Part shown: positions 1 to 64,000 of the stretch, piece by piece
How the letters are laid out: every line of letters begins with the position of its first letter
Numbering within the stretch: position 1 is the first letter of the stretch
DNA from: a bacterium D16-56
Lineage (GTDB): Bacteria > Bacillota > Clostridia > Lachnospirales > Lachnospiraceae
NCBI GenBank assembly: GCA_003611875.1
Contig: RAYY01000026.1
Span: 1 to 64,000, forward strand
Reading direction: 5' to 3'
Length of the DNA: 64,000 bases
Notes under the pieces: generated by a model
Seen by the model: the letters and a program-made list of their open reading frames with translations, nothing else
Databases searched by the model: none
What the model was told of the DNA's origin: nothing
Made by a program: the position numbers and the translations under genes

Positions 1-30
1 ATGTCCATAGGTATTCTCCTTTATCTGGAT

Positions 31-64
31 TTAGAGTTTTTGGAGTGAACCCTAAAAACTCTAA
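31..64. repeat. Inverted repeat, 11-bp perfect arms
   Basis: TTAGAGTTTTT at 31-41 is matched by AAAAACTCTAA at 54-64, with a 12-nt loop. It lies just upstream of the 5'-broken glycosyltransferase gene. No T-run follows on either strand, so it is not an obvious terminator. It may be a scar of the event that broke the gene, but that is inference. Confidence 0.5.
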
Positions 65-163
65 CCCTGATTTTACAGGAGAACGCCATATATTTCACTA
101 CACGTTCTTATTTGACGCTTACGTAGTTACTACTCTAATAAAGGTATAGGACGAGCTAGAAGC

Positions 164-1156
164 ATGATTAGCTTTTTGATTAAAGTCCTGAGATATGAGG
201 CTATCATTGCGAAGAAGTATGGAAATCCAGATGTTGTAACGGGGTGCTCTGTTCATCCCCTTGCATGGTTAGCTGCATATCATATAGCTAAAAAATATAA
301 CATTCGTTTTATAGCAGAAGTAAGGGATTTCTGGCCCCAAATTTGGATAGCTAGTGGTATCAAAAAACCAAATGATCCTATGGTGTTGTTCTTTGGGGCA
401 ATTCAAAAATGGGTATATAAGCATGCTGACCGAATTATTTATTCTTTGAATCATGGTGACAGGTATCTGTGTGATGAGCTTGGTGTTCCTAAAAACAAGA
501 TTTTTTTGATTGGCCAGCCAATGGACTGTAAAAGGTTTGATACAAATAAAGAAAAATTGTATCTTCTTCCACCTCAAATATACAATTTTATTTCTAATGG
601 TTTTATTTGTTCTTTTGCCGGGTATTACATGGCTTATGAAGGTGTTTATGTAATGTTAGAAGCATTACGGATCCTTGAATCACGTGATCTGCCCGTAAAA
701 ATGGTATTTGTTGGTTCCGGTCAGGAAAAAGAAGGGATGTTAAACTATATAAAAGAAAACAAACTTCAAAATGCTTTGATTTATGACAGAATTCCAAAAG
801 AAGTGATTCCCGTACTTATTTCCTGTTCGGATGTTTGTATGGCACATCTTGCAGTACAAGGTCATAAAGAAGTATATCAATACGGAGTATCCAAAAATAA
901 AATAAACGAATATCTTTATTCCGGCGCATGTACTTTGTATGGTTCTTTTTATCATGATGATGAAGTTTCTGAAAGTGGTGGCGGAATTGTTTTTGAACCA
1001 TATAAAGCCAGTGATTTGGCTGATAAAATTGAGCAGGTATACTATATGACAGAAGAAGAACGTAGACAATATGGTATCAGAGGCAGAGAATATATAAAAA
1101 ATAACCATAGTGTAGAAATATTAGCAGATAAGATGCTGAAGGTATTGTTTCAATAA
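164..1156 (+). pseudogene. Glycosyltransferase family 4, N-terminal part missing or broken
   Basis: This is a GT-B fold glycosyltransferase of the WbuB/WcaI type that would transfer a sugar to a lipid-linked glycan at the inner face of the membrane. The sequence shows the middle and C-terminal half: EVRDFWP near residue 47, a nucleotide-sugar binding half with FICSFAGYY and VFVGSGQEKE, and GGGIVFEPY near residue 274. Family members are about 400 residues, and this frame has only 330 from the first ATG. The frame stays open upstream to about 116 and reads like the family (YYSNKGIGRARS before the ATG), but a TGA at 113-115 stops it. The other frames of 1-113 do not obviously continue it. No ribosome site precedes the ATG. 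It is probably a 5'-truncated or frameshifted gene, though the gene could be intact with an odd start. Confidence 0.6.
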
Positions 1157-1282
1157 TATTTTCCTATTCACATATTTTAGCTTGAACAAATGTATTGTTT
1201 AATCTAATAGAAAGATTTTATTATGTTTGTACTGCTCGAAAGTATTTTTGAAAAATTAATTCAGCAAAGGAGAACAGAGTAG
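1157..1282 (+). promoter_or_regulatory. Intergenic AT-rich region, possible promoter for the sugar-nucleotide genes
   Basis: This 126-bp gap precedes a run of closely spaced genes. TATTAT near 1218 resembles a -10 box, but the upstream hexamer is a poor -35. A clear ribosome site (AAAGGAGA) precedes the start at 1283. No terminator hairpin was seen. The promoter assignment is weak. Confidence 0.25.
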
Positions 1283-2593
1283 ATGAAAAAGAAACTACTG
1301 AAAAAAATCAAAACAAAAGAAATCATTGCTGGTGTAGTAGGGCTAGGCTATGTCGGATTGCCTCTTGCTGTAGAAAAAGCAAAAGCTGGATTCAAAACTA
1401 TCGGATTTGATATTCAATCCTCAAAAGTAAATATGGTAAACCAGGGGCACAATTATATTGGCGATGTTGTAGATTCAGATCTGGCTGATCTTGTGAACAA
1501 AGGAAGTCTTTCTGCAACAACTGATTTTTCTTTTATAAGGGATGTGCATTTCATAGCAATCTGTGTTCCCACTCCTTTAGACATTCATCAAGAACCGGAT
1601 ATCAGCTATGTCCGGGATTCTGCAAAAATAATTTCAAAATATCTTACATCAGAAACAATCGTCGTTCTGGAGTCTACTACTTATCCAGGAACAACTGAAG
1701 AACTAATACTGCCAATCTTAGAAGAAGGTTCTGGTCTAAAATGTGGTCAGGACTTTTATTTAGGCTTTAGTCCAGAAAGAGTGGATCCTGGAAATCTTAT
1801 TTATAAGACAAAAAACACTCCAAAGGTGGTAGGCGCAGTAGGGAATGACGCTGCAGAAGTGATTAGCGCCATGTATCGTGAAGTTTTGGACGGAGAGGTA
1901 TTTACAGTATCCTCTCCGGCTGTAGCGGAGATGGAAAAAATTCTAGAAAATACATATCGTAATGTTAATATTGGTCTAATCAATGAAATAGGACGTCTTT
2001 GCAATGAGATGGGGATATCCATATGGGAAGTTATTGACGCTGCAAAGACAAAGCCTTATGGTTTTCAGCCCTTTTATCCAGGGCTTGGAGGACACTGTAT
2101 TCCCTTAGATCCCTATTATCTTGCATGGAAAGCGCGTGAATATGGTTTTCATACCACATTAATAGAAAATTCTATGGTTATCAATGACAGCCAACCAGAA
2201 TATTGCGTAGAGAGAGCTATGCATATTTTAAATCGTCAAAAGAAAGCTATCAATGGCGCAAAAGTTTTAATGTTGGGGGTATCTTATAAAAATGATATTG
2301 ATGATTGCAGGGAATCACCAGCGATTCGTGTTATGAAAGAGCTGAAAAAAGTCGGTGCTGAGGTAGAATATTATGATCCTTGGGTGCCTGAATTTAAGAA
2401 TATGTATGGGCAGAGTGCAAAAAGTATAGAAAAACTTCTTCCTGATGTGATAAGCAGCTTTGATCTTATAATGGTCACAGCGGCTCACCATAACGTTGAT
2501 TATGAAATGGTACAGAAAAACGCGAAGATGATATTTGATACAAAAAATGTAATGTCCGAAATTATGGATAGAGAAAATATAGAGGTACTGTAA
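1283..2593 (+). CDS. UDP-N-acetylhexosamine 6-dehydrogenase (WbpA/WecC family)
   Basis: This enzyme oxidises C6 of a UDP-N-acetylhexosamine to the uronic acid with two NAD+. The Rossmann motif is GLGYVGLP at residues 20-27. The family signatures STTYPGTTEE, FSPERVDPGN and GGHCIPLDPYY (catalytic Cys) are present, as is the C-terminal UDP-binding domain with GVSYKNDIDDCRESPA. Length, 436, is normal. FSPERxDPGN favours the N-acetylated substrates over UDP-glucose. The start has an AAAGGAGA site 10 nt upstream. It is followed after 2 nt by a UDP-GlcNAc 2-epimerase and then Wbp-type genes, so the likely job is UDP-GlcNAcA formation in a 2,3-diacetamido-uronic acid pathway. UDP-ManNAc dehydrogenase is the main alternative. 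Confidence 0.9.
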   Translation: MKKKLLKKIKTKEIIAGVVGLGYVGLPLAVEKAKAGFKTIGFDIQSSKVNMVNQGHNYIGDVVDSDLADLVNKGSLSATTDFSFIRDVHFIAICVPTPLDIHQEPDISYVRDSAKIISKYLTSETIVVLESTTYPGTTEELILPILEEGSGLKCGQDFYLGFSPERVDPGNLIYKTKNTPKVVGAVGNDAAEVISAMYREVLDGEVFTVSSPAVAEMEKILENTYRNVNIGLINEIGRLCNEMGISIWEVIDAAKTKPYGFQPFYPGLGGHCIPLDPYYLAWKAREYGFHTTLIENSMVINDSQPEYCVERAMHILNRQKKAINGAKVLMLGVSYKNDIDDCRESPAIRVMKELKKVGAEVEYYDPWVPEFKNMYGQSAKSIEKLLPDVISSFDLIMVTAAHHNVDYEMVQKNAKMIFDTKNVMSEIMDRENIEVL

Positions 2594-2595
2594 AT

Positions 2596-3684
2596 ATGCG
2601 GGTTTTAACAGTGGTAGGCGCCAGGCCCCAATTTATTAAAGCAGCGGTTGTCTCCCGTGTCTTAAGGCAAAAACACACTGAAATATTGGTTCATACAGGA
2701 CAGCATTTTGACTATAATATGTCAGAACAGTTTTTTGAAGAACTTAATCTTAAAAAACCTGATTATAATCTTGGTATTTCAGGTGGAAGCCATGCTCAGA
2801 TGACTGGGAAAATGATGATAGCGATTGAAGATGTTCTTATAAAGGAAAAGCCTGACTGGCTGCTAATCTATGGCGATACTAATTCGACTCTGGCAGCTGC
2901 TTTGGCGGCTGCAAAGCTTCATATTCCTATTTGTCATGTGGAAGCAGGAACCCGGACGCACTGCATGACTAATCCAGAGGAAATAAATCGGATTTGTGCT
3001 GACCATTTATCAAATCTTTTGTTAGTATGCACCGCATCAGGAATGGAGGAATTATCTAGGGAAGGTTTAGAGGAACGGTCAGTTTTAGTTGGGGATCCTA
3101 TGTATGATGCTTTTCTTACCTACAGACATGCAGTTCCCGTTGGAAAATTAGAATTATCTCTGCTCAAAGGAAGAAAAGTAAAGCTTCCGGCAGAATATTA
3201 TTATTTAACATGTCACAGAGAAGAAAACACTAATGATAATGGTTTAGAAGAACTGTTTAAAACAATGGAACAACTGGATGCAGCAGTAATTTATCCTGTA
3301 CATCCTAGAAATAAAGAACGTTCTATAAGAATGTCTGATAAATTACAGACAAAAAATATTATCCTTTCTGAACCCGTAGGATATCTGGAAAGTATTTGTT
3401 TAGTTAATCATGCAAAAAAAATAATTACCGATTCTGGCGGTTTACAAAGAGAAGCCTTTTTTGCCGAAAAAAAATGTGTAACAATATTAGACTTTATTGT
3501 GTGGCCTGAGACAATGACTGATAGCCGGAATCAGTTATCATCGATCAAATCCCATGATATCTTAGAAAAACTGAATACACCACAGACTATAAACTCAGGA
3601 TATGCACCTTTTGGTGATGGCAATGCGGCTGAAAAAATTGTGGACTGTATGGTTCGGAAAACAAAGGAGGACATTATTCTATGA
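2596..3684 (+). CDS. UDP-N-acetylglucosamine 2-epimerase family (WecB/WbpI)
   Basis: This non-hydrolysing epimerase inverts C2 of UDP-GlcNAc or of a UDP-2,3-diacetamido-glucuronic acid. Visible motifs are VVGARPQFIK at the N-terminus, HTGQHFDYNMS, YGDTNSTLA, HVEAGTRT, NPEEINR, CHREENT and TDSGGLQREA near the C-terminus, all typical of the GT-B-like epimerase fold. At 362 residues it is full length. It begins 2 nt after the dehydrogenase and overlaps the next gene at TATGA, so these genes are translated as a unit. Given the WbpB, WbpE and WbpD homologues downstream, the WbpI reaction (gluco to manno configuration) is likely. The WecB reaction cannot be ruled out. Confidence 0.9.
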   Translation: MRVLTVVGARPQFIKAAVVSRVLRQKHTEILVHTGQHFDYNMSEQFFEELNLKKPDYNLGISGGSHAQMTGKMMIAIEDVLIKEKPDWLLIYGDTNSTLAAALAAAKLHIPICHVEAGTRTHCMTNPEEINRICADHLSNLLLVCTASGMEELSREGLEERSVLVGDPMYDAFLTYRHAVPVGKLELSLLKGRKVKLPAEYYYLTCHREENTNDNGLEELFKTMEQLDAAVIYPVHPRNKERSIRMSDKLQTKNIILSEPVGYLESICLVNHAKKIITDSGGLQREAFFAEKKCVTILDFIVWPETMTDSRNQLSSIKSHDILEKLNTPQTINSGYAPFGDGNAAEKIVDCMVRKTKEDIIL

Positions 3685-4751
3685 AATATGCATTAATTGG
3701 CTGCGGCAGAATCTCACCAAATCATATTGCTGCGGCAAAGAATAATAATCTTGATTTTGTCGGGTTATGTGATATTGACGACAAGGCCCGAAATGATAAG
3801 GTTATAAAATTTGACCTTCAAAATGTACATCAATACAGCAACTACCATGAAATGCTGGACAAAGAAAAGCCTGAGTTGGTAGCTATTGCAACAGAAAGCG
3901 GTTTGCATGCAACTATAGCCTTAGATTGTATCGCCGCAGGGTGCAACCTGATTATTGAAAAGCCTATAGCCTTATCATTGTCTGATGCAGATGCCATAAT
4001 CCGTGCTGCAGAAAACAAAAGGGTAAAGGTATGCGCATCTCACCAGAACCGCTTTAATAAATCCATACAAAAGATTCGCGAAGCTGTGGAAAAAAAACGC
4101 TTTGGAAGGATGTTTTATGGAACCGCGCATGTTCGTTGGCGCAGGGATTACGAATATTATTCTCGTGCAAAGTGGCGCGGCACATGGCAACAGGATGGCG
4201 GAGCATTAATGAATCAATGCATTCATAATATTGATCTTTTACGTTGGATGATGGGCGATGAGATAGAGGAAGTGGTAGGAATGACAGACCGGTTGAATCA
4301 TCGATACATAGAAGCAGAAGATTTTGGCATAGCTTTAGTAAAGTTTCGCAATGGTTCCTATGGCATTGTAGAAGGTACCACCAATTTATATCCAAAAAAT
4401 CTTGAGGAAACTCTTTATTTATTTGGGGAAAAAGGGACTGTAAAGGTTGGAGGGCAAAGTGTAAACCGAATCGAGGAATGGCGTTTTGCAGATTCTTTTG
4501 ATGATCCAGACGCAATAAAAGAGGAATTTGCAGAGAATCCCCCCAACGTGTACGGATATGGACACAATCCTCTTTATGCGGATGTGATTGATGCTATTAT
4601 CCATGACCGAGAACCATATGTAAATGCTGCAGCAGGAAAAAGAGCTCTTGAACTTGTGCTGGCAATATACGAATCTGCCTCACAGGGTAAGTCTGTAAAG
4701 CTTCCATTGGATCATAGTTCTACCATGAATTTTGCTGGAAGATTTAAATAA
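3681..4751 (+). CDS. Gfo/Idh/MocA oxidoreductase, WbpB-like
   Basis: This is an NAD(P)-dependent sugar-nucleotide dehydrogenase that in Wbp pathways oxidises C3 of UDP-GlcNAcA before transamination. The Rossmann motif is ALIGCGRISPNH at the N-terminus, the cofactor loop is IIEKPIAL, and the C-terminal sheet has GGALMNQCIHNIDLLRWM carrying the catalytic-region His. Length, 356, is normal. It overlaps the epimerase stop by 4 nt, with GGAGG just upstream. It is one of two family members in this locus (the other is at 6081), so one may act on a different intermediate. Confidence 0.85.
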   Translation: MKYALIGCGRISPNHIAAAKNNNLDFVGLCDIDDKARNDKVIKFDLQNVHQYSNYHEMLDKEKPELVAIATESGLHATIALDCIAAGCNLIIEKPIALSLSDADAIIRAAENKRVKVCASHQNRFNKSIQKIREAVEKKRFGRMFYGTAHVRWRRDYEYYSRAKWRGTWQQDGGALMNQCIHNIDLLRWMMGDEIEEVVGMTDRLNHRYIEAEDFGIALVKFRNGSYGIVEGTTNLYPKNLEETLYLFGEKGTVKVGGQSVNRIEEWRFADSFDDPDAIKEEFAENPPNVYGYGHNPLYADVIDAIIHDREPYVNAAAGKRALELVLAIYESASQGKSVKLPLDHSSTMNFAGRFK

Positions 4752-4753
4752 GA

Positions 4754-6079
4754 ATGAAAAAAGTTGACTTAAAATCAATTATACTGCTACTACTTACCAT
4801 TGCGTCACTTATTCCGAATTTTGGCATAAGATTCTCTACCTTTGGATTTCATTGGACATTTTACAGGCTTTCTATTCCTATTGCTATTGTATTATTTTTG
4901 ATTGTGAAAAAAGGGATTGTACGCATCGCAGATCATCAAAATTACTTCGGCTGGATACTGTTAATGGTAATTTGGATTGCTTATGGGCTATTGTTGTTGT
5001 TTTTTTCTCCGTATGTCAATAAGCATGATGGTTTGGTGGAACTTCTTGCAATTATTAACGGCTCTGTATGCATGTATATTTATTTTAACTCCAATGTGGG
5101 TCTAAAAGAAATCGACAAAATTGCCGGATGGATATACATGATACTAAACCTGTTTATAATCTTTGGTATAATTGAAATACATACAGGATTTCATCTTCCC
5201 ACTTCCATTTTTAATGATGAGAAAATGGCAGAAAGCCTTTTGACCGGTAAGTTAAGCCGTTACTATACAACAGGTGCTATGTATGGCGAAAATGATTTCA
5301 GCTCTTTTCTTACTTGTTTATTGCCAATCGCGTTATATAAGAAAAATTGGCGGCTTTTAAGCATATTTTCATTTATGGGTGTCATGTATATTAATTATGT
5401 CAATGATGCCAATATTTGCGATATAGCAATTATGGCTGGATTTCTGTTCTATTTACTTTTTCTTATGGAAAATGATAAGAGCAGAAGGCATCTGATAAGG
5501 TTTGTATTTGGAGGGGTATTTCTATTACTGACCTACTGGATTGTAATCAATTTTGATAGTTTAAAAAATATTGTAAAGCTGCTGAAGGTTATTGAGGCCC
5601 AAACAAATAATTATAAGAATGGAGACGGTTCACTTTGGTTTCGAATCATGATATACCGAGACTCTGTGATTGCTTCTTTAAAAACAGGTTTTATCGGTAT
5701 TGGGCCAGCAGCATTTTCTAATTATTTTACGATTCATCCATCTATCTCCACCTTAACCAATCCTCACAATCTGTATCTGGAAATACTTGTTCAATATGGA
5801 CTTGGAATCTTAATGGCATTTATCGTCCTAATTGCAAATATGATAATTCAATTACGGCGGCTTTATATAAAAAACAGACAGAAACAAGATTCTGGAAGAT
5901 ATTTGGCAATGATAGAAATGCTGATTGTTTATTCTTTTGCCTGTATAGCATCTAGTTCATTTTTAGGCTATGCCTATCAATGGTTTGAACTTGCTATGAT
6001 AATGATTTTTATCAGCGTTTCTGAAAGACAATGGAAACAGATTGATAAAAGAAAAAATTTTAGAATTGGCGGTAAATGA
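4754..6079 (+). CDS. O-antigen ligase/polymerase-type membrane protein (Wzy candidate)
   Basis: This polytopic membrane protein of 441 residues has about 10-12 hydrophobic helices and a long extracytoplasmic loop between roughly residues 285 and 335 containing LWFRIMIYRDS and NPHNLYLEILVQYGLG. NPHNxYLExLxxxGxxG is the typical signature of the Wzy_C/O-antigen ligase superfamily. It would join flipped repeat units on the outer face of the membrane. It starts 2 nt after the oxidoreductase, and no strong ribosome site is seen, so it probably depends on translational coupling. A flippase is encoded at 8208, which suits a Wzx/Wzy-dependent pathway. Confidence 0.8.
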   Translation: MKKVDLKSIILLLLTIASLIPNFGIRFSTFGFHWTFYRLSIPIAIVLFLIVKKGIVRIADHQNYFGWILLMVIWIAYGLLLLFFSPYVNKHDGLVELLAIINGSVCMYIYFNSNVGLKEIDKIAGWIYMILNLFIIFGIIEIHTGFHLPTSIFNDEKMAESLLTGKLSRYYTTGAMYGENDFSSFLTCLLPIALYKKNWRLLSIFSFMGVMYINYVNDANICDIAIMAGFLFYLLFLMENDKSRRHLIRFVFGGVFLLLTYWIVINFDSLKNIVKLLKVIEAQTNNYKNGDGSLWFRIMIYRDSVIASLKTGFIGIGPAAFSNYFTIHPSISTLTNPHNLYLEILVQYGLGILMAFIVLIANMIIQLRRLYIKNRQKQDSGRYLAMIEMLIVYSFACIASSSFLGYAYQWFELAMIMIFISVSERQWKQIDKRKNFRIGGK

Positions 6080-6080
6080 A

Positions 6081-7073
6081 ATGATTAAAATTGCTTTAGC
6101 AGGATATGGATATTGGGGCCCAAACGTAGCCAGAAATATTTATAATAATAAAAATTATGATTTCAAATATATTTGTGATTTGAAGGAGGAAAGACTAGAA
6201 TTAGCGAGACAACTATATGCAAATGATATTCAATATACTACAGATTTTGAGGAAATCCTTCATTCGGATGTAGACGCAGTGGCACTGGCTGTAGAAACCA
6301 GTGCTCATTTTGAAATGGGGAAAAAAGTAATTGAATCCGGAAAACATCTTTATGTAGAAAAACCATTTATGGATACAGTAAAACAGGCAGAGGAAATCAA
6401 AAGGCTTGCGGAAGAATATAAGGTTTTTACCCATATCGATCATATCATGATCTATCATCCAGCTATTCGGAAAATAAAAGAAATCATTGATTCAGGTGAA
6501 TTAGGAGATGTAATATATTTTGACTGTTCAAGGCTAAATCTTGGCAGGGTAAAAAATGATGTAAGCTGTATGTGGGATCTAAGTGTACATGATTTATCAA
6601 TCATTGAATATCTTTCTAATGGAGCTCAGATACAATCCGTAAAAGCGATTGGAAAGAGAATGTACAGCAAACGAGAATCTGTCACCTTTTTGATGGCTGA
6701 TTATGGAAACTTTATTGCAAATATTAAGGCAAACTGGATCTCACCAATCAAAGAACGCAAGTTGATTGTAGCAGGAACAAAAAAAATGCTGGTCTATGAT
6801 GATGTTGATGTGGTGAATAAATTGATTATCTATGACAAAGGCTTTGAAATTATTAAAGAAGATAATCCAATGGAATATAATGAATTTGTGGTGAAATCCA
6901 GAATTGGAGATGCAGTGATTCCAAAACTGGAAGTGTCAGATGCATTATATAATAGCTTGGAATGTTTTCGTCTATGCATAAAAGAAGGGAAGAAATCCCT
7001 TTCAGATCCAGACGCAGCGATTCGCGTACTTAAAGTTCTGGAAATGGCAGATTCTAATATGACTGTTGTATAA
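6081..7073 (+). CDS. Gfo/Idh/MocA oxidoreductase, second copy
   Basis: This NAD(P)-dependent oxidoreductase has 330 residues from the ATG at 6081, which begins the Rossmann segment IKIALAGYGYWGPNVARN directly. An upstream in-frame start at 6042 would add 13 residues inside the polymerase gene and is less likely. The EKP loop is LYVEKPFMDT, and the C-terminal half has MWDLSVHDLSIIEYL with the usual H-D pair. It resembles the enzymes paired with DegT aminotransferases in acetamido-sugar pathways. The aminotransferase starts 17 nt after its stop. Which of this gene and 3681 is the true UDP-GlcNAcA 3-dehydrogenase cannot be told from sequence. Confidence 0.82.
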   Translation: MIKIALAGYGYWGPNVARNIYNNKNYDFKYICDLKEERLELARQLYANDIQYTTDFEEILHSDVDAVALAVETSAHFEMGKKVIESGKHLYVEKPFMDTVKQAEEIKRLAEEYKVFTHIDHIMIYHPAIRKIKEIIDSGELGDVIYFDCSRLNLGRVKNDVSCMWDLSVHDLSIIEYLSNGAQIQSVKAIGKRMYSKRESVTFLMADYGNFIANIKANWISPIKERKLIVAGTKKMLVYDDVDVVNKLIIYDKGFEIIKEDNPMEYNEFVVKSRIGDAVIPKLEVSDALYNSLECFRLCIKEGKKSLSDPDAAIRVLKVLEMADSNMTVV

Positions 7074-7089
7074 AAACAAGGGGAATAAA

Positions 7090-8211
7090 ATGAAATTTAT
7101 TGATTTGGAAAAACAATATTGTGTGATTAAAAACAATGTTGAAAAAAGAATCCATAATATATTGGAAAAACAGGATTTTATTATGGGAAGTGAAATTCAA
7201 GAACTTGAGCAAAAATTGGCTGATTTCACAGGAAGAAAATATTGTATAACTTGTGGTAGCGGCACAGAAGCATTACAGATACCAATGATGGCATACAATT
7301 TATCAAAGACAGATGCTGTTTTTGTACCGTCATTTACCTTTTTTGCATCCGCTGAAAGTATCAACCTGGCTGGAGGAACCCCTGTATTTACAGATATTGA
7401 CCATACCTTTAACATGGACCCGAGAAGCCTGGAATCCGAAATAAAAAGGGTAATCCAAGAAGGTAAACTGACGCCTAAAGGGATTGTTTCCGTAGACTTA
7501 TTTGGAAGAAGTGCAGATTATGAACAGATACTTAAAATTGCAGATAGATATGGGTTGTTTCTTCTGGAGGATGCTGCTCAGGGCTTTGGAGGAAGTCTGC
7601 ATAAAAAACGAAATGGATCGTTTGGCGACGTATCTGCCACCTCTTTTTTTCCAGCAAAACCTCTCGGATGCTATGGTGACGGCGGAGCCATCTTCACAGA
7701 TGATGATGCACTATATGAAAAAATGTGTTCCATCCGTGTTCATGGGCAAGGCGCTGATAAATATGATAATATAAGAATCGGTATCAATGGCAGGATGGAT
7801 ACTCTGCAGGCCGCAATATTATTAGAAAAATTAGACATTTTTGAGGATGAGCTGATAAAAAGACAACATGTGGCAGAATGGTATTCAGAGCTATTAGAAG
7901 GTATATTAGAGCTTCCCCAATTGGATGATGAATATTTTTCCTCATGGGCTCAATATACAATCCGCGCTGAAAATGAGACGCAAAGGGATTATCTGGTTTC
8001 TGAATTAAAGAAAAGAGATATTCCCACTATGATTTATTATCCTATCCCGCTACACATGCAGACTGCCTATAAAAACTTGGGATATGGGAATGAGAATTTG
8101 CCATATTGTCTCCATGTTTCGAAACGGGTATTCAGTATTCCCATGCATCCCTATTTGAAAAAAACTGAAGTGGAGATGATCTGCCAAGAAATAAAACAAT
8201 TAGTAAAATGA
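7090..8211 (+). CDS. DegT/DnrJ/EryC1/StrS aminotransferase, WbpE-like
   Basis: This PLP-dependent sugar-nucleotide aminotransferase probably aminates C3 of the keto-uronic acid made by the oxidoreductases upstream. It shows FxxLEKQY at the N-terminus, TCGSGTEALQIPM (PLP phosphate region), VPSFTFFASAE, LLEDAAQGFGG (Asp contacting PLP) and TSFFPAKPLGCYGDGG with the Schiff-base Lys. Length from the ATG at 7090 is 373. That start follows AAGGGGAATAAA; an ATG at 7066 would add eight poor residues. The stop overlaps the next start at ATGA. DegT enzymes are easy to assign as a family and hard to assign to a substrate. Confidence 0.88.
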   Translation: MKFIDLEKQYCVIKNNVEKRIHNILEKQDFIMGSEIQELEQKLADFTGRKYCITCGSGTEALQIPMMAYNLSKTDAVFVPSFTFFASAESINLAGGTPVFTDIDHTFNMDPRSLESEIKRVIQEGKLTPKGIVSVDLFGRSADYEQILKIADRYGLFLLEDAAQGFGGSLHKKRNGSFGDVSATSFFPAKPLGCYGDGGAIFTDDDALYEKMCSIRVHGQGADKYDNIRIGINGRMDTLQAAILLEKLDIFEDELIKRQHVAEWYSELLEGILELPQLDDEYFSSWAQYTIRAENETQRDYLVSELKKRDIPTMIYYPIPLHMQTAYKNLGYGNENLPYCLHVSKRVFSIPMHPYLKKTEVEMICQEIKQLVK

Positions 8212-9644
8212 ACACAAGGGCTGACAATCATGAAAAATTGTTTTCTTTTTTAAAAGGAAGCACAATCCTTATTATTAGTAATATATTTTTAAAGGCAATT
8301 AACTTTTTTCTCCTCCCATTATATACCAATAATCTTACCCCATCTATGTTAGGAGTTTCGGACTCTATTACAACTATGACAGGATTTATCCTTCCTCTGC
8401 TGACCTTGGGGCTGGATTCTGCGTATAGTGCATTTTATTTTGAAAAGAATAATCCAGACAGAGGAAAAAATGTTTACAGTACATTATCATTTGTATTTTT
8501 TATGTTGGGCATAGTTCCTTTATTGTTTCTATTTACTTGCCCCTCTATCTCTGCTTTATTATTTCACACAAAAAAATATAGTTTAGAGGTAATGCTGTCC
8601 TTTCTAACAGTAGCAGTCAATTTATGGTTTTTGCCATATTCTCTTGAAATACGCCTGAAAAACAGAATCTTAGCCTTTGGAATGGTAAACATGATTGCGT
8701 CTGTAAGTATGCTGATGCTTAACATTTTGTTTGTATCTGTTCTGAAGATAGGTGAATTGTCCTTAATATTAAGTGCTATGATTATCGGCATAGAACAACT
8801 GATTTTGTTTTCATCCATTGTTAAAAGCAAGCCCAAGAGACGCGATTTCAAATTGGATCTACTTAAGGATATGCTTAGATTTTCAGTACCAATGGTTCCT
8901 TCTGTCATTATGATGTGGGTTTTGTCTTTGTCCGACCGGTATGTAATTCTATATTTTTGCGGGGAAGCGGCTGTTGGTATCTATGGTATCGGACTTCGTT
9001 TCACTCATCTTTTGAATGTGATTGTCAATGGGATTTCAACTGCTTATACAACTTACGCATTTAGCAGCCATGAAGATCAATCTGCGAAAGAACAGTACTA
9101 TTATATTTTTAATATTACTTCGATTGTTTTGCTGCTAATATCCTTTACAACAGGATTATATGGAAAAGAAATTATTTCACTTATGACAGAAAAAGCATAT
9201 CTTTCATCCTATCGGATTTTGAGAGATATGATGTTTGCACAGTCATTCTATGCAATGTCAACCATTATCTCTTATGGGATTTTTTTTGAGAAAAAGAGTG
9301 TCTATTCCTTAATCGCTGTTTCCTTTGCATCTATTACAAATCTACTACTGAATTTGGCCTTGATACCAAAGTATGGGATTGATGCTGCTGCAGCTACCAC
9401 CCTGATAGGATATTTGATTCATTTGACAATTTCCTATTACTATTCAGAACGACTTTATCCCTGTAACTATGGAATCAAACGAATAGGCGTTATTTCGTTT
9501 CTAATGTATATTATATCCTTGTTATTTCTTGAAAAAGCATTTTTAATCAAGACTTTTGTATGGGTATTCGTCCTTGGATTGGTTTTCTATTTATATCGTA
9601 ATCTTTTGTATAAATTGATTTCTTTTATAAGACAGCTTACATAA
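8208..9644 (+). CDS. Oligosaccharide flippase (Wzx/MOP superfamily)
   Basis: This 478-residue integral membrane protein with about 14 predicted helices belongs to the polysaccharide-transport branch of the MOP exporters. The N-terminus has FLKGSTILIISNIFLKAINF followed by FLLPLYTN, the typical first helix and loop. A second conserved half begins at LLKDMLRFSVPMVPS. It should flip undecaprenyl-linked repeat units to the outer face. It overlaps the aminotransferase by 4 nt and works with the Wzy candidate at 4754. A second flippase is at the far end of the window, which suggests two separate glycans. Confidence 0.85.
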   Translation: MNTRADNHEKLFSFLKGSTILIISNIFLKAINFFLLPLYTNNLTPSMLGVSDSITTMTGFILPLLTLGLDSAYSAFYFEKNNPDRGKNVYSTLSFVFFMLGIVPLLFLFTCPSISALLFHTKKYSLEVMLSFLTVAVNLWFLPYSLEIRLKNRILAFGMVNMIASVSMLMLNILFVSVLKIGELSLILSAMIIGIEQLILFSSIVKSKPKRRDFKLDLLKDMLRFSVPMVPSVIMMWVLSLSDRYVILYFCGEAAVGIYGIGLRFTHLLNVIVNGISTAYTTYAFSSHEDQSAKEQYYYIFNITSIVLLLISFTTGLYGKEIISLMTEKAYLSSYRILRDMMFAQSFYAMSTIISYGIFFEKKSVYSLIAVSFASITNLLLNLALIPKYGIDAAAATTLIGYLIHLTISYYYSERLYPCNYGIKRIGVISFLMYIISLLFLEKAFLIKTFVWVFVLGLVFYLYRNLLYKLISFIRQLT

Positions 9645-9675
9645 AAAATGATAACAAAACTGTAATACAAAAAGA

Positions 9676-10806
9676 ATGGTGAGAAAATTGAAAGAGAAAG
9701 AATTATTGTATATTACATTTATAAATATAGAATCACCACCAGATTCTGGTTCTGCTGTCAGGCCGCTGAAAATGCTGCAGGCATTTAAAGAACTCGGAGT
9801 ACAGGTAAAGGTAATCAGTGGTCAGACAAACCGGATACAAGAGCGAAAACTTGCAGTAAAGGAAGCGATGGATTATCTTAAGCTCCATAGTCCTGATTTC
9901 TGTTACATAGAGCCCCCGTCGGGACCTATGTTTTATAGCGGTGATTTAAATCTGATTCGTCTGCTGCATAGGCAAAACATTCCTACAGGATTATTTTACA
10001 GAGATGCATATTGGATGTTTCCTGAATATTCCTTTGAGACAAAGCTGTCTTTAATTAAATGGCTGAAATTCATTGTTATCAGAGCTATGCAGAAACATCA
10101 ACTAAAAATATTTACCAAATGTATTACTGTTATGTACTTTCCGTCCAAAACAATGTCTGGCTTTTTTAAATTGAAGCGAAAGGAGCTTCTTCCTCCTGGG
10201 TGTTTTCTTGCTGATACATATTGTAAAAAAGCGTTCAATAATCCATTACATTATATTTTTGTAGGAGGGGCAGCAATAAATCATGGTACTGTTTTAACAT
10301 TGGAAGCTTTTACAATGGCAAACAGGAAAGAAATTATTGCAACTTTGACTTACGTATGTCCAAAAGAACAGTGGAAAAGGTTAGGAATCAATGTACAAAA
10401 CTATCGTCCCTGGCTTACCCTGGTCCACACATCTGGCGATGAAAATCTAAAGATACTTTATGATAAAGCGGATGTAGCAATCCTTACCGCTCCGCGCACA
10501 ACTTATCGCGATTTTGCCGCTCCTATTAAACTAATGGAGTATTTATCATACTTAAAACCTATACTCGTTACAAATTGCACAGAAACTGCAAGGATTATTT
10601 CAGAGAATCATATTGGCTGGGTTGTTGAAGAAAACAGCCAGAGTATTTGCGATAAATTGCTTGAATTAGCAGATAATCCAGATGAAATCCACGAAATCAA
10701 AAAAGGAATTGAATCTGCTCGAGAAAAAAATCTATGGATCCACAGGGCTGAAAAAGTAATTTATGATTTAGATAATACTGTATCAAGCACTTTATCCACA
10801 GAATAA
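9676..10806 (+). CDS. Glycosyltransferase family 4
   Basis: This GT-B fold glycosyltransferase has 376 residues. The N-terminal domain reads SPPDSGSAVRPLKMLQAF, with the Gly/Ser loop that faces the acceptor. The C-terminal domain has YIFVGGAAINHGT and APIKLMEYLSYLKPILVTN, where the EX7E-like motif is reduced to a single clear Glu. It presumably adds one sugar to the lipid-linked repeat unit. Two starts are possible: ATG 9676, with no ribosome site, or TTG 9688, preceded by GGTGAG. The latter removes only four residues. Donor and linkage cannot be predicted. Confidence 0.8.
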   Translation: MVRKLKEKELLYITFINIESPPDSGSAVRPLKMLQAFKELGVQVKVISGQTNRIQERKLAVKEAMDYLKLHSPDFCYIEPPSGPMFYSGDLNLIRLLHRQNIPTGLFYRDAYWMFPEYSFETKLSLIKWLKFIVIRAMQKHQLKIFTKCITVMYFPSKTMSGFFKLKRKELLPPGCFLADTYCKKAFNNPLHYIFVGGAAINHGTVLTLEAFTMANRKEIIATLTYVCPKEQWKRLGINVQNYRPWLTLVHTSGDENLKILYDKADVAILTAPRTTYRDFAAPIKLMEYLSYLKPILVTNCTETARIISENHIGWVVEENSQSICDKLLELADNPDEIHEIKKGIESAREKNLWIHRAEKVIYDLDNTVSSTLSTE

Positions 10807-10838
10807 ATGAATAAAAAGAGTCTAGAAGGGATTAAAAA

Positions 10839-11912
10839 ATGAGAATTTTACACGGAATGAGCGATGTGGCAGGACAAGGCTCTTATTCTGTATTAGGCTT
10901 AAGACAGATCGGATGTGATGCTACCATAGCAGTATGGTGCAGAAATCCGTTTGGATATCCGGTTGATATTGATTTGAACATGACAAAAGATATAAAAAAG
11001 GATTTATGGGTTGTTCCTTTTTATTCTGTAAAGATGCTTTTTTTTGCAGTAAAAGCTTTTTTTAAATATGATTACTTTCATTTTCATTTTGGAAACTCTC
11101 TTTTACGTTATGGATTTGATCTGTTTTGGCTGAAATTAGCCAGAAAAAAATTTGTAATGGAGTATCATGGCGATGATATACGCTACACCTATAACAGAAA
11201 AAAGCCAAAATACTATCCATATGATGAACTCAAACCATTAAATTCAAGAAGAAAATGGTGCAATGATCGTATCCTCAAATATACAGATATTATTATTACC
11301 CATGATGAAGAACTTCGTCGTCACATTCCTGCTAAAAAGATCTATATTACCCCTTTGCGCATTGATGTGACCAAATTTCAGCCTCTCTATCCAAATCCAG
11401 ATATCGAAAAAATCATTATTGTACATGCCCCAAGTCATTTTGTTGGGAAAGGTTCAAAATACATTTTATCGGCAATTAAGGAGTTAAAGAAAAAGTATAA
11501 TTTTGAATTTATTTTGGTGGAAAATAAAAAACAAGATGAGGCAATTCAGATTTATAAGAAAGCAGATATTATCATTGATCAAATGTTTGCACAGACATAT
11601 GGTGTTTTTGCAATAGAAGCCATGGCTTTAGGAAAACCAATTGTTGGATATATATCGGATGAGTTTAGAAAAACTTTTCCAGAGGAATTACCAATCGTCA
11701 GTGCCAGTATTGATACCTTATATGATGTTCTTGAAAATCTAATACTGAATCATGAACTGAGAAGAAAACTGGGGATTGCCGGAAGAAAATATGTAGAGGA
11801 TTATCACGATTATCGTAAAGTAGCACAAGTGCAACTGGATATTTATCATCAGATTATAGAACCAATGTCAACCTTGGATTCATTCTTATACACAAAGTTA
11901 AAGGAGGTATAA
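10839..11912 (+). CDS. Glycosyltransferase, GT4-like
   Basis: This 357-residue protein starts MRILHGMSDVAGQGSYSV, like GT-B enzymes that begin with a short strand and Gly loop. The C-terminal half has IIVHAPSHFVGKGSKYIL, then DQMFAQTYGVFAIEAMALGK, which carries the EX7E-type donor-binding region. The ribosome site is GAAGGGA, 8 nt before the ATG. The gene ends 5 nt before asnB, and its last codons hold the AAAGGAGGT site that serves the TTG start of asnB. The acceptor is unknown. Confidence 0.78.
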   Translation: MRILHGMSDVAGQGSYSVLGLRQIGCDATIAVWCRNPFGYPVDIDLNMTKDIKKDLWVVPFYSVKMLFFAVKAFFKYDYFHFHFGNSLLRYGFDLFWLKLARKKFVMEYHGDDIRYTYNRKKPKYYPYDELKPLNSRRKWCNDRILKYTDIIITHDEELRRHIPAKKIYITPLRIDVTKFQPLYPNPDIEKIIIVHAPSHFVGKGSKYILSAIKELKKKYNFEFILVENKKQDEAIQIYKKADIIIDQMFAQTYGVFAIEAMALGKPIVGYISDEFRKTFPEELPIVSASIDTLYDVLENLILNHELRRKLGIAGRKYVEDYHDYRKVAQVQLDIYHQIIEPMSTLDSFLYTKLKEV

Positions 11913-11917
11913 AACAA

Positions 11918-13814
11918 TTGTGTGGTATTGCAGCTCTTTTTTCAAATAGGCAAGAGGATGAAGCCCTTATAAAAGGAATGACGGAGGTGGTTCGACATCG
12001 AGGACCAGACAATCAAAGGATTAAAGGAATATTTCATGATCAAACATGGCTGGGGCATTGCAGATTGTCGGTTATTGACACTTCGGTAAATGGGAATCAG
12101 CCAATGGAATATATGAACGGAAGGTATTGTCTGACCTATAATGGGGAAATTTATAATTATCTTGAATTGCGGCTTGAACTGGAAAAAATGGGATATTTCT
12201 TTCAGACGAAAACAGACAGTGAAGTAATACTCGCGGCATATGATAAATGGGGGGGGGGACTTTCTCAATCATTTTAATGGGATGTTTTCATTTGTTATTG
12301 TAGATTTGGAAAATCATACCTATTTTGCAGCAAGGGATCGGTTTGGCGTAAAACCTCTTTACTATTGGATCCCTTCCGATAAACGATATCTGGCAATTGG
12401 TTCTGAGATTAAGGAATTTACCGTTTTGCCTGGTTGGATTCCAAATGTGAATGGACAAAGAGCTTATGACTATTTAAAGTATGGATTGACAGATCACACA
12501 AAGGAAACCATGTTTCAAAATGTATTTCAGTTACGTGGCGGTGAGTATATACAGGGGACTTTGGATGCTCCAACAGAAAATATCAGGATCACTCGCTGGT
12601 ATCATCCCAAAATTCAGCCGCTTTCTATATCTTCTGCAGATGCAGAGCAACACTTCTTAGAATTATTTGAGGATGCTTGCAGATTAAGACTGCGCTCAGA
12701 TGTTGAATTGGGGTCTTGCCTTTCCGGTGGGCTGGATTCATCGTCCATCGTTTGTGTGGTAAATAATATCTTAAAGAAATCCAAATCTGCTCACATACAA
12801 AAAACTATATCTGCATTATCTTCAAATGCAAGGTGTGATGAAAGCGCTTATGTTCAATCGGTACTTCGGGCAAGGCAAATAGATGGATATTTTGTAGAAC
12901 CTTCTCCTGAAAATCTCTTGAATATTCACCGAAAATTAATTTGGCACCAGGATGAACCATTTGGGTCTACAAGTATTTTTGCACAATGGTGTGTGTTTCA
13001 AAAAGCAAAGGAGATGGGACTGACAGTTATGCTTGACGGTCAGGGGGCCGATGAGCTTCTGGCTGGGTATCATACTTTTTTTGCGCCTATGTTCGCATCG
13101 CTATTTACAAAATTTCAATGGAAAAAATTAGCCAATGAAATGGTGATGTGTAAAAAGCTCCATAACTATTCCTATTCTATTGCTTTAAGAGGTATATTTA
13201 ATACCTTTATGCCAGACAAGCTGTTAGAGTTTTCCAAAAAAATATATGGAAAGCAAGTGTATGGAAACAAATGGTTTTCACCAGAACGTTTAAAAGCAGA
13301 AGAAATTGCGCCAAAATATTACAGGGTTCAGAACCGTGCAAAAACGGTTTTGGAGTTGTCTCGCCAAAAGCTATATGATACAAATTTACCAATGCTGCTG
13401 CGATATGAAGATAGAAATTCTATGGCTCATTCCATCGAAAGCAGACTTCCATTTTTAGACTATAGGCTTGTTGAATGGCTTCAGTCACTCCCCGATGAGC
13501 AGAAACTATACAATGGTCAAACCAAAGTCGTAATGCGGGGAGCAATGAAAGGAATATTGCCAGAGAACGTTAGAATGCGGATGGATAAAATCGGATTTGA
13601 AACTCCGGAGGAAGTATGGGAAAAAGAACATCAAGAGGAATTTCGAAGGCTTATCCAATTTTCTATTGAGTCTGCCAATGGGATTATTACTAAAAATGCC
13701 GTTGATTTCTTTGAGAATATTTCTTCTCATCAAAAGCTGGATTTTTCTATATGGAGAATTATTAATTTTGGCGTGTGGTATGATTTATTTATTAATAAAA
13801 ATCCCAGCACTTAA
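11918..13814 (+). CDS. asnB: Glutamine-dependent amidotransferase, AsnB type (copy 1), split by a poly-G tract
   Basis: In polysaccharide loci, AsnB-type proteins often amidate uronic acids (WbpS is the known example). The start is TTG at 11918 with a strong AAAGGAGGT site. Cys2 of MCGIAALFSN is the glutaminase nucleophile, and RHRGPDN and TYNGEIYN follow. The frame breaks at G10 (12249-12258): upstream it reads AAYDKWGGG and stops at 12277, while downstream DFLNHFNGMFSF continues in the next frame to 13814 with the synthetase signature SGGLDSSS and LDGQGADELL. With nine G the join would be DKWGGDFLNHF, matching the family. So the gene is out of frame as written but otherwise intact, about 631 residues when ON. 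A second copy lies at 15592. Confidence 0.85.
12249..12258 (+). repeat. Poly-G tract G10 in asnB copy 1
   Basis: Ten G on the coding strand, starting inside a Trp codon. Nine (or 12) G would restore the frame, so ten leaves the glutaminase half alone. The putative phase-variable switch is OFF as written. Confidence 0.9.
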
Positions 13815-13857
13815 TATGGTAAAATGACTTGGCAAAAAAGAGAAAGGTACTACTGTC

Positions 13858-14400
13858 ATGACTAGAATATATATTCATCCAACAGCCGAAGTAAGTGAAA
13901 AAGCCTTCATAGGTGATGGAACAAAGATCTGGAATCAGGCACAGATCCGAGAGGGCGCTCATATTGGAATTGATTGTATTATCAGCAAGAATGTGTATAT
14001 CGATGAAAATGTTATAATCGGTTCACATGTGAAAATCCAGAATAATGTCAATGTATATCATGGAGTCACTATAGAAGATAATGTTTTTCTGGGACCTTCT
14101 ATGACCTTTACCAATGATATGTTTCCGAGGGCTTTTAATGCGGATTGGAAAGTGACAGAAACCCTTGTAATGCAAGGCGCATCTATTGGAGCCAACGCCA
14201 CCATAGTCTGCGGGGTGACGATTGGAGAATATGCTATGGTCGGAGGAGGCAGTACAGTAACAAAGGATGTACCAAAACAGGCATTAGTAGTAGGAAATCC
14301 AGCCCGCCAAATCGGGTGGGTGTGCAAGTGTGGAAAACGTTTAGACGATAAGAATATGTGTCCTGGTTGTGGAGAACAATATTCCCTTCCTGAAATCTAA
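13858..14400 (+). CDS. Left-handed beta-helix N-acetyltransferase, WbpD-like, with C-terminal zinc ribbon
   Basis: This 180-residue hexapeptide-repeat enzyme would acetylate the 3-amino group of UDP-2-acetamido-3-amino-uronic acid, the step after the WbpE-like aminotransferase. It begins YIHPTAEVSEKAFIGDGTKI, has repeats through SKNVYIDENVIIGSHVKIQNN, and has the WbpD-type loop GPSMTFTNDMFPRAF. It ends in a short Cys4 ribbon, CKCGKRL and CPGCGEQY, seen in many Firmicute members. It follows asnB by 43 nt. A close homologue lies at 21635, so the locus may contain two different acetylated amino sugars or a duplicate. Confidence 0.88.
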   Translation: MTRIYIHPTAEVSEKAFIGDGTKIWNQAQIREGAHIGIDCIISKNVYIDENVIIGSHVKIQNNVNVYHGVTIEDNVFLGPSMTFTNDMFPRAFNADWKVTETLVMQGASIGANATIVCGVTIGEYAMVGGGSTVTKDVPKQALVVGNPARQIGWVCKCGKRLDDKNMCPGCGEQYSLPEI

Positions 14401-14473
14401 CAATGTTAAAAAGGCAGGAAAATATAATCATATATTGATTCATGGTTCTTTGGATAATTAGGAGGAATAGAGA

Positions 14474-15536
14474 ATGCCCAAAACTCATAGATTATTTATG
14501 CTTGATATTATAAGAATATTATGCGCAGTACAGGTTGAAATGTATCACAGTATTACAATGTTCGGATGCAGTTATGGCAGATTCTTTACTGCCTTAATTC
14601 AATATCTTATTCAACCGGTAATGACTTGCTTCTTTATGATGTCAGGTTTTTCCATTTATTATATGTATCATAATACAAATATAATGGAAAAAAACAGATT
14701 GGTATTATTTTATTTAAAGCGAGCAGTGTCTATTCTTCCTTCCTACTATCTTGTACATATACTTTATGTATTTATTTATCCGAATACGCTTTCGGATTGG
14801 ATTGCATTAACTCCTATTGAATTGTTAGGAATTCAATCCTCTTATAATACTCTTTTTGGTATTCTCCATAATGGCGGGACATGGTTTATCTCCTGCATGT
14901 TGCTTAGCTATTTGTTTTATCCGATTATGCAGATGCTTTTAGCCTCTTTAAATCAGAACTTAAAATGGGGTATATTAGCTGTGCTCCTATTTATTCTGGT
15001 CTATTCCGATTATCTGGTTCTAAAATTTGGAATGCAGGGAAATTATTCAAACCCGATTTTTCGTATGATAGAGTTTTCATGCGGTGTTGTCCTAGGAGCT
15101 ATATGGTTGCCAAAAGAACATAGGTATGTGTGGGGGGGGTATTATTCTGCCTGTGTTTATAATATGGTTTTTGTTTTTAATAACTGAAATAAAACATAAT
15201 GGTTTAGTTAGCTTGTTCAGTCCCATTATAACAATACCTGTTATATGCGTTATATTTATTTTATCACTCTATATAAGAAATGTCAGACTTGAAAACAGTA
15301 AAATTCTGAATTTTTTAAGTTATATTTCCTATTTCTTTTTTTTGGCACAATTATTTTTATGGAAAGTGTCAGCGTCGGTGCTAAATGTAATAGGATTAGA
15401 AGGAAATAAAGCAAAAATTATTATTTCATTTATTTGCTGTTTTACTATGGCGGTTGCTGTAGGAGAATTATATGATAAGCCTGTAAAGAAGCTGTTAAAT
15501 CGTATTATCCGTCAACGTATAAAGATTGGAAGTTAG
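14474..15536 (+). CDS. Acyltransferase 3 family membrane protein, split by a poly-G tract
   Basis: This is a polytopic O-acyltransferase (OafA/WecH family) that would acetylate a glycan sugar at the membrane. The start has AGGAGGAATAGAG directly upstream. The N-terminus MLDIIRILCAVQVEMYHS holds the family's helix 1 with its Arg and His, and GGTWFISCML follows near residue 140. The frame breaks at G8 (15132-15139). Upstream reads YVWGGYYS and ends at 15187. The real continuation is GIILPVFIIWFLFLITE, running to 15536 with several more helices. Seven or ten G would join them as about 353 residues, the usual length. It is OFF as written. Confidence 0.82.
15132..15139 (+). repeat. Poly-G tract G8 in acyltransferase 3
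   Basis: Eight G after a T within a Trp codon, followed by TA. Seven or ten would be in frame. OFF as written. Confidence 0.88.
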
Positions 15537-15591
15537 TAAGGAAAGTTTCCAGGTTCAATAATAAATATTCAAAGATCAATAGGAGTCTAAA

Positions 15592-17426
15592 ATGTGTGGA
15601 ATTGCAGTGTTATTTAATTCATCAGGGATTCATGAAAATGATAAAAAGCTACTTGAAAACATGAGTGAAAGAATTAAGCATAGAGGCCCTGATGGAAAGG
15701 GCTTTTTTTATACCGCGAATCTTGGTATGGCACACCGCAGGCTTTCGATCATGGATATCAGTGAACACGGAAGCCAGCCAATGTCATATTTGGATCGTTA
15801 TACGATTGTGTATAATGGTGAAATTTATAATTATATTGAAATAAGAAGATCTCTTGAAAATAAAGGATACTGTTTTCAATCTAATACAGATACAGAAGTT
15901 CTGTTAGCTGCCTATGATTATTATGGGGCAGAATGTTTAAAGTTATTAAATGGAATGTGGGCATTTGCATTATTTGATAAAGAGACGAATCACTTGTTGG
16001 TCTCCAGAGACAGATTTGGTGTCAAGCCACTTTACTATTTCAAAAAAGAGCATTATTTTTTATTGGCATCAGAAATAAAGGCTATCTTATGTGATCCAAG
16101 TATTGAAAGAAAAACAAACAATGAAATTGTATCTGATTACTTAACGGACGGACTGTTAGACCATACAAATCACACCTTTTTTCAAGGAATAGAAAGATTT
16201 CCGTCAGGAACATATCTGTCTATTGATCTGAACCATCTACAGGTATGGGAATTTAAGGAATATTATAAAGCAAATTTTACACAAATAACTTCCAGTAAAA
16301 TAAATCAGATAGAGCTTGCAAAAAGATTTAGAAGATTATTTGATGATTCAGTAGAAAAAAGGCTTAGAGCGGATGTGAATGTAGGTTCTTGTTTATCGGG
16401 AGGTCTTGACTCAAGCGCCATTGTCACAGCCGTTTACAATATATATAAGAAAAAGGAGAAGGAACAACATACCTTCTCTTTTTGCCCGTCAGATAAAAGA
16501 ATAAGTGAGAAGTCATACATGGATGATGTTCTCCTCAATAAAAATATTAATTCTCATATTATAGATGATAAGAAAATAGCGATAACCCGTGATTTCGAAA
16601 CCCTTATAGATATACAAGATGAACCTTTTGGATCTATGAGTATATATGCCAGTTATCTCGTGTATAAATGTGCGGGGGGGGTACTCCCCGTATAACTGTA
16701 TTATTAGATGGACAAGGAGCCGATGAAATCTTATGCGGATACAGAAAGTCCAGAATATATTATATTAAAGAGTTGATGAAGGAAAAACACTACTTTACTG
16801 CTGGCAAGGAATTGATACTGTCAATCAGTCAGTTAAGAACAACAAATTCTGTTAAAGGTGATTTGAGGAAAATAAAAAACATATTTTCCCGGTCAAAAGG
16901 CGCTGATTCAAGAAGTAAATATTTAACATCAGAATTTTTGCATTTTTATTCCAGATCCTCCGTCTATACTAATGATAATTTTCAAAATTTAGATGTTAAT
17001 AGTATTTCATTACCAGTTTTGCTTCGATATGCAGATCGAAACTCCATGGCTTCTTCTGTGGAAAGCAGGCTTCCGTTTCTTGATTTCAGGCTTGTTGATT
17101 TATGTTCTAAGATTCCTTTATCCATGAAAATAAAAAATGGTTATTCTAAATATATTATGAGATTGTCTCTGGATATGCCGGAATCCATCAGAAGGAGAAA
17201 AAGTAAATATGGATTTTTTGTACCAGAGAAAATGTGGCTCAGAAATAATGAGAACTATTTTAAAACATATTTTAATTCCCCCAATTTTAGAAGCTCAAAA
17301 TTTATTGACAGACTTACTATACTTAATGATTGGGATAGCTTAATGAGTGGACAGGATGAGGCATTTTTGTTTCGGGCAATATGCTTAGAGGCTTGGATGA
17401 GACATTTTAATGTACAATCATCATGA
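15592..17426 (+). CDS. asnB: Glutamine-dependent amidotransferase, AsnB type (copy 2), split by a poly-G tract
   Basis: This is a second AsnB-type amidotransferase with an ATG start and AGGAG 7 nt upstream. MCGIAVLFNSSG gives the nucleophile Cys2. KHRGPDGKG, VYNGEIYNY, RDRFGVKPLYYF and SGGLDSSA are all present before the break. G8 (16674-16681) shifts the frame within the synthetase domain: upstream ends CAGGVLPV at 16695, and the continuation is TPRITVLLDGQGADEILCGY to 17426. Six or nine G would restore an enzyme of about 611 residues. As written the protein would have an intact glutaminase and a truncated synthetase, so it should be inactive. It is only moderately similar to copy 1, so the two probably amidate different residues. 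Confidence 0.85.
16674..16681 (+). repeat. Poly-G tract G8 in asnB copy 2
   Basis: Eight G spanning a line of Gly codons, followed by TAC. Six or nine would be in frame. OFF as written. Confidence 0.88.
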
Positions 17427-17453
17427 ATTTATCTTGGAGGAGAAAATGCTACA

Positions 17454-19331
17454 ATGTTGGCAAGCATGATTCAAATAATAATTATATTTACTGGAAGCGC
17501 AGTGGGAGCTTCCTTTTTTCAGAAAAAGTCCGAAGAATTGATACCCATTACAATTATGATGATATCTTGTATATTGTTTATTTTTGGATTTTGGGGAAAT
17601 TTGAGAGCAGGGCTTTATTTTGTATGTGTTTTATCCATAATACTATATGTTCTGTCTGCTTTTCAAGTTATACGTACAAAATCGTATATGCCTACATTAC
17701 AATGTTTCATATCTCCTTGTGCAATCATTTTTCTGATTCTTTGTGTCATTTTGGCCTATTTGAATTATGGAAAATTAGCGGCAGAATGGGATGAATTTTC
17801 CCATTGGGCAGATAGTGTGAAGGCAATGGTTCACATCAACGACTTTATAACAAATCCCCTGTCTCATTCGGGGCATAAAAGCTATCCTCCGTCAATGACA
17901 TTATTTCAATATTTTAGTGTCAAACTAGATCAAAAAATAATGCCCAATAATAAATTTGCTGAGTGGAAATTATTTTATTCTTATCAAGTGTTTTCTCTTT
18001 CTATGTTTTTACCACTCCTCAAATTTATTTCATTAAAAAAACCGATTGAAGCATTGGTTACAATTTGCACTGTTTGTCTGATTCCGCTTTTCTTTTATGA
18101 TAATTTCTATTATTCCATTTATATTGATGCATTTTTAGGTATTATGGCAGGATGTGCATTTGCTTCTATTCTTTTTTTGGAAAAAAAAGATGCTTTATAT
18201 AATATTTATATTACTTTAAATTGTATTGTCCTTGTTTTGGCAAAAGAGGTAGGTTTATATTTTGCGATTTTTACAGCACTAGCCTTTTTAATAGATAAAG
18301 TTAATTCTAAGAAACTAATATCCTCTTGTTTTCCGCTATTTGCCATAATCGTTTCCAAAGCAATGTGGAATCAGGTAGTTGCAAGAATAGGGGGATCTGC
18401 AAATAAGTCAAAAGCAATTAATATTTTCGAATATATGAATATGTTCTTTCTACATCAGGATACAACCTATAAACAGACAGTTGTGGAGAATTTCAGAACA
18501 GCCTTTTATGAAAAAACAATAAGAATTGGCACCACAAATATTCAGGTAAGTTACTTTGGAATAGCAGTTTTATTAATAGCTTTACTATATATTATGTATC
18601 ATTTCTATTCCAAACACCCCATTCTTTTAGAAAATACCAGTAACAAAAATATTTATGTCTTCATAGTATTACATTTTATATTATATATTTTTTTCCTTGG
18701 TGCATCGTATGTCTACAATTTTGTTGAGCGGGAAGGATTAATTCTTGCTTCATATGACAGATATATAAGAATATCCTATTTGTCTGTGTGGGTTCCGCTC
18801 ATAATTGGTTTACTCCTTGCAATTACAAAAGTAAATTTCACAATCAATAAAAATCTAATATTTGTATCATTGTTTGCGTTTGTTTTGCTAATTAGTCCTA
18901 TGCAAAGCGTTTCTATCTTTGCAAACCATGTTACCGTCCGGGCTTCGCAAAATATTCGCAATCGATATTCAATTATAATTGAAAAAATAGAAAAAAACTG
19001 TAAAGAAAATGAAAAAATATATTTTATTTCCCAAGGAAATGATGGTTACGATATTTCCAATACAAGATTTAGCGTAAGGCCTGCGTGGATATATGACGGC
19101 TTCAGCTTAGGTGGGCCATTTTATGACGGTGATATATGGTCAAAACAATTAACTGTGGAGGAATGGAGAAATACTTTATTCGAGGATGACTGTGATTATG
19201 TTGCAATATATCGGTTAAATGATTATTTTTATCAAAACTATAGTTCTATTTTTCAAAATGCCGATGAGATCTGCGAAAATGAACTCTATAAATTTGATAA
19301 AAAGAAGAAGCTGCTAAGGAGATGTGACTAA
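17454..19331 (+). CDS. Large polytopic membrane protein, possible GT-C glycosyltransferase
   Basis: This 625-residue protein has about 12 hydrophobic helices and a hydrophilic C-terminal domain of roughly 130 residues. After the third or fourth helix comes AEWDEFSHWADSVKAM, followed by HKSYPPSM. An acidic pair in an early extracytoplasmic loop is typical of GT-C enzymes (PMT and ArnT types), which use polyprenyl-phosphate sugars outside the membrane. The next gene is a polyprenyl-phosphate GT2 with a GtrA domain, exactly the partner such an enzyme needs. The start is ATG 17454, with GGAGGA about 12 nt upstream. Specific function is unknown. Confidence 0.65.
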   Translation: MLASMIQIIIIFTGSAVGASFFQKKSEELIPITIMMISCILFIFGFWGNLRAGLYFVCVLSIILYVLSAFQVIRTKSYMPTLQCFISPCAIIFLILCVILAYLNYGKLAAEWDEFSHWADSVKAMVHINDFITNPLSHSGHKSYPPSMTLFQYFSVKLDQKIMPNNKFAEWKLFYSYQVFSLSMFLPLLKFISLKKPIEALVTICTVCLIPLFFYDNFYYSIYIDAFLGIMAGCAFASILFLEKKDALYNIYITLNCIVLVLAKEVGLYFAIFTALAFLIDKVNSKKLISSCFPLFAIIVSKAMWNQVVARIGGSANKSKAINIFEYMNMFFLHQDTTYKQTVVENFRTAFYEKTIRIGTTNIQVSYFGIAVLLIALLYIMYHFYSKHPILLENTSNKNIYVFIVLHFILYIFFLGASYVYNFVEREGLILASYDRYIRISYLSVWVPLIIGLLLAITKVNFTINKNLIFVSLFAFVLLISPMQSVSIFANHVTVRASQNIRNRYSIIIEKIEKNCKENEKIYFISQGNDGYDISNTRFSVRPAWIYDGFSLGGPFYDGDIWSKQLTVEEWRNTLFEDDCDYVAIYRLNDYFYQNYSSIFQNADEICENELYKFDKKKKLLRRCD

Positions 19332-19332
19332 A

Positions 19333-20401
19333 ATGTCGTATAATAACTCTAATGATAAATGTCCGGTTATAATCCCCTCATATGAACCAGATGCCATGTT
19401 GAATCATCTCTGTGCTTCATTAAAGGATGCAGGCATTTTTAACTTTATTGTCATTGATGATGGAAGCGGCCAGGAATACCAGCCAATATTTGAAATGATA
19501 GAAAAAAATTATCATTGTAAAATTCTTCGCCATGCAGTTAATCTTGGAAAAGGAAGGGCATTAAAGAATGCGTTTAACTACGTGCTAAACGAGTGTCCAA
19601 ATGCAATAGGAGTAATTACTGCAGACTCAGACGGACAGCATACTCCTGATGATATAAAAAGGTGTATGCTTTGTTTGTGCGAAAATCCTGAAAGCCTGAT
19701 ATTAGGCTGCAGAAAATTTCAAGGAGAGCACGTGCCATGGAGAAGTAGGATTGGTAACAAGCTAACAAAAAATATATTCCGATATGTTTGTGGCATTAAA
19801 ATCTCTGATACACAAACTGGATTAAGGGGCATTCCCAAATCTTTGATGCTTGATGCATTAACAATAAAAGGTGAACGGTTTGATTATGAAACAAATATGT
19901 TATTGAATGCGCATGATAAATGTAGTTTTATAGAAGTGCCTATAGAAACAATCTATGAATCAAAATCAAACCATAAAACACACTTTGAGCCGTTATATGA
20001 TTCATTCATGATTTATAGCTTGATTTTTTTCTATCTGTTCAGCTCCATTCTTTCTGTTCTGATAGATTTTAGTATGTTTAGTATCTCCATTAATACAGGA
20101 GCTAATATATGGATTGCTACAATGTTAGGGCGGTTATGCTCTACCATTGTTAATTTTACGGTAAATAGGAGTGTGGTATTTAAATCAAAAGGGAGCATAT
20201 TTAAACAATGGGGGGGGGTATCTTGCTTTAGTTTGTGTATCAGGCATTATTTCGGCACTGATGGTACATGGACTTTCACAAATATTTGGAGGGAAAATAA
20301 TTATATTAAAGGCTATCGTTGAAGGAAGTCTGTTTTTTTTCAATTATTATGTACAACGCAACATTATATTTGCAAAGAAAAGAGAGAATAAGTCATTATG
20401 A
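19333..20401 (+). CDS. GT2 glycosyltransferase fused to a GtrA domain, split by a poly-G tract
   Basis: The N-terminal domain is a GT-A polyprenyl-phosphate glycosyltransferase like DPM1/GtrB: VIIPSYEPDAML, FIVIDDGSGQEY, HAVNLGKGRALKNAF and TADSDGQHTPDD (the DxD region), with a C-terminal helix pair. The GtrA-like membrane domain begins near SSILSVLIDFSMFSI. The frame breaks in its third helix at G9 (20210-20218). As written it ends with an unrelated tail at 20322. With eight G it would read KQWGGYLALVCVSGIIS and run to 20401 through GSLFFFNYYVQRNIIF, the normal GtrA end. ATG 19333 has AAGGAG 11 nt upstream. The truncation spares the GT2 domain, so the OFF product may lack only flipping or anchoring. 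Confidence 0.83.
20210..20218 (+). repeat. Poly-G tract G9 in GT2-GtrA
   Basis: Nine G beginning in a Trp codon and followed by TAT. Eight would be in frame for the GtrA half. OFF as written. Confidence 0.9.
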
Positions 20402-20463
20402 ATATAGTTGGTAAAAACGAGAAAACAACCGATGGGACAGTCTGCTATAAGAGGAGAATTTGA

Positions 20464-21369
20464 ATGAAAATAAGTGAAATCCTGGCCTTTTTGAATACAC
20501 AAGGAAAAAATGTTACTTTTACTGGTAATCCAGATGGCATTATTTATACCATGTCTAACTTGGATGAATTGAAAGATCATTCGATTTACTGGATTCGAAC
20601 CAGACAATTTGCAAGCAATCAGCTTATAGAAAGATTAAAACAATGTAAAGATGCATTGATGGTATGTCCCTTTGAAATAGATGGGATAAATTGCATCATT
20701 ACAGATTATCCAAAAGGAATATTTTTTTCTATCTTAAACCACTTTTTTTCCAAATCGCGGGAATCTACGATTTCAGAAAGAGCAGTAGTTTTGACAGACA
20801 AAATTGGGAAAAACGTTCATATTGGTTCAGGATGCTATATAGGAGAAGAAGTTGAGATTGGAGATCACTCCATTCTTCATCCTAATGTGTCGATTATATG
20901 TCCATGCACGATTGGATGTCACTGCGAGATTTTCCCAGGCGTAGTAATCGGGGCAGATGGATTTGGATATTATTTTGAGGGGGAAATTCCTCATCGAGAG
21001 ATCCATTTTAAAGGGGTAAAAATTGGAAATAATGTTGAGATTGGCGCCAATACCTGCATTGATCGTGGGTTGCTTACAGATACGGTTCTTTGTGACCATG
21101 TAAAAATTGATAATCTGTGTCACATCGGACATAACGTAAAGATTGAAGAAAATTGCCTGATTATTGCAGGCACTGTGATCTGCGGCAGTGCAAAAATCAA
21201 GCAAAATGCGTATCTTGCTCCTAGTTCTGTGGTAATGGACTGGGTTCAGGTTGGAGAATATGCCAAAGTAGGAGTTAACAGCTCAGCAGTCACAAATGTT
21301 AAGGACAAAATAACTGTTTTCGGCACGCCGGCAAAGCGCCTGTCACCAGTTGCAAAAAAAGAAGATTGA
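20464..21369 (+). CDS. LpxD-like sugar N-acyltransferase
   Basis: This 301-residue left-handed beta-helix enzyme has an LpxD-type layout: an N-terminal non-helix domain (about 1-100, beginning [15 protein letters not shown]), hexapeptide repeats from about 110 ([20 protein letters not shown]), and the active-site loop [14 protein letters not shown] near residue 217, whose second His corresponds to the catalytic base of LpxD. LpxD takes its acyl group from acyl carrier protein. Here a carrier protein gene starts 10 nt after the stop, so it probably N-acylates an amino sugar with whatever that protein carries. A Gram-positive cell would not use it for lipid A. The ribosome site is AGAGGAG before the ATG. 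Confidence 0.8.
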
Positions 21370-21379
21370 GGTAATTAAT

Positions 21380-21601
21380 ATGGAAAAATTTTTTGAATTT
21401 GTTGCAGATGTGTTTGAATGTGATCCGTCAGAGCTTACCTTTGATACTGCTTATGGAGAGTATGAGAAGTGGGATTCTATGATGATGTTGCGCTTGACTA
21501 TGGAGTTAGAGGAAGAATATGAGGTGAGTATTCCCATCGAAGCAATTGGAAATATCAAGTCCTTAAAGGATTTATATAGATATGTAAAGAAATCTGGTTA
21601 A
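21380..21601 (+). CDS. Acyl carrier protein
   Basis: This 73-residue carrier protein has the phosphopantetheine-attachment Ser in the motif KWDSMMMLRL (the usual form is DSLxxxxL) at about residues 31-40 and an acidic second helix, MELEEEYEVSIP. The start ATG 21380 is preceded by GAGG. An upstream in-frame start inside the LpxD-like gene adds ten poor residues. It is too specialised in context to be the fatty-acid-synthesis ACP. With the LpxD-like gene before it and an FkbH-like gene downstream it probably carries a glyceryl or similar short acyl group. Confidence 0.85.
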   Translation: MEKFFEFVADVFECDPSELTFDTAYGEYEKWDSMMMLRLTMELEEEYEVSIPIEAIGNIKSLKDLYRYVKKSG

Positions 21602-21634
21602 TGCCAGAAAATAGCAGAAAGGATAAACGCTGCA

Positions 21635-22225
21635 ATGACGGATAAGGTATATATCCATCCCACCAGTATTGTAGATGAAGGGGTAGAAATCGGGGAAGGA
21701 ACAAAAGTATGGCATTTTTCCCACATTCAGTCCGGCGCAAAAATTGGAAAGAACTGTTCACTAGGACAGAATGTAAATATATCAAATCATGTGATCATCG
21801 GAAATGGGGTAAAAATACAAAATAATGTATCCATATATGAAGGGGTTGAATTGGAAGACTATGTTTTCTGTGGCCCTTCCTGTGTATTTACTAATGATCT
21901 TACTCCCCGTGCCAGATATCCTAAAAATCATAAGTATGAGAAAACATTAATTAAACATGAAGCAACTCTCGGAGCTAATAGCACAATTGTATGCGGGCAT
22001 GTTGTTGGAGAGTATGCAATGGTTGCAGCAGGAGCTGTAGTCTCTAAAAATGTTAAACCGCATGCACTGATGGCTGGGGTTCCAGCAAAGCAGATCGGTT
22101 GGGTATGTAACTGTGGTCAGGTTTTGAATAAAGAGCTGTTCTGCAGGGACTGTGGAAGAAGCTACATAATAAAGGATGGTTACTTAATGGCTCATTCGAA
22201 GCTTCAGGAGGTATCAGCGGAGTAG
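21635..22225 (+). CDS. Left-handed beta-helix N-acetyltransferase, WbpD-like (second copy)
   Basis: This 196-residue hexapeptide-repeat protein is close to the one at 13858: [20 protein letters not shown], the loop [17 protein letters not shown], and a C-terminal Cys4 ribbon CNCGQVL and CRDCGRSY. It probably transfers acetyl, or possibly the carrier-bound group, to an amino sugar. It sits between the carrier protein and FkbH genes, so it belongs to that module. The ribosome site is AAAGGA, about 13 nt before the ATG. Whether it is redundant with 13858 cannot be decided from sequence. Confidence 0.84.
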
Positions 22226-22265
22226 AGATTTGATGTATTACCCCGTACTAAAACAGGAGAAAGCT

Positions 22266-24005
22266 ATGATAGGAAATAATATCGAAAATAGTACAAGTAA
22301 AAATAAGGTAACATATAGGAATAGAAAAGCTGCAGTCCTTTCTAATGTGACCGTAGATTTGATCTTATCAAAGCTAAAAAATGAATTTAACCTGTATGCC
22401 CCTGCAGGCTTTGATACCTGGCAGCAGGAGGTGTACAACCATGATTCCGGCCTTTACCAGTTTTCACCAGATATATTTTTTTTGATTTTATATATAGATC
22501 CCTATGATGAGAATTGGACATTTTGGGAAAAGGGACAGGAAAGGTTAAAAGAGTGGCTGGATACCATAGCGGTTCTCTGCAAAAAGACACAAGGGAGTCC
22601 TATTTTTATATCTTCCCTGGATATTCGGGAGGATATTTGGGATACATCTCCACAAGCCATGGCAGGAATCCGTCTGGAAGAATACTGGATCAGAGGATTG
22701 GAAAAACTAAATCATATATATGTGATGCCACTGAAAGAGAAAGTCACAGAATTAGGAAGAAAAGATTTCTATTCGCCCAAAATGTGGTATTTAGGAAATT
22801 CGCCTTATAGTTTAAAAGGTTCAAATGCTGTAGCAGAATTGATAGTTCGCAGTTATTTTTATACAGCAGGAAGCAGAAAAAAATGCCTTGCTGTTGATCT
22901 GGATAATACCCTTTGGGGCGGTGTTATAGGGGAAGATGGGGTAGATGGCCTGATTCTTTCTAATCACAAAGAAGGCGCCAGGTATTATGATACCCAGAAA
23001 TGTCTCAAACGAATGAAAGAAAGAGGTGTTATGCTTGCCATTCTTTCCAAAAATAATCTGGAAGATGTGTCACCAGTATTCTCTCACCCTTTTATGCTTC
23101 TTAAAGAAGATGATTTTGTGGGGCAAAAGATTAATTGGAATCCAAAATCACAAAATATCCAGGAACTAGCCGCAGAACTGAATATCGGGTTGGATTCTTT
23201 TGTGTTTTTAGATGATAATCCTATAGAAAGGGAGCAGATGAAAATCCAATGTCCTGAAGTTGAAGTAGTCGATTTTCCACAGGATACCACCCTTCTTGCG
23301 CGAACCGTGGAGGATGCATATGACAGATTCTTTAAGACTCCATACATAACGGACGAGGATCGGGATAAGACAGAAAAATACCAAAAACAGCGGAAGCGAA
23401 ATATAATACAAAAGGAATCTGCCTCCATAAAAGATTTTCTGCAAAGGCTGGAGATTGTGGCAGAGATTAATCTAATAAGTGACCAGGAAGAAGCACGGGT
23501 AGTTCAACTGGCAGGAAAGACAAATCAATTCAATACAACAACCATCCGATACGATGAGAAACAGATAGAACAACTTCGAAAGAGCAGTGATGCAGATTTA
23601 ATTGTGGCGCGGATGAAGGATAAGTTTGGAGATGAGGGACTAACAGCTATAGCCGTTGTGGTTTATGAAAAAGAATATGCATTGATAGAATCGTTTATTA
23701 TGAGCTGTCGTGTTATGAGCAGGCAATTTGAAACCGTGATTTTCCATGAAATTGTAAAATGGATCCAATATACTCATCCTGAAGTCCAAAAGCTTCGAGC
23801 CGAATATAAAAGAACAGCAAAGAATAAACCTGTTGAAAATTTGTATGAGGATTTCGGTTTTCGGGTGCAGGCGGAGGCTGGCAGAAAATCTGAGATTGGT
23901 CATCAAAAGTTTTATGAAGTGGAAATTAAGAAAATCAAACCATTTGTTTCTTTCTATAAAGAAGTTCATGCTTTTGAAAGGGAGAAATATGAAAAGAAAC
24001 CTTAG
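22266..24005 (+). CDS. FkbH-like HAD-family protein (glyceryl-ACP forming)
   Basis: FkbH-type proteins take a glyceryl group from 1,3-bisphosphoglycerate, remove its phosphate and load it on a carrier protein. The HAD signature is CLAVDLDNTLWGGVIGEDG, with both catalytic Asp, near residue 210. Later motifs are ILSKNN, FVFLDDNPIEREQ and the C-terminal acetyltransferase-like region with FGDEGLTAIAVV and MSCRVMSRQFE. From ATG 22266 (AGGAGAAAGCT upstream) it is 579 residues. ATG 22233 or TTG 22230 would extend it with a weaker site. The adjacent carrier protein supports the activity. The acyl group's final acceptor is inferred to be a sugar. Confidence 0.85.
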   Translation: MIGNNIENSTSKNKVTYRNRKAAVLSNVTVDLILSKLKNEFNLYAPAGFDTWQQEVYNHDSGLYQFSPDIFFLILYIDPYDENWTFWEKGQERLKEWLDTIAVLCKKTQGSPIFISSLDIREDIWDTSPQAMAGIRLEEYWIRGLEKLNHIYVMPLKEKVTELGRKDFYSPKMWYLGNSPYSLKGSNAVAELIVRSYFYTAGSRKKCLAVDLDNTLWGGVIGEDGVDGLILSNHKEGARYYDTQKCLKRMKERGVMLAILSKNNLEDVSPVFSHPFMLLKEDDFVGQKINWNPKSQNIQELAAELNIGLDSFVFLDDNPIEREQMKIQCPEVEVVDFPQDTTLLARTVEDAYDRFFKTPYITDEDRDKTEKYQKQRKRNIIQKESASIKDFLQRLEIVAEINLISDQEEARVVQLAGKTNQFNTTTIRYDEKQIEQLRKSSDADLIVARMKDKFGDEGLTAIAVVVYEKEYALIESFIMSCRVMSRQFETVIFHEIVKWIQYTHPEVQKLRAEYKRTAKNKPVENLYEDFGFRVQAEAGRKSEIGHQKFYEVEIKKIKPFVSFYKEVHAFEREKYEKKP

Positions 24006-24020
24006 GCATAGGGGGATTTT

Positions 24021-24436
24021 ATGTTGAAAATAAATCATATAGGCTATGCAGTAAAAAAACTAGACCGTGCTGTCAGTCAGATGGAAGATATCGGATATAA
24101 ATTTGGAAATATGGTTGCGGATCAAGATAGAAGAATTTGGATCGTATTTGGAAGAAAGGATGGATACCAGATTGAGTTAATATCTCCTATCTCAAAAGGT
24201 TCTCCGATAGATAAAATATTGAAAAACTCTGGACCGACACCTTATCATATTTGCTACGAGTCAGACTGCTTTGATGCAGATATAGAGCAATTAACCTGTG
24301 GGGGGGGTATAAAGTCTTAATTCCGCCGGCACCAGCACCAGCACTGGGAGGAAGAAAGGTTATTTTTTTATATTCTATTGTACTTGGATTAGTAGAAATT
24401 GTACAGGACACAGTTTCATCCAAAACACAACCGTAG
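24021..24436 (+). CDS. VOC-family (glyoxalase-like) protein, split by a poly-G tract
   Basis: This small vicinal-oxygen-chelate protein resembles methylmalonyl-CoA epimerase. It begins KINHIGYAVKKLDRAV with the first metal His, then YQIELISPISKGSP with the Glu, and TPYHICYESD with the second His. The frame breaks at G8 (24300-24307). As written it stops at 24320 after TCGGGIKS. With nine G it would continue YKVLIPPAPAPALGGRKVIF to the stop at 24434-24436, ending in LGLVEIVQDT, which restores the last metal-ligand strand. It starts 15 nt after the FkbH-like gene and may act on the carrier-bound intermediate. Confidence 0.8.
24300..24307 (+). repeat. Poly-G tract G8 in the VOC gene
   Basis: Eight G after TGT, followed by TATAAA. 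Six or nine would be in frame. OFF as written. Confidence 0.88.
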
Positions 24437-24476
24437 ATTATTAAAACAGTGCCAATATATAAAGAGGTAATAGATA

Positions 24477-25243
24477 ATGAAGTTTACTTATTTAGAGTAT
24501 GAGAGATTAATTTATTTCTTACTTGACAATGGATATACTGTCACAGGGTATGACAATTACAGACATGTAGAATATCCGGTTATTCTCCGACATGATATTG
24601 ATACATCATTAGACAAAGCTGTAAAAATGGCAGAACTAGAAAATTCTATCGGGGGGGGGGGCAAATTAGATCTACATATTTCGTATTGATTTCATCAGAT
24701 TTCTATAATGTATTTTCTAAGCATTCTCTTGAATGTATCTATAGAATAAGAGAACTTGGACATATAATAGGATTACACTTTGATGAGAAAAAATATATTC
24801 CTACAGGCAAATCGTGGAAAAAAGAGCTGCTCATGGAAAATATTCTTCAGGAGAAAAAAATATTAGAGGAAATGACAGGTATAAACATTAACTCTGTATC
24901 CATGCATGTGCCTTCAAAAATGACTTTACAAGCAGATTTGAAAATTCCAGGTATGATTAATTCTTATAGTCGCGAATTTTTTGAGGAGTTTAAGTATGTA
25001 TCAGACAGCTTTCATCGATGGCGCGAAGATGTACGGGATGTCGTGACGAATACAAAGCCAAAAAGGCTGCATGTATTGACACACGCATTTTGGTATAATG
25101 ATAAACCTATGACAAGAAATGAATCTATTCGGGACTATATTCAAGAAGGTGAAAAATACCGATATGGATTAGTGGAAGCCAATATATTTCCTCCGGGCAT
25201 TAAATTAACAGACTGTTTTATAGACAAGAGCGGGGATGTTTAA
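24477..25243 (+). CDS. Polysaccharide deacetylase-like protein, split by a poly-G tract
   Basis: The first part has VILRHDIDTSLDKAVKMAELE, a form of the NodB-type metal-binding Asp-containing motif (HDID). It is followed by G11 (24651-24661), after which the frame is lost and stops at 24689. In the other frame the family continues without gap: QIRSTYFVLISSDFYNVFS, then GHIIGLHFDE and MHVPSKM, to 25243. Nine or twelve G would give SIGGGQIRSTYFVL and a protein of about 255 residues, normal for this subfamily. It probably removes acetyl groups from a glycan or sugar intermediate. It is the last gene of the plus-strand locus. Confidence 0.8.
24651..24661 (+). repeat. Poly-G tract G11 in the deacetylase gene
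   Basis: Eleven G between an Ile codon and CAA. Nine or twelve would be in frame. OFF as written. Confidence 0.9.
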
Positions 25244-25296
25244 CCTTATCTATAGCAGCATTCAAACTGCCAGCGGACGAGAAGGAACCCACAAAA

Positions 25297-25365
25297 GTGC
25301 CTCATTTTATAATATAAACAGCATGAAAGAACTGTACATCTGTAAAACATTGTAATTTGAGGCAC
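25297..25365 (-). terminator. Inverted repeat between convergent operons, probable terminator
   Basis: GTGCCTCA at 25297-25304 pairs with TGAGGCAC at 25358-25365. Imperfect pairing extends inward for about nine more bases, leaving a loop of about 35 nt. Read on the minus strand the hairpin is followed by TTTTG, which suits termination of the minus-strand operon. Read on the plus strand no T-run follows. The long loop makes a mobile-element remnant possible. Confidence 0.45.
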
Positions 25366-25407
25366 CTGAATACTAATTACGATAAGTAATTATCCCCTTC
25401 CCATCCA

Positions 25408-26727
25408 TTAAAGATTCTTCACTAATGCTATAAAATTCCGTTTTCGTTTATTCTTTTCTTTTAATTCACGAAACTTTATCTCCCATTCTTCCAGTTTTTC
25501 ATTCTTTTTCATTAAAGCTTTGATCTTTTGTAAAAAGAATACTGCTGTCTCATAGTTTTTATTATTTGACATAGTAAGAAGGTTATTAACATTTCCCCAG
25601 TAGATTTCCAGAATCTCATTGGGATATTTTTCAGCTAATCGTTTGCTGAAATATTGGTTGTAATCCACACTACAATAATCATATCTATATCTGGTATTCT
25701 GAAGACAAGTTAATACAATATCTTCCCTTCCAGTTTCCATGCAAATGTCCAAATAAAATTTTTGATCTGTTTTCTTTACTTTTTCTAAAATGCCTTCATA
25801 TTCCTTCTGCCAGTCTTCTGCATACAGAGTACTTTTAGAGAGTTTAAACCATTTTTTTATTTCGTCTTTTTGACAAGTATCTAAAATAAGCAAAAGCGTT
25901 CTTTTCCTTGACTCATAATCATTTTTTATACTGTAATATTTATACATCTGTTTTGCCATTGCAAAAATATTAAGATCCGTTTTGGTCTTTAGTATAAACT
26001 GATATAAACGCTGAAGTTCTGCATCACGGTTTTCTTTTATATAAATAGGCGCCACATAGTTGATCAGCTCATCTAGTCTTCCATTACATCTTTCCAGACC
26101 CTTCCATATGTACTCCATCTCCTTTTTTCGATCCCGTTTTTCTGCATAATACTTGGCAACCTCTACATAGTCTGAACCATATCTCAAATTATCAAGCTTA
26201 GTTTTTAAAAATTGATCTTCATCTCCAATATGCCGGTAAAGTTGAGCGGCATAATTTCTGTAATAACCGCTGGACCCTTTTGCCAATGCATCTGCAAAAT
26301 ATCTGTTTTCGTCTGGGCTATTACAAAATGAACTGGCCACATCAATCAATATGTCGTCAAATCCGCTATTTCCTATATTAAATTCTTCCAGCATTTTATC
26401 AAGAATTACAACCCGTGTTTCCCAGGATATATCGTTTTGCTTAACTATTTCATCCATTTTCCATAGGTTATCGCAGGCCTCATCCATTTCCGAGTCAGGA
26501 CCGCCACCATATTGATTAAATTCATTGATAATTGGCTGGACATCCTGCCAAAGATTTTCCAGTTCAATCTCTGCTGCTTTTTTCTGCTGACTTTTATTAT
26601 TTTTTTTGCACCAGTCCAGAATTATTTTTTCTGCTTTGTGATTGGCCTGCGACATATTTGATATGATATCAAGCAAGTCCTCCTTTTCTGCATTTTCCAG
26701 CATTTTACTTACGGTATCTTTATCCAT
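25408..26727 (-). CDS. Helical-repeat protein of unknown function, last gene of the GTPase-tubulin operon
   Basis: I do not recognise a named family. The 439-residue protein is soluble and almost entirely helical. Repeated helix pairs such as YYRNYAAQLYRHIGDEDQFL, VEVAKYYAEKRDRKKEMEYI and MAKQMYKYYSIKNDYESRKR suggest a TPR or SWIM-associated alpha-solenoid between about residues 130 and 400. It ends in a Lys/Arg-rich tail. It is separated from the vWA gene by 141 bp that holds a good promoter of its own, so it may be expressed independently. The start follows AAGGAAATATCT. A scaffold or sensor role is inference. Confidence 0.72.
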   Translation of the reverse strand: MDKDTVSKMLENAEKEDLLDIISNMSQANHKAEKIILDWCKKNNKSQQKKAAEIELENLWQDVQPIINEFNQYGGGPDSEMDEACDNLWKMDEIVKQNDISWETRVVILDKMLEEFNIGNSGFDDILIDVASSFCNSPDENRYFADALAKGSSGYYRNYAAQLYRHIGDEDQFLKTKLDNLRYGSDYVEVAKYYAEKRDRKKEMEYIWKGLERCNGRLDELINYVAPIYIKENRDAELQRLYQFILKTKTDLNIFAMAKQMYKYYSIKNDYESRKRTLLLILDTCQKDEIKKWFKLSKSTLYAEDWQKEYEGILEKVKKTDQKFYLDICMETGREDIVLTCLQNTRYRYDYCSVDYNQYFSKRLAEKYPNEILEIYWGNVNNLLTMSNNKNYETAVFFLQKIKALMKKNEKLEEWEIKFRELKEKNKRKRNFIALVKNL

Positions 26728-26765
26728 AGATATTTCCTTTTTTATAAGTGATTTTATAATATATC

Positions 26766-26809
26766 AGTTGCAAAATAGTATCTGAGATGACGTTTTGTTT
26801 CCTGCAACT
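26766..26809. repeat. Inverted repeat in the leader of the 439-residue gene
   Basis: AGTTGCA at 26766-26772 pairs with TGCAACT at 26803-26809 across 30 nt. It lies between the predicted -10 box and the start codon of the minus-strand gene, so it could be an RNA hairpin or an operator. Confidence 0.4.
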
Positions 26810-26815
26810 AATCAT

Positions 26816-26844
26816 ATCATAAGATTATGCTGAAAATTTGTCAA
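26816..26844 (-). promoter_or_regulatory. Sigma-A type promoter for the 439-residue gene
   Basis: On the minus strand a perfect TTGACA (26839-26844) is separated by exactly 17 bp from TATGAT (26816-26821), a five-of-six match to TATAAT. It lies 89 bp upstream of the start codon at 26727. Confidence 0.7.
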
Positions 26845-26868
26845 GCTATGAAAAAGATTAAAAAACCT

Positions 26869-28038
26869 CTAAAAATGCCGGTACAAATTATACTCCCCTG
26901 AATCAAAAAACCCCTTTTTCCCTAATGTTCCTTCCGCCAGCAATACACACATGAAAAATCGCATAAGAGAGGGAGAAAACCCCAGGTGGTTCATCCCCAG
27001 CTCCACACATGCGGCGGCGGCCAGGCTGCAGCCTACAGAAGTTTTCCAGAGGAGATGGGTTTCAAGAAATGGTTCGCAGAGATACATTTTTACCATTCCC
27101 AACAACAATCCCAGCACAATGATGGCTGTTATGCGCAGCAGGACAAAAAACCAATCATATTTTACATAGCTTCGATAGTCCAGAAGATTCCGCTTGCCGT
27201 TAGCTTTTGCCGCCTGTTCCATGGCATCCTCTAACTGCGCTGTATCCTCTACCGGCACATAGATACCGCCGGTCTTTTTTGCAATCAATTCCATTAGCCG
27301 GTCGTTTGTATTTCCCAGACCTATGGTGCTGATGGAAATTCCTCTTTTAGCATATTGGTCCAATATGTTGCTTAAGTGTACCTTGCTCAGAAAAGGTTTC
27401 ATATCTGTAGCAGCGCCATCAGTAAAAAGCAGCACCCTGCTGTTATCTCCCAGCTCAAGTGTTTTATTGTTGATCTCGTTATAGATATTTCCCAGTGCAG
27501 TCTGTATTCCTGTGCCGCCGCCAGGAGATTCCATGTAAAATTCTGTTCCATGGGATATAGGGTTCATGGAGCGGATTTGCTGACTTGTATCAGCAAACAA
27601 ATAGACGGCGAAAGAAAAGTCTGGTTTTTTTAGTGACAAAACAGATTGAATGGCATCATAACGTTTGTTCTCTGGATCATTGTCTGCCATAGATCCGGAA
27701 TTATCGATTGCAAAAATATATGAGACAGGTTCTGTAAATTTTTCTTGGAAACATTTTTCATAGAGGAACTCCAGAAAACAGCCTGCTGCCAGTATAGTCA
27801 GACACAGGAGTACACAGCGCAGGGTAATATCGCGGTATGGACGGATCAAGCGGGTCATCGTTGCACCGATGATCCGGATTCCCATTATCACAAATATCAT
27901 CAGGCCCAAAAAGTAGAATCCAATCAGAAGCGGCATATACATCTTTTCTTTCAGCCCACGAAATAACAGCTCTCCCAGGAAAAAGTATACTCCTCCTGTG
28001 AATGCTGTTCCAAACAGCATTCGCTTTGATATCCCCAT
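26869..28038 (-). CDS. Membrane-anchored von Willebrand factor A domain protein
   Basis: This 389-residue protein has two or three N-terminal membrane helices (about 10-58 and 74-92), then a vWA domain with an intact MIDAS: FAIDNSGSMADN (DxSGS at 112-116), the Thr loop near GGGTGIQTAL, and LLFTDGAATDMK. The C-terminus has further hydrophobic helices from about residue 305. The layout resembles BatA/BatB-type proteins. ATG 28038 has GGGGAG 7 nt upstream; an upstream start adds ten poor residues. It is the third vWA-type protein of the operon and probably binds a metal-dependent partner at the membrane. Confidence 0.82.
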   Translation of the reverse strand: MGISKRMLFGTAFTGGVYFFLGELLFRGLKEKMYMPLLIGFYFLGLMIFVIMGIRIIGATMTRLIRPYRDITLRCVLLCLTILAAGCFLEFLYEKCFQEKFTEPVSYIFAIDNSGSMADNDPENKRYDAIQSVLSLKKPDFSFAVYLFADTSQQIRSMNPISHGTEFYMESPGGGTGIQTALGNIYNEINNKTLELGDNSRVLLFTDGAATDMKPFLSKVHLSNILDQYAKRGISISTIGLGNTNDRLMELIAKKTGGIYVPVEDTAQLEDAMEQAAKANGKRNLLDYRSYVKYDWFFVLLRITAIIVLGLLLGMVKMYLCEPFLETHLLWKTSVGCSLAAAACVELGMNHLGFSPSLMRFFMCVLLAEGTLGKKGFFDSGEYNLYRHF

Positions 28039-28072
28039 AATGTCTCCCCTCTGAATCATGCAGAGCAAAAGC

Positions 28073-30529
28073 TCAGGTTGTTTTTATGGTTCCATAACAC
28101 AGCCTTCCTGTCAGAAGCAGTACAATTACAGCCCCTTGGATTATATTTATCCATGTCCCGGACAGGATTATTGCTGATGCCAAAGAAATTACGGATAAAA
28201 TTATAAAGAAGATCATCCATCGGATCACCTCATTGTTTCCTTCATGAATAATATGAAATGAGTTTGTATTGCCAAAATACATGCTCACCAAAAGGCCAAT
28301 AACAGTAAAAGTAAGTCCGACAGCAGCCGTAACCTTTCCCAAAACAGGATTCACCCCCATCACATATTTTGCCAGCAGGATCTGAGTCATGGAAATTGCC
28401 AGAAATAATTGCCATTTCTGTACAATATCCAGCAAATGCCTATCCAAATCCGATCCGGATGTTTTGGGAAAATAATATTGATATAGCTTTTGCAGGATAT
28501 CTGAACGGTCAGTCTTTACGGCTTTCTTAAGAGCATATTTAAGGATATTCTCATTTTTACTGCCCTGTTTCAAAACTTTGCTGGAATTTACAGCATCGTA
28601 TAAAACCGGCCGGCCATCTCGTTCAGAGTCTATCCAACTGATCTTTTCCAAGTCTTTTGCTAATTGTTTCAAATCAAAGCTTTGTCCGGAATGGAAATTT
28701 AAAAGAAGGCAAGCATCCAGTGATATTTTTTTCTTATTGATAGCCTCCTCGCGCAGCTCCTGTACAAGACGGCTTCGCATATTTTCGTCCAAGAGTACAG
28801 AATCCGTGAAAAATATATCTTGAAAATCTGCTGCATCGATCTCTTGAAACAGGGATTCCCTTACCTTAAGAAGCCGCTTTACTGGTTCACAAACAAAGGG
28901 ATTTTCTTTTTGTAATGCTTCCATATCCCTATATTCGTTGATATTCTTATATGTAAATTCCTGGATCCGGAAATATTTCCAATATTCTTCGTTAACCGTC
29001 TGAATAAACGAATTGCTGTCGTTTTGATAAACCAAAAGAAGATTATTGAAAAATTTCTCATATCTTTTACAAATCTCATACCGCTGTGAGTTATTATCTG
29101 ATGCTGCCATTTCTTTTTTAAAGAGATTTTCCATAATATCCAGCAGCTTTTTGCCTTCAGGAATGCTGAGGAATTTTTGTTTTTCTTCCCACACAGCCAT
29201 TAAATCACTATAATTGGCAATCCTCCGTTTTAGTTTGTAATTTAAAGAGTAATCATTATAAAATTCCGGACAATGTTTTTTTATCTCCTTAAAAAAATCC
29301 TGAAAGTCTTCGGATCTGACGGTTTCCAAATCATACAGCAATTCATAAGCCTGTTCTGCGCCTACAAAGCATTGGTGTTTAACATAATAAGAAACAAACA
29401 CATTTTTTAGATATTGACAATTTGTAGCTTCATATCGTTTTTGCAGTTTATTTAAAAATTTCTGAGAAGAAAATGTCCAACCCATTTGCATATACTGTTC
29501 TATCAATTTGGCATAATACTCATCCAACATTTCATAGTTGATATTTGGAATGATATTTGAATCGGACAAGGCTTCTTCCATATATTTATCCAGATTTTCT
29601 TTAGACAGTTTTTGCAGAGTCTCAGGCCTTGATACATGGTATGACAGCTCCACATGTCTAAACTCCAGATTCTCAAATCTTCTGCCATATGTTACATTAA
29701 TAAAGTGATCCTGACGTTCTAAGATATTGTCTCGCAGAAAACCTTTCAACCTGATATTGCCGAAGTACGAGATAAAATCATATTTTGGCATATTGGGGCA
29801 CTCATACTCGCCTGTTTCCAGACAAAACCATGCTCCTTCTGTTGGTATATGGTCAGAAAAGCACAAGGTAGCTCCCTGACGGATACCTGAGAATACACTT
29901 ACCTTCATCCGCAAAGAGTACGGCATATAGCGCAGGATCAAAAAGGTAATCTCCTGAGACACATTTTTTAATTCGTTTATGTGGAGTGATTCTGGTATGA
30001 TAGTCAGACTTTTTCCTACGCTATTCATAGCCCAGCAAATGCATCCCATCAGGTTATCAAACGAATCCTGTTTCAAGTGATATTTATCCAGCAAAGGCTC
30101 CGGCGTTAGTTTTGTATAGGGAATCGTTGACAAAACCGGTAACTCTTTTTCTCCATTATAATTCAACATTATGCAATCCTTTTGGATTGCAAGAAATTGT
30201 TCAGGTTCGCGGATAAGCTCCTGATAATCAGCTTTTTGCATTGCAAAGCCATGGATAAAGGAAATGCCTCGTGAATCCGTTTCCCCGTTCTCATTTATGC
30301 TGTAATAATTAATGTGTGAAAGAAACACATAATCATGAATCGTTTGGATATCAAAAGCCAAAGACAATCCTTCTATCTTGGGATTGGTATTGAGCAGATT
30401 GGCAGCGTGACTTTTGAAATTGTTTTTTGCTGTTTCAGGGATGCCCTTTGAATTGGCCACAATGTTCCATCCCGCCTTTTTTTCCTGTATTCCGCATCTC
30501 GTATAATATAATTGATAGATTTTCGCCAT
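28073..30529 (-). CDS. GTPase-associated protein 1-like membrane protein
   Basis: This 818-residue protein starts MAKIYQLYYTRCGIQEKKAGWN. That opening, a strand followed by a Gly/Trp turn, and SLAFDIQTIHDYVFLSHINY resemble the N-terminal domain of GTPase-associated protein 1 (GAP1-N) described beside double-GTPases in predicted conflict systems. The middle, about 330-690, is helical. The C-terminus has about four membrane helices from residue 705 onward (SMTQILLAKYVMGVNPVLG, TFTVIGLLVSMYFG and two more). ATG 30529 has GGGAGGAG directly upstream. It follows the GTPase gene by 26 nt. Family placement is from memory of the motif and should be tested by profile search. Confidence 0.68.
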   Translation of the reverse strand: MAKIYQLYYTRCGIQEKKAGWNIVANSKGIPETAKNNFKSHAANLLNTNPKIEGLSLAFDIQTIHDYVFLSHINYYSINENGETDSRGISFIHGFAMQKADYQELIREPEQFLAIQKDCIMLNYNGEKELPVLSTIPYTKLTPEPLLDKYHLKQDSFDNLMGCICWAMNSVGKSLTIIPESLHINELKNVSQEITFLILRYMPYSLRMKVSVFSGIRQGATLCFSDHIPTEGAWFCLETGEYECPNMPKYDFISYFGNIRLKGFLRDNILERQDHFINVTYGRRFENLEFRHVELSYHVSRPETLQKLSKENLDKYMEEALSDSNIIPNINYEMLDEYYAKLIEQYMQMGWTFSSQKFLNKLQKRYEATNCQYLKNVFVSYYVKHQCFVGAEQAYELLYDLETVRSEDFQDFFKEIKKHCPEFYNDYSLNYKLKRRIANYSDLMAVWEEKQKFLSIPEGKKLLDIMENLFKKEMAASDNNSQRYEICKRYEKFFNNLLLVYQNDSNSFIQTVNEEYWKYFRIQEFTYKNINEYRDMEALQKENPFVCEPVKRLLKVRESLFQEIDAADFQDIFFTDSVLLDENMRSRLVQELREEAINKKKISLDACLLLNFHSGQSFDLKQLAKDLEKISWIDSERDGRPVLYDAVNSSKVLKQGSKNENILKYALKKAVKTDRSDILQKLYQYYFPKTSGSDLDRHLLDIVQKWQLFLAISMTQILLAKYVMGVNPVLGKVTAAVGLTFTVIGLLVSMYFGNTNSFHIIHEGNNEVIRWMIFFIILSVISLASAIILSGTWINIIQGAVIVLLLTGRLCYGTIKTT

Positions 30530-30555
30530 TTTACTCCTCCCAAATGATTGTGCAG

Positions 30556-32022
30556 TCAGCGCGGCTGCGGCTCTATCTTCTGCAGAATCCCAAATTCCGA
30601 AAGCATCCAATAAAGAGGTTCCTCGATACGACGGGGAATGGGGTGGGCTGTCGGTTTTGAGACGGGAATGGATTGTCCGTTTATAATCTTTTTTTCCTCT
30701 ATTACATCACAGTTCAGTGCGCTGAATGCAAAAAATCCTGTTCTGGAAAAAAAGCGATCCGCCACATTCAAGACTGCCTTTCCCTGAGAATTGCCGTCTA
30801 AGAACCTCCTGACTTCACCGGCAAGGTTCCGGTACTGCTCTAAGTCAAATCCGAAATTGCCTTTGCTATAATCAATGTCCTTAAAAATATTAGAATTGGA
30901 AGGAAACAGGTTCGTTTTTTCCAGCTCGTCACTTTTTGACAATGCTAACGCCAATGGGATTTCTGATTTTACACCCGTTTTTCCTTGTCCCAGAAAAGCC
31001 TTGTACATGGCCTCCAGGACAGTCTTGGGACGAACATTTTTATCGTCAGACCGGCTTATCTGCATAAACTGCTCTGGATCCAGGATCATGATGATCCCGT
31101 CTGCATTCTTGATAAACGATCCATACCGGTTCATTTCCTTTTCGTCTGTACAATCCTCTCCTGCCACATCGTAAAATACAAGCGTATACCCTGCGCCCTC
31201 AGTTAAAATTGCATAAAACAGCGGGGGATTTAAAAGCCCTGGCAGAGTTCCCTTAGGCAGAGGGACATCTTTTTTCACCGGATGTTTTTGTAAAAAATCG
31301 CTGACAGCAGAAGACATTTCCACACTTGCCATTTTTACATTGCCCATATATTCATCCATTCCCTTTAAAAGCTGGGATAGATATACGGTTTTTCCGGAAG
31401 CTGTGATTCCCACAGTAGCAATAAAATAAACCGGATATTTCCCGTAATTAGCAGGAAGAGGGTTGTGGCAAAAGGGGCAGATTCGTTCTGTTGTCTTTTT
31501 CCCATAATGGTCTGTCACAGCCACTACCATATCGTCCCCATCCCGCTGGCAGCTTCCCTTCATCATTCTTGGGTCTTTCCCGGTAATAACCGGATAATTG
31601 GCATATTCCCAGGACAGTTCATTAGAATAACTGTCCCAGAATTTTTTGAACAAAGGATCCTGTTTTTCCTCAAACAGCCTGGCATATTCTCTTTCTGAAA
31701 GATTCTCTGATTTTCCTTCAGAACTGCCAAAAGGATCCATTTCATCTTCCGTAATTCCAAAATCATCTTCACTGCTTTCTGTCTCTTTTCCTTCAAAATT
31801 GTCCAAGGATTTTCTATCTTTCTTAAATTTGTCATCACCTATGTCAAATCCCTCAATATCCGGTGACATTATGCTAATGGCTTTAAAATGGACATTTTCA
31901 TGGGAGAATTCTTCAAAGCAATAAGGACATTTTATCATCCCTGGTTTGGAAAACGGTATTTCAGATGCAGAATCTGATTTCCTTTTAATAAATAATTTGT
32001 CCAGGCTTTTTCGGAAAGACAT
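30556..32022 (-). CDS. Zinc-ribbon P-loop GTPase (double-GTPase-like)
   Basis: This 488-residue protein has two CxxC pairs (CPYC at 32-35, CPFC at 182-185) separated by an acidic, low-complexity insert. The P-loop is GITASGKT (205-212), followed by LVFYDVAGED (Asp285, Gly288; Walker B and switch II) and a guanine-specificity-like SKSD at 362-365. The layout matches the DO-GTPase2 / TRAFAC-like proteins reported with GAP1, vWA and tubulin-like partners. It is the likely nucleotide switch of the system and has no membrane segment. The start has GGGAGGAAAAGAG upstream. Whether the bound nucleotide is GTP is predicted, not shown. Confidence 0.78.
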   Translation of the reverse strand: MSFRKSLDKLFIKRKSDSASEIPFSKPGMIKCPYCFEEFSHENVHFKAISIMSPDIEGFDIGDDKFKKDRKSLDNFEGKETESSEDDFGITEDEMDPFGSSEGKSENLSEREYARLFEEKQDPLFKKFWDSYSNELSWEYANYPVITGKDPRMMKGSCQRDGDDMVVAVTDHYGKKTTERICPFCHNPLPANYGKYPVYFIATVGITASGKTVYLSQLLKGMDEYMGNVKMASVEMSSAVSDFLQKHPVKKDVPLPKGTLPGLLNPPLFYAILTEGAGYTLVFYDVAGEDCTDEKEMNRYGSFIKNADGIIMILDPEQFMQISRSDDKNVRPKTVLEAMYKAFLGQGKTGVKSEIPLALALSKSDELEKTNLFPSNSNIFKDIDYSKGNFGFDLEQYRNLAGEVRRFLDGNSQGKAVLNVADRFFSRTGFFAFSALNCDVIEEKKIINGQSIPVSKPTAHPIPRRIEEPLYWMLSEFGILQKIEPQPR

Positions 32023-32035
32023 TCTCTTTTCCTCC

Positions 32036-32743
32036 CTATTGTTCTTCTATTCTGACATAATAGTATTTCTTATATTCTAATGTTGTGTAAACATTCAGCT
32101 CCTCGCCGGAAGGAATCCACACTCTCAGCCATCCATCCTTGGCTTTTCTCATGCTTTCAGCCGATACAGGAAAATGACACCGGCTGCAGGAAGGTTTGTA
32201 GCAGAGGATTCCCTCTAATTGATTGAAATCTTGAGTGAAATCAAATATTGGCCGGAACATGCATAGGCGTTGTTGGGGAAATATAAAGTATTTATTAATA
32301 TTTTTATATTTTAACTTTACTGGAATATGGACAGGAATAGCGGCTTCATTTTCGTGATTGGAAACCTGATAGATTTCCCAAACATTCTGGCTGATCTGGC
32401 ATGGATATATGATTATGCGGTATGGAACCTGGCTTTTCAGGCTGCCTCTCGGAATTATAAACTTGTTTTTCTGAGCAAAAAAATCCCTTTCCTCAATCAA
32501 ATACCACAAAAGCTCCCCTGCCATAATACTGTAATTTTTCAATAGCTCATTTCCATTCTCCTCAAGCCAGGATATCATATTTTCTTCCGGATTCCAGGCT
32601 GCTTTTGCCGGAGCCGCTATTACCAGAAAGTGGCTGGCCTTGTTGTATTTCCAGTTAAGCTGCTGATCCCCATTGCCTGTTTTTTTACAGTCCAGGCTGC
32701 GTATGGTATATTCCTTTGGATTTTGCCGAATTGCAAACGTCAT
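32036..32743 (-). CDS. Operon protein of unknown function with Cys cluster
   Basis: Not recognised. It has 235 residues, is mostly predicted strand, and has no membrane segment or signal peptide. The most notable motif is CYKPSCSRCHFPVS near residue 183, which could bind zinc. It overlaps the 646-residue gene upstream by 4 nt (ATGA) and ends 13 nt before the GTPase gene, so it is co-translated with both. That position, between a helical protein and the GTPase, suggests an adaptor, but this is inference only. Confidence 0.6.
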   Translation of the reverse strand: MTFAIRQNPKEYTIRSLDCKKTGNGDQQLNWKYNKASHFLVIAAPAKAAWNPEENMISWLEENGNELLKNYSIMAGELLWYLIEERDFFAQKNKFIIPRGSLKSQVPYRIIIYPCQISQNVWEIYQVSNHENEAAIPVHIPVKLKYKNINKYFIFPQQRLCMFRPIFDFTQDFNQLEGILCYKPSCSRCHFPVSAESMRKAKDGWLRVWIPSGEELNVYTTLEYKKYYYVRIEEQ

Positions 32744-34680
32744 GGTGATTCACCTGCCATTTCTGTCAAATTGCAGTACTCATTTGATCCTAAAGGATCC
32801 AGATCATATATGGCAATTTTCTCAATACAGTCAGTTCGTTTCAAATGAAACAAAGTAAAGGTATGATTGCTGTGCTTCACTTCCCTGGCATATTTTGCAT
32901 CCTTGTTCATCAGATAAAAGATACCCCGCAGATTGTTTTCATAGGAGGCAGCACTTCCGCGAAGCCGGATTTTATTCTCTATTTTTTCCTCCAGTACCCG
33001 TTTCACCATCATTACTCTCGCCTCATCACTCATGGTATCTAATCGGGCCTGCATTTCCTGCTCAAAGGACATAGAAAATATGGCGTCACTGGCAATCAGT
33101 TCACCGAATATCTGCTCTAATTCCCGGCAAAGTCCGTTTCCGTCATTTTCAATACGAAAAATCCGTTTGGAGATTTCAGCTTCCTTCTGACGCAAAAAAT
33201 GTTCTGCCAAGTGTTCATAATAGTTTCGAATATTCCGATCTTCTTCATCAATAACCTCTTTTCGTATTTCATCTTCCAGCGCCTGGCAGGTCTGGAGAAA
33301 ATGCTCTGCCTCATAATGAAATGTGGTAAGAAGCTTTAAAAGCTTCCGAATCATATCGGAATAGAAGGATGTTCTCATTTTTGCCACAGCATGAGAATGC
33401 ACACTCTCCTCAATGGTATTTCCGGTTAAGTCAGATTCAGAGACAGAAAATTCCTCCAATGCTTCCAATACCCGATCTTCTGTCAGGCCATACAAGGCAT
33501 CTTCATAGGTTAGGACCAAGCGCCAGTCTTTTTCAATTTTGGTCAGACATTTTTCAATAAAATTTTGGTCAGACAAAAGCTTATCCAGCTCTTTTTTATA
33601 GTGCTCCTCAAAAAACAGGCTCCAGTTCCCACCGGTCGCCTGATTTAACCGGGTAAATGAGATTTTCTTTTCTTTGTGAATCTCCTTAAACTCATTTTCG
33701 TCTATGTAGGCCAGATAGGAAAGCTCTGAGGGAGACGGAAATATCTTTATTACATGATCTTGAAAGATATCTTCCAGACATTGGATTTTCCCGCGCCTAA
33801 TTCCTAGCTTTTCTTGAAGATCTTCAGACAACTGCATGGCATCCTTAGACCAGTCCTGATAGCTGCGCAGGTTTTCTTTCATCAGACATTCCATAATCTT
33901 AAGCAGGCTGAAAATGGCAATGCTGCGTACCGGCTTTTCCACCAAGGCATAAGCGGCTGTTTTTATAGTATTATAGCCCTCAATCACTGCCTCCGCATTG
34001 CCATGGCTGCCTGTCCCACGGTTCCCTCCCAGAAGAATCAAGTCTGCCACCAGACGGTAATTCAGCCCTAAGCGATAATCCAACAGCACATTTCCATCCT
34101 TCAAATAATTGCTCAATAAATAGACAGCGCCTAATTTATCTTCTGTGTTTTTTCTTTTTTCCCCAATAAAATGCAGAAATTCACTGATCCTTCGGCGTTT
34201 TTCTGCCGTGCTTTCGTCCATCATTATAAATATGGTTTGAAGCAGGTTATATTTCTTTCCCAGGTTCATGTCAAGCATAAGATCAAAATATTCATCAGCA
34301 GCTTCTTCCTCACCTGCAAGGATATATTTTAACCGGACCTGCAATTTATTCTGAAAAATGTATTCGTCGGTTTTCAGCATTTCCACCAAAGACTGCTCAA
34401 TAAAGACAGAAAGATTGTTCTCATAGATGCCTGTTATCAGGTCCAGGCATTGGAAACTGTCTCCGTTTTTTGTAATCTGAATATATTTTAAATATTCCCC
34501 GTTTCGCCAGTTGGTATCCAGGATTTCCCTCACAGCAGAAAAATGCGAGACGGTCTTATGCCCCAGAAATATGATAACTACAGGATATAAAGCCTCATTG
34601 CTGCCGTTGTCTGTCTTTGTAATCTTACTTAATTGATTCATGCAGCTTCGAAGAAGCTTTTTGCCCTTACGTTCCTCCAT
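32740..34680 (-). CDS. Large helical operon protein of unknown function
   Basis: Not recognised. After an N-terminal alpha/beta segment (ALYPVVIIFLGHKTVSHFSAV) the 646-residue protein is mainly helical and rich in Glu and Lys, with coiled-coil-like stretches such as EIRKEVIDEEDRNIRNYYEH. No membrane segment is seen. The opening resembles the beginning of a nucleotide-binding or tubulin-like domain but lacks a P-loop and a GGTGSG motif. It lies between the tubulin-like gene and the 235-residue gene. ATG 34680 has GGAGGAAAGC immediately upstream; the ATG 12 nt earlier is less likely. Confidence 0.62.
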   Translation of the reverse strand: MEERKGKKLLRSCMNQLSKITKTDNGSNEALYPVVIIFLGHKTVSHFSAVREILDTNWRNGEYLKYIQITKNGDSFQCLDLITGIYENNLSVFIEQSLVEMLKTDEYIFQNKLQVRLKYILAGEEEAADEYFDLMLDMNLGKKYNLLQTIFIMMDESTAEKRRRISEFLHFIGEKRKNTEDKLGAVYLLSNYLKDGNVLLDYRLGLNYRLVADLILLGGNRGTGSHGNAEAVIEGYNTIKTAAYALVEKPVRSIAIFSLLKIMECLMKENLRSYQDWSKDAMQLSEDLQEKLGIRRGKIQCLEDIFQDHVIKIFPSPSELSYLAYIDENEFKEIHKEKKISFTRLNQATGGNWSLFFEEHYKKELDKLLSDQNFIEKCLTKIEKDWRLVLTYEDALYGLTEDRVLEALEEFSVSESDLTGNTIEESVHSHAVAKMRTSFYSDMIRKLLKLLTTFHYEAEHFLQTCQALEDEIRKEVIDEEDRNIRNYYEHLAEHFLRQKEAEISKRIFRIENDGNGLCRELEQIFGELIASDAIFSMSFEQEMQARLDTMSDEARVMMVKRVLEEKIENKIRLRGSAASYENNLRGIFYLMNKDAKYAREVKHSNHTFTLFHLKRTDCIEKIAIYDLDPLGSNEYCNLTEMAGESP

Positions 34681-34741
34681 GCTTTCCTCCATCCCATGTA
34701 TATTTTATAACCATGCATACGAAAAACGGCTGTGTATCATA

Positions 34742-37700
34742 TTATTGATAAGTGATCCTATAATTTTGCAGCGCCTGAATAAACTCGTTGTAAAACGTCT
34801 GGATTTCCTTTCGCTTAGGATCCGCCGCAATCCGGCTGAGAATCATCTTCAGGAAATCGGAAGTATATCTGGCCTGGATTGTCCCGGAAATAAGATAAAT
34901 TTCATCTGTCATATTATCAAGGGCATTCACCGTCTGTTTATGAATCCGTTCAGCCAGATCTTCCTCCAGCCCCTTATAGGTCAGAAACGCTTGATACAAA
35001 GGAGCCTTGCTTCCGTATGGCATGGCGCTGTTTTGGAGATCCAGGATTTCCTCTATGCCAAATTGTTCATATGTGAAAGTGGTTTTAGAACGTTCCAGCC
35101 GAATTATGCCGGTAAATACCGCATGAAAAAACAATTCTTGTTTATCCTTCTCACTGACAATACTTGCAGATATCTTCTCAAGCCTTGCAATCTCCTGATC
35201 TAAAGCATTGATTTTAGCCAACTGTTCCCGTACCTTCTTTTCGACCTCCGGATACCGGAAATAATTATCGCGCAGAACCGTTTCCTCAGATCCTTCTCTG
35301 GCTCCTTTTGTGCTTAAAGTTATTCGGTCAATATTATTGTCCTGATACATCTGCTTCCTGGCTGCTTTCAGGATATCCAACATTTCTTCCAAACGTATCG
35401 GATCCGGCTCCTCATTTTCCAAATCAGAAGATGGAATTGCCAATTTGGTACACTTTACATACCATCCGGCGGCATCTGAGCAAACAATCCCTGCTTTTCT
35501 TGCGGCATCCAGTTCTTCTGCCAGCCTTTGGTTGCGTTTTGTAATGCGGGGAATCAGATGTCCATCCATCTTAAAGCTATCCGGATAGGGCGAAGGCAAA
35601 TATTCTCTCCAATCCATATCGCCTGCCTCATATAAATGGCGTCCGGCCTCTGCCGTATTGGCCTCATAAGCCTTTTCCAGCTCGGCAAGCCCCTGGTAAG
35701 CATAAAGCGGTATGCCGGAATAAAAACGCATCATAAATATCCGGTCCGTAAGTCCGGTCCGGCGCACAGTATCGCCTTCCTGCCTTACAGCCTCGGCTGC
35801 CTGGATAATTTCCGCAGCATTAAAGGGAATGGATATGGTATTGCTTTTAGCAATATCAGACAGATCAAAAAGTCCGTTTTTCCAGAACAGCGGGTCTGCA
35901 TTCCTGCTTAGCTTCTTCTGAATGATCTCTGTTTTGATTCTTTCCATAAGCCGGGTACTGTCTGTGGTCTCGAACTTGATTTTCAGGTAATCTGTCATTT
36001 CCTTGTTTGTAATCGTGAGAAATTCCTGGGTAATGTACTCAGAAACAAGCCGGGTAATCTTATTTTCATCCTGGGATATCCAATCAGGCCATTGTTTAAA
36101 CAGCTTCAAAACCAGCTTTTTCATCTCCTGGTCCGGGTCTAGCTGCATCACTGTCTCATCTAACTGATCTTTAATATCCCGAATGGTTAAAATCTGCCAT
36201 GTATAGACACTTTTGGAAGTCTTCCCTGACATAAGGTGACGGCTGTTCTCAGAAAATGTATTCTTCAGGGTATCCAGAACAATGGACATCACAAGAAAAA
36301 AGCCATTGTTCAGCTTTACCACCTGATCACGAAATTCCCTCAGAAAGTTCTTCATATAGTTATGCCGGTCTATTACAGCCAGATGGACATACCAATGATT
36401 CACTGCCTCCAAATATTCTTCGGTGTGTTTTTTTCTGTTTATGAAATTGGATTTTGCAAGGGCCTGCTCCGCTGTGTCCAAAGCTTGTCTGCGTATTGGT
36501 TCCTGACGCAGCTCTGCGGCCAGACGTTCCTCATTGTTTTGGATATATCCATCGATTACATGTATCAGGTTCTTGTTATTTTGTCCGCCTAAAAGCCGCA
36601 TGGCAAAAAAGGGGCCGGTTGCAAAATCCATGGCAAAATTCAAATATAAATTAGAAAATATTCTGGAAATCAAAGAAGTGGATTGATCCGGTATATTGTA
36701 ATCCTTCAGTGGTTCTAACATTTTCTTGCGGTTTTCCTCTAGGAAACCTAATGCATTGGCTGTCCAGGTATCAGCACAACTAATGACACGTCTGTCACCT
36801 GGGGTAATGTCGCTGCCTTTTACCAGATTATGGGGATAAGGCACTTTGTACACCACGCCCTTGGTTAACTGCTGCATAAGCTGCTCAAAAGTGAGCTGAT
36901 TGGCGCTCACAAAAGCCATCAAATCCTTTTCTGTAGGTACATGGTCAGAAATATCCCCAAATCTTTCAAATAATTTGGCTCCTAAGTAGGTTGCAATATC
37001 TGATAAGGGCATCTCCGCATTCGCTGCCCCAATAATATTGTATTCAAAAGACGCCCCGTGTATTTTCTTAATATTATTTTTGGCCTGGGCCAGATTAGAA
37101 ATATGCCCTTTCAAGGTCATGGAACCGACCTGAGCCGGGTCAAGTCCATCGGGAAGCGTTACCTTGGAAAGAAAAGAGATCACATAATCCACTGCTACAC
37201 TTAGTCCATATTCATAACCATCCTTCATGACTACTCCGCCGGCCGTTGTTGCAGAGATCAGATAGCAAAGATCCACCGGAGTACGGCTGGTACTGACCTC
37301 AAAGCTCCCGTAGTTCTGGACAAATTTCCCTTGGGCTTCCTCAAGTCCCATCATATAATCCAGTTCCTTTAATGCCGCATAGCCGTTGCACCTGACATAA
37401 TTGGCCGTAAGTGGGCTTCCTATAATACTTGGCACGGACAGATTCACATCAGGCAGAAAGAAATAGCCGCTAATCTGGGCGCTGTCCCTTCCCAGAGTCT
37501 CCAGAACATGGCGCACAATGTAACATACATCAAGAAAGGTGCCGCTGCCAGTGCCGCCGGAAAGACCGGAAAAAAGATGGATATTCAGGTCGCCGGTAAC
37601 ACCCTGAATAGCATCCTGTATCAGAGCAGTAAGCTTTGCCTTAAACAATGCCGCTTTATCAATCAGAAGGAACCTTCCTACCTGGCGGATTCCGCCTGCC

Positions 37701-38104
37701 CCGTGTCCTGCATTCTGAATCCCGATATGCTCATGGTTTAGCCAGGATAATTCCTTGCGCACCGCAATAATCTCCTTGGATCGAAAAGTCTTCACAATTT
37801 CATTGTTGGAAATGTCAAAATATTCGGTTGCTTTATCAATGCTGGAAATATCCTGGGTTATTCCTAAATCTGCATCATCCGAATCAATCAAAAGGAACCG
37901 TATACTGCCGTAAAAGGGGACAGGAGACTCTGGATCATCTGGCTTTAAACGTCGATATACTTCTTTTTTAAGTTTTTTCAGCGCATCCTTTCCTGTGCCT
38001 CCTAAGCCGATGCAGAGTGTAGCGTCATCTTGACGGTCCGACTTTTTCATATCATTCATTATGCCGCCGCCTGCGCTCACTGACAATCTGTCATAAGTAG
38101 CCAT
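34742..38104 (-). CDS. Tubulin-like GTP-binding protein (Tubulin_2 type)
   Basis: This 1120-residue protein has an N-terminal tubulin/FtsZ-type nucleotide domain. GLGGTGKDALKKLK (33-46) is the first phosphate loop, FLLIDSDD follows strand 3, NAGHGAGGIRQVG is near 131-143, and SGLSGGTGSGTFLD (179-192) is the tubulin signature GGTGSG. FtsZ is about 380 residues; here a further ~750 mostly helical residues follow, as in the Tubulin_2 family. It has no signal peptide or membrane helix. ATG 38104 has CAGGAGG 7 nt upstream. It may form filaments or act as a GTP-dependent scaffold with the neighbouring GTPase. That it polymerises is inferred. Confidence 0.82.
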   Translation of the reverse strand: MATYDRLSVSAGGGIMNDMKKSDRQDDATLCIGLGGTGKDALKKLKKEVYRRLKPDDPESPVPFYGSIRFLLIDSDDADLGITQDISSIDKATEYFDISNNEIVKTFRSKEIIAVRKELSWLNHEHIGIQNAGHGAGGIRQVGRFLLIDKAALFKAKLTALIQDAIQGVTGDLNIHLFSGLSGGTGSGTFLDVCYIVRHVLETLGRDSAQISGYFFLPDVNLSVPSIIGSPLTANYVRCNGYAALKELDYMMGLEEAQGKFVQNYGSFEVSTSRTPVDLCYLISATTAGGVVMKDGYEYGLSVAVDYVISFLSKVTLPDGLDPAQVGSMTLKGHISNLAQAKNNIKKIHGASFEYNIIGAANAEMPLSDIATYLGAKLFERFGDISDHVPTEKDLMAFVSANQLTFEQLMQQLTKGVVYKVPYPHNLVKGSDITPGDRRVISCADTWTANALGFLEENRKKMLEPLKDYNIPDQSTSLISRIFSNLYLNFAMDFATGPFFAMRLLGGQNNKNLIHVIDGYIQNNEERLAAELRQEPIRRQALDTAEQALAKSNFINRKKHTEEYLEAVNHWYVHLAVIDRHNYMKNFLREFRDQVVKLNNGFFLVMSIVLDTLKNTFSENSRHLMSGKTSKSVYTWQILTIRDIKDQLDETVMQLDPDQEMKKLVLKLFKQWPDWISQDENKITRLVSEYITQEFLTITNKEMTDYLKIKFETTDSTRLMERIKTEIIQKKLSRNADPLFWKNGLFDLSDIAKSNTISIPFNAAEIIQAAEAVRQEGDTVRRTGLTDRIFMMRFYSGIPLYAYQGLAELEKAYEANTAEAGRHLYEAGDMDWREYLPSPYPDSFKMDGHLIPRITKRNQRLAEELDAARKAGIVCSDAAGWYVKCTKLAIPSSDLENEEPDPIRLEEMLDILKAARKQMYQDNNIDRITLSTKGAREGSEETVLRDNYFRYPEVEKKVREQLAKINALDQEIARLEKISASIVSEKDKQELFFHAVFTGIIRLERSKTTFTYEQFGIEEILDLQNSAMPYGSKAPLYQAFLTYKGLEEDLAERIHKQTVNALDNMTDEIYLISGTIQARYTSDFLKMILSRIAADPKRKEIQTFYNEFIQALQNYRITYQ

Positions 38105-38245
38105 CTTCAATCCTCCTGTATTTGATTTGATCCCTGCAGTCTCTCAAGCCATTTAACCCGGATGTTATTTCCACAGGCAATGCGCTAAGTACCGTGCTTG
38201 TATGAGTATTTAGCTTGCATAGGTATATGATCTTCTGTTAAAAGA

Positions 38246-40117
38246 TTAATACATGATATTACCTGACATATAAGTGATCCGAAGTCCGCTTTCCAGATCA
38301 CGGTTTCTGCTGACCGTAATTTCAGAGCCACTGTACAGGCATATCTTTTTTTCTTTTTTCTCCGCATTTTCACCGGAATACAAGCCGCTGTCTGATACTA
38401 ACCAGATATAGTTAGGAGACTTGTCTGCCATCAAGTAAGTCTTATCCAGATCAATGCCGCCGCCTTCTGTAATATAGCGTCCCAGTTTTTCCCTGCCTCG
38501 TGTCGGCTGAATCGTTCTGGGTGATTCCATCATGCCATTGATATTATCAAATGCATAAATCATAACATTTCCCTGGAACACAGAGGGTTTTATACGAGAC
38601 AATATGAGACGGATAAGCAGCGCCAGGAGTGCCAGCCCAAGAACAGCAGCCCCGGCCATAGCTGCCAGGCTTAAAATACTCCCCATGGATTTACCTGATG
38701 CAGAGGATGACTGAGCGGCGCTGCTTTGAACCGGCTGTGTTACGGCAGGCTGAGAAAGGACGGCAGCAGTCGTCGGTATCTCTGTAGATTGAAGAATCTC
38801 ACTATTTACAGTCATAAAAATTTTCTCGCTGCTTTTTTCCAGTCCTTCAAACATAACCGTTACCGTGACGTAAAAATCACCGGCTTCATTTGCAGAGTAA
38901 TCCGCCCGATATCCGAACTGTTCTGCCTGCATCAGTGTTTTTGCCACTTCAGAATTATCCGAAGCATTAAAAACCGTCAGAATCGCCGAATACACAGCAT
39001 ACGAACTGCTTTCTCTCATTTCCTCTCCATTGGAAAAAATACTGGCAGTAAAAGTAATCTGATCGCCAAGCTCATGGTCGGGACCTGCCGGCTCAGCCTG
39101 TGCTCTTACGGAAAAATTAGAATTATACACCATATCGATCTTGACTGCATCGTCCGGATTGCCTCTGGCCTGAATCTTCCACACACCGCCCGGGGGTTGA
39201 GGGATCTTAATAATAGAAAATGTCTTAACCTGGATAGTAAATGCAGAAAGCTCGTCTTCGGTAAATCCGTTCCCGTCCGGCCTGAATAAAGTATACTGTG
39301 TCTCGGGATTCAATGTACTGATGATAATGTTCAGTTCCTCCACGCCGGCAAAGGGCACACTGAACGGAGTTTCTAAAATACCATTGGCAGGTATCCTCTC
39401 ATCTACAATCGAAATCGTTTCCGTAGAGTAAATAATATTATAAAAATAGCCGAAGACTTCTTTTAAATCCTCCGCTTTGCCCACTTCTACAAACTGGCCT
39501 CCTGTGGCATTAGAAATGTCTGCCAGCTCCGCTGTATTGGCTTTATTGTTCTCATTCAGGCAGACAGAAAAAACAGAATACCGATTTTCCCTGGCCCGTT
39601 CAATCGCTTTCTCCTTATTTTCCTTAGATTGTTTATAGTATTCTCCTGTGTTATCATATGGAAAGTCTGTATTTCCATCAGAAAGAAGAATAATAACTGA
39701 TGGAAGTTCAGGATTTCTTTCAGCATCCAGCATTTCCACTGCCTTCAGAACCGCTCCTCCAATATCCGTATCTCCCTGAATCGGTGAATTTCTCAAATTT
39801 TGTGAAAATGTGGTCTTTATATCTTTGCCGTTGATTTCCTGCATCTGTATAGCGGCAATAATTCTGTCATTAAATATAACAGCCCCCATATGATTGCCTG
39901 TATCTGTTGCAAGCCCCAAAAACAGGTCAATCGCTTCATATCGCCACAGGGAGCGATCCGTTTCCAGCATAGAGCCGCTGGCGTCTATTACAAAAACCAC
40001 ATTATACCGGTTAGCGGCTGCTGCCTGTGCACCGCTGCTGGAAAAAGTTCCCATTGGTGAGAGTAACAAGGCCACGGCCAGCAGAAAGCCATATATTCTT
40101 TTTGGTAAATTTTTCAT
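38246..40117 (-). CDS. Secreted vWA domain protein with C-terminal membrane anchor and cytoplasmic beta domain
   Basis: This 623-residue protein has a signal peptide (hydrophobic core 11-22, likely cleavage after GAQAAAA) and an extracellular vWA domain with intact MIDAS VFVIDASGSM (45-49) and IILLSDGNTDFP. Beta-sandwich domains follow to about 450, then a Ser/Thr/Gln linker, a membrane helix near 480-510 and a cytoplasmic domain with TRGREKLGRYITEGGG, which looks FHA-like. Such a protein could pass an outside signal to the inside partners. ATG 40117 has GGAG upstream; the ATG 12 nt earlier lacks one. The FHA-like reading is tentative. Confidence 0.8.
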   Translation of the reverse strand: MKNLPKRIYGFLLAVALLLSPMGTFSSSGAQAAAANRYNVVFVIDASGSMLETDRSLWRYEAIDLFLGLATDTGNHMGAVIFNDRIIAAIQMQEINGKDIKTTFSQNLRNSPIQGDTDIGGAVLKAVEMLDAERNPELPSVIILLSDGNTDFPYDNTGEYYKQSKENKEKAIERARENRYSVFSVCLNENNKANTAELADISNATGGQFVEVGKAEDLKEVFGYFYNIIYSTETISIVDERIPANGILETPFSVPFAGVEELNIIISTLNPETQYTLFRPDGNGFTEDELSAFTIQVKTFSIIKIPQPPGGVWKIQARGNPDDAVKIDMVYNSNFSVRAQAEPAGPDHELGDQITFTASIFSNGEEMRESSSYAVYSAILTVFNASDNSEVAKTLMQAEQFGYRADYSANEAGDFYVTVTVMFEGLEKSSEKIFMTVNSEILQSTEIPTTAAVLSQPAVTQPVQSSAAQSSSASGKSMGSILSLAAMAGAAVLGLALLALLIRLILSRIKPSVFQGNVMIYAFDNINGMMESPRTIQPTRGREKLGRYITEGGGIDLDKTYLMADKSPNYIWLVSDSGLYSGENAEKKEKKICLYSGSEITVSRNRDLESGLRITYMSGNIMY

Positions 40118-40216
40118 TGTTATCTCCATTCTGTGTATCTTTCACTGCGTTCCATACATCGTTTTACGGGTACAAAACCGGTATAAGTAAAATACTATGG
40201 AATCTGCCGTGATTCC

Positions 40217-40537
40217 TCAAGGCAGTACTAGTGTGCTGTCTGACGTTACTTCCTGTGCCGGAGACGCCAACTCCTGTATGCTGCTAATCGTTCTCCCATC
40301 TATCTCCCTGCTTTCCCTTAATTCCTCCTGTATTATGGATAAATCTGTTTTTGATGTGTTCGGTTGTTCTCTGTTCAGATATAGCCCGGCTGCGAACATT
40401 GCAAACACCATAATTGTCAAAACAAAATCAAAAAAACATGACAGGATTGGGGAGCCGATCCATTTCACTATCAAAACCGACAGGATCCACAGGGCAGAAA
40501 GAATGATACATCCGCCGAAACAAATATAAATTCCCAT
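40217..40537 (-). CDS. Small membrane protein of unknown function
   Basis: Not recognised. This 106-residue protein has two membrane helices in its first 55 residues (ICFGGCIILSALWILSVLIV and the stretch around FFDFVLTIMVFAMFAAGLY) and a hydrophilic C-terminal tail rich in Ser and Glu. A good site (GGAGAATAAGAA) precedes the ATG. It lies between the PP2C-like and secreted vWA genes and may link the phosphatase-like protein to the membrane complex, but nothing in the sequence proves that. Confidence 0.6.
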   Translation of the reverse strand: MGIYICFGGCIILSALWILSVLIVKWIGSPILSCFFDFVLTIMVFAMFAAGLYLNREQPNTSKTDLSIIQEELRESREIDGRTISSIQELASPAQEVTSDSTLVLP

Positions 40538-40653
40538 TTCTTATTCTCCATGTTAAGTGCTTTTATAAGTGCCAATAAGTTTATCTTCTCACTTGTCAGC
40601 CAAGATCTGAATCCTTTGCCATTGCTCTTTTTAATGTTTTTGCAGCCTCTTTT

Positions 40654-41652
40654 TTATACACGGCTTCCTAAAGTAAAACCCATATATACGATTAAAAATA
40701 TGAGAAGGAGAAAAACCGCAGATCCGACAAAATATGCTATCTTTTTGAAAGGAAGACAATACTTCTCCCAGACTGCTCTAACTTGTGTTTTCAGCCGTTT
40801 GCTCCATATATCCTCAGTCCAGAGACATGCCATACATAAATAATCCAGCTTTTCTTTCCTGCAAAGGCTTTCCAGCTTTTCTTTCAGCCCTGTATTCCGT
40901 TCTGCTCCTTTCAGCATCAGCTCGTGAGCTATTTGGTCCAGGTTAACCGAATCCTCTTTTGCCTTATCAGAATATAGTTGTCTGCTGCCTGCCGCAAGAA
41001 AGATCGCGGCAGGAGTCGTGTCCAGGCAGCAATAGCGAAACTCGCGGAGTGCGGTTTTGTCACACATAGCTGTGCTGTACTCCTTTTCACATTTATCATT
41101 TTTCGGAATCGTATCCTTCTGTATTTTGGCTGACCGAGAACGGTTTTTCATGATCCAGCACTCTCCGTCCCCATTTTGGAGCATGAGGCAGTAATCCTTT
41201 GCCACAATAGCTGCTGTCACATTAGCACGGTAAGCATATTCCAGATCAATTCCCTTCTTGTAATTCTCTTTGTACTTATTGTTTCTGATTGCTTTGATTT
41301 CCTCTGGCTGAAAGGGATAGGCTTTTAGATGCGCCCGAACCAGAGCCTTCCAGGCTGTAATAATACTGCCCTCCAACTGCCGCAGCAAGCGGGATTGGTT
41401 TCTCTCATCCGCAAAAAGCATGTCCCTGGTCACAGAAGATGCAAATGCACGCAAAGCATCCGATGCTGCCTCCACTGCAAAACGCGCTCCCAAATGGCTC
41501 CGAAAATATTGTGTCTGCTTTCCGCCTGCAGAGACTGCCAGGACTTCATATTCATCATTCCTGTGAATACCCCCGCAGCCTTTGGATTGATCCTGATCCC
41601 CTTTTTTCTCAGGATGACAGGCGCATACTGACAATCCCTGATATTTATCCAT
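40654..41652 (-). CDS. PP2C-like membrane protein, probably catalytically inactive
   Basis: The 332-residue protein follows the PP2C fold order: GDQDQSK (18-24, first metal Asp kept), EYEVLAVSAGGKQTQYFRS (35-53), HLGARFAVEAA, GDGECWIM, and IFLAAGSRQLYSD in the second half. The expected metal-binding Asp-Gly pairs in the second and last motifs read Ala-Gly instead (VSAGG, LAAGS), so at least two key Asp are missing. A single membrane helix near the C-terminus (FVGSAVFLLLIFLIVYMGF) anchors it with the domain inside. It overlaps the kinase-like gene by 8 nt. I infer a pseudophosphatase that senses or scaffolds. Confidence 0.72.
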   Translation of the reverse strand: MDKYQGLSVCACHPEKKGDQDQSKGCGGIHRNDEYEVLAVSAGGKQTQYFRSHLGARFAVEAASDALRAFASSVTRDMLFADERNQSRLLRQLEGSIITAWKALVRAHLKAYPFQPEEIKAIRNNKYKENYKKGIDLEYAYRANVTAAIVAKDYCLMLQNGDGECWIMKNRSRSAKIQKDTIPKNDKCEKEYSTAMCDKTALREFRYCCLDTTPAAIFLAAGSRQLYSDKAKEDSVNLDQIAHELMLKGAERNTGLKEKLESLCRKEKLDYLCMACLWTEDIWSKRLKTQVRAVWEKYCLPFKKIAYFVGSAVFLLLIFLIVYMGFTLGSRV

Positions 41653-42706
41653 CTGTCCACCTCAAAGAAGTAGTTTTTTGAAATGAATCATTCAACTCTT
41701 TTTTACAGTTCCGACATACCCGCTGTCCGGACTGCCTGAAATACTCTCTGCCGCAGTCCGGGCAAAAATCAAGCAAATCCCTTAATTCCCGAAATAACTC
41801 ATACCATTTATCTACCGATGTATAAGCAAGGTTTTTGCTTAATGCTTCTTTAGAAAACACCCGAGAAAAATGTTCTTGAATATACAAGGGGTACATATTC
41901 CTGCGTATATACATGTTAATATGAACCCCGCGAACCGGTCGGTTAGAGGTATCTTCATGGTCATAAATAAAGCATGGGCGAGAGCCATACACTTCCATGT
42001 TTTCTTTTTCTCCCATAAACGGATATTTTGCCGCACAGCGCCCCTCAAGAGGATGGCTTAAATACAAGATTTCAAATAATAATACAGACAAAAGATAACA
42101 GTTTGAACGTTCATTAGGCAAGCGCTCTTTTCTCACACATACAGGCGGAAACAGACGGCTTACGTTAAGCTGTTCCCAAAGACCGCCAGGTTCTTCTTCC
42201 TTCTTTAAAAATTCCACATTAGCAATTATTATCCGCCCGCTTTGGGGATGAATAAAAAGATCGTCCTCTGTCATATAAAGAAAATAATGTGATTTCTTTT
42301 TGAGCATCGTAAAAGCTTTGGTCAAACACAATGCAGCATTTACAATGGTCTCGCAACTTTTATAGTTATCCGTTCCCTCCATCATATCTGCCAAAGACCG
42401 GTACAAAGAAAAGTCACGATTAATTACATAGCAAAAAGAATTTTTCTCTATATTTGAAAGATCTATGGGCCACAAAAACGATTCATCCGGCGAATCTGCA
42501 AGCAGATGAGCCTTCAGGTTTTCATATAGCCGCATTCCACAATTTGAATTGGCAAAATCCTCGCTGGAAAAATATTTTACGAAGCATGGAGCCCCATCAT
42601 ACTCTGCGGTTCTGATACTGCCAAAGCTCAGTTGGGCAACCATATGGTCAAAAATCTTCAAAGTCTTCCCCTTGACACTGTTCAGCTCTATCACTTCCAC
42701 ACCCAT
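41645..42706 (-). CDS. Protein kinase-like protein with C-terminal zinc ribbon, degenerate active site
   Basis: This 353-residue protein begins with a kinase N-lobe: QLSFGSIRTAEYDGAPCFVKYF, where Lys44 sits as the ATP-binding Lys. The C-lobe has SHYFLYMTEDDLFIHPQSGR then IIIANVEFL where the DFG Asp would be expected, so the metal ligand appears replaced by Asn and no HRD motif is clear. A Cys4 ribbon follows (CPDCGREY and CRNCKKEL, about 313-335). It has GGGAGAAGGCT before the ATG and is directly upstream of the PP2C-like gene. It may be a pseudokinase; a weak or atypical kinase is the alternative. Confidence 0.68.
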   Translation of the reverse strand: MGVEVIELNSVKGKTLKIFDHMVAQLSFGSIRTAEYDGAPCFVKYFSSEDFANSNCGMRLYENLKAHLLADSPDESFLWPIDLSNIEKNSFCYVINRDFSLYRSLADMMEGTDNYKSCETIVNAALCLTKAFTMLKKKSHYFLYMTEDDLFIHPQSGRIIIANVEFLKKEEEPGGLWEQLNVSRLFPPVCVRKERLPNERSNCYLLSVLLFEILYLSHPLEGRCAAKYPFMGEKENMEVYGSRPCFIYDHEDTSNRPVRGVHINMYIRRNMYPLYIQEHFSRVFSKEALSKNLAYTSVDKWYELFRELRDLLDFCPDCGREYFRQSGQRVCRNCKKELNDSFQKTTSLRWTDG

Positions 42707-42772
42707 AGCCTTCTCCCTTGCTGTATTTTTTTCCTACTATTTCCTTGAGTATCAAGGAATGTCTCCGATTGA

Positions 42773-44341
42773 CTATGGACATTCTTCCTGCCTGATAATT
42801 AAGATAGGAATTTCCCCATAAGTCCGTTCTAAGAAAATGGTTTTTGTTTCCTTCCCTTCCGCTTCACATCCAAAAAGAATTTCAAACACCTTCGCCAATC
42901 CATATGTTTTCCACCCGCAATCTTCCTCCGAAACAGCATTATAGCGCTCAACCCACTCAGGCATTTTATAGGGACGTTCTTCTGTATATGTAATTGTCAC
43001 AATAATTAACAGCACCTGTGGAATTGATTCCGGCTCTGCTGACAGCAACTCAGAATTTCCGGATAGCCTGATATCCGCATACTCTGTTTTGTTTTCATTT
43101 CCCGAGGAGGAAAACAGGATGTTCTTCTCTACTTCAAAGTCCTCTGCCTCCACCCATTGTCCCCAAGTCTTTTTCTCCTTCCCCTGTTTTCTTTCAGCAG
43201 AATGTTTTAGCTGAAAACATTGAATTTTTTCTCCATAGTTATGGAGCTGTTTTCCCGCTGGAATATTCAGCGATACCTTAAAATGAACGTTCCAGTCCAT
43301 TTCAGCTTTTATCGTATTTTTTTCCGGTTTGTAGAAAAACCTCAATTCCGGAACCTCAGCTTCCTTTTCTCCGCTCTCATAACTATTTATACTTTTAGAG
43401 ACTTGAACATTACCTTTTTCATAAGCCTTCTCATCTTCTAAATCTTCAATAAACGTAATCTGATTAGGAAGAATCTCTGTTTTTTCCTGCCCCATGTAGA
43501 ATCGAATCTGTTGAAAATCTTCCCCAGCCCTTAGCTGAAGACTTTCCAGACAATTCAAAAAGCTATCCATATACTTTTCCAGATAGTAAGAAGGCCCTGT
43601 TATCATAAGATAACAAGGTCTTGTCCCTTCGACCCTTTTTTCAATCAGAATTTCAGGATTATTTGGTTTAGGGACTTTTACCGTTCCATAGTATTCTGGT
43701 TGAAACACCAGTAGGTAGGCATCACATCTGTTTTCTTGGCACATATCACGGATCCGTTTTGCCAGATTTTCCGGTTCCATATTCCGCTCAGTCATGTCCG
43801 TAATTACAAGATTAATATTCTCAGGATCCCATTCTCCATCAGCCGAACCATATAGCAGGGACAGAGGCTGTGATTCATCAGATTCATTTTGATCAAGATA
43901 AAATTCCGGCTTTAGAAAATCCTTGTATAAACAGATATCCAATAGAGATTCTGACTCTGTCTGGTATCTCGTCCATCTTGGATATATCTCCATATCCTCC
44001 TCTTTCTGCAATGTATAATAGCTGGTCTTTCCATAAATTATCCCCATATCATGAATTCCGCGCAGTAGATTCATCAAATGAGAATCTGCTTGAAATCCTT
44101 GATCCTCACTGAATACAAAGGAACACATATTTGCCGTATTACTTATATATACATGCACTGGCGGATTCTCCACACTCTGATTTTGGGAACCTGCTTTTTC
44201 ATAACCAGCGTTCAGCAAAGAAGAATAGCTCGGAATTTCCGGAAATAATACTTTTCCATTAATAGGCTCCTCCTTTACACTACAGCCGGACAATAAAAGA
44301 GCTGTCAAAAGCACCTTAGTCAAACACTCCCGTCTTTTCAC
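42773..44341 (-). CDS. Lipoprotein of unknown function
   Basis: The N-terminus from the GTG at 44341 is a lipoprotein signal, KRRECLTKVLLTALLLSGC, with the lipidated Cys at residue 20. AAGGAGG lies 6 nt before that GTG; an ATG 18 nt upstream overlaps the ribosome site and is less likely. The 522-residue mature part has an alpha/beta region with VNLVITDMTERNM and CDAYLLVFQPEYYG that resembles a vWA-type fold without an evident MIDAS, then beta-rich C-terminal segments. It would sit on the outer face of the membrane beside the secreted vWA proteins. Confidence 0.68.
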   Translation of the reverse strand: MKRRECLTKVLLTALLLSGCSVKEEPINGKVLFPEIPSYSSLLNAGYEKAGSQNQSVENPPVHVYISNTANMCSFVFSEDQGFQADSHLMNLLRGIHDMGIIYGKTSYYTLQKEEDMEIYPRWTRYQTESESLLDICLYKDFLKPEFYLDQNESDESQPLSLLYGSADGEWDPENINLVITDMTERNMEPENLAKRIRDMCQENRCDAYLLVFQPEYYGTVKVPKPNNPEILIEKRVEGTRPCYLMITGPSYYLEKYMDSFLNCLESLQLRAGEDFQQIRFYMGQEKTEILPNQITFIEDLEDEKAYEKGNVQVSKSINSYESGEKEAEVPELRFFYKPEKNTIKAEMDWNVHFKVSLNIPAGKQLHNYGEKIQCFQLKHSAERKQGKEKKTWGQWVEAEDFEVEKNILFSSSGNENKTEYADIRLSGNSELLSAEPESIPQVLLIIVTITYTEERPYKMPEWVERYNAVSEEDCGWKTYGLAKVFEILFGCEAEGKETKTIFLERTYGEIPILIIRQEECP

Positions 44342-44417
44342 GACAATCCTCCTTACCACAGCAGATAAATCAGAGCCTTCCAGATTCTTTCACCCTTTCA
44401 GTGCCTGTGCTGAATTT

Positions 44418-45785
44418 TTATTGCCGCTCTGGAATCTTAAGGTCATCTTCCACAATTAAGTCCAGCAAAGAACCAGTTGTAATCTTTCGGAGGCGGATTT
44501 GATATAAGCCTGCCTCTAAGGTGTTTATATCTCTTTTGTTTTGATCAAACACATAGTTTACAGCTCCCCAGTTGTCCCTGTTTTTCTCAAACGAACGGCT
44601 GCATAGCAGATTAATCGGTTCTTTCCATGACTCTAATAGTTCCATAGAATCTTCGCCTTTTTTCGCTCCTGACTTTTTTAGTTCAAGCTTTACCTCAACC
44701 CTTCCTTCTTGTAAAACAGTACTGTTATCTGTCATGCTATAAAGGATCGTAGCTTTTATTTCTGGCACCATCATCATATATACATTTTCCCTGGTGGGGA
44801 TTAGACCAAGATCCTTTACAGATTTCTGGCTCACATAATAGAAATATCCGCCAGTCTTGAACTCACAAAGAAGCTCGGGATACATTAAGGATATACCCTG
44901 AGCCTCAAGCCTTTTCTCACTATATAGATAATAATCCCTTTTTGTTTCTACATCGTCCTTTGCCACATCTCCAAGGATCTTCCATTCTGTATCCGGATCA
45001 CCGGTCAACCCTTTCATTAACAGCTCTATGAATTTTCTCTTTATGATTCCGTCCGGATCCTCGACGTTTCCGTTTTCTTTCTTTTGCAGTAACAGGACAT
45101 GATCCTTTCCAGCATTTTTCTGAATATCATATCTTTGATTTCCGCTTTTTTCTTCCTGGATTGATGGAAACAGAATATAATCCTGTTCAAATCCTTCTGG
45201 CATGATAGCCTTTATATCCTCCGCCAAAGCATCTATTGCCTCTGTTCTCTCCTTAATTACTTCCATTGCCAAGCTGCTTACTTCAGGGTCGTTTTTAATT
45301 CGCTGATATTCTTCTCCCATCACGGAATCGTAAAAATCAGATACCATCACAATCCTCGCCCATTTTTTTCCCTTTAATCTGGAAGTCTTCATATAATTTT
45401 TGATTTTTTCAAAGACATCTTGAAAATCCGTATTTTCTGATGAAGACCAATCTGTGGGATCTTTCATCTCGGAGAGCCGTTTTACCGATTTGCCAAAAAG
45501 AAAGGCATCTTGCTCTACTCCCTTTTCTCTGTCAGAAAGAATAAGATAGACGTTTTTGAAATCTTCAGACAGCTCCTTATTGATATTCTCATGAAAAGAG
45601 CCGGTTGTATCGAATACCAGCAGGAATATTCCATCTGGGTCAGGTCCCAAAAAGCGAGAACTGGGAATCCATACCTCTGTTTCATAATGGTTTCCCTCCG
45701 CTGAAAGGGAGGGCACACAGGTGAGACATGCGCTAAAACAGATTACTGCCATAAAAATACTAATCTTCCCAGGTATCTTCCTCAT
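44418..45785 (-). CDS. Secreted vWA-like protein
   Basis: This 455-residue protein has a signal peptide (ISIFMAVICFSACLTCVPS, cleavage after about SLSAEG). The vWA-like domain begins FLLVFDTTGSFHENI with DTTGS at 59-63 in the MIDAS position (DxTGS rather than DxSGS), then RIVMVSDFYDSV. Beta strands fill the C-terminal half. No C-terminal anchor was seen, so it is probably exported and held by partners. Its start overlaps the end of the 774-residue membrane gene by 26 nt, so the two are co-translated. No clear function can be given. Confidence 0.66.
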   Translation of the reverse strand: MRKIPGKISIFMAVICFSACLTCVPSLSAEGNHYETEVWIPSSRFLGPDPDGIFLLVFDTTGSFHENINKELSEDFKNVYLILSDREKGVEQDAFLFGKSVKRLSEMKDPTDWSSSENTDFQDVFEKIKNYMKTSRLKGKKWARIVMVSDFYDSVMGEEYQRIKNDPEVSSLAMEVIKERTEAIDALAEDIKAIMPEGFEQDYILFPSIQEEKSGNQRYDIQKNAGKDHVLLLQKKENGNVEDPDGIIKRKFIELLMKGLTGDPDTEWKILGDVAKDDVETKRDYYLYSEKRLEAQGISLMYPELLCEFKTGGYFYYVSQKSVKDLGLIPTRENVYMMMVPEIKATILYSMTDNSTVLQEGRVEVKLELKKSGAKKGEDSMELLESWKEPINLLCSRSFEKNRDNWGAVNYVFDQNKRDINTLEAGLYQIRLRKITTGSLLDLIVEDDLKIPERQ

Positions 45786-48084
45786 ATTCCTTTAGATCCT
45801 CCTTGAATACGCGGACATCTACTCCTCTCCTTCTTGCCGTATCAAATAAAATTTGAAGAAGATTATGGATACATCCTGTTGTTAGAACATACCCTGTAAC
45901 CCCGTCAGACAGTTCTTTGACTGGATAAGCCAAACCTGCAGAGTGCAGCAACAGCATTTCCTGATAAAAGTCAGCCGACCGGACATGCTCCTCACTAACA
46001 TACCATTCATCCCGGTTATCTTCCTGCTTACTTAAAAGCTTTTCTCCACATTTAGAGGACAGACGGGACTCAGGTCCATTGGCAAAGTCAAGGATTTGGT
46101 AAACTTCTACACTCCGATGTAAATTCCTGATCTCACAAAACTTCAGCAAGTCTAATGCATGGCTGTTTAACAGACAATGCAGCACATTTCTTTCATCCCA
46201 GTGATTTATTGGACTTTTGTACTCTCTTTGTCGGTTATTTTCCGTCTGGTCTTCTGGTTCGGACCGGTTTTCAAGCCCGTCTTCATTTTCCTGCATTCTT
46301 CTCTTTCCCGTTTTTTTATCCTTCTTTCTTTTAATCTGCTCTTTCTCCTGCTTGGGTTGGATAAATACAGAATACACCAAATTCCTCCTCATACGTATAC
46401 TCTTTCCTGGTTTCTGTGAGGATCGCACAAAACAAACCAAAAAAATAATAACATCTGCACTGTAGCATAGGCCATAAATAAATTTCAAAAAAAGATTCCT
46501 TATGCCAGTAAGAGCTCCAAAGGCCCGGCTTACTAAGGTCAAGCGGCTGTCTGTTATTTCCAGGTACCGGTTATATTTTGCAGCAAAACTGCTTTTTACC
46601 GGGTTTTTCCAGAGCATTCTGACCCTTTGGCCAGTTGACTTTGTCTGATTGGGCGCAGTATCCCAAACAGAAATATCGTGAAGCTCAGGAATCTGACGAT
46701 ACAATTCCTGGGTTTCTAATATAAGCTCTCTCACCAGCTCACGAATTCTTTGATTATCGAAATCTTCCTTGTTTCCGTTATTCCCATTATCTGCTTTTGA
46801 TTGTGTATTGCTGCTTTTGCTATCCTTTCCGTTCCCATTTTCTCTTTTTTCTGTCTCAAAAAAATTTTCCATGGATAATGCATGATCCGCTAAATAGGTT
46901 CGTAATTCATCCAGCTTTGGATTCATGTTTTTTAACTGACTGCTGTCATAAAGCTTTAAAAGCACTGCATTCTCTGCCAGAAGAAGTATCTGCGGCAATT
47001 CGATCTGAATTTGCAGTCCCTCGGCACTGTCCCCAAACAGAAGCTCGTCCGCGATCTGGAATGCTTTCCTGTTAATATCCGAATTTTCTGTATTAGCATC
47101 CGAATTTTCTGCGTTAGCATCCGAATTTTTTGCATTGGCATCCGAATTTTCTGTATTAGCATCCGAATTTTTTGCGTTAACACTCGAATTTTCTGCCTTC
47201 AGTTCTCCGAGATATTTCTCAAAATCCGCTAACCTTTGCTGCGATTCTTCTTTAGTGCCATCTGTGTCCTCAAGATAAGCTACCAGTTGATTTATATCAT
47301 TGCCTCTATTTTGCTCCTCTCCCAAGTATCTTTGAAAAGCACTCATTACCTCTTTTATGGAATAAAAATACTGATCAATCTGTGCTTGATTTTGATCCGC
47401 ATCTTGTTCTATCTCGGTCATCACAACATATGCTGTCTTATAAAGCACATAATCACCTAGCTTTTCGCCATAAATGTAAACATACGTCAGAGAGGAGGAA
47501 AGAAAAATCAAAGGCAGAAAAAAGACTAGATATATAAAGCCTGACTTCCAATCCCCTTTTCCATACTCTGGATCCGTTTGGTATGGGATTCCCTTTTTGC
47601 CGGATATTGTATAACGAACAATCTTTTTGCATTTCGGCAGCTTTTTAGAGAAGTTCTGTGCACAGGAAAGAGAAGTTAATACCAAGGCTGTCTGGATAGT
47701 GAAGGATAGAATCAGTGCCAATCCCCAATTCAATATTCTGCAAAGACCAAACAGCGTGGTGACAAAAGAAACAATGCTGGCAAAGAGAATGGTGTAATTT
47801 GCCACAATAAAACGAATATGGGAGTGAAAATTGCCAAAAAGTATATATTGAAGCACTTCAAAAAAATCTGCCCACATTTCCAATAAACCCAAAGTAGTAT
47901 TGGTAATGTCAATCAGAGCTTCCCCGGCTGCTTCCAAAAGTCCAGAAAGAGTTTCTAAGAATCTTTCCATCATATCCTGACTGCGGTCGCTGCCTCCATA
48001 AATCATAATAACCAGGAAAACAATCACTACAATCAGAAACAGTATAAGCGGGTTCTCCTGTATCCATTGTATAGAAATTTCCAT
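45760..48084 (-). CDS. Large membrane protein with heptapeptide repeats, first gene of the GTPase-tubulin operon
   Basis: Not recognised. The 774-residue protein has N-terminal membrane helices (about 13-32, 90-145 and 185-215), an extracytoplasmic region to about 530, a further helix near 540-565 (FIYGLCYSADVIIFLVCF) and a cytoplasmic tail rich in Lys, Arg and Glu. The extracytoplasmic part contains about five repeats of the unit NSDAN[AT][KE] near residues 298-335. AGGAG lies about 14 nt before the ATG. As the first gene of the unit it may form the membrane core to which the exported vWA proteins and lipoprotein attach. That is inference. Confidence 0.65.
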   Translation of the reverse strand: MEISIQWIQENPLILFLIVVIVFLVIMIYGGSDRSQDMMERFLETLSGLLEAAGEALIDITNTTLGLLEMWADFFEVLQYILFGNFHSHIRFIVANYTILFASIVSFVTTLFGLCRILNWGLALILSFTIQTALVLTSLSCAQNFSKKLPKCKKIVRYTISGKKGIPYQTDPEYGKGDWKSGFIYLVFFLPLIFLSSSLTYVYIYGEKLGDYVLYKTAYVVMTEIEQDADQNQAQIDQYFYSIKEVMSAFQRYLGEEQNRGNDINQLVAYLEDTDGTKEESQQRLADFEKYLGELKAENSSVNAKNSDANTENSDANAKNSDANAENSDANTENSDINRKAFQIADELLFGDSAEGLQIQIELPQILLLAENAVLLKLYDSSQLKNMNPKLDELRTYLADHALSMENFFETEKRENGNGKDSKSSNTQSKADNGNNGNKEDFDNQRIRELVRELILETQELYRQIPELHDISVWDTAPNQTKSTGQRVRMLWKNPVKSSFAAKYNRYLEITDSRLTLVSRAFGALTGIRNLFLKFIYGLCYSADVIIFLVCFVRSSQKPGKSIRMRRNLVYSVFIQPKQEKEQIKRKKDKKTGKRRMQENEDGLENRSEPEDQTENNRQREYKSPINHWDERNVLHCLLNSHALDLLKFCEIRNLHRSVEVYQILDFANGPESRLSSKCGEKLLSKQEDNRDEWYVSEEHVRSADFYQEMLLLHSAGLAYPVKELSDGVTGYVLTTGCIHNLLQILFDTARRRGVDVRVFKEDLKEYEEDTWED
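47071..47196 (-). repeat. 21-bp tandem repeats encoding NSDAN-type heptapeptides
   Basis: About six units of 21 bp, diverged at a few positions, lie in frame within the 774-residue membrane protein gene. Copy-number change by slippage or recombination would stay in frame and alter the length of an extracytoplasmic linker. Confidence 0.8.
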
Positions 48085-48351
48085 AGGTAAAAATATTCTC
48101 CTGTTGTTGTAATGATTTTGGCTGCTTGTGTATCGTTACTGTGAAAGTTCCATCGCCGGAGGCGATTCTAATCAGGTATTCCAAGTACGCCCGCCGGACT
48201 TTCATGGGACGGTGGTGCGTCGGCTGCCGGGCGCATGGAGGTTTACTGTAGAGGTGGATATTTCTAATTGTAGACCAATGCAATAATGAAAGAGAGAGAT
48301 GAAACCGCTCCGGCAACCGCTGCCGTATGTTTTTCCTATCTATACCTATTT
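48085..48351. other. Intergenic region between the GTPase-tubulin operon and the second glycan locus
   Basis: This 267-bp stretch is richer in GC than the genes on its distal side, notably 48140-48330. It must hold the promoter of the minus-strand operon, but I see only a weak candidate, TTGCAT with TATCCA 17 bp on, near 48260-48289. Small palindromes are present: TCGCCGGAGGCGA at 48153-48165, and CGGCA/TGCCG near 48310-48330. No coding region is convincing. Confidence 0.4.
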
Positions 48352-49207
48352 TTATTCCTCATTATATTTTTCCGGCAATTCACACCATTGCCCCATAATA
48401 TCATCCCATTCCAGAGGCTCATACTTAATAAATTCAGCCCATGTAAAGAATGTAAATTCTCCAAAATAAATAATTCCATTATGTAGATAAAAGTCCACTC
48501 TTACTTGTGGAATACCAGATGAACGTAATTCAGCATATTCTATTATTTTATGTATTTCAGGAGGGATTGGAACGGGTTTCTTGGCATTTTTATAAAATGC
48601 CCACCATGGCAGATGATTAAGATCTCTATCATAATTATCGTTGGTTCTTTTATCAAACTCAGCATGTGGTATGCCTTGACAAACTGTAACAATCTTTACT
48701 ACACCAGTCATACATGTCAGCTTGTACTCTACAGAGTCTGGCTTACCAAGACTATCTAAATATTCTTCAGCTATTATCCTTGGTTTTACGTTTTTATATG
48801 GCCATTCACGTTTTCTCCAATAATATTCTCGATGAAGAAAGGAATTCATTTATTTCTTGCGGCAGAAATATCAAAAGTCTTTTTATCTTTGCAAATTACA
48901 TACCCTTCACTGTCATGAGTACATTTTATACAAACTGATTTGGAAGGGATTCAAAATCAATATCTTTTGCCCTATCCCATACACCATACAATGGAACTAC
49001 GTGTTCTGCTCCTATCTTTTTTGAAAAAACTTCTTTTACCTTGTATTTATCAACCATTTCTGTCAACTCTGGTTTTCGATAATACAACTTTAACCATTGA
49101 CGTTTTTCTGAAAATTTTTTAGGTTTATCTAAATCCAATACCCCCCATGCAAGCATGGTACATGCGTTCATAAAACTTTCGATCTGGCGTGTTTCTATAA
49201 AAGCCAT
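48352..49207 (-). pseudogene. TupA-like ATP-grasp protein, frameshifted remnant
   Basis: TupA-like ATP-grasp proteins occur in Firmicute glycan and teichuronopeptide loci. The N-terminal part reads DLDKPKKFSEKRQWLKLYYR and DKYKVKEVFSKKIGAEHVVP. The C-terminal part reads REWPYKNVKPRIIAEEYL and VRVDFYLHNGIIYFGEFTF. Two single-base deletions break it. Near 48926-48930 FESLPNQFV meets a stop where the other frame continues KCTHDSEGYVICKDKKTFD. Near 48848-48854 a second shift is needed to reach MNSFLHREYYW. The usual N-terminal 40 or so residues are also unrecognisable. The remnant also begins next to a run of six G. It is almost certainly non-functional. Confidence 0.8.
49141..49146 (-). repeat. 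Short G6 run at the 5' end of the TupA remnant
   Basis: Six G on the coding strand followed by TA, the same right flank as most of the long tracts. It could be a decayed tract or chance. Confidence 0.4.
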
Positions 49208-49361
49208 GATAGACTAATATTTGAAATTTATAATCTAGATCCAACACAAACTTCAGTATTTTTATTTAATATTTTCATTTTTTCCTCAATTCTGTACATG
49301 GTTTACAATACATGAAAATTTACATTTATCCTCATTCTGTTTTGCCAAATATTTCTGCTCA

Positions 49362-50450
49362 TTATATGTTATAATATTTTTTATACCATTCTGCAAATTC
49401 CCGTAATCCTGTTCGTAAATCAGTAGTAGGCTTAAATCCATAATCATGCTCTAAATTACTGGTATCTGCATATGTAACAGGTACATCGCCAGGCTGCATT
49501 GGTACAAGCTCTATATAATCTTCAATATTGAATTTATCTGGTAAAATTTTTGTTTTTTTCAATTCTTCAGACAAAATATGAACAAAATCCATCAGATTTT
49601 CTGGATTTGAATTTCCAATATTATAGATAGCATAAGGAGGAACAGGAAGATTGTCCGAACCTGTAAATCTATTTGGAGCGCCTTGTACTACCCGCATAAC
49701 ACCTTCTACAATATCATTAATATAAGTAAAATCACGTTTGCAATTGCCATTATTAAAAATATTAATTTTCTGACAGGTTCTTAATTTTTCTGTAAAAGAG
49801 AAATAGGCCATATCTGGTCGCCCTGCCGGTCCATATACTGTAAAAAAACGAAGTCCTGTACAGGGAATATTATATAGCTTTGAATAACTGTGGGCAAGTA
49901 ATTCGTTGGATTTTTTTGTTGCTGCATAAAGCGAAACGGGATGATCTACAAGATCATCTTCACTAAATGGAACTTTAGTATTTCCACCATACACAGATGA
50001 ACTTGAAGCATAAACAAGATGTTTTACTCCTGGCTGACCACCGTCATAACTGTGGCGACAGCACTCTAATATATTATAAAATCCAAGAATATTTGAGCTA
50101 ATATATGCATCGGGATTTTTAATGCTATATCTTACGCCTGCTTGTGCAGCAAGATTTATAATGATTGATGGGTGATATTCTTCAAACAGGTTCTGTATCC
50201 CTTCTTTATCAGAAATATCTAACTTTATAAATAAATATTTAGACAAAGATACTCTCTCTTTATTTTTTATTAATTCTAGTCTGTATTCTTTTAATTCTTT
50301 GTCATAATAGTTATTCAGATTATCAACACCAATGATTGTACTATTTTGACATTTATCCAACAAATAAGTGGCTAAATTAGCGCCAATAAATCCTGCACAT
50401 CCGGTAATTAGTATTGTTTGATTATTCATAGAAATATTTGTTTTTGTCAT
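49362..50450 (-). CDS. NAD-dependent epimerase/dehydratase, UDP-glucuronate 4-epimerase-like
   Basis: This 362-residue extended SDR has the NAD motif ITGCAGFIGANLA near residues 15-27, YASSSSVYGGNTKVPF with the Ser/Thr, YAATKKSNELLAHSY with the Tyr-x3-Lys pair, and GLRFFTVYGPAGRPDMAYF, which is typical of UDP-glucuronate 4-epimerases and the related CapI group. It would supply UDP-galacturonate for the second glycan. GAGGA precedes the ATG. It is the last intact gene of the second glycan locus before the TupA remnant. Confidence 0.87.
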   Translation of the reverse strand: MTKTNISMNNQTILITGCAGFIGANLATYLLDKCQNSTIIGVDNLNNYYDKELKEYRLELIKNKERVSLSKYLFIKLDISDKEGIQNLFEEYHPSIIINLAAQAGVRYSIKNPDAYISSNILGFYNILECCRHSYDGGQPGVKHLVYASSSSVYGGNTKVPFSEDDLVDHPVSLYAATKKSNELLAHSYSKLYNIPCTGLRFFTVYGPAGRPDMAYFSFTEKLRTCQKINIFNNGNCKRDFTYINDIVEGVMRVVQGAPNRFTGSDNLPVPPYAIYNIGNSNPENLMDFVHILSEELKKTKILPDKFNIEDYIELVPMQPGDVPVTYADTSNLEHDYGFKPTTDLRTGLREFAEWYKKYYNI

Positions 50451-50476
50451 AAAAAATCCTCACTCTTATTATTATT

Positions 50477-51580
50477 TTAAAACTTATTAATTACTTTTAT
50501 TACATACTTTTGTTCATCCTCTGAATAGCCATTATACATGGGAATAGAAAGTACTGTATCTGCGTAATGTTCTGTTATTGGAAAATCACCAGAATGATAT
50601 CCTAAATATTCATAAGCTTCCGATAAATGCGGTGGTATCGGATAATGGATTATTGTGTCAATTCCCTGATCTTTTAGATAATATATAAGATGTTCTCTCA
50701 TTTCTTTATCTTTTGTTCTAATCACATACTGATGATAAACAGCGATACTTTTGGGTCTGACTTTAGGCAATATAAATTTCTGATTTTTTATCCCTTCATT
50801 ATAGCGATGGGCAATAGATTGTCTTTCAGATATAATATCGTGTAGATGTTTTAATTTCACAGAAAGCAAGCCTGCCTGTATTTCATCCAATCTACTATTC
50901 GCACCAATAACACTGTTTTTATAATGTTCCTGAGAGCCATAATTTCGGAAAATACGGAATTTTTGATCCAACTCATCTGAATTTGTTATCACACAACCGC
51001 CATCACCAAAGGCGCCTAAATTTTTAGTTGGATAAAAAGAAAAACAGCCTACATCCCCAAATGTACCAACCATCTTTCCGTCATGGGTAGCGCCATGACT
51101 TTGGGCACAATCTTCTATAAGGATCAAATGATGCTGTTTACAGATGTGCACTAATTTGTCCATTTCACAGGGAATACCATAAAGGTGTACAGCTAAGACT
51201 GCTTTTGTTCTATTAGTTATTTTATCTTCAATTTTATCTGCATCAATTCCATAATATTCATCAGGTTCCACGAAAATAGGTGTTGCCCCGTTAATCGTGA
51301 TTCCCATAACAGAAGCGATGTAGGTATTTGCTTGAACAATAACTTCATCTCCAATTCCAATACCCAAAATTTTAAATGCAATCCACAATGCATCCAGGCC
51401 AGATGCAAGTCCGATACAATGAGAACTACAGTTGTATTTTGCAAAACCATTTTCAAAATCTCGAAGACGAGAGCCTAATATATACCTTCCTGAACGAAGC
51501 GTCTCAATCGCCGATGTTTCAAATTCCTCTTGATACTGTTCAAATTCACGTAACAAATTATTCGACATAATAAATTCCAT
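50477..51580 (-). CDS. DegT-family sugar aminotransferase, FdtB-like
   Basis: This 367-residue PLP enzyme has GLASGLDALWIAFKILG, VQANTYIASVMGI, LIEDCAQSHGATHDG and CFSFYPTKNLGAFGDGG (Schiff-base Lys), plus HHYQYVIRTK-like features in the small domain. The opening LLREFEQYQEEFETSAIET is typical of FdtB/QdtB enzymes, which aminate C3 of a dTDP-3-keto-6-deoxyhexose made by FdtA. Two FdtA homologues are present at 57146 and 57554, which supports that role. GGGGGA precedes the ATG. RmlA and RmlB are not in the window and must be supplied elsewhere. Confidence 0.85.
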   Translation of the reverse strand: MEFIMSNNLLREFEQYQEEFETSAIETLRSGRYILGSRLRDFENGFAKYNCSSHCIGLASGLDALWIAFKILGIGIGDEVIVQANTYIASVMGITINGATPIFVEPDEYYGIDADKIEDKITNRTKAVLAVHLYGIPCEMDKLVHICKQHHLILIEDCAQSHGATHDGKMVGTFGDVGCFSFYPTKNLGAFGDGGCVITNSDELDQKFRIFRNYGSQEHYKNSVIGANSRLDEIQAGLLSVKLKHLHDIISERQSIAHRYNEGIKNQKFILPKVRPKSIAVYHQYVIRTKDKEMREHLIYYLKDQGIDTIIHYPIPPHLSEAYEYLGYHSGDFPITEHYADTVLSIPMYNGYSEDEQKYVIKVINKF

Positions 51581-51593
51581 AAGTTGATTCCCC

Positions 51594-51998
51594 CTAAGAG
51601 CTGTTAAATAGTCTTCTATTCCAATAATACGACAACAAAAAACATCCTATAGTTCCTGTTATTTGCGAAAGATACTTATTAAACATAATAACCTCCACAA
51701 ACAACCAAATAAGGATGCTGTTAATGAAAATGAGTAAAATTTTTTGTATAATAAATCCTTTAAGTTTTTTTATTAAAAATCTTCTCTTGCTAAACACATA
51801 AGTTGCAGTCATAAAATATCCAATACTTACAGAACATACATATGCAATTAGATTGGAAATCAAATAATAGATACGTAAATATTCGTTAAATGCATAGTAT
51901 AATAACATATATAAAAATGTAGTTAGCCCATTTACAAGCACATATTTAATAAACTCTTTTTTCGCGGACTGGAACGTAATAATTTTGCTCCTGTTCAC
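51594..51998 (-). CDS. GtrA family small membrane protein
   Basis: This 134-residue protein has four helices in the GtrA pattern: FIKYVLVNGLTTFLYMLLYY, then LISNLIAYVCSVSIGYFMTA, and a C-terminal FLLSYYWNRRLF, with the Asn-Arg end typical of the family. GtrA proteins are thought to help flip polyprenyl-phosphate sugars. No GT2 partner is adjacent. The likely start is GTG 51998, inside the end of the methyltransferase gene, with no strong ribosome site, so translation may be coupled to that gene. Confidence 0.78.
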   Translation of the reverse strand: MNRSKIITFQSAKKEFIKYVLVNGLTTFLYMLLYYAFNEYLRIYYLISNLIAYVCSVSIGYFMTATYVFSKRRFLIKKLKGFIIQKILLIFINSILIWLFVEVIMFNKYLSQITGTIGCFLLSYYWNRRLFNSS

Positions 51999-52785
51999 TA
52001 TTATTTGTTTTTTTCTTTAATATGGTAAAAGTTGCAACTGACATTTTTTTTCCTATGAAATTATACATAAAAGCTTTATCAAGATGAAAAACTTTTTCTA
52101 CAATACCGACATTTCCTTTATTTAAAGCAGGGAAAACATCTGGATTATACCATAACAAATATGCTAATAATCCTGGATATATCTGTCTTACTATCTTCAT
52201 ATTGTTTTTTATGTACATAGTATTCAGCTCTTTTAAAGAAAACCTTCGTTCTGTTTTTTCATCAAATACTGGATTTTTGATATATATATACTCACATATT
52301 TTCTTATAAATATAATTATTATATGTGGGTTCGATATTAATAAATATTCCGCCACTCTTAAGTAAAAACACACACTTTTTAATAATCTGATTTGCATAAT
52401 CAGGAATATGATGTAATCCTCCAATTAGAATAATGATATCATATTTTTTATCCGACTTAAAAGAGATTACATTCTGTACATAAACATTTATTTTGGGATT
52501 TAATTGCTTTGCACATTTGATGATTTCCTCACTATAGTCAAACCCTTCATACTCCACTTCAACATTGAAAAGATTCTCTAGAATATACTTTCCTTCTCCA
52601 AAACCACACATAGGTTCTAAGACAGTAATTTTCTTTTTACCTTGTATATAGTCCTTTACCCCCCCCCTGAACAATTCTTTATAAAGCAAATCATGCAGAC
52701 GTTTTTGTTTTTCCCCTCTACGGGTTCTAAAATATTCTTGAGCAATGTTATTAAAATGATCCCGTTGCCTCTCCAACTTATGCAT
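51946..52785 (-). CDS. Class I SAM-dependent methyltransferase, carrying an in-frame poly-G tract
   Basis: This 279-residue methyltransferase has the SAM motif I region VLEPMCGFGEGKYILE, acidic EYEGFDYSEEIIKCAK, and motif IV ILIGGLHHIPDY. It probably methylates a glycan sugar. The ATG at 52785 has AAGGAG upstream; a longer reading from 52845 lies in the GT gene and is unlikely. G9 (52659-52667) encodes FRGGV before the SAM domain, near residue 42, and both sides are in one frame, so the gene is ON as written. A change of one G would truncate it to about 50 residues. Confidence 0.83.
   Translation of the reverse strand: MHKLERQRDHFNNIAQEYFRTRRGEKQKRLHDLLYKELFRGGVKDYIQGKKKITVLEPMCGFGEGKYILENLFNVEVEYEGFDYSEEIIKCAKQLNPKINVYVQNVISFKSDKKYDIIILIGGLHHIPDYANQIIKKCVFLLKSGGIFINIEPTYNNYIYKKICEYIYIKNPVFDEKTERRFSLKELNTMYIKNNMKIVRQIYPGLLAYLLWYNPDVFPALNKGNVGIVEKVFHLDKAFMYNFIGKKMSVATFTILKKKTNNSEQEQNYYVPVREKRVY
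52659..52667 (-). repeat. Poly-G tract G9 in the methyltransferase gene (in frame)
   Basis: Nine G on the coding strand, followed by TAAAG. Nine is in frame here. Eight or ten would cause early termination. ON as written. Confidence 0.9.
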
Positions 52786-53905
52786 TACTTTTATTCTCCT
52801 TAAATTTATATATATAATCGATGAACTCAAACCATCTCCTTCCAATTACTTCTATACTTAACAGTTGTTTGATTTTTTCTGCCTCTTTTCCCATCATGGA
52901 TGCCTGTTTGGGATTCTGGATTAGAAATTCCATCGCATTGGATAATGATAAGCAATCTCCAACTGTTACAAGAACCCCATTTTTTCCAGTTTCAATTAAG
53001 CTTTTGGGTCCTCCACAGGGACAATCTGTTGAAATGCAAGGGATTCCCAAAGACATTGCTTCAATTAGTGCATTAGGGACTCCTTCAAAATTAGAGGAAA
53101 GAATAAAACCACGTGAATTTCTAATAATGAAAAGTAGTTCTTCTGTTTTTTTAGCTCCTAATAATAAAATCCGTTTATCCAGGCCAAGAAAAGATATTTT
53201 TTCCTGTAATGATTCTTTTAGTTTTCCTTCTCCAATAATATATAATTGATAATCTGCAAAGCGTTTTGCAATGATTGAAAATGCATCAATTAACAATTTT
53301 TGATTCTTTTGTTCGATAAGTCTTCCAACATTAACAAAATATTGTCCATTGCCTTTATCCCCTACTATACAATTTTCATTGGTGAAAACAGGATTAGGTA
53401 TAACAACTGCCTTTTCGTGCGCCACTTTTGAATAAAAATTAAATGCGTCCTGTGTTTGGAAAACAAATCCATCTGCATATTTCATTAAGTTTCTGGAGCA
53501 TATCTTTACAATTGTTTTTCCGCTGAAATGAGTGGGATCATTTCTTTCTGATACAATTAAGTTAATGTTAATACCAAAACATGCAGGAATACAATAGATA
53601 CAAAAAGGAACACCCATTACTATCATACAATCTATTTTTTCCTGGTTAATAATTTTTCTGAGCTTAACTATTTTTTTAGGAAAACTCAACTTTTCAAAAT
53701 ATGTGTTAACATTTTTACTATCTGACAGAGAAAATCTTTGAATTCCATCCGGCAATTCATACTCATTATTATCATATCGAATTGTGATAATTGAGGTTGT
53801 AATTGCCTTTTCATGAAGAAAATATTTGGCTAGTTCAAGGCTTACTCGTTCAGAACCTCCTCTGGCTAAAGAGCCACAAAAAAAAGCTATTTTCATATCA
53901 TACAT
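52778..53905 (-). CDS. Glycosyltransferase family 4
   Basis: This 375-residue GT-B enzyme reads MKIAFFCGSLARGGSERVSL at the N-terminus, where the GGSE loop is typical of GT4. The C-terminal domain has FVNVGRLIEQKNQKLLIDAF, YIIGEGKLKESL and SSNFEGVPNALIEAMSLGIP, with the complete EX7E motif. It overlaps the methyltransferase start by 8 nt. Similar enzymes add N-acetylgalactosamine or glucosamine, but the substrate cannot be read here. The start may be the second Met, three codons in. Confidence 0.86.
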   Translation of the reverse strand: MYDMKIAFFCGSLARGGSERVSLELAKYFLHEKAITTSIITIRYDNNEYELPDGIQRFSLSDSKNVNTYFEKLSFPKKIVKLRKIINQEKIDCMIVMGVPFCIYCIPACFGININLIVSERNDPTHFSGKTIVKICSRNLMKYADGFVFQTQDAFNFYSKVAHEKAVVIPNPVFTNENCIVGDKGNGQYFVNVGRLIEQKNQKLLIDAFSIIAKRFADYQLYIIGEGKLKESLQEKISFLGLDKRILLLGAKKTEELLFIIRNSRGFILSSNFEGVPNALIEAMSLGIPCISTDCPCGGPKSLIETGKNGVLVTVGDCLSLSNAMEFLIQNPKQASMMGKEAEKIKQLLSIEVIGRRWFEFIDYIYKFKENKSNA

Positions 53906-53908
53906 AAT

Positions 53909-55081
53909 CTACCTAAAGTTATATTCTGATAAAAATAAATCATAAAATATGTTTCTCTTATTTTCCAATTTATCAGCACTATATTCTAATGATTTATTAT
54001 AGTTTCTTATAGATATTTTCTCTAAATCACAATGAATCATAAAAGTTATTTTTTCTGCTATTTCTTTATAATTACCTGGATGAAATAACATATTTTTTTG
54101 TATTAGTTCTGGAATTCCTGCTATATTTGTTCCTAATACAGGGCAACCTCGACTCATTGCTTCAATCACAGCTCTAGGAAGTCCTTCTTGTCTGCTTGGC
54201 TGAATGTATATATCTAAACGATCATAAAAATCATTCATTTCTTCCGCTTTTAAACTTCCGCAAAATTTTATATATTCTGAAACCCCTAATTTTTTTCCTA
54301 AATTAAGCAAATATGTACTTTTCAGTCGATTTCCTCCTGCTAATAAGTATTCAATATCATATCCGCGCTTCAATAGAAAAGGAATAGCACGTATTACATC
54401 AGCTTGTCCCTTGTATCTGACATCAACAGCGGCGGCAGTTCCAAGAACTATTTTATTCATTCCCATGTCTTTGAAGTTTTCTATTTTTGATATTCTGCGT
54501 TTAATAGCAAGATCATTTGAGATAGTTATTAATACATTTGAACATCCTATAGATGTTCCTTTTGTAGGATATATTTTTTGTAAGTATTTATCCGTTACAT
54601 AGTAAACAAATTTTGAATTATAAATATTTATTTTTTCCTTGATATGACAATATGGCGCCATAAATTTGCCAAGTAAACTATAATTCCAAAGAGATTTCCA
54701 TGCATCACTAACAACCTCAAATATATATGGCTTCTTGTATTTCCTACAATACTTTAAGGCAATATTAGCACAACTGCTTACATTTCTAAGAACAATAATA
54801 TCTGATCTTTTAACCACATCTTTAATAATATTTTCAGCCGCTTTTTTTGAGGTTATGTATTTCATTGGTGTCTTAAAATTAGGGACATGAACTACATGAA
54901 CTTCTTTAGGTAGGAGAGTATTTCTAGTAGAATTTTTTACTTTCTCTGTCCGCATTACAAATGTAATATCATCAGCTAAATATCTATATCGATTGTATAA
55001 TCCATGATAAGCCAGTTCATAATAGTTTCCATATTCATCATAATAAATGGGCCCATCATGTATAAATGCTAATTTTCTCAT
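53909..55081 (-). CDS. Glycosyltransferase family 4
   Basis: This 390-residue GT-B enzyme has an N-terminal domain with FIHDGPIYYDEYGNYYELAYH. The donor domain has LGTAAAVDVRYKGQADVIRA, YLLAGGNRLKST and QPSRQEGLPRAVIEAMSRGC with EX7E. AGGAG precedes the ATG. It follows the DUF2142-type membrane protein by 32 nt. It is a distinct glycosyltransferase from that at 52778 and presumably adds the next sugar. Confidence 0.85.
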   Translation of the reverse strand: MRKLAFIHDGPIYYDEYGNYYELAYHGLYNRYRYLADDITFVMRTEKVKNSTRNTLLPKEVHVVHVPNFKTPMKYITSKKAAENIIKDVVKRSDIIVLRNVSSCANIALKYCRKYKKPYIFEVVSDAWKSLWNYSLLGKFMAPYCHIKEKINIYNSKFVYYVTDKYLQKIYPTKGTSIGCSNVLITISNDLAIKRRISKIENFKDMGMNKIVLGTAAAVDVRYKGQADVIRAIPFLLKRGYDIEYLLAGGNRLKSTYLLNLGKKLGVSEYIKFCGSLKAEEMNDFYDRLDIYIQPSRQEGLPRAVIEAMSRGCPVLGTNIAGIPELIQKNMLFHPGNYKEIAEKITFMIHCDLEKISIRNYNKSLEYSADKLENKRNIFYDLFLSEYNFR

Positions 55082-55113
55082 CTAAATATTATCTCCTATA
55101 TATTTGTCATTCA

Positions 55114-56571
55114 TTATACAGCACCTGCTACAAAGAGCAAATTAAGTATTCCTGCGAAGTGAGCTGTAATCAGAATGAAATACGTCAATGCAATTTGATT
55201 CCTCCGCATAATATCCGGATGAATGTTTCCTTTGATGGCAAAACCAATCAACGGTAGGAATTGATAAGTATAAGAGCCCTTCAACTCAATTATTTGCCAT
55301 TGTCTGGAGCCCCACTGAAAAAATGCAATAAAAGACATTAAAGCATAAGTAAAAAAATACGTTGCTAATAAGATTGCTTTATCCTTTATGGCATTTTGAA
55401 AATAATACGAATCCTCGTTGAAAAAAGAGTTATAAAAAAATAATCCTATTATCAAAAGATATGCAAATGAACCAAAATCCGTCTGCATTTGAATCATTGA
55501 TCGATCCATATAAAATCCTCTTAGAACGATAGTCCTAATTAATAGTTTTAAATAATGAAGCGGATTTTGTAAAATATCTATAAGATAAATTCCCTCTCCT
55601 GCATCCATGTAGGTTATGATTCTTGAACCATGGGAGTTAGACAACAATTTCTCTATGTCAACTATATATGCATTATAAAAAAACCATGTGCAAATTCCGG
55701 TGATTATACTGATACATAGAAAGGCTTTCCACTTTTGAACGGAAGAAAATAATTCTTTCGGCAATAATGTTAGAAGCAAGATATAAAATAAAAAACATCC
55801 CTTTATAGGAGGAATAATTAATAGCATGATCAATATTACGGTTATATCACGTCTGCTGATTTTCCCGACTTCTTTTATCCGTAGAATGTATGCTACAAAA
55901 AAGATCGTTATAGAGAACAAAAGCGTATGGTAAGAAGCAGATGCAGCATTAATTAATCCCATAGGCATAGCTAATATTGTATATAACATCAATTTACCAA
56001 ATGGAATTATTTTAATAATGAGCATTCCAATTAAAGAATATATAACTAAATTTACCATTCTGGTAAGCCATACCAGCATAAATGGGCTTAGATTCAGTAT
56101 CCTACTAATAGTAATAGATATTCCCATAAGTACATACATAGGAAAAGGCTGATAATCTGTTCCCACAGCTTCCGCATGGATTAGCATAAGATCGGATTTT
56201 TGAAAGATCTTGTGTCTCTGGTAATTTTTAATACCTAAACGATTAACATCAAAGGAACTTGGAAACTGAAACAATTCTTCATCTATATCTCGAATATGTA
56301 AATTATATATGGCAAATCCATCTGACCTTTCATTGATTCTTTCATCTTGTATTCCCATTATCATATTCGATATATGGTATCCTGACATAAAATGTGTCAT
56401 TTCATCTGATATGGTAAATGCCGGAAAAATCAGGTTGTAAACATAACCTATCATAATTGCCTGAATAACAAACAGATACTCCAATTTGGCTTTTTTATGG
56501 AGAAATAGGAAGATGAGGATTTGCATAATTGTAATAACAATAATGGCTTTTAGAAAGAAATGCATTTTCAA
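55114..56571 (-). CDS. DUF2142-like polytopic membrane protein
   Basis: This 485-residue protein has about 12 predicted helices. A loop after the second helix reads FPAFTISDEMTHFMSGYHIS, matching the Asp-Glu-x2-His motif typical of DUF2142 and other GT-C-like membrane proteins. A long region with QPFPMYVLMG is also present. It could be a GT-C glycosyltransferase or a polymerase for the second glycan, since no separate Wzy was found in this locus. It overlaps the serine-acetyltransferase-like gene by 4 nt. Confidence 0.68.
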   Translation of the reverse strand: MKMHFFLKAIIVITIMQILIFLFLHKKAKLEYLFVIQAIMIGYVYNLIFPAFTISDEMTHFMSGYHISNMIMGIQDERINERSDGFAIYNLHIRDIDEELFQFPSSFDVNRLGIKNYQRHKIFQKSDLMLIHAEAVGTDYQPFPMYVLMGISITISRILNLSPFMLVWLTRMVNLVIYSLIGMLIIKIIPFGKLMLYTILAMPMGLINAASASYHTLLFSITIFFVAYILRIKEVGKISRRDITVILIMLLIIPPIKGCFLFYILLLTLLPKELFSSVQKWKAFLCISIITGICTWFFYNAYIVDIEKLLSNSHGSRIITYMDAGEGIYLIDILQNPLHYLKLLIRTIVLRGFYMDRSMIQMQTDFGSFAYLLIIGLFFYNSFFNEDSYYFQNAIKDKAILLATYFFTYALMSFIAFFQWGSRQWQIIELKGSYTYQFLPLIGFAIKGNIHPDIMRRNQIALTYFILITAHFAGILNLLFVAGAV

Positions 56572-57149
56572 TTATTCTCCTTTCTGTTCCACACTTTACT
56601 GCCATTATTACTTATCTTTTTTGCCGGATTACCTGCTATTGTAATACCGCTTTCATAAAAAGATTTATTAACAATTGACATAGCCCCAATCGCGATATCA
56701 TCAGCAATAAACACACCTCCTACTAATGTAGCTCCAATCCCTATCACAACATTATCTCCTACTGTTGGAGAACTACTGTCCCTTCCAGATGCAACGAAAG
56801 CAGTATTAAAATGAACTCTTGCATTTTTCCCTACTTTAGCTCTTGGGTTTGTCAAAACAGGTCCTAAATGCATGATTCTTAATCCTTTATCAAATACATT
56901 ACAATCTATTCTCAATCCTGTAGATTGTTTAAGATAATTCATTACAACCCAATAACAAGAGTATCTAATTTTGTGACCTGTATTAAGATGATATTCTGCT
57001 TTTCTAAGAATTTTTTGAAATTGCCAAATTGTTGTTATCTCATCATGAGCTAAATACCTAGCTAATCCATGAAAACCTGTATGTAATGGATACCTGGATC
57101 TTTCATAATCCAGCCATTCCTTCAGTTCTTTTTTACTTTCAATCATCAA
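56568..57149 (-). CDS. Serine acetyltransferase-like hexapeptide protein
   Basis: This 193-residue protein has a helical N-terminal half as in CysE-type enzymes (RYPLHTGFHGLARYLAH), then hexapeptide repeats from about residue 105 (LGPVLTNPRAKVGKNARVHF, VGDNVVIGIGATLVGGVFI) ending ITIAGNPAKKI. In capsule loci such proteins usually O-acetylate a sugar. It overlaps both neighbours by 4 nt, so it is tightly co-translated with the FdtA-like gene before it. The cysteine pathway is unlikely. Confidence 0.75.
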   Translation of the reverse strand: MMIESKKELKEWLDYERSRYPLHTGFHGLARYLAHDEITTIWQFQKILRKAEYHLNTGHKIRYSCYWVVMNYLKQSTGLRIDCNVFDKGLRIMHLGPVLTNPRAKVGKNARVHFNTAFVASGRDSSSPTVGDNVVIGIGATLVGGVFIADDIAIGAMSIVNKSFYESGITIAGNPAKKISNNGSKVWNRKENN

Positions 57150-57553
57150 AAATTCCCCGTTGAAATATATTCTAAAAAAGTGTCATAATCTCTAATATAA
57201 TCATTTTCATCATATAACTCAGAAGCCATTACCATTAAAACCGCATCGGACGAAAAATCAAACATTTCCCTCCACATGTTAGAGGAAACATAGAGTCCTT
57301 CATAAGGTTTTTCCAATGGTACAATTTTAGCCTCCATACCATTGTCAAGTTTAACTTTACAGGTTCCATGAATGCATACAAGAATCTGCTCCAAGTTTTT
57401 ATGGGCATGTTTACCACGTACAATCCCTTTTGCTGTCTCATACATATAATAAACCCGTTTAATTCTAAATGGTATATCCTTAAATTCTTCTAGTGAGATT
57501 AATTGGCCTCTGTCATCACCGTGTGGTTGGAATACATATTTTATAACTTGCAT
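57146..57553 (-). CDS. FdtA/WxcM-like dTDP-sugar 3,4-ketoisomerase
   Basis: This 135-residue cupin converts dTDP-4-keto-6-deoxyglucose to a 3-keto sugar. It has RGQLISLEEFKDIPFRIKRV, the cupin strand YMYETAKGIVRGKHAHKNLE with two metal-region His, ILVCIHGTCKVKLDNG and YDENDYIRDYDTFLEYI, the classic C-terminus. AGGAGG lies 8 nt before its ATG. The upstream paralogue's stop directly abuts this start. Two FdtA-like genes in tandem may make 3,4-ketoisomers of opposite C4 configuration (FdtA versus QdtA type) or form a heteromer. Confidence 0.88.
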   Translation of the reverse strand: MQVIKYVFQPHGDDRGQLISLEEFKDIPFRIKRVYYMYETAKGIVRGKHAHKNLEQILVCIHGTCKVKLDNGMEAKIVPLEKPYEGLYVSSNMWREMFDFSSDAVLMVMASELYDENDYIRDYDTFLEYISTGNF

Positions 57554-58039
57554 TCATGACACCTCCTGACAAAAAGACTCATACATCAGAGGGCATTTTC
57601 TACTATTAAGATATAGAATTACCCCCCCCCCCTCAATTTCATTTACAAATTCTTCATAATTTCGAATATATTCATCAGGATCATAATGTGTACTTGCAAG
57701 AACCAGCAATACAGAATCCTTGCTGAAATCGTACATATCCTTCCATACCATTGTTGGAAGATAGATGCCAGTATGTGGACGATTCAGACAATATATCGCT
57801 TCATTTCCCTCTCCATCTTTTACCTTTACCTTGCTTTTTCCTGCTACATTAATAAGGACAAATTCTGTTTTACGATTTGCATGCTGCCCTCGTATTACTC
57901 CTTCATCAGAACCGTAGATGTAAAAAGCTCTTTTAATTTCAAATGGAATATCTTGTTTGCCTTCAACAATTACCAGATGACCTCTGTCATCTCCTCGCTG
58001 TGAAAACTCTAGCATTTGTACTCTATTCATATTATGCAT
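57554..58039 (-). CDS. FdtA/WxcM-like ketoisomerase with poly-G-encoded C-terminal tail
   Basis: This second cupin has RGDDRGHLVIVEGKQDIPFE, RAFYIYGSDEGVIRGQHANR, and YDPDEYIRNYEEFVNEIE where the family normally ends (about residue 136). A G11 tract (57622-57632) and 22 extra residues follow, ending SFCQEVS, whose codons carry the ribosome site of the next gene. Only this tract length keeps the frame open to the next start. With 10 G a stop comes at once, and with 12 G after a few codons. The enzyme should work in all three states; what changes is translational coupling. Total 161 residues as written. Confidence 0.85.
   Translation of the reverse strand: MHNMNRVQMLEFSQRGDDRGHLVIVEGKQDIPFEIKRAFYIYGSDEGVIRGQHANRKTEFVLINVAGKSKVKVKDGEGNEAIYCLNRPHTGIYLPTMVWKDMYDFSKDSVLLVLASTHYDPDEYIRNYEEFVNEIEGGGVILYLNSRKCPLMYESFCQEVS
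57560..57575 (-). repeat. 16-bp direct repeat at a gene junction, copy 1
   Basis: TTTTTGTCAGGAGGTG on the minus strand, identical to 61357-61372. It contains the ribosome site of the FdtA-like gene at 57553 and lies 46 nt after the poly-G tract. Confidence 0.75.
57622..57632 (-). repeat. Poly-G tract G11 at the 3' end of an FdtA-like gene
   Basis: Eleven G followed by TAATTC. It sits just beyond the normal end of the protein family. Only a length of 11 (or 8 or 14) keeps the frame open to the next gene. Confidence 0.9.
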
Positions 58040-58057
58040 AACAGTTTCTCATTTCTA

Positions 58058-58573
58058 TTATTTTATGGTTCTTATTTTTTTTGCGGGAATACCTGCATAT
58101 ACAGAGAATTCTTCTACATCTGTGATTACAACTGCACCAGCTCCCACAATTGCTCCTTTTCCAATATGAATGCCTGGCAGTATCGTAACATTTGCTCCAA
58201 TCCAAGCATCATCTTCTACTACAATGGAATTTTTCTTTATAAGATATTTTGATACATATTTATTGTTTTTTAAAATATGGCTGTTATTTGGTTCTGACTG
58301 AGTAATAAAACATACATTAGGAGCAATTGATACATTTTTTCCGATTATCACAGGAGCAGCAGATGCAGCAGATGCAACCACTCCTGGATTACTGTATGAA
58401 CCTTCTCCCATTATCACATGATTATATTTAAGTGCAATTTTTCTTATTCGTGCGTCAGGATAATACAATGCGACGAATTTTTGTATTCTTTTAGGGAGCG
58501 TTTCCATATTATTCTTCAGATAATTATATAAATTATCATCCAATGACTCTAGTTCATACCCCCCCCCCAACAA
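58058..58573 (-). CDS. Hexapeptide acetyltransferase joined to the formyltransferase gene by a poly-G tract
   Basis: This left-handed beta-helix acetyltransferase of the FdtC/WbbJ type reads GKNVSIAPNVCFITQSEPNN, EDDAWIGANVTILPGIHIGK and FSVYAGIPAKKI. It probably acetylates the amino group made by the FdtB-like enzyme. No ATG or ribosome site precedes it; the only starts are TTG codons just before G10 (58559-58568). With nine G its frame would be continuous with the formyltransferase upstream, giving one fused protein of about 450 residues. As written it would depend on a TTG start or re-initiation, so it is probably poorly made. Confidence 0.78.
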   Translation of the reverse strand: MLGGGYELESLDDNLYNYLKNNMETLPKRIQKFVALYYPDARIRKIALKYNHVIMGEGSYSNPGVVASAASAAPVIIGKNVSIAPNVCFITQSEPNNSHILKNNKYVSKYLIKKNSIVVEDDAWIGANVTILPGIHIGKGAIVGAGAVVITDVEEFSVYAGIPAKKIRTIK

Positions 58574-59408
58574 AGCGATACCCGATTTTGACTAAATCAC
58601 ATAGGTTTATTCCTTCCTTCTCTCCCCATGCTTTTACCTTTTTTATAATTAGATACCCATCTTTGATTTTTATCCATACACCCTTATGATCAATACTTAC
58701 GACTCTCCCTACAGGACCAAAATATCTTTTTTCTACAATCAGATGGTCTTCTATTTCATACCGTTTTCCCTTGATCTGTAACATAGGATGAGGATATGGA
58801 TGAGTCAACGCTTTAAAGAATCTTTCCATCATTTGATTTTCCATATAGAAGTCAAGATAACAATCATCCAAGTTTCTTTTGGCTCCAAACGTTGCAGAAT
58901 CGTTATCCTGCGGCTTTGCTTCAATACGCCCTAAAGAATAGTCATGTAAGACTGTTCCCGCATGCTTATATACTAAATGATCGATTTTATCATTAATAGA
59001 TTGAATTGATTGGCCTGTATAGGAGAAAGAAAACTGAGAAATAATATCACCTGCATCCATATATTCATTGACCAAATGAAACGTGATTCCCAATTCTTCC
59101 TCCCCATTCATAATGGCATAAAATGTTGGATGCATTCCTCTATATTTGGGTAGTAAAGCTCCATGTATATTGATATATGTTTTCTTTTCTAATTGTTGTT
59201 TTGTTATAAAATCAGCATACCCGCAAAGAAAAACATATTTACAGTCAACCGAATCAAAACTATCTATTATTTCATCATTACGTCTTTTTTCTTTCAATAT
59301 ATTCTGCGGATTATCTTTTATTAAGTATATTTTATCAAAGTAGGGAAATAATGACCTATAGCCACCAAGTCCATAGTGAGAACCTCCTGCAAAAACAATT
59401 TCATTCAT
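58554..59408 (-). CDS. Sugar N-formyltransferase (formyl_trans family)
   Basis: This enzyme uses 10-formyl-tetrahydrofolate to formylate an amino sugar nucleotide. The catalytic Asn, His and Asp are in NIHGALLPKYRGMHPTFY and LVNEYMDAGDII (Asn near 81, His near 83, Asp near 117). The C-terminal subdomain ends KAWGEKEGINLCDLVKIGYR. The frame finishes FVGGGV directly in G10 (58559-58568), with TGA just beyond it. It is about 284 residues and complete as written. One fewer G would read straight into the acetyltransferase. Its ATG overlaps the preceding PLP gene's stop. Confidence 0.84.
   Translation of the reverse strand: MNEIVFAGGSHYGLGGYRSLFPYFDKIYLIKDNPQNILKEKRRNDEIIDSFDSVDCKYVFLCGYADFITKQQLEKKTYINIHGALLPKYRGMHPTFYAIMNGEEELGITFHLVNEYMDAGDIISQFSFSYTGQSIQSINDKIDHLVYKHAGTVLHDYSLGRIEAKPQDNDSATFGAKRNLDDCYLDFYMENQMMERFFKALTHPYPHPMLQIKGKRYEIEDHLIVEKRYFGPVGRVVSIDHKGVWIKIKDGYLIIKKVKAWGEKEGINLCDLVKIGYRFVGGGV
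58559..58568 (-). repeat. Poly-G tract G10 at the formyltransferase-acetyltransferase junction
   Basis: Ten G followed by TATGAA. Nine or twelve would fuse the two genes. Ten ends the first at once and leaves the second without a good start. Confidence 0.92.
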
Positions 59409-60403
59409 CAGTTTTCTAGCCCTCCTACAACAATTTCAATCATACATTTCATATCTTCTTCATTGTATCTTTGATCAATTGGTAATGGATACAGATGTTG
59501 TGAGAGTTTTTTCTCAAAAGAATTAGATTGAGGATTATCTAATACCCATTTCCACCATTGTGGAATGTATAATTTATTTTCCACCAAATATTTTCTAAAA
59601 TTTTTCTTTGGTGTATCAATCAATAAAGGATATACCATTGGTGAAACGGAATTAATTGAAATTGATAGTCCATTGTAACGGCTCAATTTTTTTGCTAGTA
59701 TGCTAAAATTATGGTTTCTTTTTCTTTGAACTGATTCATAGTCAATCCTTCCTAATAAGCTTTTAGTTAGTTCTGACATTTCCAAAGGCGCACTTTCAGA
59801 CAGCTCATTTTCTGCCTTCAAATAGCTATCATAAACAGCATTTGTCCCTTTTTCTGTTGATTGAAACAGATATTCTGCTCGGTTAAAAGAGTAATCCTTC
59901 TTATAAGTATGGGAATAATTAAACCTCTCGCATATTAAATATGCCCCATCAGTAACTCCAAAAAATTTTCTGGGAGAATATACATTATAGACATGTTTTT
60001 TTCTAACAGGTCTTTGATAAAAACTTTGTGTATTATCAAAAATAATATTTGAGTAAAGTTCCAAAAATTGTTCATATCTCTTTTCGTCAAATATTCCGTA
60101 ATAATTTGTAATCAAAATTCCGTGATTTTCTGGTAAGTGTTTTATATCAGGAAGAAAATTTTCTTTAATATTATAAGAGCGGTATTTAATTCCTGCTTTT
60201 TTTACTGCATCAAACACAGATTTACATGTGTAAATCGGCAGCCACAATGTATCCCAGTTAGAATCTCGAAAAGCCTCTATAATTGCATTTCTTGCCAGAT
60301 TTAATTCAAGAATTTGCTGAAATGTGTTTTCCTTGTAAAAAGGCTGAAAGGAACTATCAATAGGTAAAAAGCCCCCAAATTCTCTTATTTTACTTTTTTC
60401 CAT
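59408..60403 (-). CDS. Atypical DegT/class V-like PLP enzyme
   Basis: This 331-residue protein has a weak aminotransferase pattern: NLARNAIIEAFRDSNWDTLW, PIYTCKSVFDAVKKAGIKYR, IIFDNTQSFYQRPV (Asp contacting PLP) and YSPRKFFGVTDGAYLI with a Lys in the Schiff-base position. It is shorter than normal DegT enzymes and lacks the usual GSGTxAL phosphate loop. It probably aminates a sugar nucleotide whose product the downstream formyltransferase uses, since the genes overlap by 1 nt. ATG 60403 with AGGTG upstream is preferred over a start 105 nt earlier inside the previous gene. Confidence 0.65.
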   Translation of the reverse strand: MEKSKIREFGGFLPIDSSFQPFYKENTFQQILELNLARNAIIEAFRDSNWDTLWLPIYTCKSVFDAVKKAGIKYRSYNIKENFLPDIKHLPENHGILITNYYGIFDEKRYEQFLELYSNIIFDNTQSFYQRPVRKKHVYNVYSPRKFFGVTDGAYLICERFNYSHTYKKDYSFNRAEYLFQSTEKGTNAVYDSYLKAENELSESAPLEMSELTKSLLGRIDYESVQRKRNHNFSILAKKLSRYNGLSISINSVSPMVYPLLIDTPKKNFRKYLVENKLYIPQWWKWVLDNPQSNSFEKKLSQHLYPLPIDQRYNEEDMKCMIEIVVGGLEN

Positions 60404-61349
60404 TAAGTTCACACCTATACCTATATTTGCTTGAAACAATACATCCAATACTTTCCTTAAATTCACATAGACCAAAATTGGGTTCGCCTGCTTTAGAAGA
60501 AGGGCCAATATCCAATACGGAATAACCGCAGCTTTTATAGTATTTAATTAGCTCATAAGCAAGAAAATTGATTGGACGATACTGACCCTCGTCTCGGATA
60601 TCCCCCCAATATACGACTTGCACACAGTGTCTGTCTATTCTAAATACAATTGCTGCTGCAATGTATACGTTACTATTATTTTGAACTAAAAAATAGTCTT
60701 GATCAATTATTTTTCCAGTATCAAATACCTGGTTTTGACTCATAGCTAAAGCATATCCATTTTCTTCTCGGTTTCGCTTTATGATAGAGTATGCCGTTGT
60801 TTTCTCGTGTACTGTTTTACAATGTATGAGACATAGTTCTGATTTTAATGCTCTGGAGAGATTCTTTCTCGCATTGTGGCGGATACTTTCTCTATAACTT
60901 TCCATATCGATATCAGCAAGGTTAAAGGAATAATTCACCTCTTGGTATACAAGTTTAAATTGATTCCCTAAAAGTGAATTAATTGTCTTTGCATTCCCTT
61001 GATTGTTATAAATATCTGGCGGAAGTAATAAATCAATACAAGCTATTGATCTTTTCTCAGCTTCTTTTCTTAGTAATTGAACAAATTTCCAATAATAATC
61101 TAATTCCACATAGTCTTGCAATTCAATAAATGAAGTAAACGGTGCAGAAAACGGCGCAAACCAAATACCATCTTTTTCTCCAAATGAAACAGCAAGACGA
61201 TATTTTTTATCTTTGGCAACAAAAAACAGTAATTTTTCAATTTTGTAAGAATTTAATTCTTGGAATTCTGCTGTGCAATAAGAAATGCATTTATCCCGAG
61301 TCAGATCAGCAAACTCTTGCTGTGCCATCTCAATTAACTCTAATTCCAT
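60390..61349 (-). CDS. FemAB/BioF2-like GNAT acyl- or aminoacyltransferase
   Basis: This 319-residue protein of the double-GNAT type (FemAB or BioF2) reads IWFAPFSAPFTSFIELQDYV, ESIRHNARKNLSRALKSELC, and VVYWGDIRDEGQYRPINFLA then LDIGPSSKAGEPNFGLCEFK near the C-terminus. It could transfer an acyl or amino acid group to an amino sugar. ATG 61349 has GGAGG 9 nt upstream, inside the last codons of the GNAT gene before it. A start 27 nt upstream is less likely. Its expression may depend on the frame at the poly-G tract upstream. Confidence 0.74.
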   Translation of the reverse strand: MELELIEMAQQEFADLTRDKCISYCTAEFQELNSYKIEKLLFFVAKDKKYRLAVSFGEKDGIWFAPFSAPFTSFIELQDYVELDYYWKFVQLLRKEAEKRSIACIDLLLPPDIYNNQGNAKTINSLLGNQFKLVYQEVNYSFNLADIDMESYRESIRHNARKNLSRALKSELCLIHCKTVHEKTTAYSIIKRNREENGYALAMSQNQVFDTGKIIDQDYFLVQNNSNVYIAAAIVFRIDRHCVQVVYWGDIRDEGQYRPINFLAYELIKYYKSCGYSVLDIGPSSKAGEPNFGLCEFKESIGCIVSSKYRYRCELNGKK

Positions 61350-61350
61350 C

Positions 61351-62010
61351 TCAAGCCACCTCCTGACAAAAAACAAGGTTGGCTATGGAGAGATAGAAAT
61401 AAATATTTACAGAGTGGTAAAATCCCCCCCCCCCAAGATTTCTTACTATCTTATTGTTCTCCTCAAACAAATTTATATCTTTTGTTTTTGAATTACACAT
61501 TATACACCCTCGTTCTATTTCCATACGGATCTCAATATCCGTATCATTTATAAAATACTGTTCTTGCTCTACAAAACCGATATTCTTATAGATGTGTCTT
61601 GCTGCCAGATTCATTTTATTAACTACCAGTGAAAATTTATTTTGTTTTAGATATAAAATTCCGATACACATACTCATTAAAATCAATGACTCCCCCAAGC
61701 CATTTCCTTTGGCTGAGTCTTCACCAATTACAAGTTTTCCTATCTCACACTCGTCATTAACAAAGCTATATAGTGCGACGGTTCCAACAGATCGAAATCG
61801 TTTATAATCCGCAACAAAAAACAATACATCTTTATTATGGATGTATTGTTCAAACCAATTTTCTTGTTGAGACTTTGAGATCTGTCCAACAGGTCTTAAA
61901 AATCTACTTATGTTTTCTTTGTTTCTCCATTGCCGCAATGGTTCAATATCATATCTTCGTAAAGGACGAATCAATATATCACCATATTCTGCACAAAATT
62001 TGTGATCCAC
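61351..62010 (-). CDS. GNAT acetyltransferase with poly-G-encoded C-terminal tail
   Basis: This GNAT-fold N-acetyltransferase resembles RimJ/PseH types: ILIRPLRRYDIEPLRQWRNK, SVGTVALYSFVNDECEIG, AKGNGLGESLILMSM (acetyl-CoA loop), NLAARHIYKNIGFVEQEQYF. The domain ends about residue 170. A hydrophilic stretch and G11 (61424-61434) follow, then a hydrophobic tail ending FCQEVA, whose codons hold the next gene's ribosome site. As written the frame reaches the next start. With ten G it stops after four residues. The start is GTG 62010 with AGGAGATAACA. Confidence 0.82.
   Translation of the reverse strand: MDHKFCAEYGDILIRPLRRYDIEPLRQWRNKENISRFLRPVGQISKSQQENWFEQYIHNKDVLFFVADYKRFRSVGTVALYSFVNDECEIGKLVIGEDSAKGNGLGESLILMSMCIGILYLKQNKFSLVVNKMNLAARHIYKNIGFVEQEQYFINDTDIEIRMEIERGCIMCNSKTKDINLFEENNKIVRNLGGGGFYHSVNIYFYLSIANLVFCQEVA
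61357..61372 (-). repeat. 16-bp direct repeat at a gene junction, copy 2
   Basis: Identical to 57560-57575. Here it provides the ribosome site of the FemAB-like gene at 61349 and lies 51 nt after the poly-G tract. Confidence 0.75.
61424..61434 (-). repeat. Poly-G tract G11 near the 3' end of the GNAT gene
   Basis: Eleven G followed by ATTTTAC. Eleven reaches the next gene's start, ten stops at once, and twelve runs past the start and ends 13 nt inside the next gene. Confidence 0.9.
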
Positions 62011-62040
62011 TGTTATCTCCTAATTGTCTTTTGCAATTCT

Positions 62041-62564
62041 CTAAGTTTCTTCATCCATTGTGCTTCGAAGCATCTCCGCTTTTTTGTTTTGATTTAGTAA
62101 GTCAATGTCATATGGAAGCCGATTTCGTTTGCATTTTTCTGCATACTCCGTGGTACTCATAATAAACTTTGCTGGTACCCCCCCCATACTTCTCCATCCG
62201 ATATACTTTTATTTACTATGCTGCCCGCAGCAATAATACAATTATTTCCGATTTTAACACCAGGGAGAAGTATACTTTTGGCTCCAATAAAACAATTATC
62301 CCCTATTCGGATCCTTCCAAATTTGTATATATCTTTATAAGCTTCATTCTTATGAATCACAAATGTTGCACCATCATGAGTTATAAAAGAAACATCGAAA
62401 GATATTAGAACTCTATTTCCAATAGAAATCATATAGGGTTCACTTCCCCAGTTCGTTTTACCTGTAATCTTAACATCTTCTCCCATTTTAACCCCAAGTT
62501 TTCTACCATATGCTGCTGGTTCATAGTATAATCTCCAAAGGGCATTTCTGAGCCTTATGAACAA
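62041..62564 (-). CDS. Maltose/galactoside-type hexapeptide O-acetyltransferase, split by a poly-G tract
   Basis: This left-handed beta-helix acetyltransferase of the WbbJ/LacA type reads WRLYYEPAAYGRKLGVKMGE, GSEPYMISIGNRVLISFDVS, THDGATFVIHK with the active-site His, and CIIAAGSIVNKSISDGEVWGG. The frame breaks at G8 (62178-62185): as written it ends YQQSLL at 62157. The family continues VPAKFIMSTTEYAEKCKRN, which is encoded in the next frame down to a TAG at 62041-62043. Six or nine G would give EVWGGVPAKF, the family consensus at six. It is OFF as written; loss of the C-terminal helix probably impairs it. Confidence 0.85.
62178..62185 (-). repeat. Poly-G tract G8 in the hexapeptide acetyltransferase
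   Basis: Eight G beginning in a Trp codon and followed by TACCA. Six or nine would be in frame. OFF as written. Confidence 0.9.
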
Positions 62565-62585
62565 AAATTTTTAACTTCATTTGCT

Positions 62586-63842
62586 TCACCTATATATGTT
62601 ACTGTAATAATCTATTTTATTTTTATTAAAAACGAATATAGAAATAATGGAAGTAAACAGGTAGACAATTACCTTTTGGCATAACACAACATACACAGAT
62701 GTCGATATAAATAATCCTAAATATGAGATAACAGAAATTCCAAAAATATATATACCCATGACAAAATTAATCTTTGAACCAGCAAAAAGAGCCAACATAT
62801 TGACCTCATATTTTCCTGTCAAATACACGATTCCCACAATCCCGACACATGTGATCATCTGAGAAATATAAGGATAGTTATTCATACCCAAAATATTTAT
62901 AAAAATTTCTGGCATTAATGTAAAGGTAAAGGTACCTATGGTCAAGCATACCATAATCAGGTTCCTGGCCAATTTTATGATTTTTTCCTGTCTCAGTAAT
63001 TCTTCAATATTTCCTTTATATCTAACTAAATTTTGTGAAAGAACGTCAAAAAAACCATCAATAAACAAACGGAGCATTCCATCAAGGCTACGAAATATTG
63101 TATAGGATCCCATTATACTAGATGGAAACAATGCAGATACTAAGATTCCGTCTACATTCGTTTTAAAGAAATCCAAATTTGTTTTTAGCCATAAATACCT
63201 TGCTGCATAGATTTTTTTGAAAATTTTGTTGATTTTTATCTTACTAAATATCAGCTTCTTTCTCAGTTTTAGAAAAAAAATGAATAATAATGGTATTGAT
63301 GAAAAGGAACAAAATACAAGATACCAATTTGCACCTTTTAGAAAATACAATATAATCCCGCAAAATTTAAACATATAATTATTAACTGTTTTTGCTGCCT
63401 GTGAAAATACATAGCCTCCCTGAGAACGAACTACAAGTGACATAGCATCATTTAAGGATGTAATTATACTTCCAATAATAAAAATGACCATTAGCCATCC
63501 ATATGCGTTATGATACTTTGTTTTGTTTATGTAATACAAATATCCGATTATAAAGGGCAGTAAAAATGCGAATCCAATAAATCTTGAGATCAAAGCTTCT
63601 GTAGTATATTCTTTTACCTTTTGGCCTTCCCCATTTTCAATCCAATATAAAGCCTCCCTCATCATCGTAGTTTCGATTCCTAAATCAGAGAATGTCAACA
63701 TAATGCTGTTCACCACATTGTAAACTCCAACTAAAGAATACACTTCAGGTTCCATATCGCTGGCAACTAAATAGAGTGTGAGAAAGCCAAGCAAAGCACC
63801 AATTATTTGTATGATTACAATTGTAAAACTTTTTTTAAACAT
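62586..63842 (-). CDS. Oligosaccharide flippase (Wzx/MOP superfamily), second
   Basis: This 418-residue protein with about 12 helices begins FKKSFTIVIIQIIGALLGFL and then YNVVNSIMLTFSDLGIETTM, a typical Wzx opening. Another segment, YAARYLWLKTNLDFFKTN followed by VDGILVSALF, matches the mid-protein repeat. It would flip the repeat unit of the second glycan. The first ATG in the frame is 63842. A TTG at 63857 would add five residues and overlap the preceding gene's stop. No strong ribosome site is seen, so translation is probably coupled. Confidence 0.82.
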   Translation of the reverse strand: MFKKSFTIVIIQIIGALLGFLTLYLVASDMEPEVYSLVGVYNVVNSIMLTFSDLGIETTMMREALYWIENGEGQKVKEYTTEALISRFIGFAFLLPFIIGYLYYINKTKYHNAYGWLMVIFIIGSIITSLNDAMSLVVRSQGGYVFSQAAKTVNNYMFKFCGIILYFLKGANWYLVFCSFSSIPLLFIFFLKLRKKLIFSKIKINKIFKKIYAARYLWLKTNLDFFKTNVDGILVSALFPSSIMGSYTIFRSLDGMLRLFIDGFFDVLSQNLVRYKGNIEELLRQEKIIKLARNLIMVCLTIGTFTFTLMPEIFINILGMNNYPYISQMITCVGIVGIVYLTGKYEVNMLALFAGSKINFVMGIYIFGISVISYLGLFISTSVYVVLCQKVIVYLFTSIISIFVFNKNKIDYYSNIYR

Positions 63843-63847
63843 ATTTT

Positions 63848-64000
63848 TTAATTGCAAATCGACAACATAAATTGAGCTAATTCACAGGAATAGTCAGAAA
63901 CGGTTCTTCGCGAAACAGACATGAGTACGTTTGCTCTCATTGCGTGAACCCTGTCCCAATCTTCTGCAAACCATCGAAGTCGTTCAGCCAATCCGTCTTC
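63848..64000 (-). CDS. Partial gene, C-terminus of a probable glycosyltransferase
   Basis: An open frame runs in from the window edge and ends at a TAA (63848-63850). The about 50 visible residues are GLAERLRWFAEDWDRVHAMR, then RTVSDYSCELAQFML. The pattern of an acidic helix after xGLAERLRWF is common at the end of GT4 enzymes, but too little is present to be sure. Confidence 0.5.
   Translation of the reverse strand, partial: EDGLAERLRWFAEDWDRVHAMRANVLMSVSRRTVSDYSCELAQFMLSICN

Follow-up and report, generated by a model that had tools for sequence, protein, structure and literature searches.

Among the described systems, the poly-G phasome of Campylobacter bears a close likeness to the locus analysed here and, as far as the available text of the PhasomeIt report describes it, works in the same way (PMC6321876). 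The two belong to different phyla, and clonal length variation is shown for Campylobacter in that text, whereas the length differences found here are between aligned runs of assembled genomes (PMC6321876). Moreover, in contrast to the Campylobacter phasome, MutS1 is present here and the TA flank of the runs was measured. To our knowledge, Campylobacter lacks MutS1.

Promoter, mid-gene and C-terminal runs within one genome are a feature shared with Helicobacter canadensis, in which, according to the available sections, the genes carrying runs include a glycosyltransferase, methyltransferases, a polysaccharide deacetylase and a formyltransferase whose run is 3', and one frame would merge two CDSs (PMC2823697). 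H. canadensis also belongs to another phylum, and the same sections report read-level variation, whereas the comparisons here are of assemblies (PMC2823697). Repeat-mediated phase variation in Neisseria and Moraxella, also in another phylum, resembles the switching proposed here in that simple repeats slip in genes for the surface. Neisseria and Moraxella use other repeat units too. By analogy, the runs described below would be a known kind of switch in another phylum than Campylobacter, the host being a Clostridia bacterium that probably comes from the gut. The sequence-only reading of this DNA had called such a set not well described, and among the top-listed hits of literature searches of open-licence papers none described such a set in Clostridia.

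Poly-G runs and the genes that carry them

The window, that is, the whole 64,000-nt stretch of DNA that was analysed (contig RAYY01000026.1, positions 1-64,000), makes up 1.15% of the genome. As the sequence-only reading had listed, it contains 11 runs of 8-11 G, each found at its coordinate, in the following genes.

11918-13814, plus strand: asparagine-synthetase-type amidotransferase gene 1; G10 at 12249-12258, then AC, inside the glutamine-amidotransferase domain; out of frame
14474-15536, plus strand: membrane acyltransferase (Acyl_transf_3); G8 at 15132-15139, then TA; out of frame
15592-17426, plus strand: asparagine-synthetase-type amidotransferase gene 2; G8 at 16674-16681, then TA; out of frame
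19324-20401, plus strand: glycosyltransferase 2 with GtrA membrane domain; G9 at 20210-20218, then TA, cutting GtrA roughly midway
24021-24320, plus strand: glyoxalase-superfamily gene (Pfam Glyoxalase_4); G8 at 24300-24307, then TA, near the C-terminus
24477-25243, plus strand: gene without Pfam match; G11 at 24651-24661, then CA; out of frame
51946-52845, minus strand: methyltransferase (Pfam methyltransferase families); G9 at 52659-52667, then TA; in frame
57554-58039, minus strand: FdtA/QdtA-like sugar ketoisomerase; G11 at 57622-57632, then TA, directly after the domain
58058-59408, minus strand: formyltransferase and hexapeptide acyltransferase (Pfam Formyl_trans_N, Formyl_trans_C and Hexapep); G10 at 58559-58568, then TA
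61351-62010, minus strand: GNAT acetyltransferase; G11 at 61424-61434, then AT, in the C-terminal tail
62157-62564, minus strand: hexapeptide acetyltransferase (Pfam Hexapep); G8 at 62178-62185, then TA, near the C-terminus

Three G or C runs of length 6 and none of length 7 were found in the window, and the interval 25408-48084, rightly described before as run-free, holds no G or C run of at least 6. A first-order Markov model gave 0.59 expected runs of at least 8 in the window against the 11 seen, in agreement with the earlier view that they are not due to chance. By the strand of the longest open frame beside each run, all 11 are G on the coding strand, as had also been claimed; a stricter rule, requiring an ORF of at least 100 aa over the run, called G in 9/11 and made no call in 2/11. 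The statement that the runs lie in glycan genes only held loosely within the window, the exceptions being 24300 and 24651.

At seven of the runs the remainder of the gene is read in a different frame, at one the frame is kept, and the other three fall in tails or at the junction of two genes. The two split amidotransferase genes have uninterrupted copies elsewhere in this genome, to which their pieces align. Specifically, the N piece of gene 1 reaches position 84 of the Pfam GATase_6 profile and the C piece starts at 80; the two align to residues 6-121 and 118-619 of a single 625-codon open frame (L023), and also with a further locus of this genome (L055). The pieces of gene 2 cover positions 2-114 of the Asn_synthase profile ahead of the run and 119-335 past it, and align to L023 residues 6-363 and 368-582. 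The acyltransferase matches positions 4-201 of its 326-position Pfam profile before the run, beyond which 131 codons are open in another frame; taken alone, this second piece matches no Pfam family, and no homologue of either piece was found among the loci compared. In the GtrA domain, positions 2-64 of 117 lie ahead of the run and are followed by 60 open codons in another frame. Past the run of the glyoxalase-superfamily gene, another frame is open for 42 codons. A G8 run occupies the same place in G004 (L040/L176, 71% identity), and in a G004 paralogue (L046) an A interrupts the run (GGGGGAGGGG) and the frame reads through. Both pieces of the 24651 gene match homologues in G021 and G295, where two frames also flank a G10 run, and the C piece corresponds to a segment of a 632-codon frame that runs uninterrupted in G004 (L046/L144).

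On the minus strand, the in-frame run of the methyltransferase is flanked by 59 and 236 codons of one frame. The ketoisomerase (Pfam FdtA at residues 7-134, top PDB matches QdtA) has three alternative tails of 21, 0 or 4 codons, at present 21. The run at 58559 ends the formyltransferase, and the hexapeptide acyltransferase frame is open from the run, so that the two are fused or separate depending on the frame; 166, 2 and 0 codons can be read past the run in the three frames, at present 0. The best PDB matches of the formyltransferase are Met-tRNA formyltransferase and ArnA, with sugar formyltransferases such as WlaRD weaker, and those of the acyltransferase are galactoside O-acetyltransferase-like chains. 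The putative sugar role is therefore taken from the context. The GNAT gene (Pfam Acetyltransf_3 at residues 12-147) has possible tails of 27, 23 or 4 codons, at present 23. In the hexapeptide gene at 62178, the present frame stops 6 codons past the run and another is open for 44, which is presumably the usual tail of the family.

Runs in the rest of the genome and in other genomes

A scan of the whole genome found 40 runs of at least 8 G, 29 of them outside the window. The gene check outside covered the ORFs at 23 of these 29 runs, and several sit in genes without a glycan link. Confinement to glycan genes, as first proposed, therefore fails genome-wide, since regulator and lipoprotein-like genes, promoters and noncoding DNA carry runs as well. 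One example is a run in a promoter spacer (TTGACA-N10-G9-TATAAT, L026) before an FHA-domain gene. The 11/40 runs in 1.15% of the genome represent significant clustering (p 8e-13), although the window itself was chosen for its runs.

Strand calls in this genome were 28 G, 1 C and 11 without call (n=40). The bias was weaker elsewhere, with 29 G, 6 C and 17 without call in G004 (n=52) and 14, 9 and 10 in G003 (n=33), whose runs also include apparently noncoding places; in G169, of which part was read, there were 16 G and 4 C. Of the 20 coding runs of the own genome that have at least 40 open codons on both sides, 13 shift the frame and 7 keep it, close to the two-thirds share of shifted frames that free slippage would give. 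The corresponding numbers out of frame were 15/24 in G004 (9 in) and 4/10 in G003 (6 in). G169 has 13 in frame and 2 out among its 15 testable runs, which counts against reading the runs as contingency loci.

Run length differs in 5/12 aligned pairs (3/8 between genomes, 2/4 within one), for example 8 vs 10 G with flanks 94% identical, and 9 vs 11 G upstream of a flagellin gene of this genome, both between genomes. The other 7/12 pairs are equal in length, which also counts against the contingency-locus reading, as does the risk of miscalled run lengths in a draft assembly.

The runs may prefer surface-structure genes, and within the window this is clear. Outside it, glycosyltransferase, formyltransferase, hexapeptide and acyltransferase families were among those listed for 45 run ORFs of G003 and G004 (drawn from 85 runs) and were absent among those listed for 45 control ORFs of the own genome, the lists giving 25 of 56 and 25 of 103 families. 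No conservation of the glycan region as a whole was found in the genus: 7/24 genomes, this one included, match pieces of its first part and 4/24 of its second. The single window glycosyltransferase searched against viral contigs gave no match. MutS1 was above the cut-off in 23/24 genus genomes, including this one, so lost mismatch repair is unsupported as a cause. Its repair could also keep slippage low, a point against contingency loci.

The TA flank of long G runs

TA follows 73/134 runs of at least 8 in four genomes, compared with 4-6% for runs of 4-7. This flank, present for about half of the long runs, is new here, and its cause was not found. It was seen in every codon phase as well as at runs in promoters and noncoding DNA. 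A protein motif was rejected as its cause, since the 39 TA runs followed by at least 80 open codons divide among the three phases as 6, 16 and 17; the low count of 6 is partly expected because TAA or TAG would be stops there. A promoter -10 box was rejected for most runs, given that T stands at +6 in just 19/73 TA runs. It is further disfavoured by the rarity of TTGA[CA]A 3-12 bases upstream: 2/40 in this genome, 4/52 in G004, 2/32 in G003, and 1/20 each in G303 and G169, the last two selected for high TA counts and thus illustrations, not independent tests. The same applies to the loci of G218, G295, G216, G250 and G271, which were taken at TA sites.

The excess is not universal, and none was clear in 20/44 run-rich genomes of the family. 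In a class-wide search of 291 genomes, families f4, f20, f53 and f70, chosen after the counts were seen, gave 105 TA vs 5 control, the remainder outside f1 gave 113 vs 112, and f1 minus the own genome gave 2 vs 4. The run-richest Bacteroidales-type genomes, among 40 reached via named loci, gave small counts of TA vs control: 9:4 in a Muribaculaceae MAG, 5:2 in Bacteroides pyogenes, 4:0 in Mediterranea and 4:3 in a Rikenellaceae MAG. A Campylobacter phage stretch used as a yardstick contained no G run of at least 7. In the available part of a Campylobacter table, the three G-strand runs are followed by TAT (Cj1318, Cj1335) or AGG (Cj1296), and seven C-strand runs are printed without the second 3' base, leaving few flanks (PMC7173850).

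TA might be part of the switch as a sequence-specific determinant, being either a cis hot spot for slippage favoured by selection for switching or the place where a trans-acting factor expands or destabilises G runs in certain Clostridia lineages. We regard this as a tentative proposal that is probably wrong, and gave it slightly less weight because across five genomes TA is nearly as common at runs elsewhere (33/63) as at those in sense ORFs (63/101).

Probable contingency loci and competing explanations

The runs are likely to be contingency loci that switch genes by slippage. The earlier slippage-switch interpretation was retained as the best one on account of the share of runs out of frame and the length differences of aligned runs; the word "network" was dropped, there being no sign of coordination between runs. 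Also in favour are the excess over chance, the lack of runs of 7 in the window, the coding-strand bias, the uninterrupted amidotransferase paralogues, the paralogue with a broken run, the promoter-spacer run and the close likeness to the published sets of Campylobacter and H. canadensis. Our confidence was lowered slightly because only 8 of the 12 aligned pairs are between genomes. Replication slippage in runs of 8-12 G would produce single-base length changes and thereby random gene switching. In mid-gene runs (the two amidotransferases, the acyltransferase, GtrA and 24651), a length change would turn the enzyme on or off; near the 3' end (57622, 58559 and 61424), it would swap the tail or join neighbouring proteins; and where runs elsewhere in the genome sit in promoter spacers, the -35/-10 spacing would change. 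At this locus, the outcome would be a population mixing amidated, acylated, formylated and methylated surface polysaccharides. While the positions and strand of the runs, their excess, the out-of-frame states, the uninterrupted paralogues and the length differences are observed, we infer how fast and how reversibly the runs slip, the surface phenotype and any advantage.

Mutation pressure could also have produced the runs, if the replication machinery of the lineage expands G runs, mainly those with TA after them, and the runs are tolerated in genes under weak constraint, any switching being a by-product that brings no advantage. The similar frequency of TA inside and outside sense ORFs and in all codon phases is what a mutational cause would give, and the noncoding runs of G003 point the same way. 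However, the clustering in this window (even though chosen for its runs), the 28 to 1 coding-strand bias and the repeated striking of acyltransferase, formyltransferase, hexapeptide and methyltransferase genes make this explanation unlikely.

It is still less probable that the genes are dead or that their frames are sequencing or assembly errors, as the seven out-of-frame window genes and the draft state of 202 contigs might suggest, because long open frames otherwise flank the runs and other genomes carry runs in similar kinds of genes. According to the PhasomeIt authors in the available text, Illumina sequencing is accurate for the Campylobacter runs, which are similar in length (PMC6321876). 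Programmed ribosomal or transcriptional frameshifting, by which one DNA length would yield the full protein, fits the open frames on both sides of split genes; it conflicts with the occurrence of all three phases, the differing lengths of aligned runs and the untranslated promoter-type runs, and we hold it to be the least probable of these explanations.

As contingency loci, dozens of runs probably turn surface-sugar and other genes on or off or give altered versions of them. Such Clostridia are among the major residents of the gut. If switching does take place, antibodies, phages and neighbours would meet many surface-sugar variants in a single population, and annotation pipelines would label such genes broken. 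The TA flank would offer an easy signature by which to look for such switches, and a hint of what causes a G run to slip.

Long G runs in the window and the genome

All 11 positions at which the sequence-only reading had placed G runs were exact. The window (36.7% GC by base counts) contained three G/C runs of 6 and none of exactly 7, and this gap indicates that the long runs (at least 8 G, counted on both strands) are a class apart. A first-order Markov model predicted 0.59 such runs in the window, compared with the 11 present. The window opens contig 120, which is 72,608 bases long, in a draft genome of 5.54 Mb and 202 contigs. This 1.15% of the genome holds 11 of its 40 runs, and the genome-wide scan found the window enriched (p = 8e-13), although it had been chosen because of its runs.

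All 24 genus genomes searched had such runs, between 1 and 52 per genome, and 263 of the 299 genomes sampled from the family-level group f1 carried at least one. By a single protein, FBPase, the closest named genome was Clostridiaceae bacterium 1XD21-29 (G004; 91% identity), and further close FBPase matches carried Clostridium, Enterocloster and Lachnospiraceae names; from these names, we infer that f1 is Lachnospiraceae and the habitat the gut. The densest set found was in the relative G169 (1.6 Mb, 68% complete), with 214 runs of at least 8 G, 115 of them followed by TA.

Genes at the runs

The genes at the runs within the window were as follows.

Plus strand, upstream of runs: UDP-glucose-type dehydrogenase, UDP-GlcNAc 2-epimerase and two oxidoreductases
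Plus strand, also upstream of runs: Wzy-like and Wzx-like proteins and glycosyltransferases
Plus strand, split run-bearing genes: two asparagine-synthetase-type amidotransferases, a membrane acyltransferase and a GT2-GtrA protein
Plus strand, further split run-bearing genes: a member of the glyoxalase superfamily and one gene lacking any Pfam match
Minus strand: methyltransferase with the run in frame
Minus strand: run behind an FdtA-like ketoisomerase
Minus strand: run at the junction of formyltransferase and hexapeptide acyltransferase genes
Minus strand: run within the C-terminal tail of a GNAT acetyltransferase
Minus strand: run close to the C-terminus of a hexapeptide acetyltransferase

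Both split amidotransferases aligned piecewise with an uninterrupted 625-codon frame (L023) and also matched a 628-codon frame (L055), both at other loci of the same genome. Asparagine-synthetase-type amidotransferases of polysaccharide loci can amidate uronic acids. The FdtA-like ketoisomerase genes are paired in tandem at 57146-58039, with a run only in the upstream copy. The operon at 25408-48084, which separates the two glycan clusters and was said to be free of long G runs, indeed had no run of at least 6. A domain scan of 10 of its 13 largest ORFs gave one Tubulin_2, two vWA, two weak matches to GTPase-associated domains (GAP1-N2 and DO-GTPase2) and five ORFs with no match, a tubulin-like/vWA/GTPase-associated combination that resembles predicted conflict systems.

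Of the 29 runs outside the window, 23 had overlapping or adjoining ORFs scanned, 30 in all (runs without a scanned ORF: L022, L027, L030, L032, L035 and L036). Run-bearing genes there encoded Acyl_transf_3 (two runs), MBOAT (two), AlgX-like (one) and methyltransferase (two) proteins, and one glycosyltransferase had a run close to the gene start. The proposed confinement to glycan genes did not hold across the genome, as runs also occurred in the 3' end of a LytTR regulator gene, inside or upstream of genes for solute-binding proteins with lipoprotein-like starts, within a zinc-ribbon protein gene, and ahead of choline-binding-repeat, flagellin and FHA-domain genes. Upstream of the FHA-domain gene, a G9 run (L026:4665-4673) lies in the spacer between TTGACA and TATAAT; TTGACA also lay just 5' of runs at four G004 loci (L157, L160, L164 and L166) and one locus of the relative G003 (L208). 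The flagellin run (G9, L025:4810-4818) lies 58 bases upstream of the ORF, and its G004 counterpart (L163) has G11 (84% identity over 365 aligned bases). G9 was also present at a G003 contig end (L207), within sequence similar to the flagellin upstream region.

Two loci, L019 and L036, were 80% similar over 335 bases, each with a G9 run followed by TAAAATGAGAAT, and are perhaps a dispersed repeat. Six G003 runs (L185, L194, L199, L201, L205 and L208) were followed by TACG, with mostly short G-strand open frames alongside, and may likewise be a dispersed repeat. ORFs overlapping runs in G003 and G004 include two for Dam/D12-type DNA methyltransferases and one for a group II intron reverse transcriptase.

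Frame states and run lengths

Coding runs of D16-56 flanked on each side by at least 40 open codons comprised 7 in frame and 13 out, a count that leaves aside 8 more runs short of 40 open codons on one side; pooled with G004 and G003, the figures were 22 and 32. G169 had 13 in frame and 2 out (15 testable of 20 runs in 120 kb of one contig), so the freely switching look is not common to every lineage. Flank comparison of runs from seven genomes gave 12 pairs aligning across the run. Lengths differed in three of eight between-genome pairs (9/11, 8/10 and 11/10) and in two of four within-genome pairs (9/8 and 9/11). One of these two differing pairs rests on 106 aligned bases, and one of its copies lies only 75 bases inside a contig end. 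For the run at 24300, a G004 paralogue has an A interrupting the run and its frame reads through; for that at 24651, homologues in two relatives (G021 and G295) likewise lie in two frames flanking G10.

This frame and length pattern agrees with features described for the Campylobacter phasome (PMC6321876). It also agrees with 3'-run features of Helicobacter canadensis, where such runs alter tails or would merge genes and one gene with a 3' run encodes a formyltransferase (PMC2823697). A G004 formyltransferase homologue (L173) also has a run toward the 3' end of its ORF.

The TA flank

TA directly 3' of the run was first spotted in D16-56, and G004 and G003 were then chosen by run number. TA followed 18/40 runs of at least 8 in D16-56, 30/52 in G004, 20/33 in G003 (one of these 33 ends its contig and so has no flank) and 5/9 in the relative G001, in sum 73/134; in the window it followed 8 of 11. 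Eight extra runs from G002, G005 and G006 (1 of G006's 8 runs), outside this sum, gave 0/8. Control runs of 4-7 in the same stretches were followed by TA in 164/2742, 41/675 and 38/990 cases, giving odds ratios of 13 (p = 7e-12), 21 (5e-20) and 42 (5e-19) for D16-56, G004 and G003, respectively. TA followed 7/134 runs of 6 and 1/9 runs of 7, placing the shift between 6 and 8. Two genomes picked for their TA counts, G303 and the partly read G169, gave 15/20 and 13/20.

Across D16-56, G004, G003, G303 and G169, TA followed 63/101 runs in sense ORFs of at least 100 aa and 33/63 elsewhere; TA-flanked runs are not special to ORFs. As causes of the flank, a codon effect was rejected, and a -10 box was rejected for most runs.

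The matches listed for the open-licence literature, which leaves out subscription papers, included neither a TA flank of G runs nor a poly-G phasome from any of the Clostridia, Lachnospiraceae among them. Because coverage was open-licence only, the claim to novelty of both is limited. Clostridia are among the groups surveyed in PMC2831843, which may contain counts that bear on this. According to PMC4060949, mononucleotide repeats of at least 8 are under-represented across the Firmicutes taken together.

In the 299 f1 genomes, G8-TA sites numbered 622 versus 169 for the reversed pattern, a rough yardstick only, as TA on the 3' side of a run may differ in background from AT on the 5' side. Among the 171 genomes with either pattern, TA exceeded the control in 132, fell below it in 25 and equalled it in 14. 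In the 44 genomes with at least 10 runs, TA followed 426/1094 runs. The biggest exceptions, and the two read at run level (12 runs each) of the 20 without a clear excess, were G317 (7/121) and G236 (0/28). G317, with 61% GC, had only runs of 8-9, which were taken for chance runs; in G236, 10 of the 12 runs read had no open frame of 100 codons alongside on the G strand. Since 24 of the 44 run-rich genomes were above an assumed 8% TA background at p < 0.01 and 20 were not, the TA flank accompanies many, not all, of them. The flank may act in cis, perhaps easing slippage at the weakly stacked TA step, or it may act via a factor.
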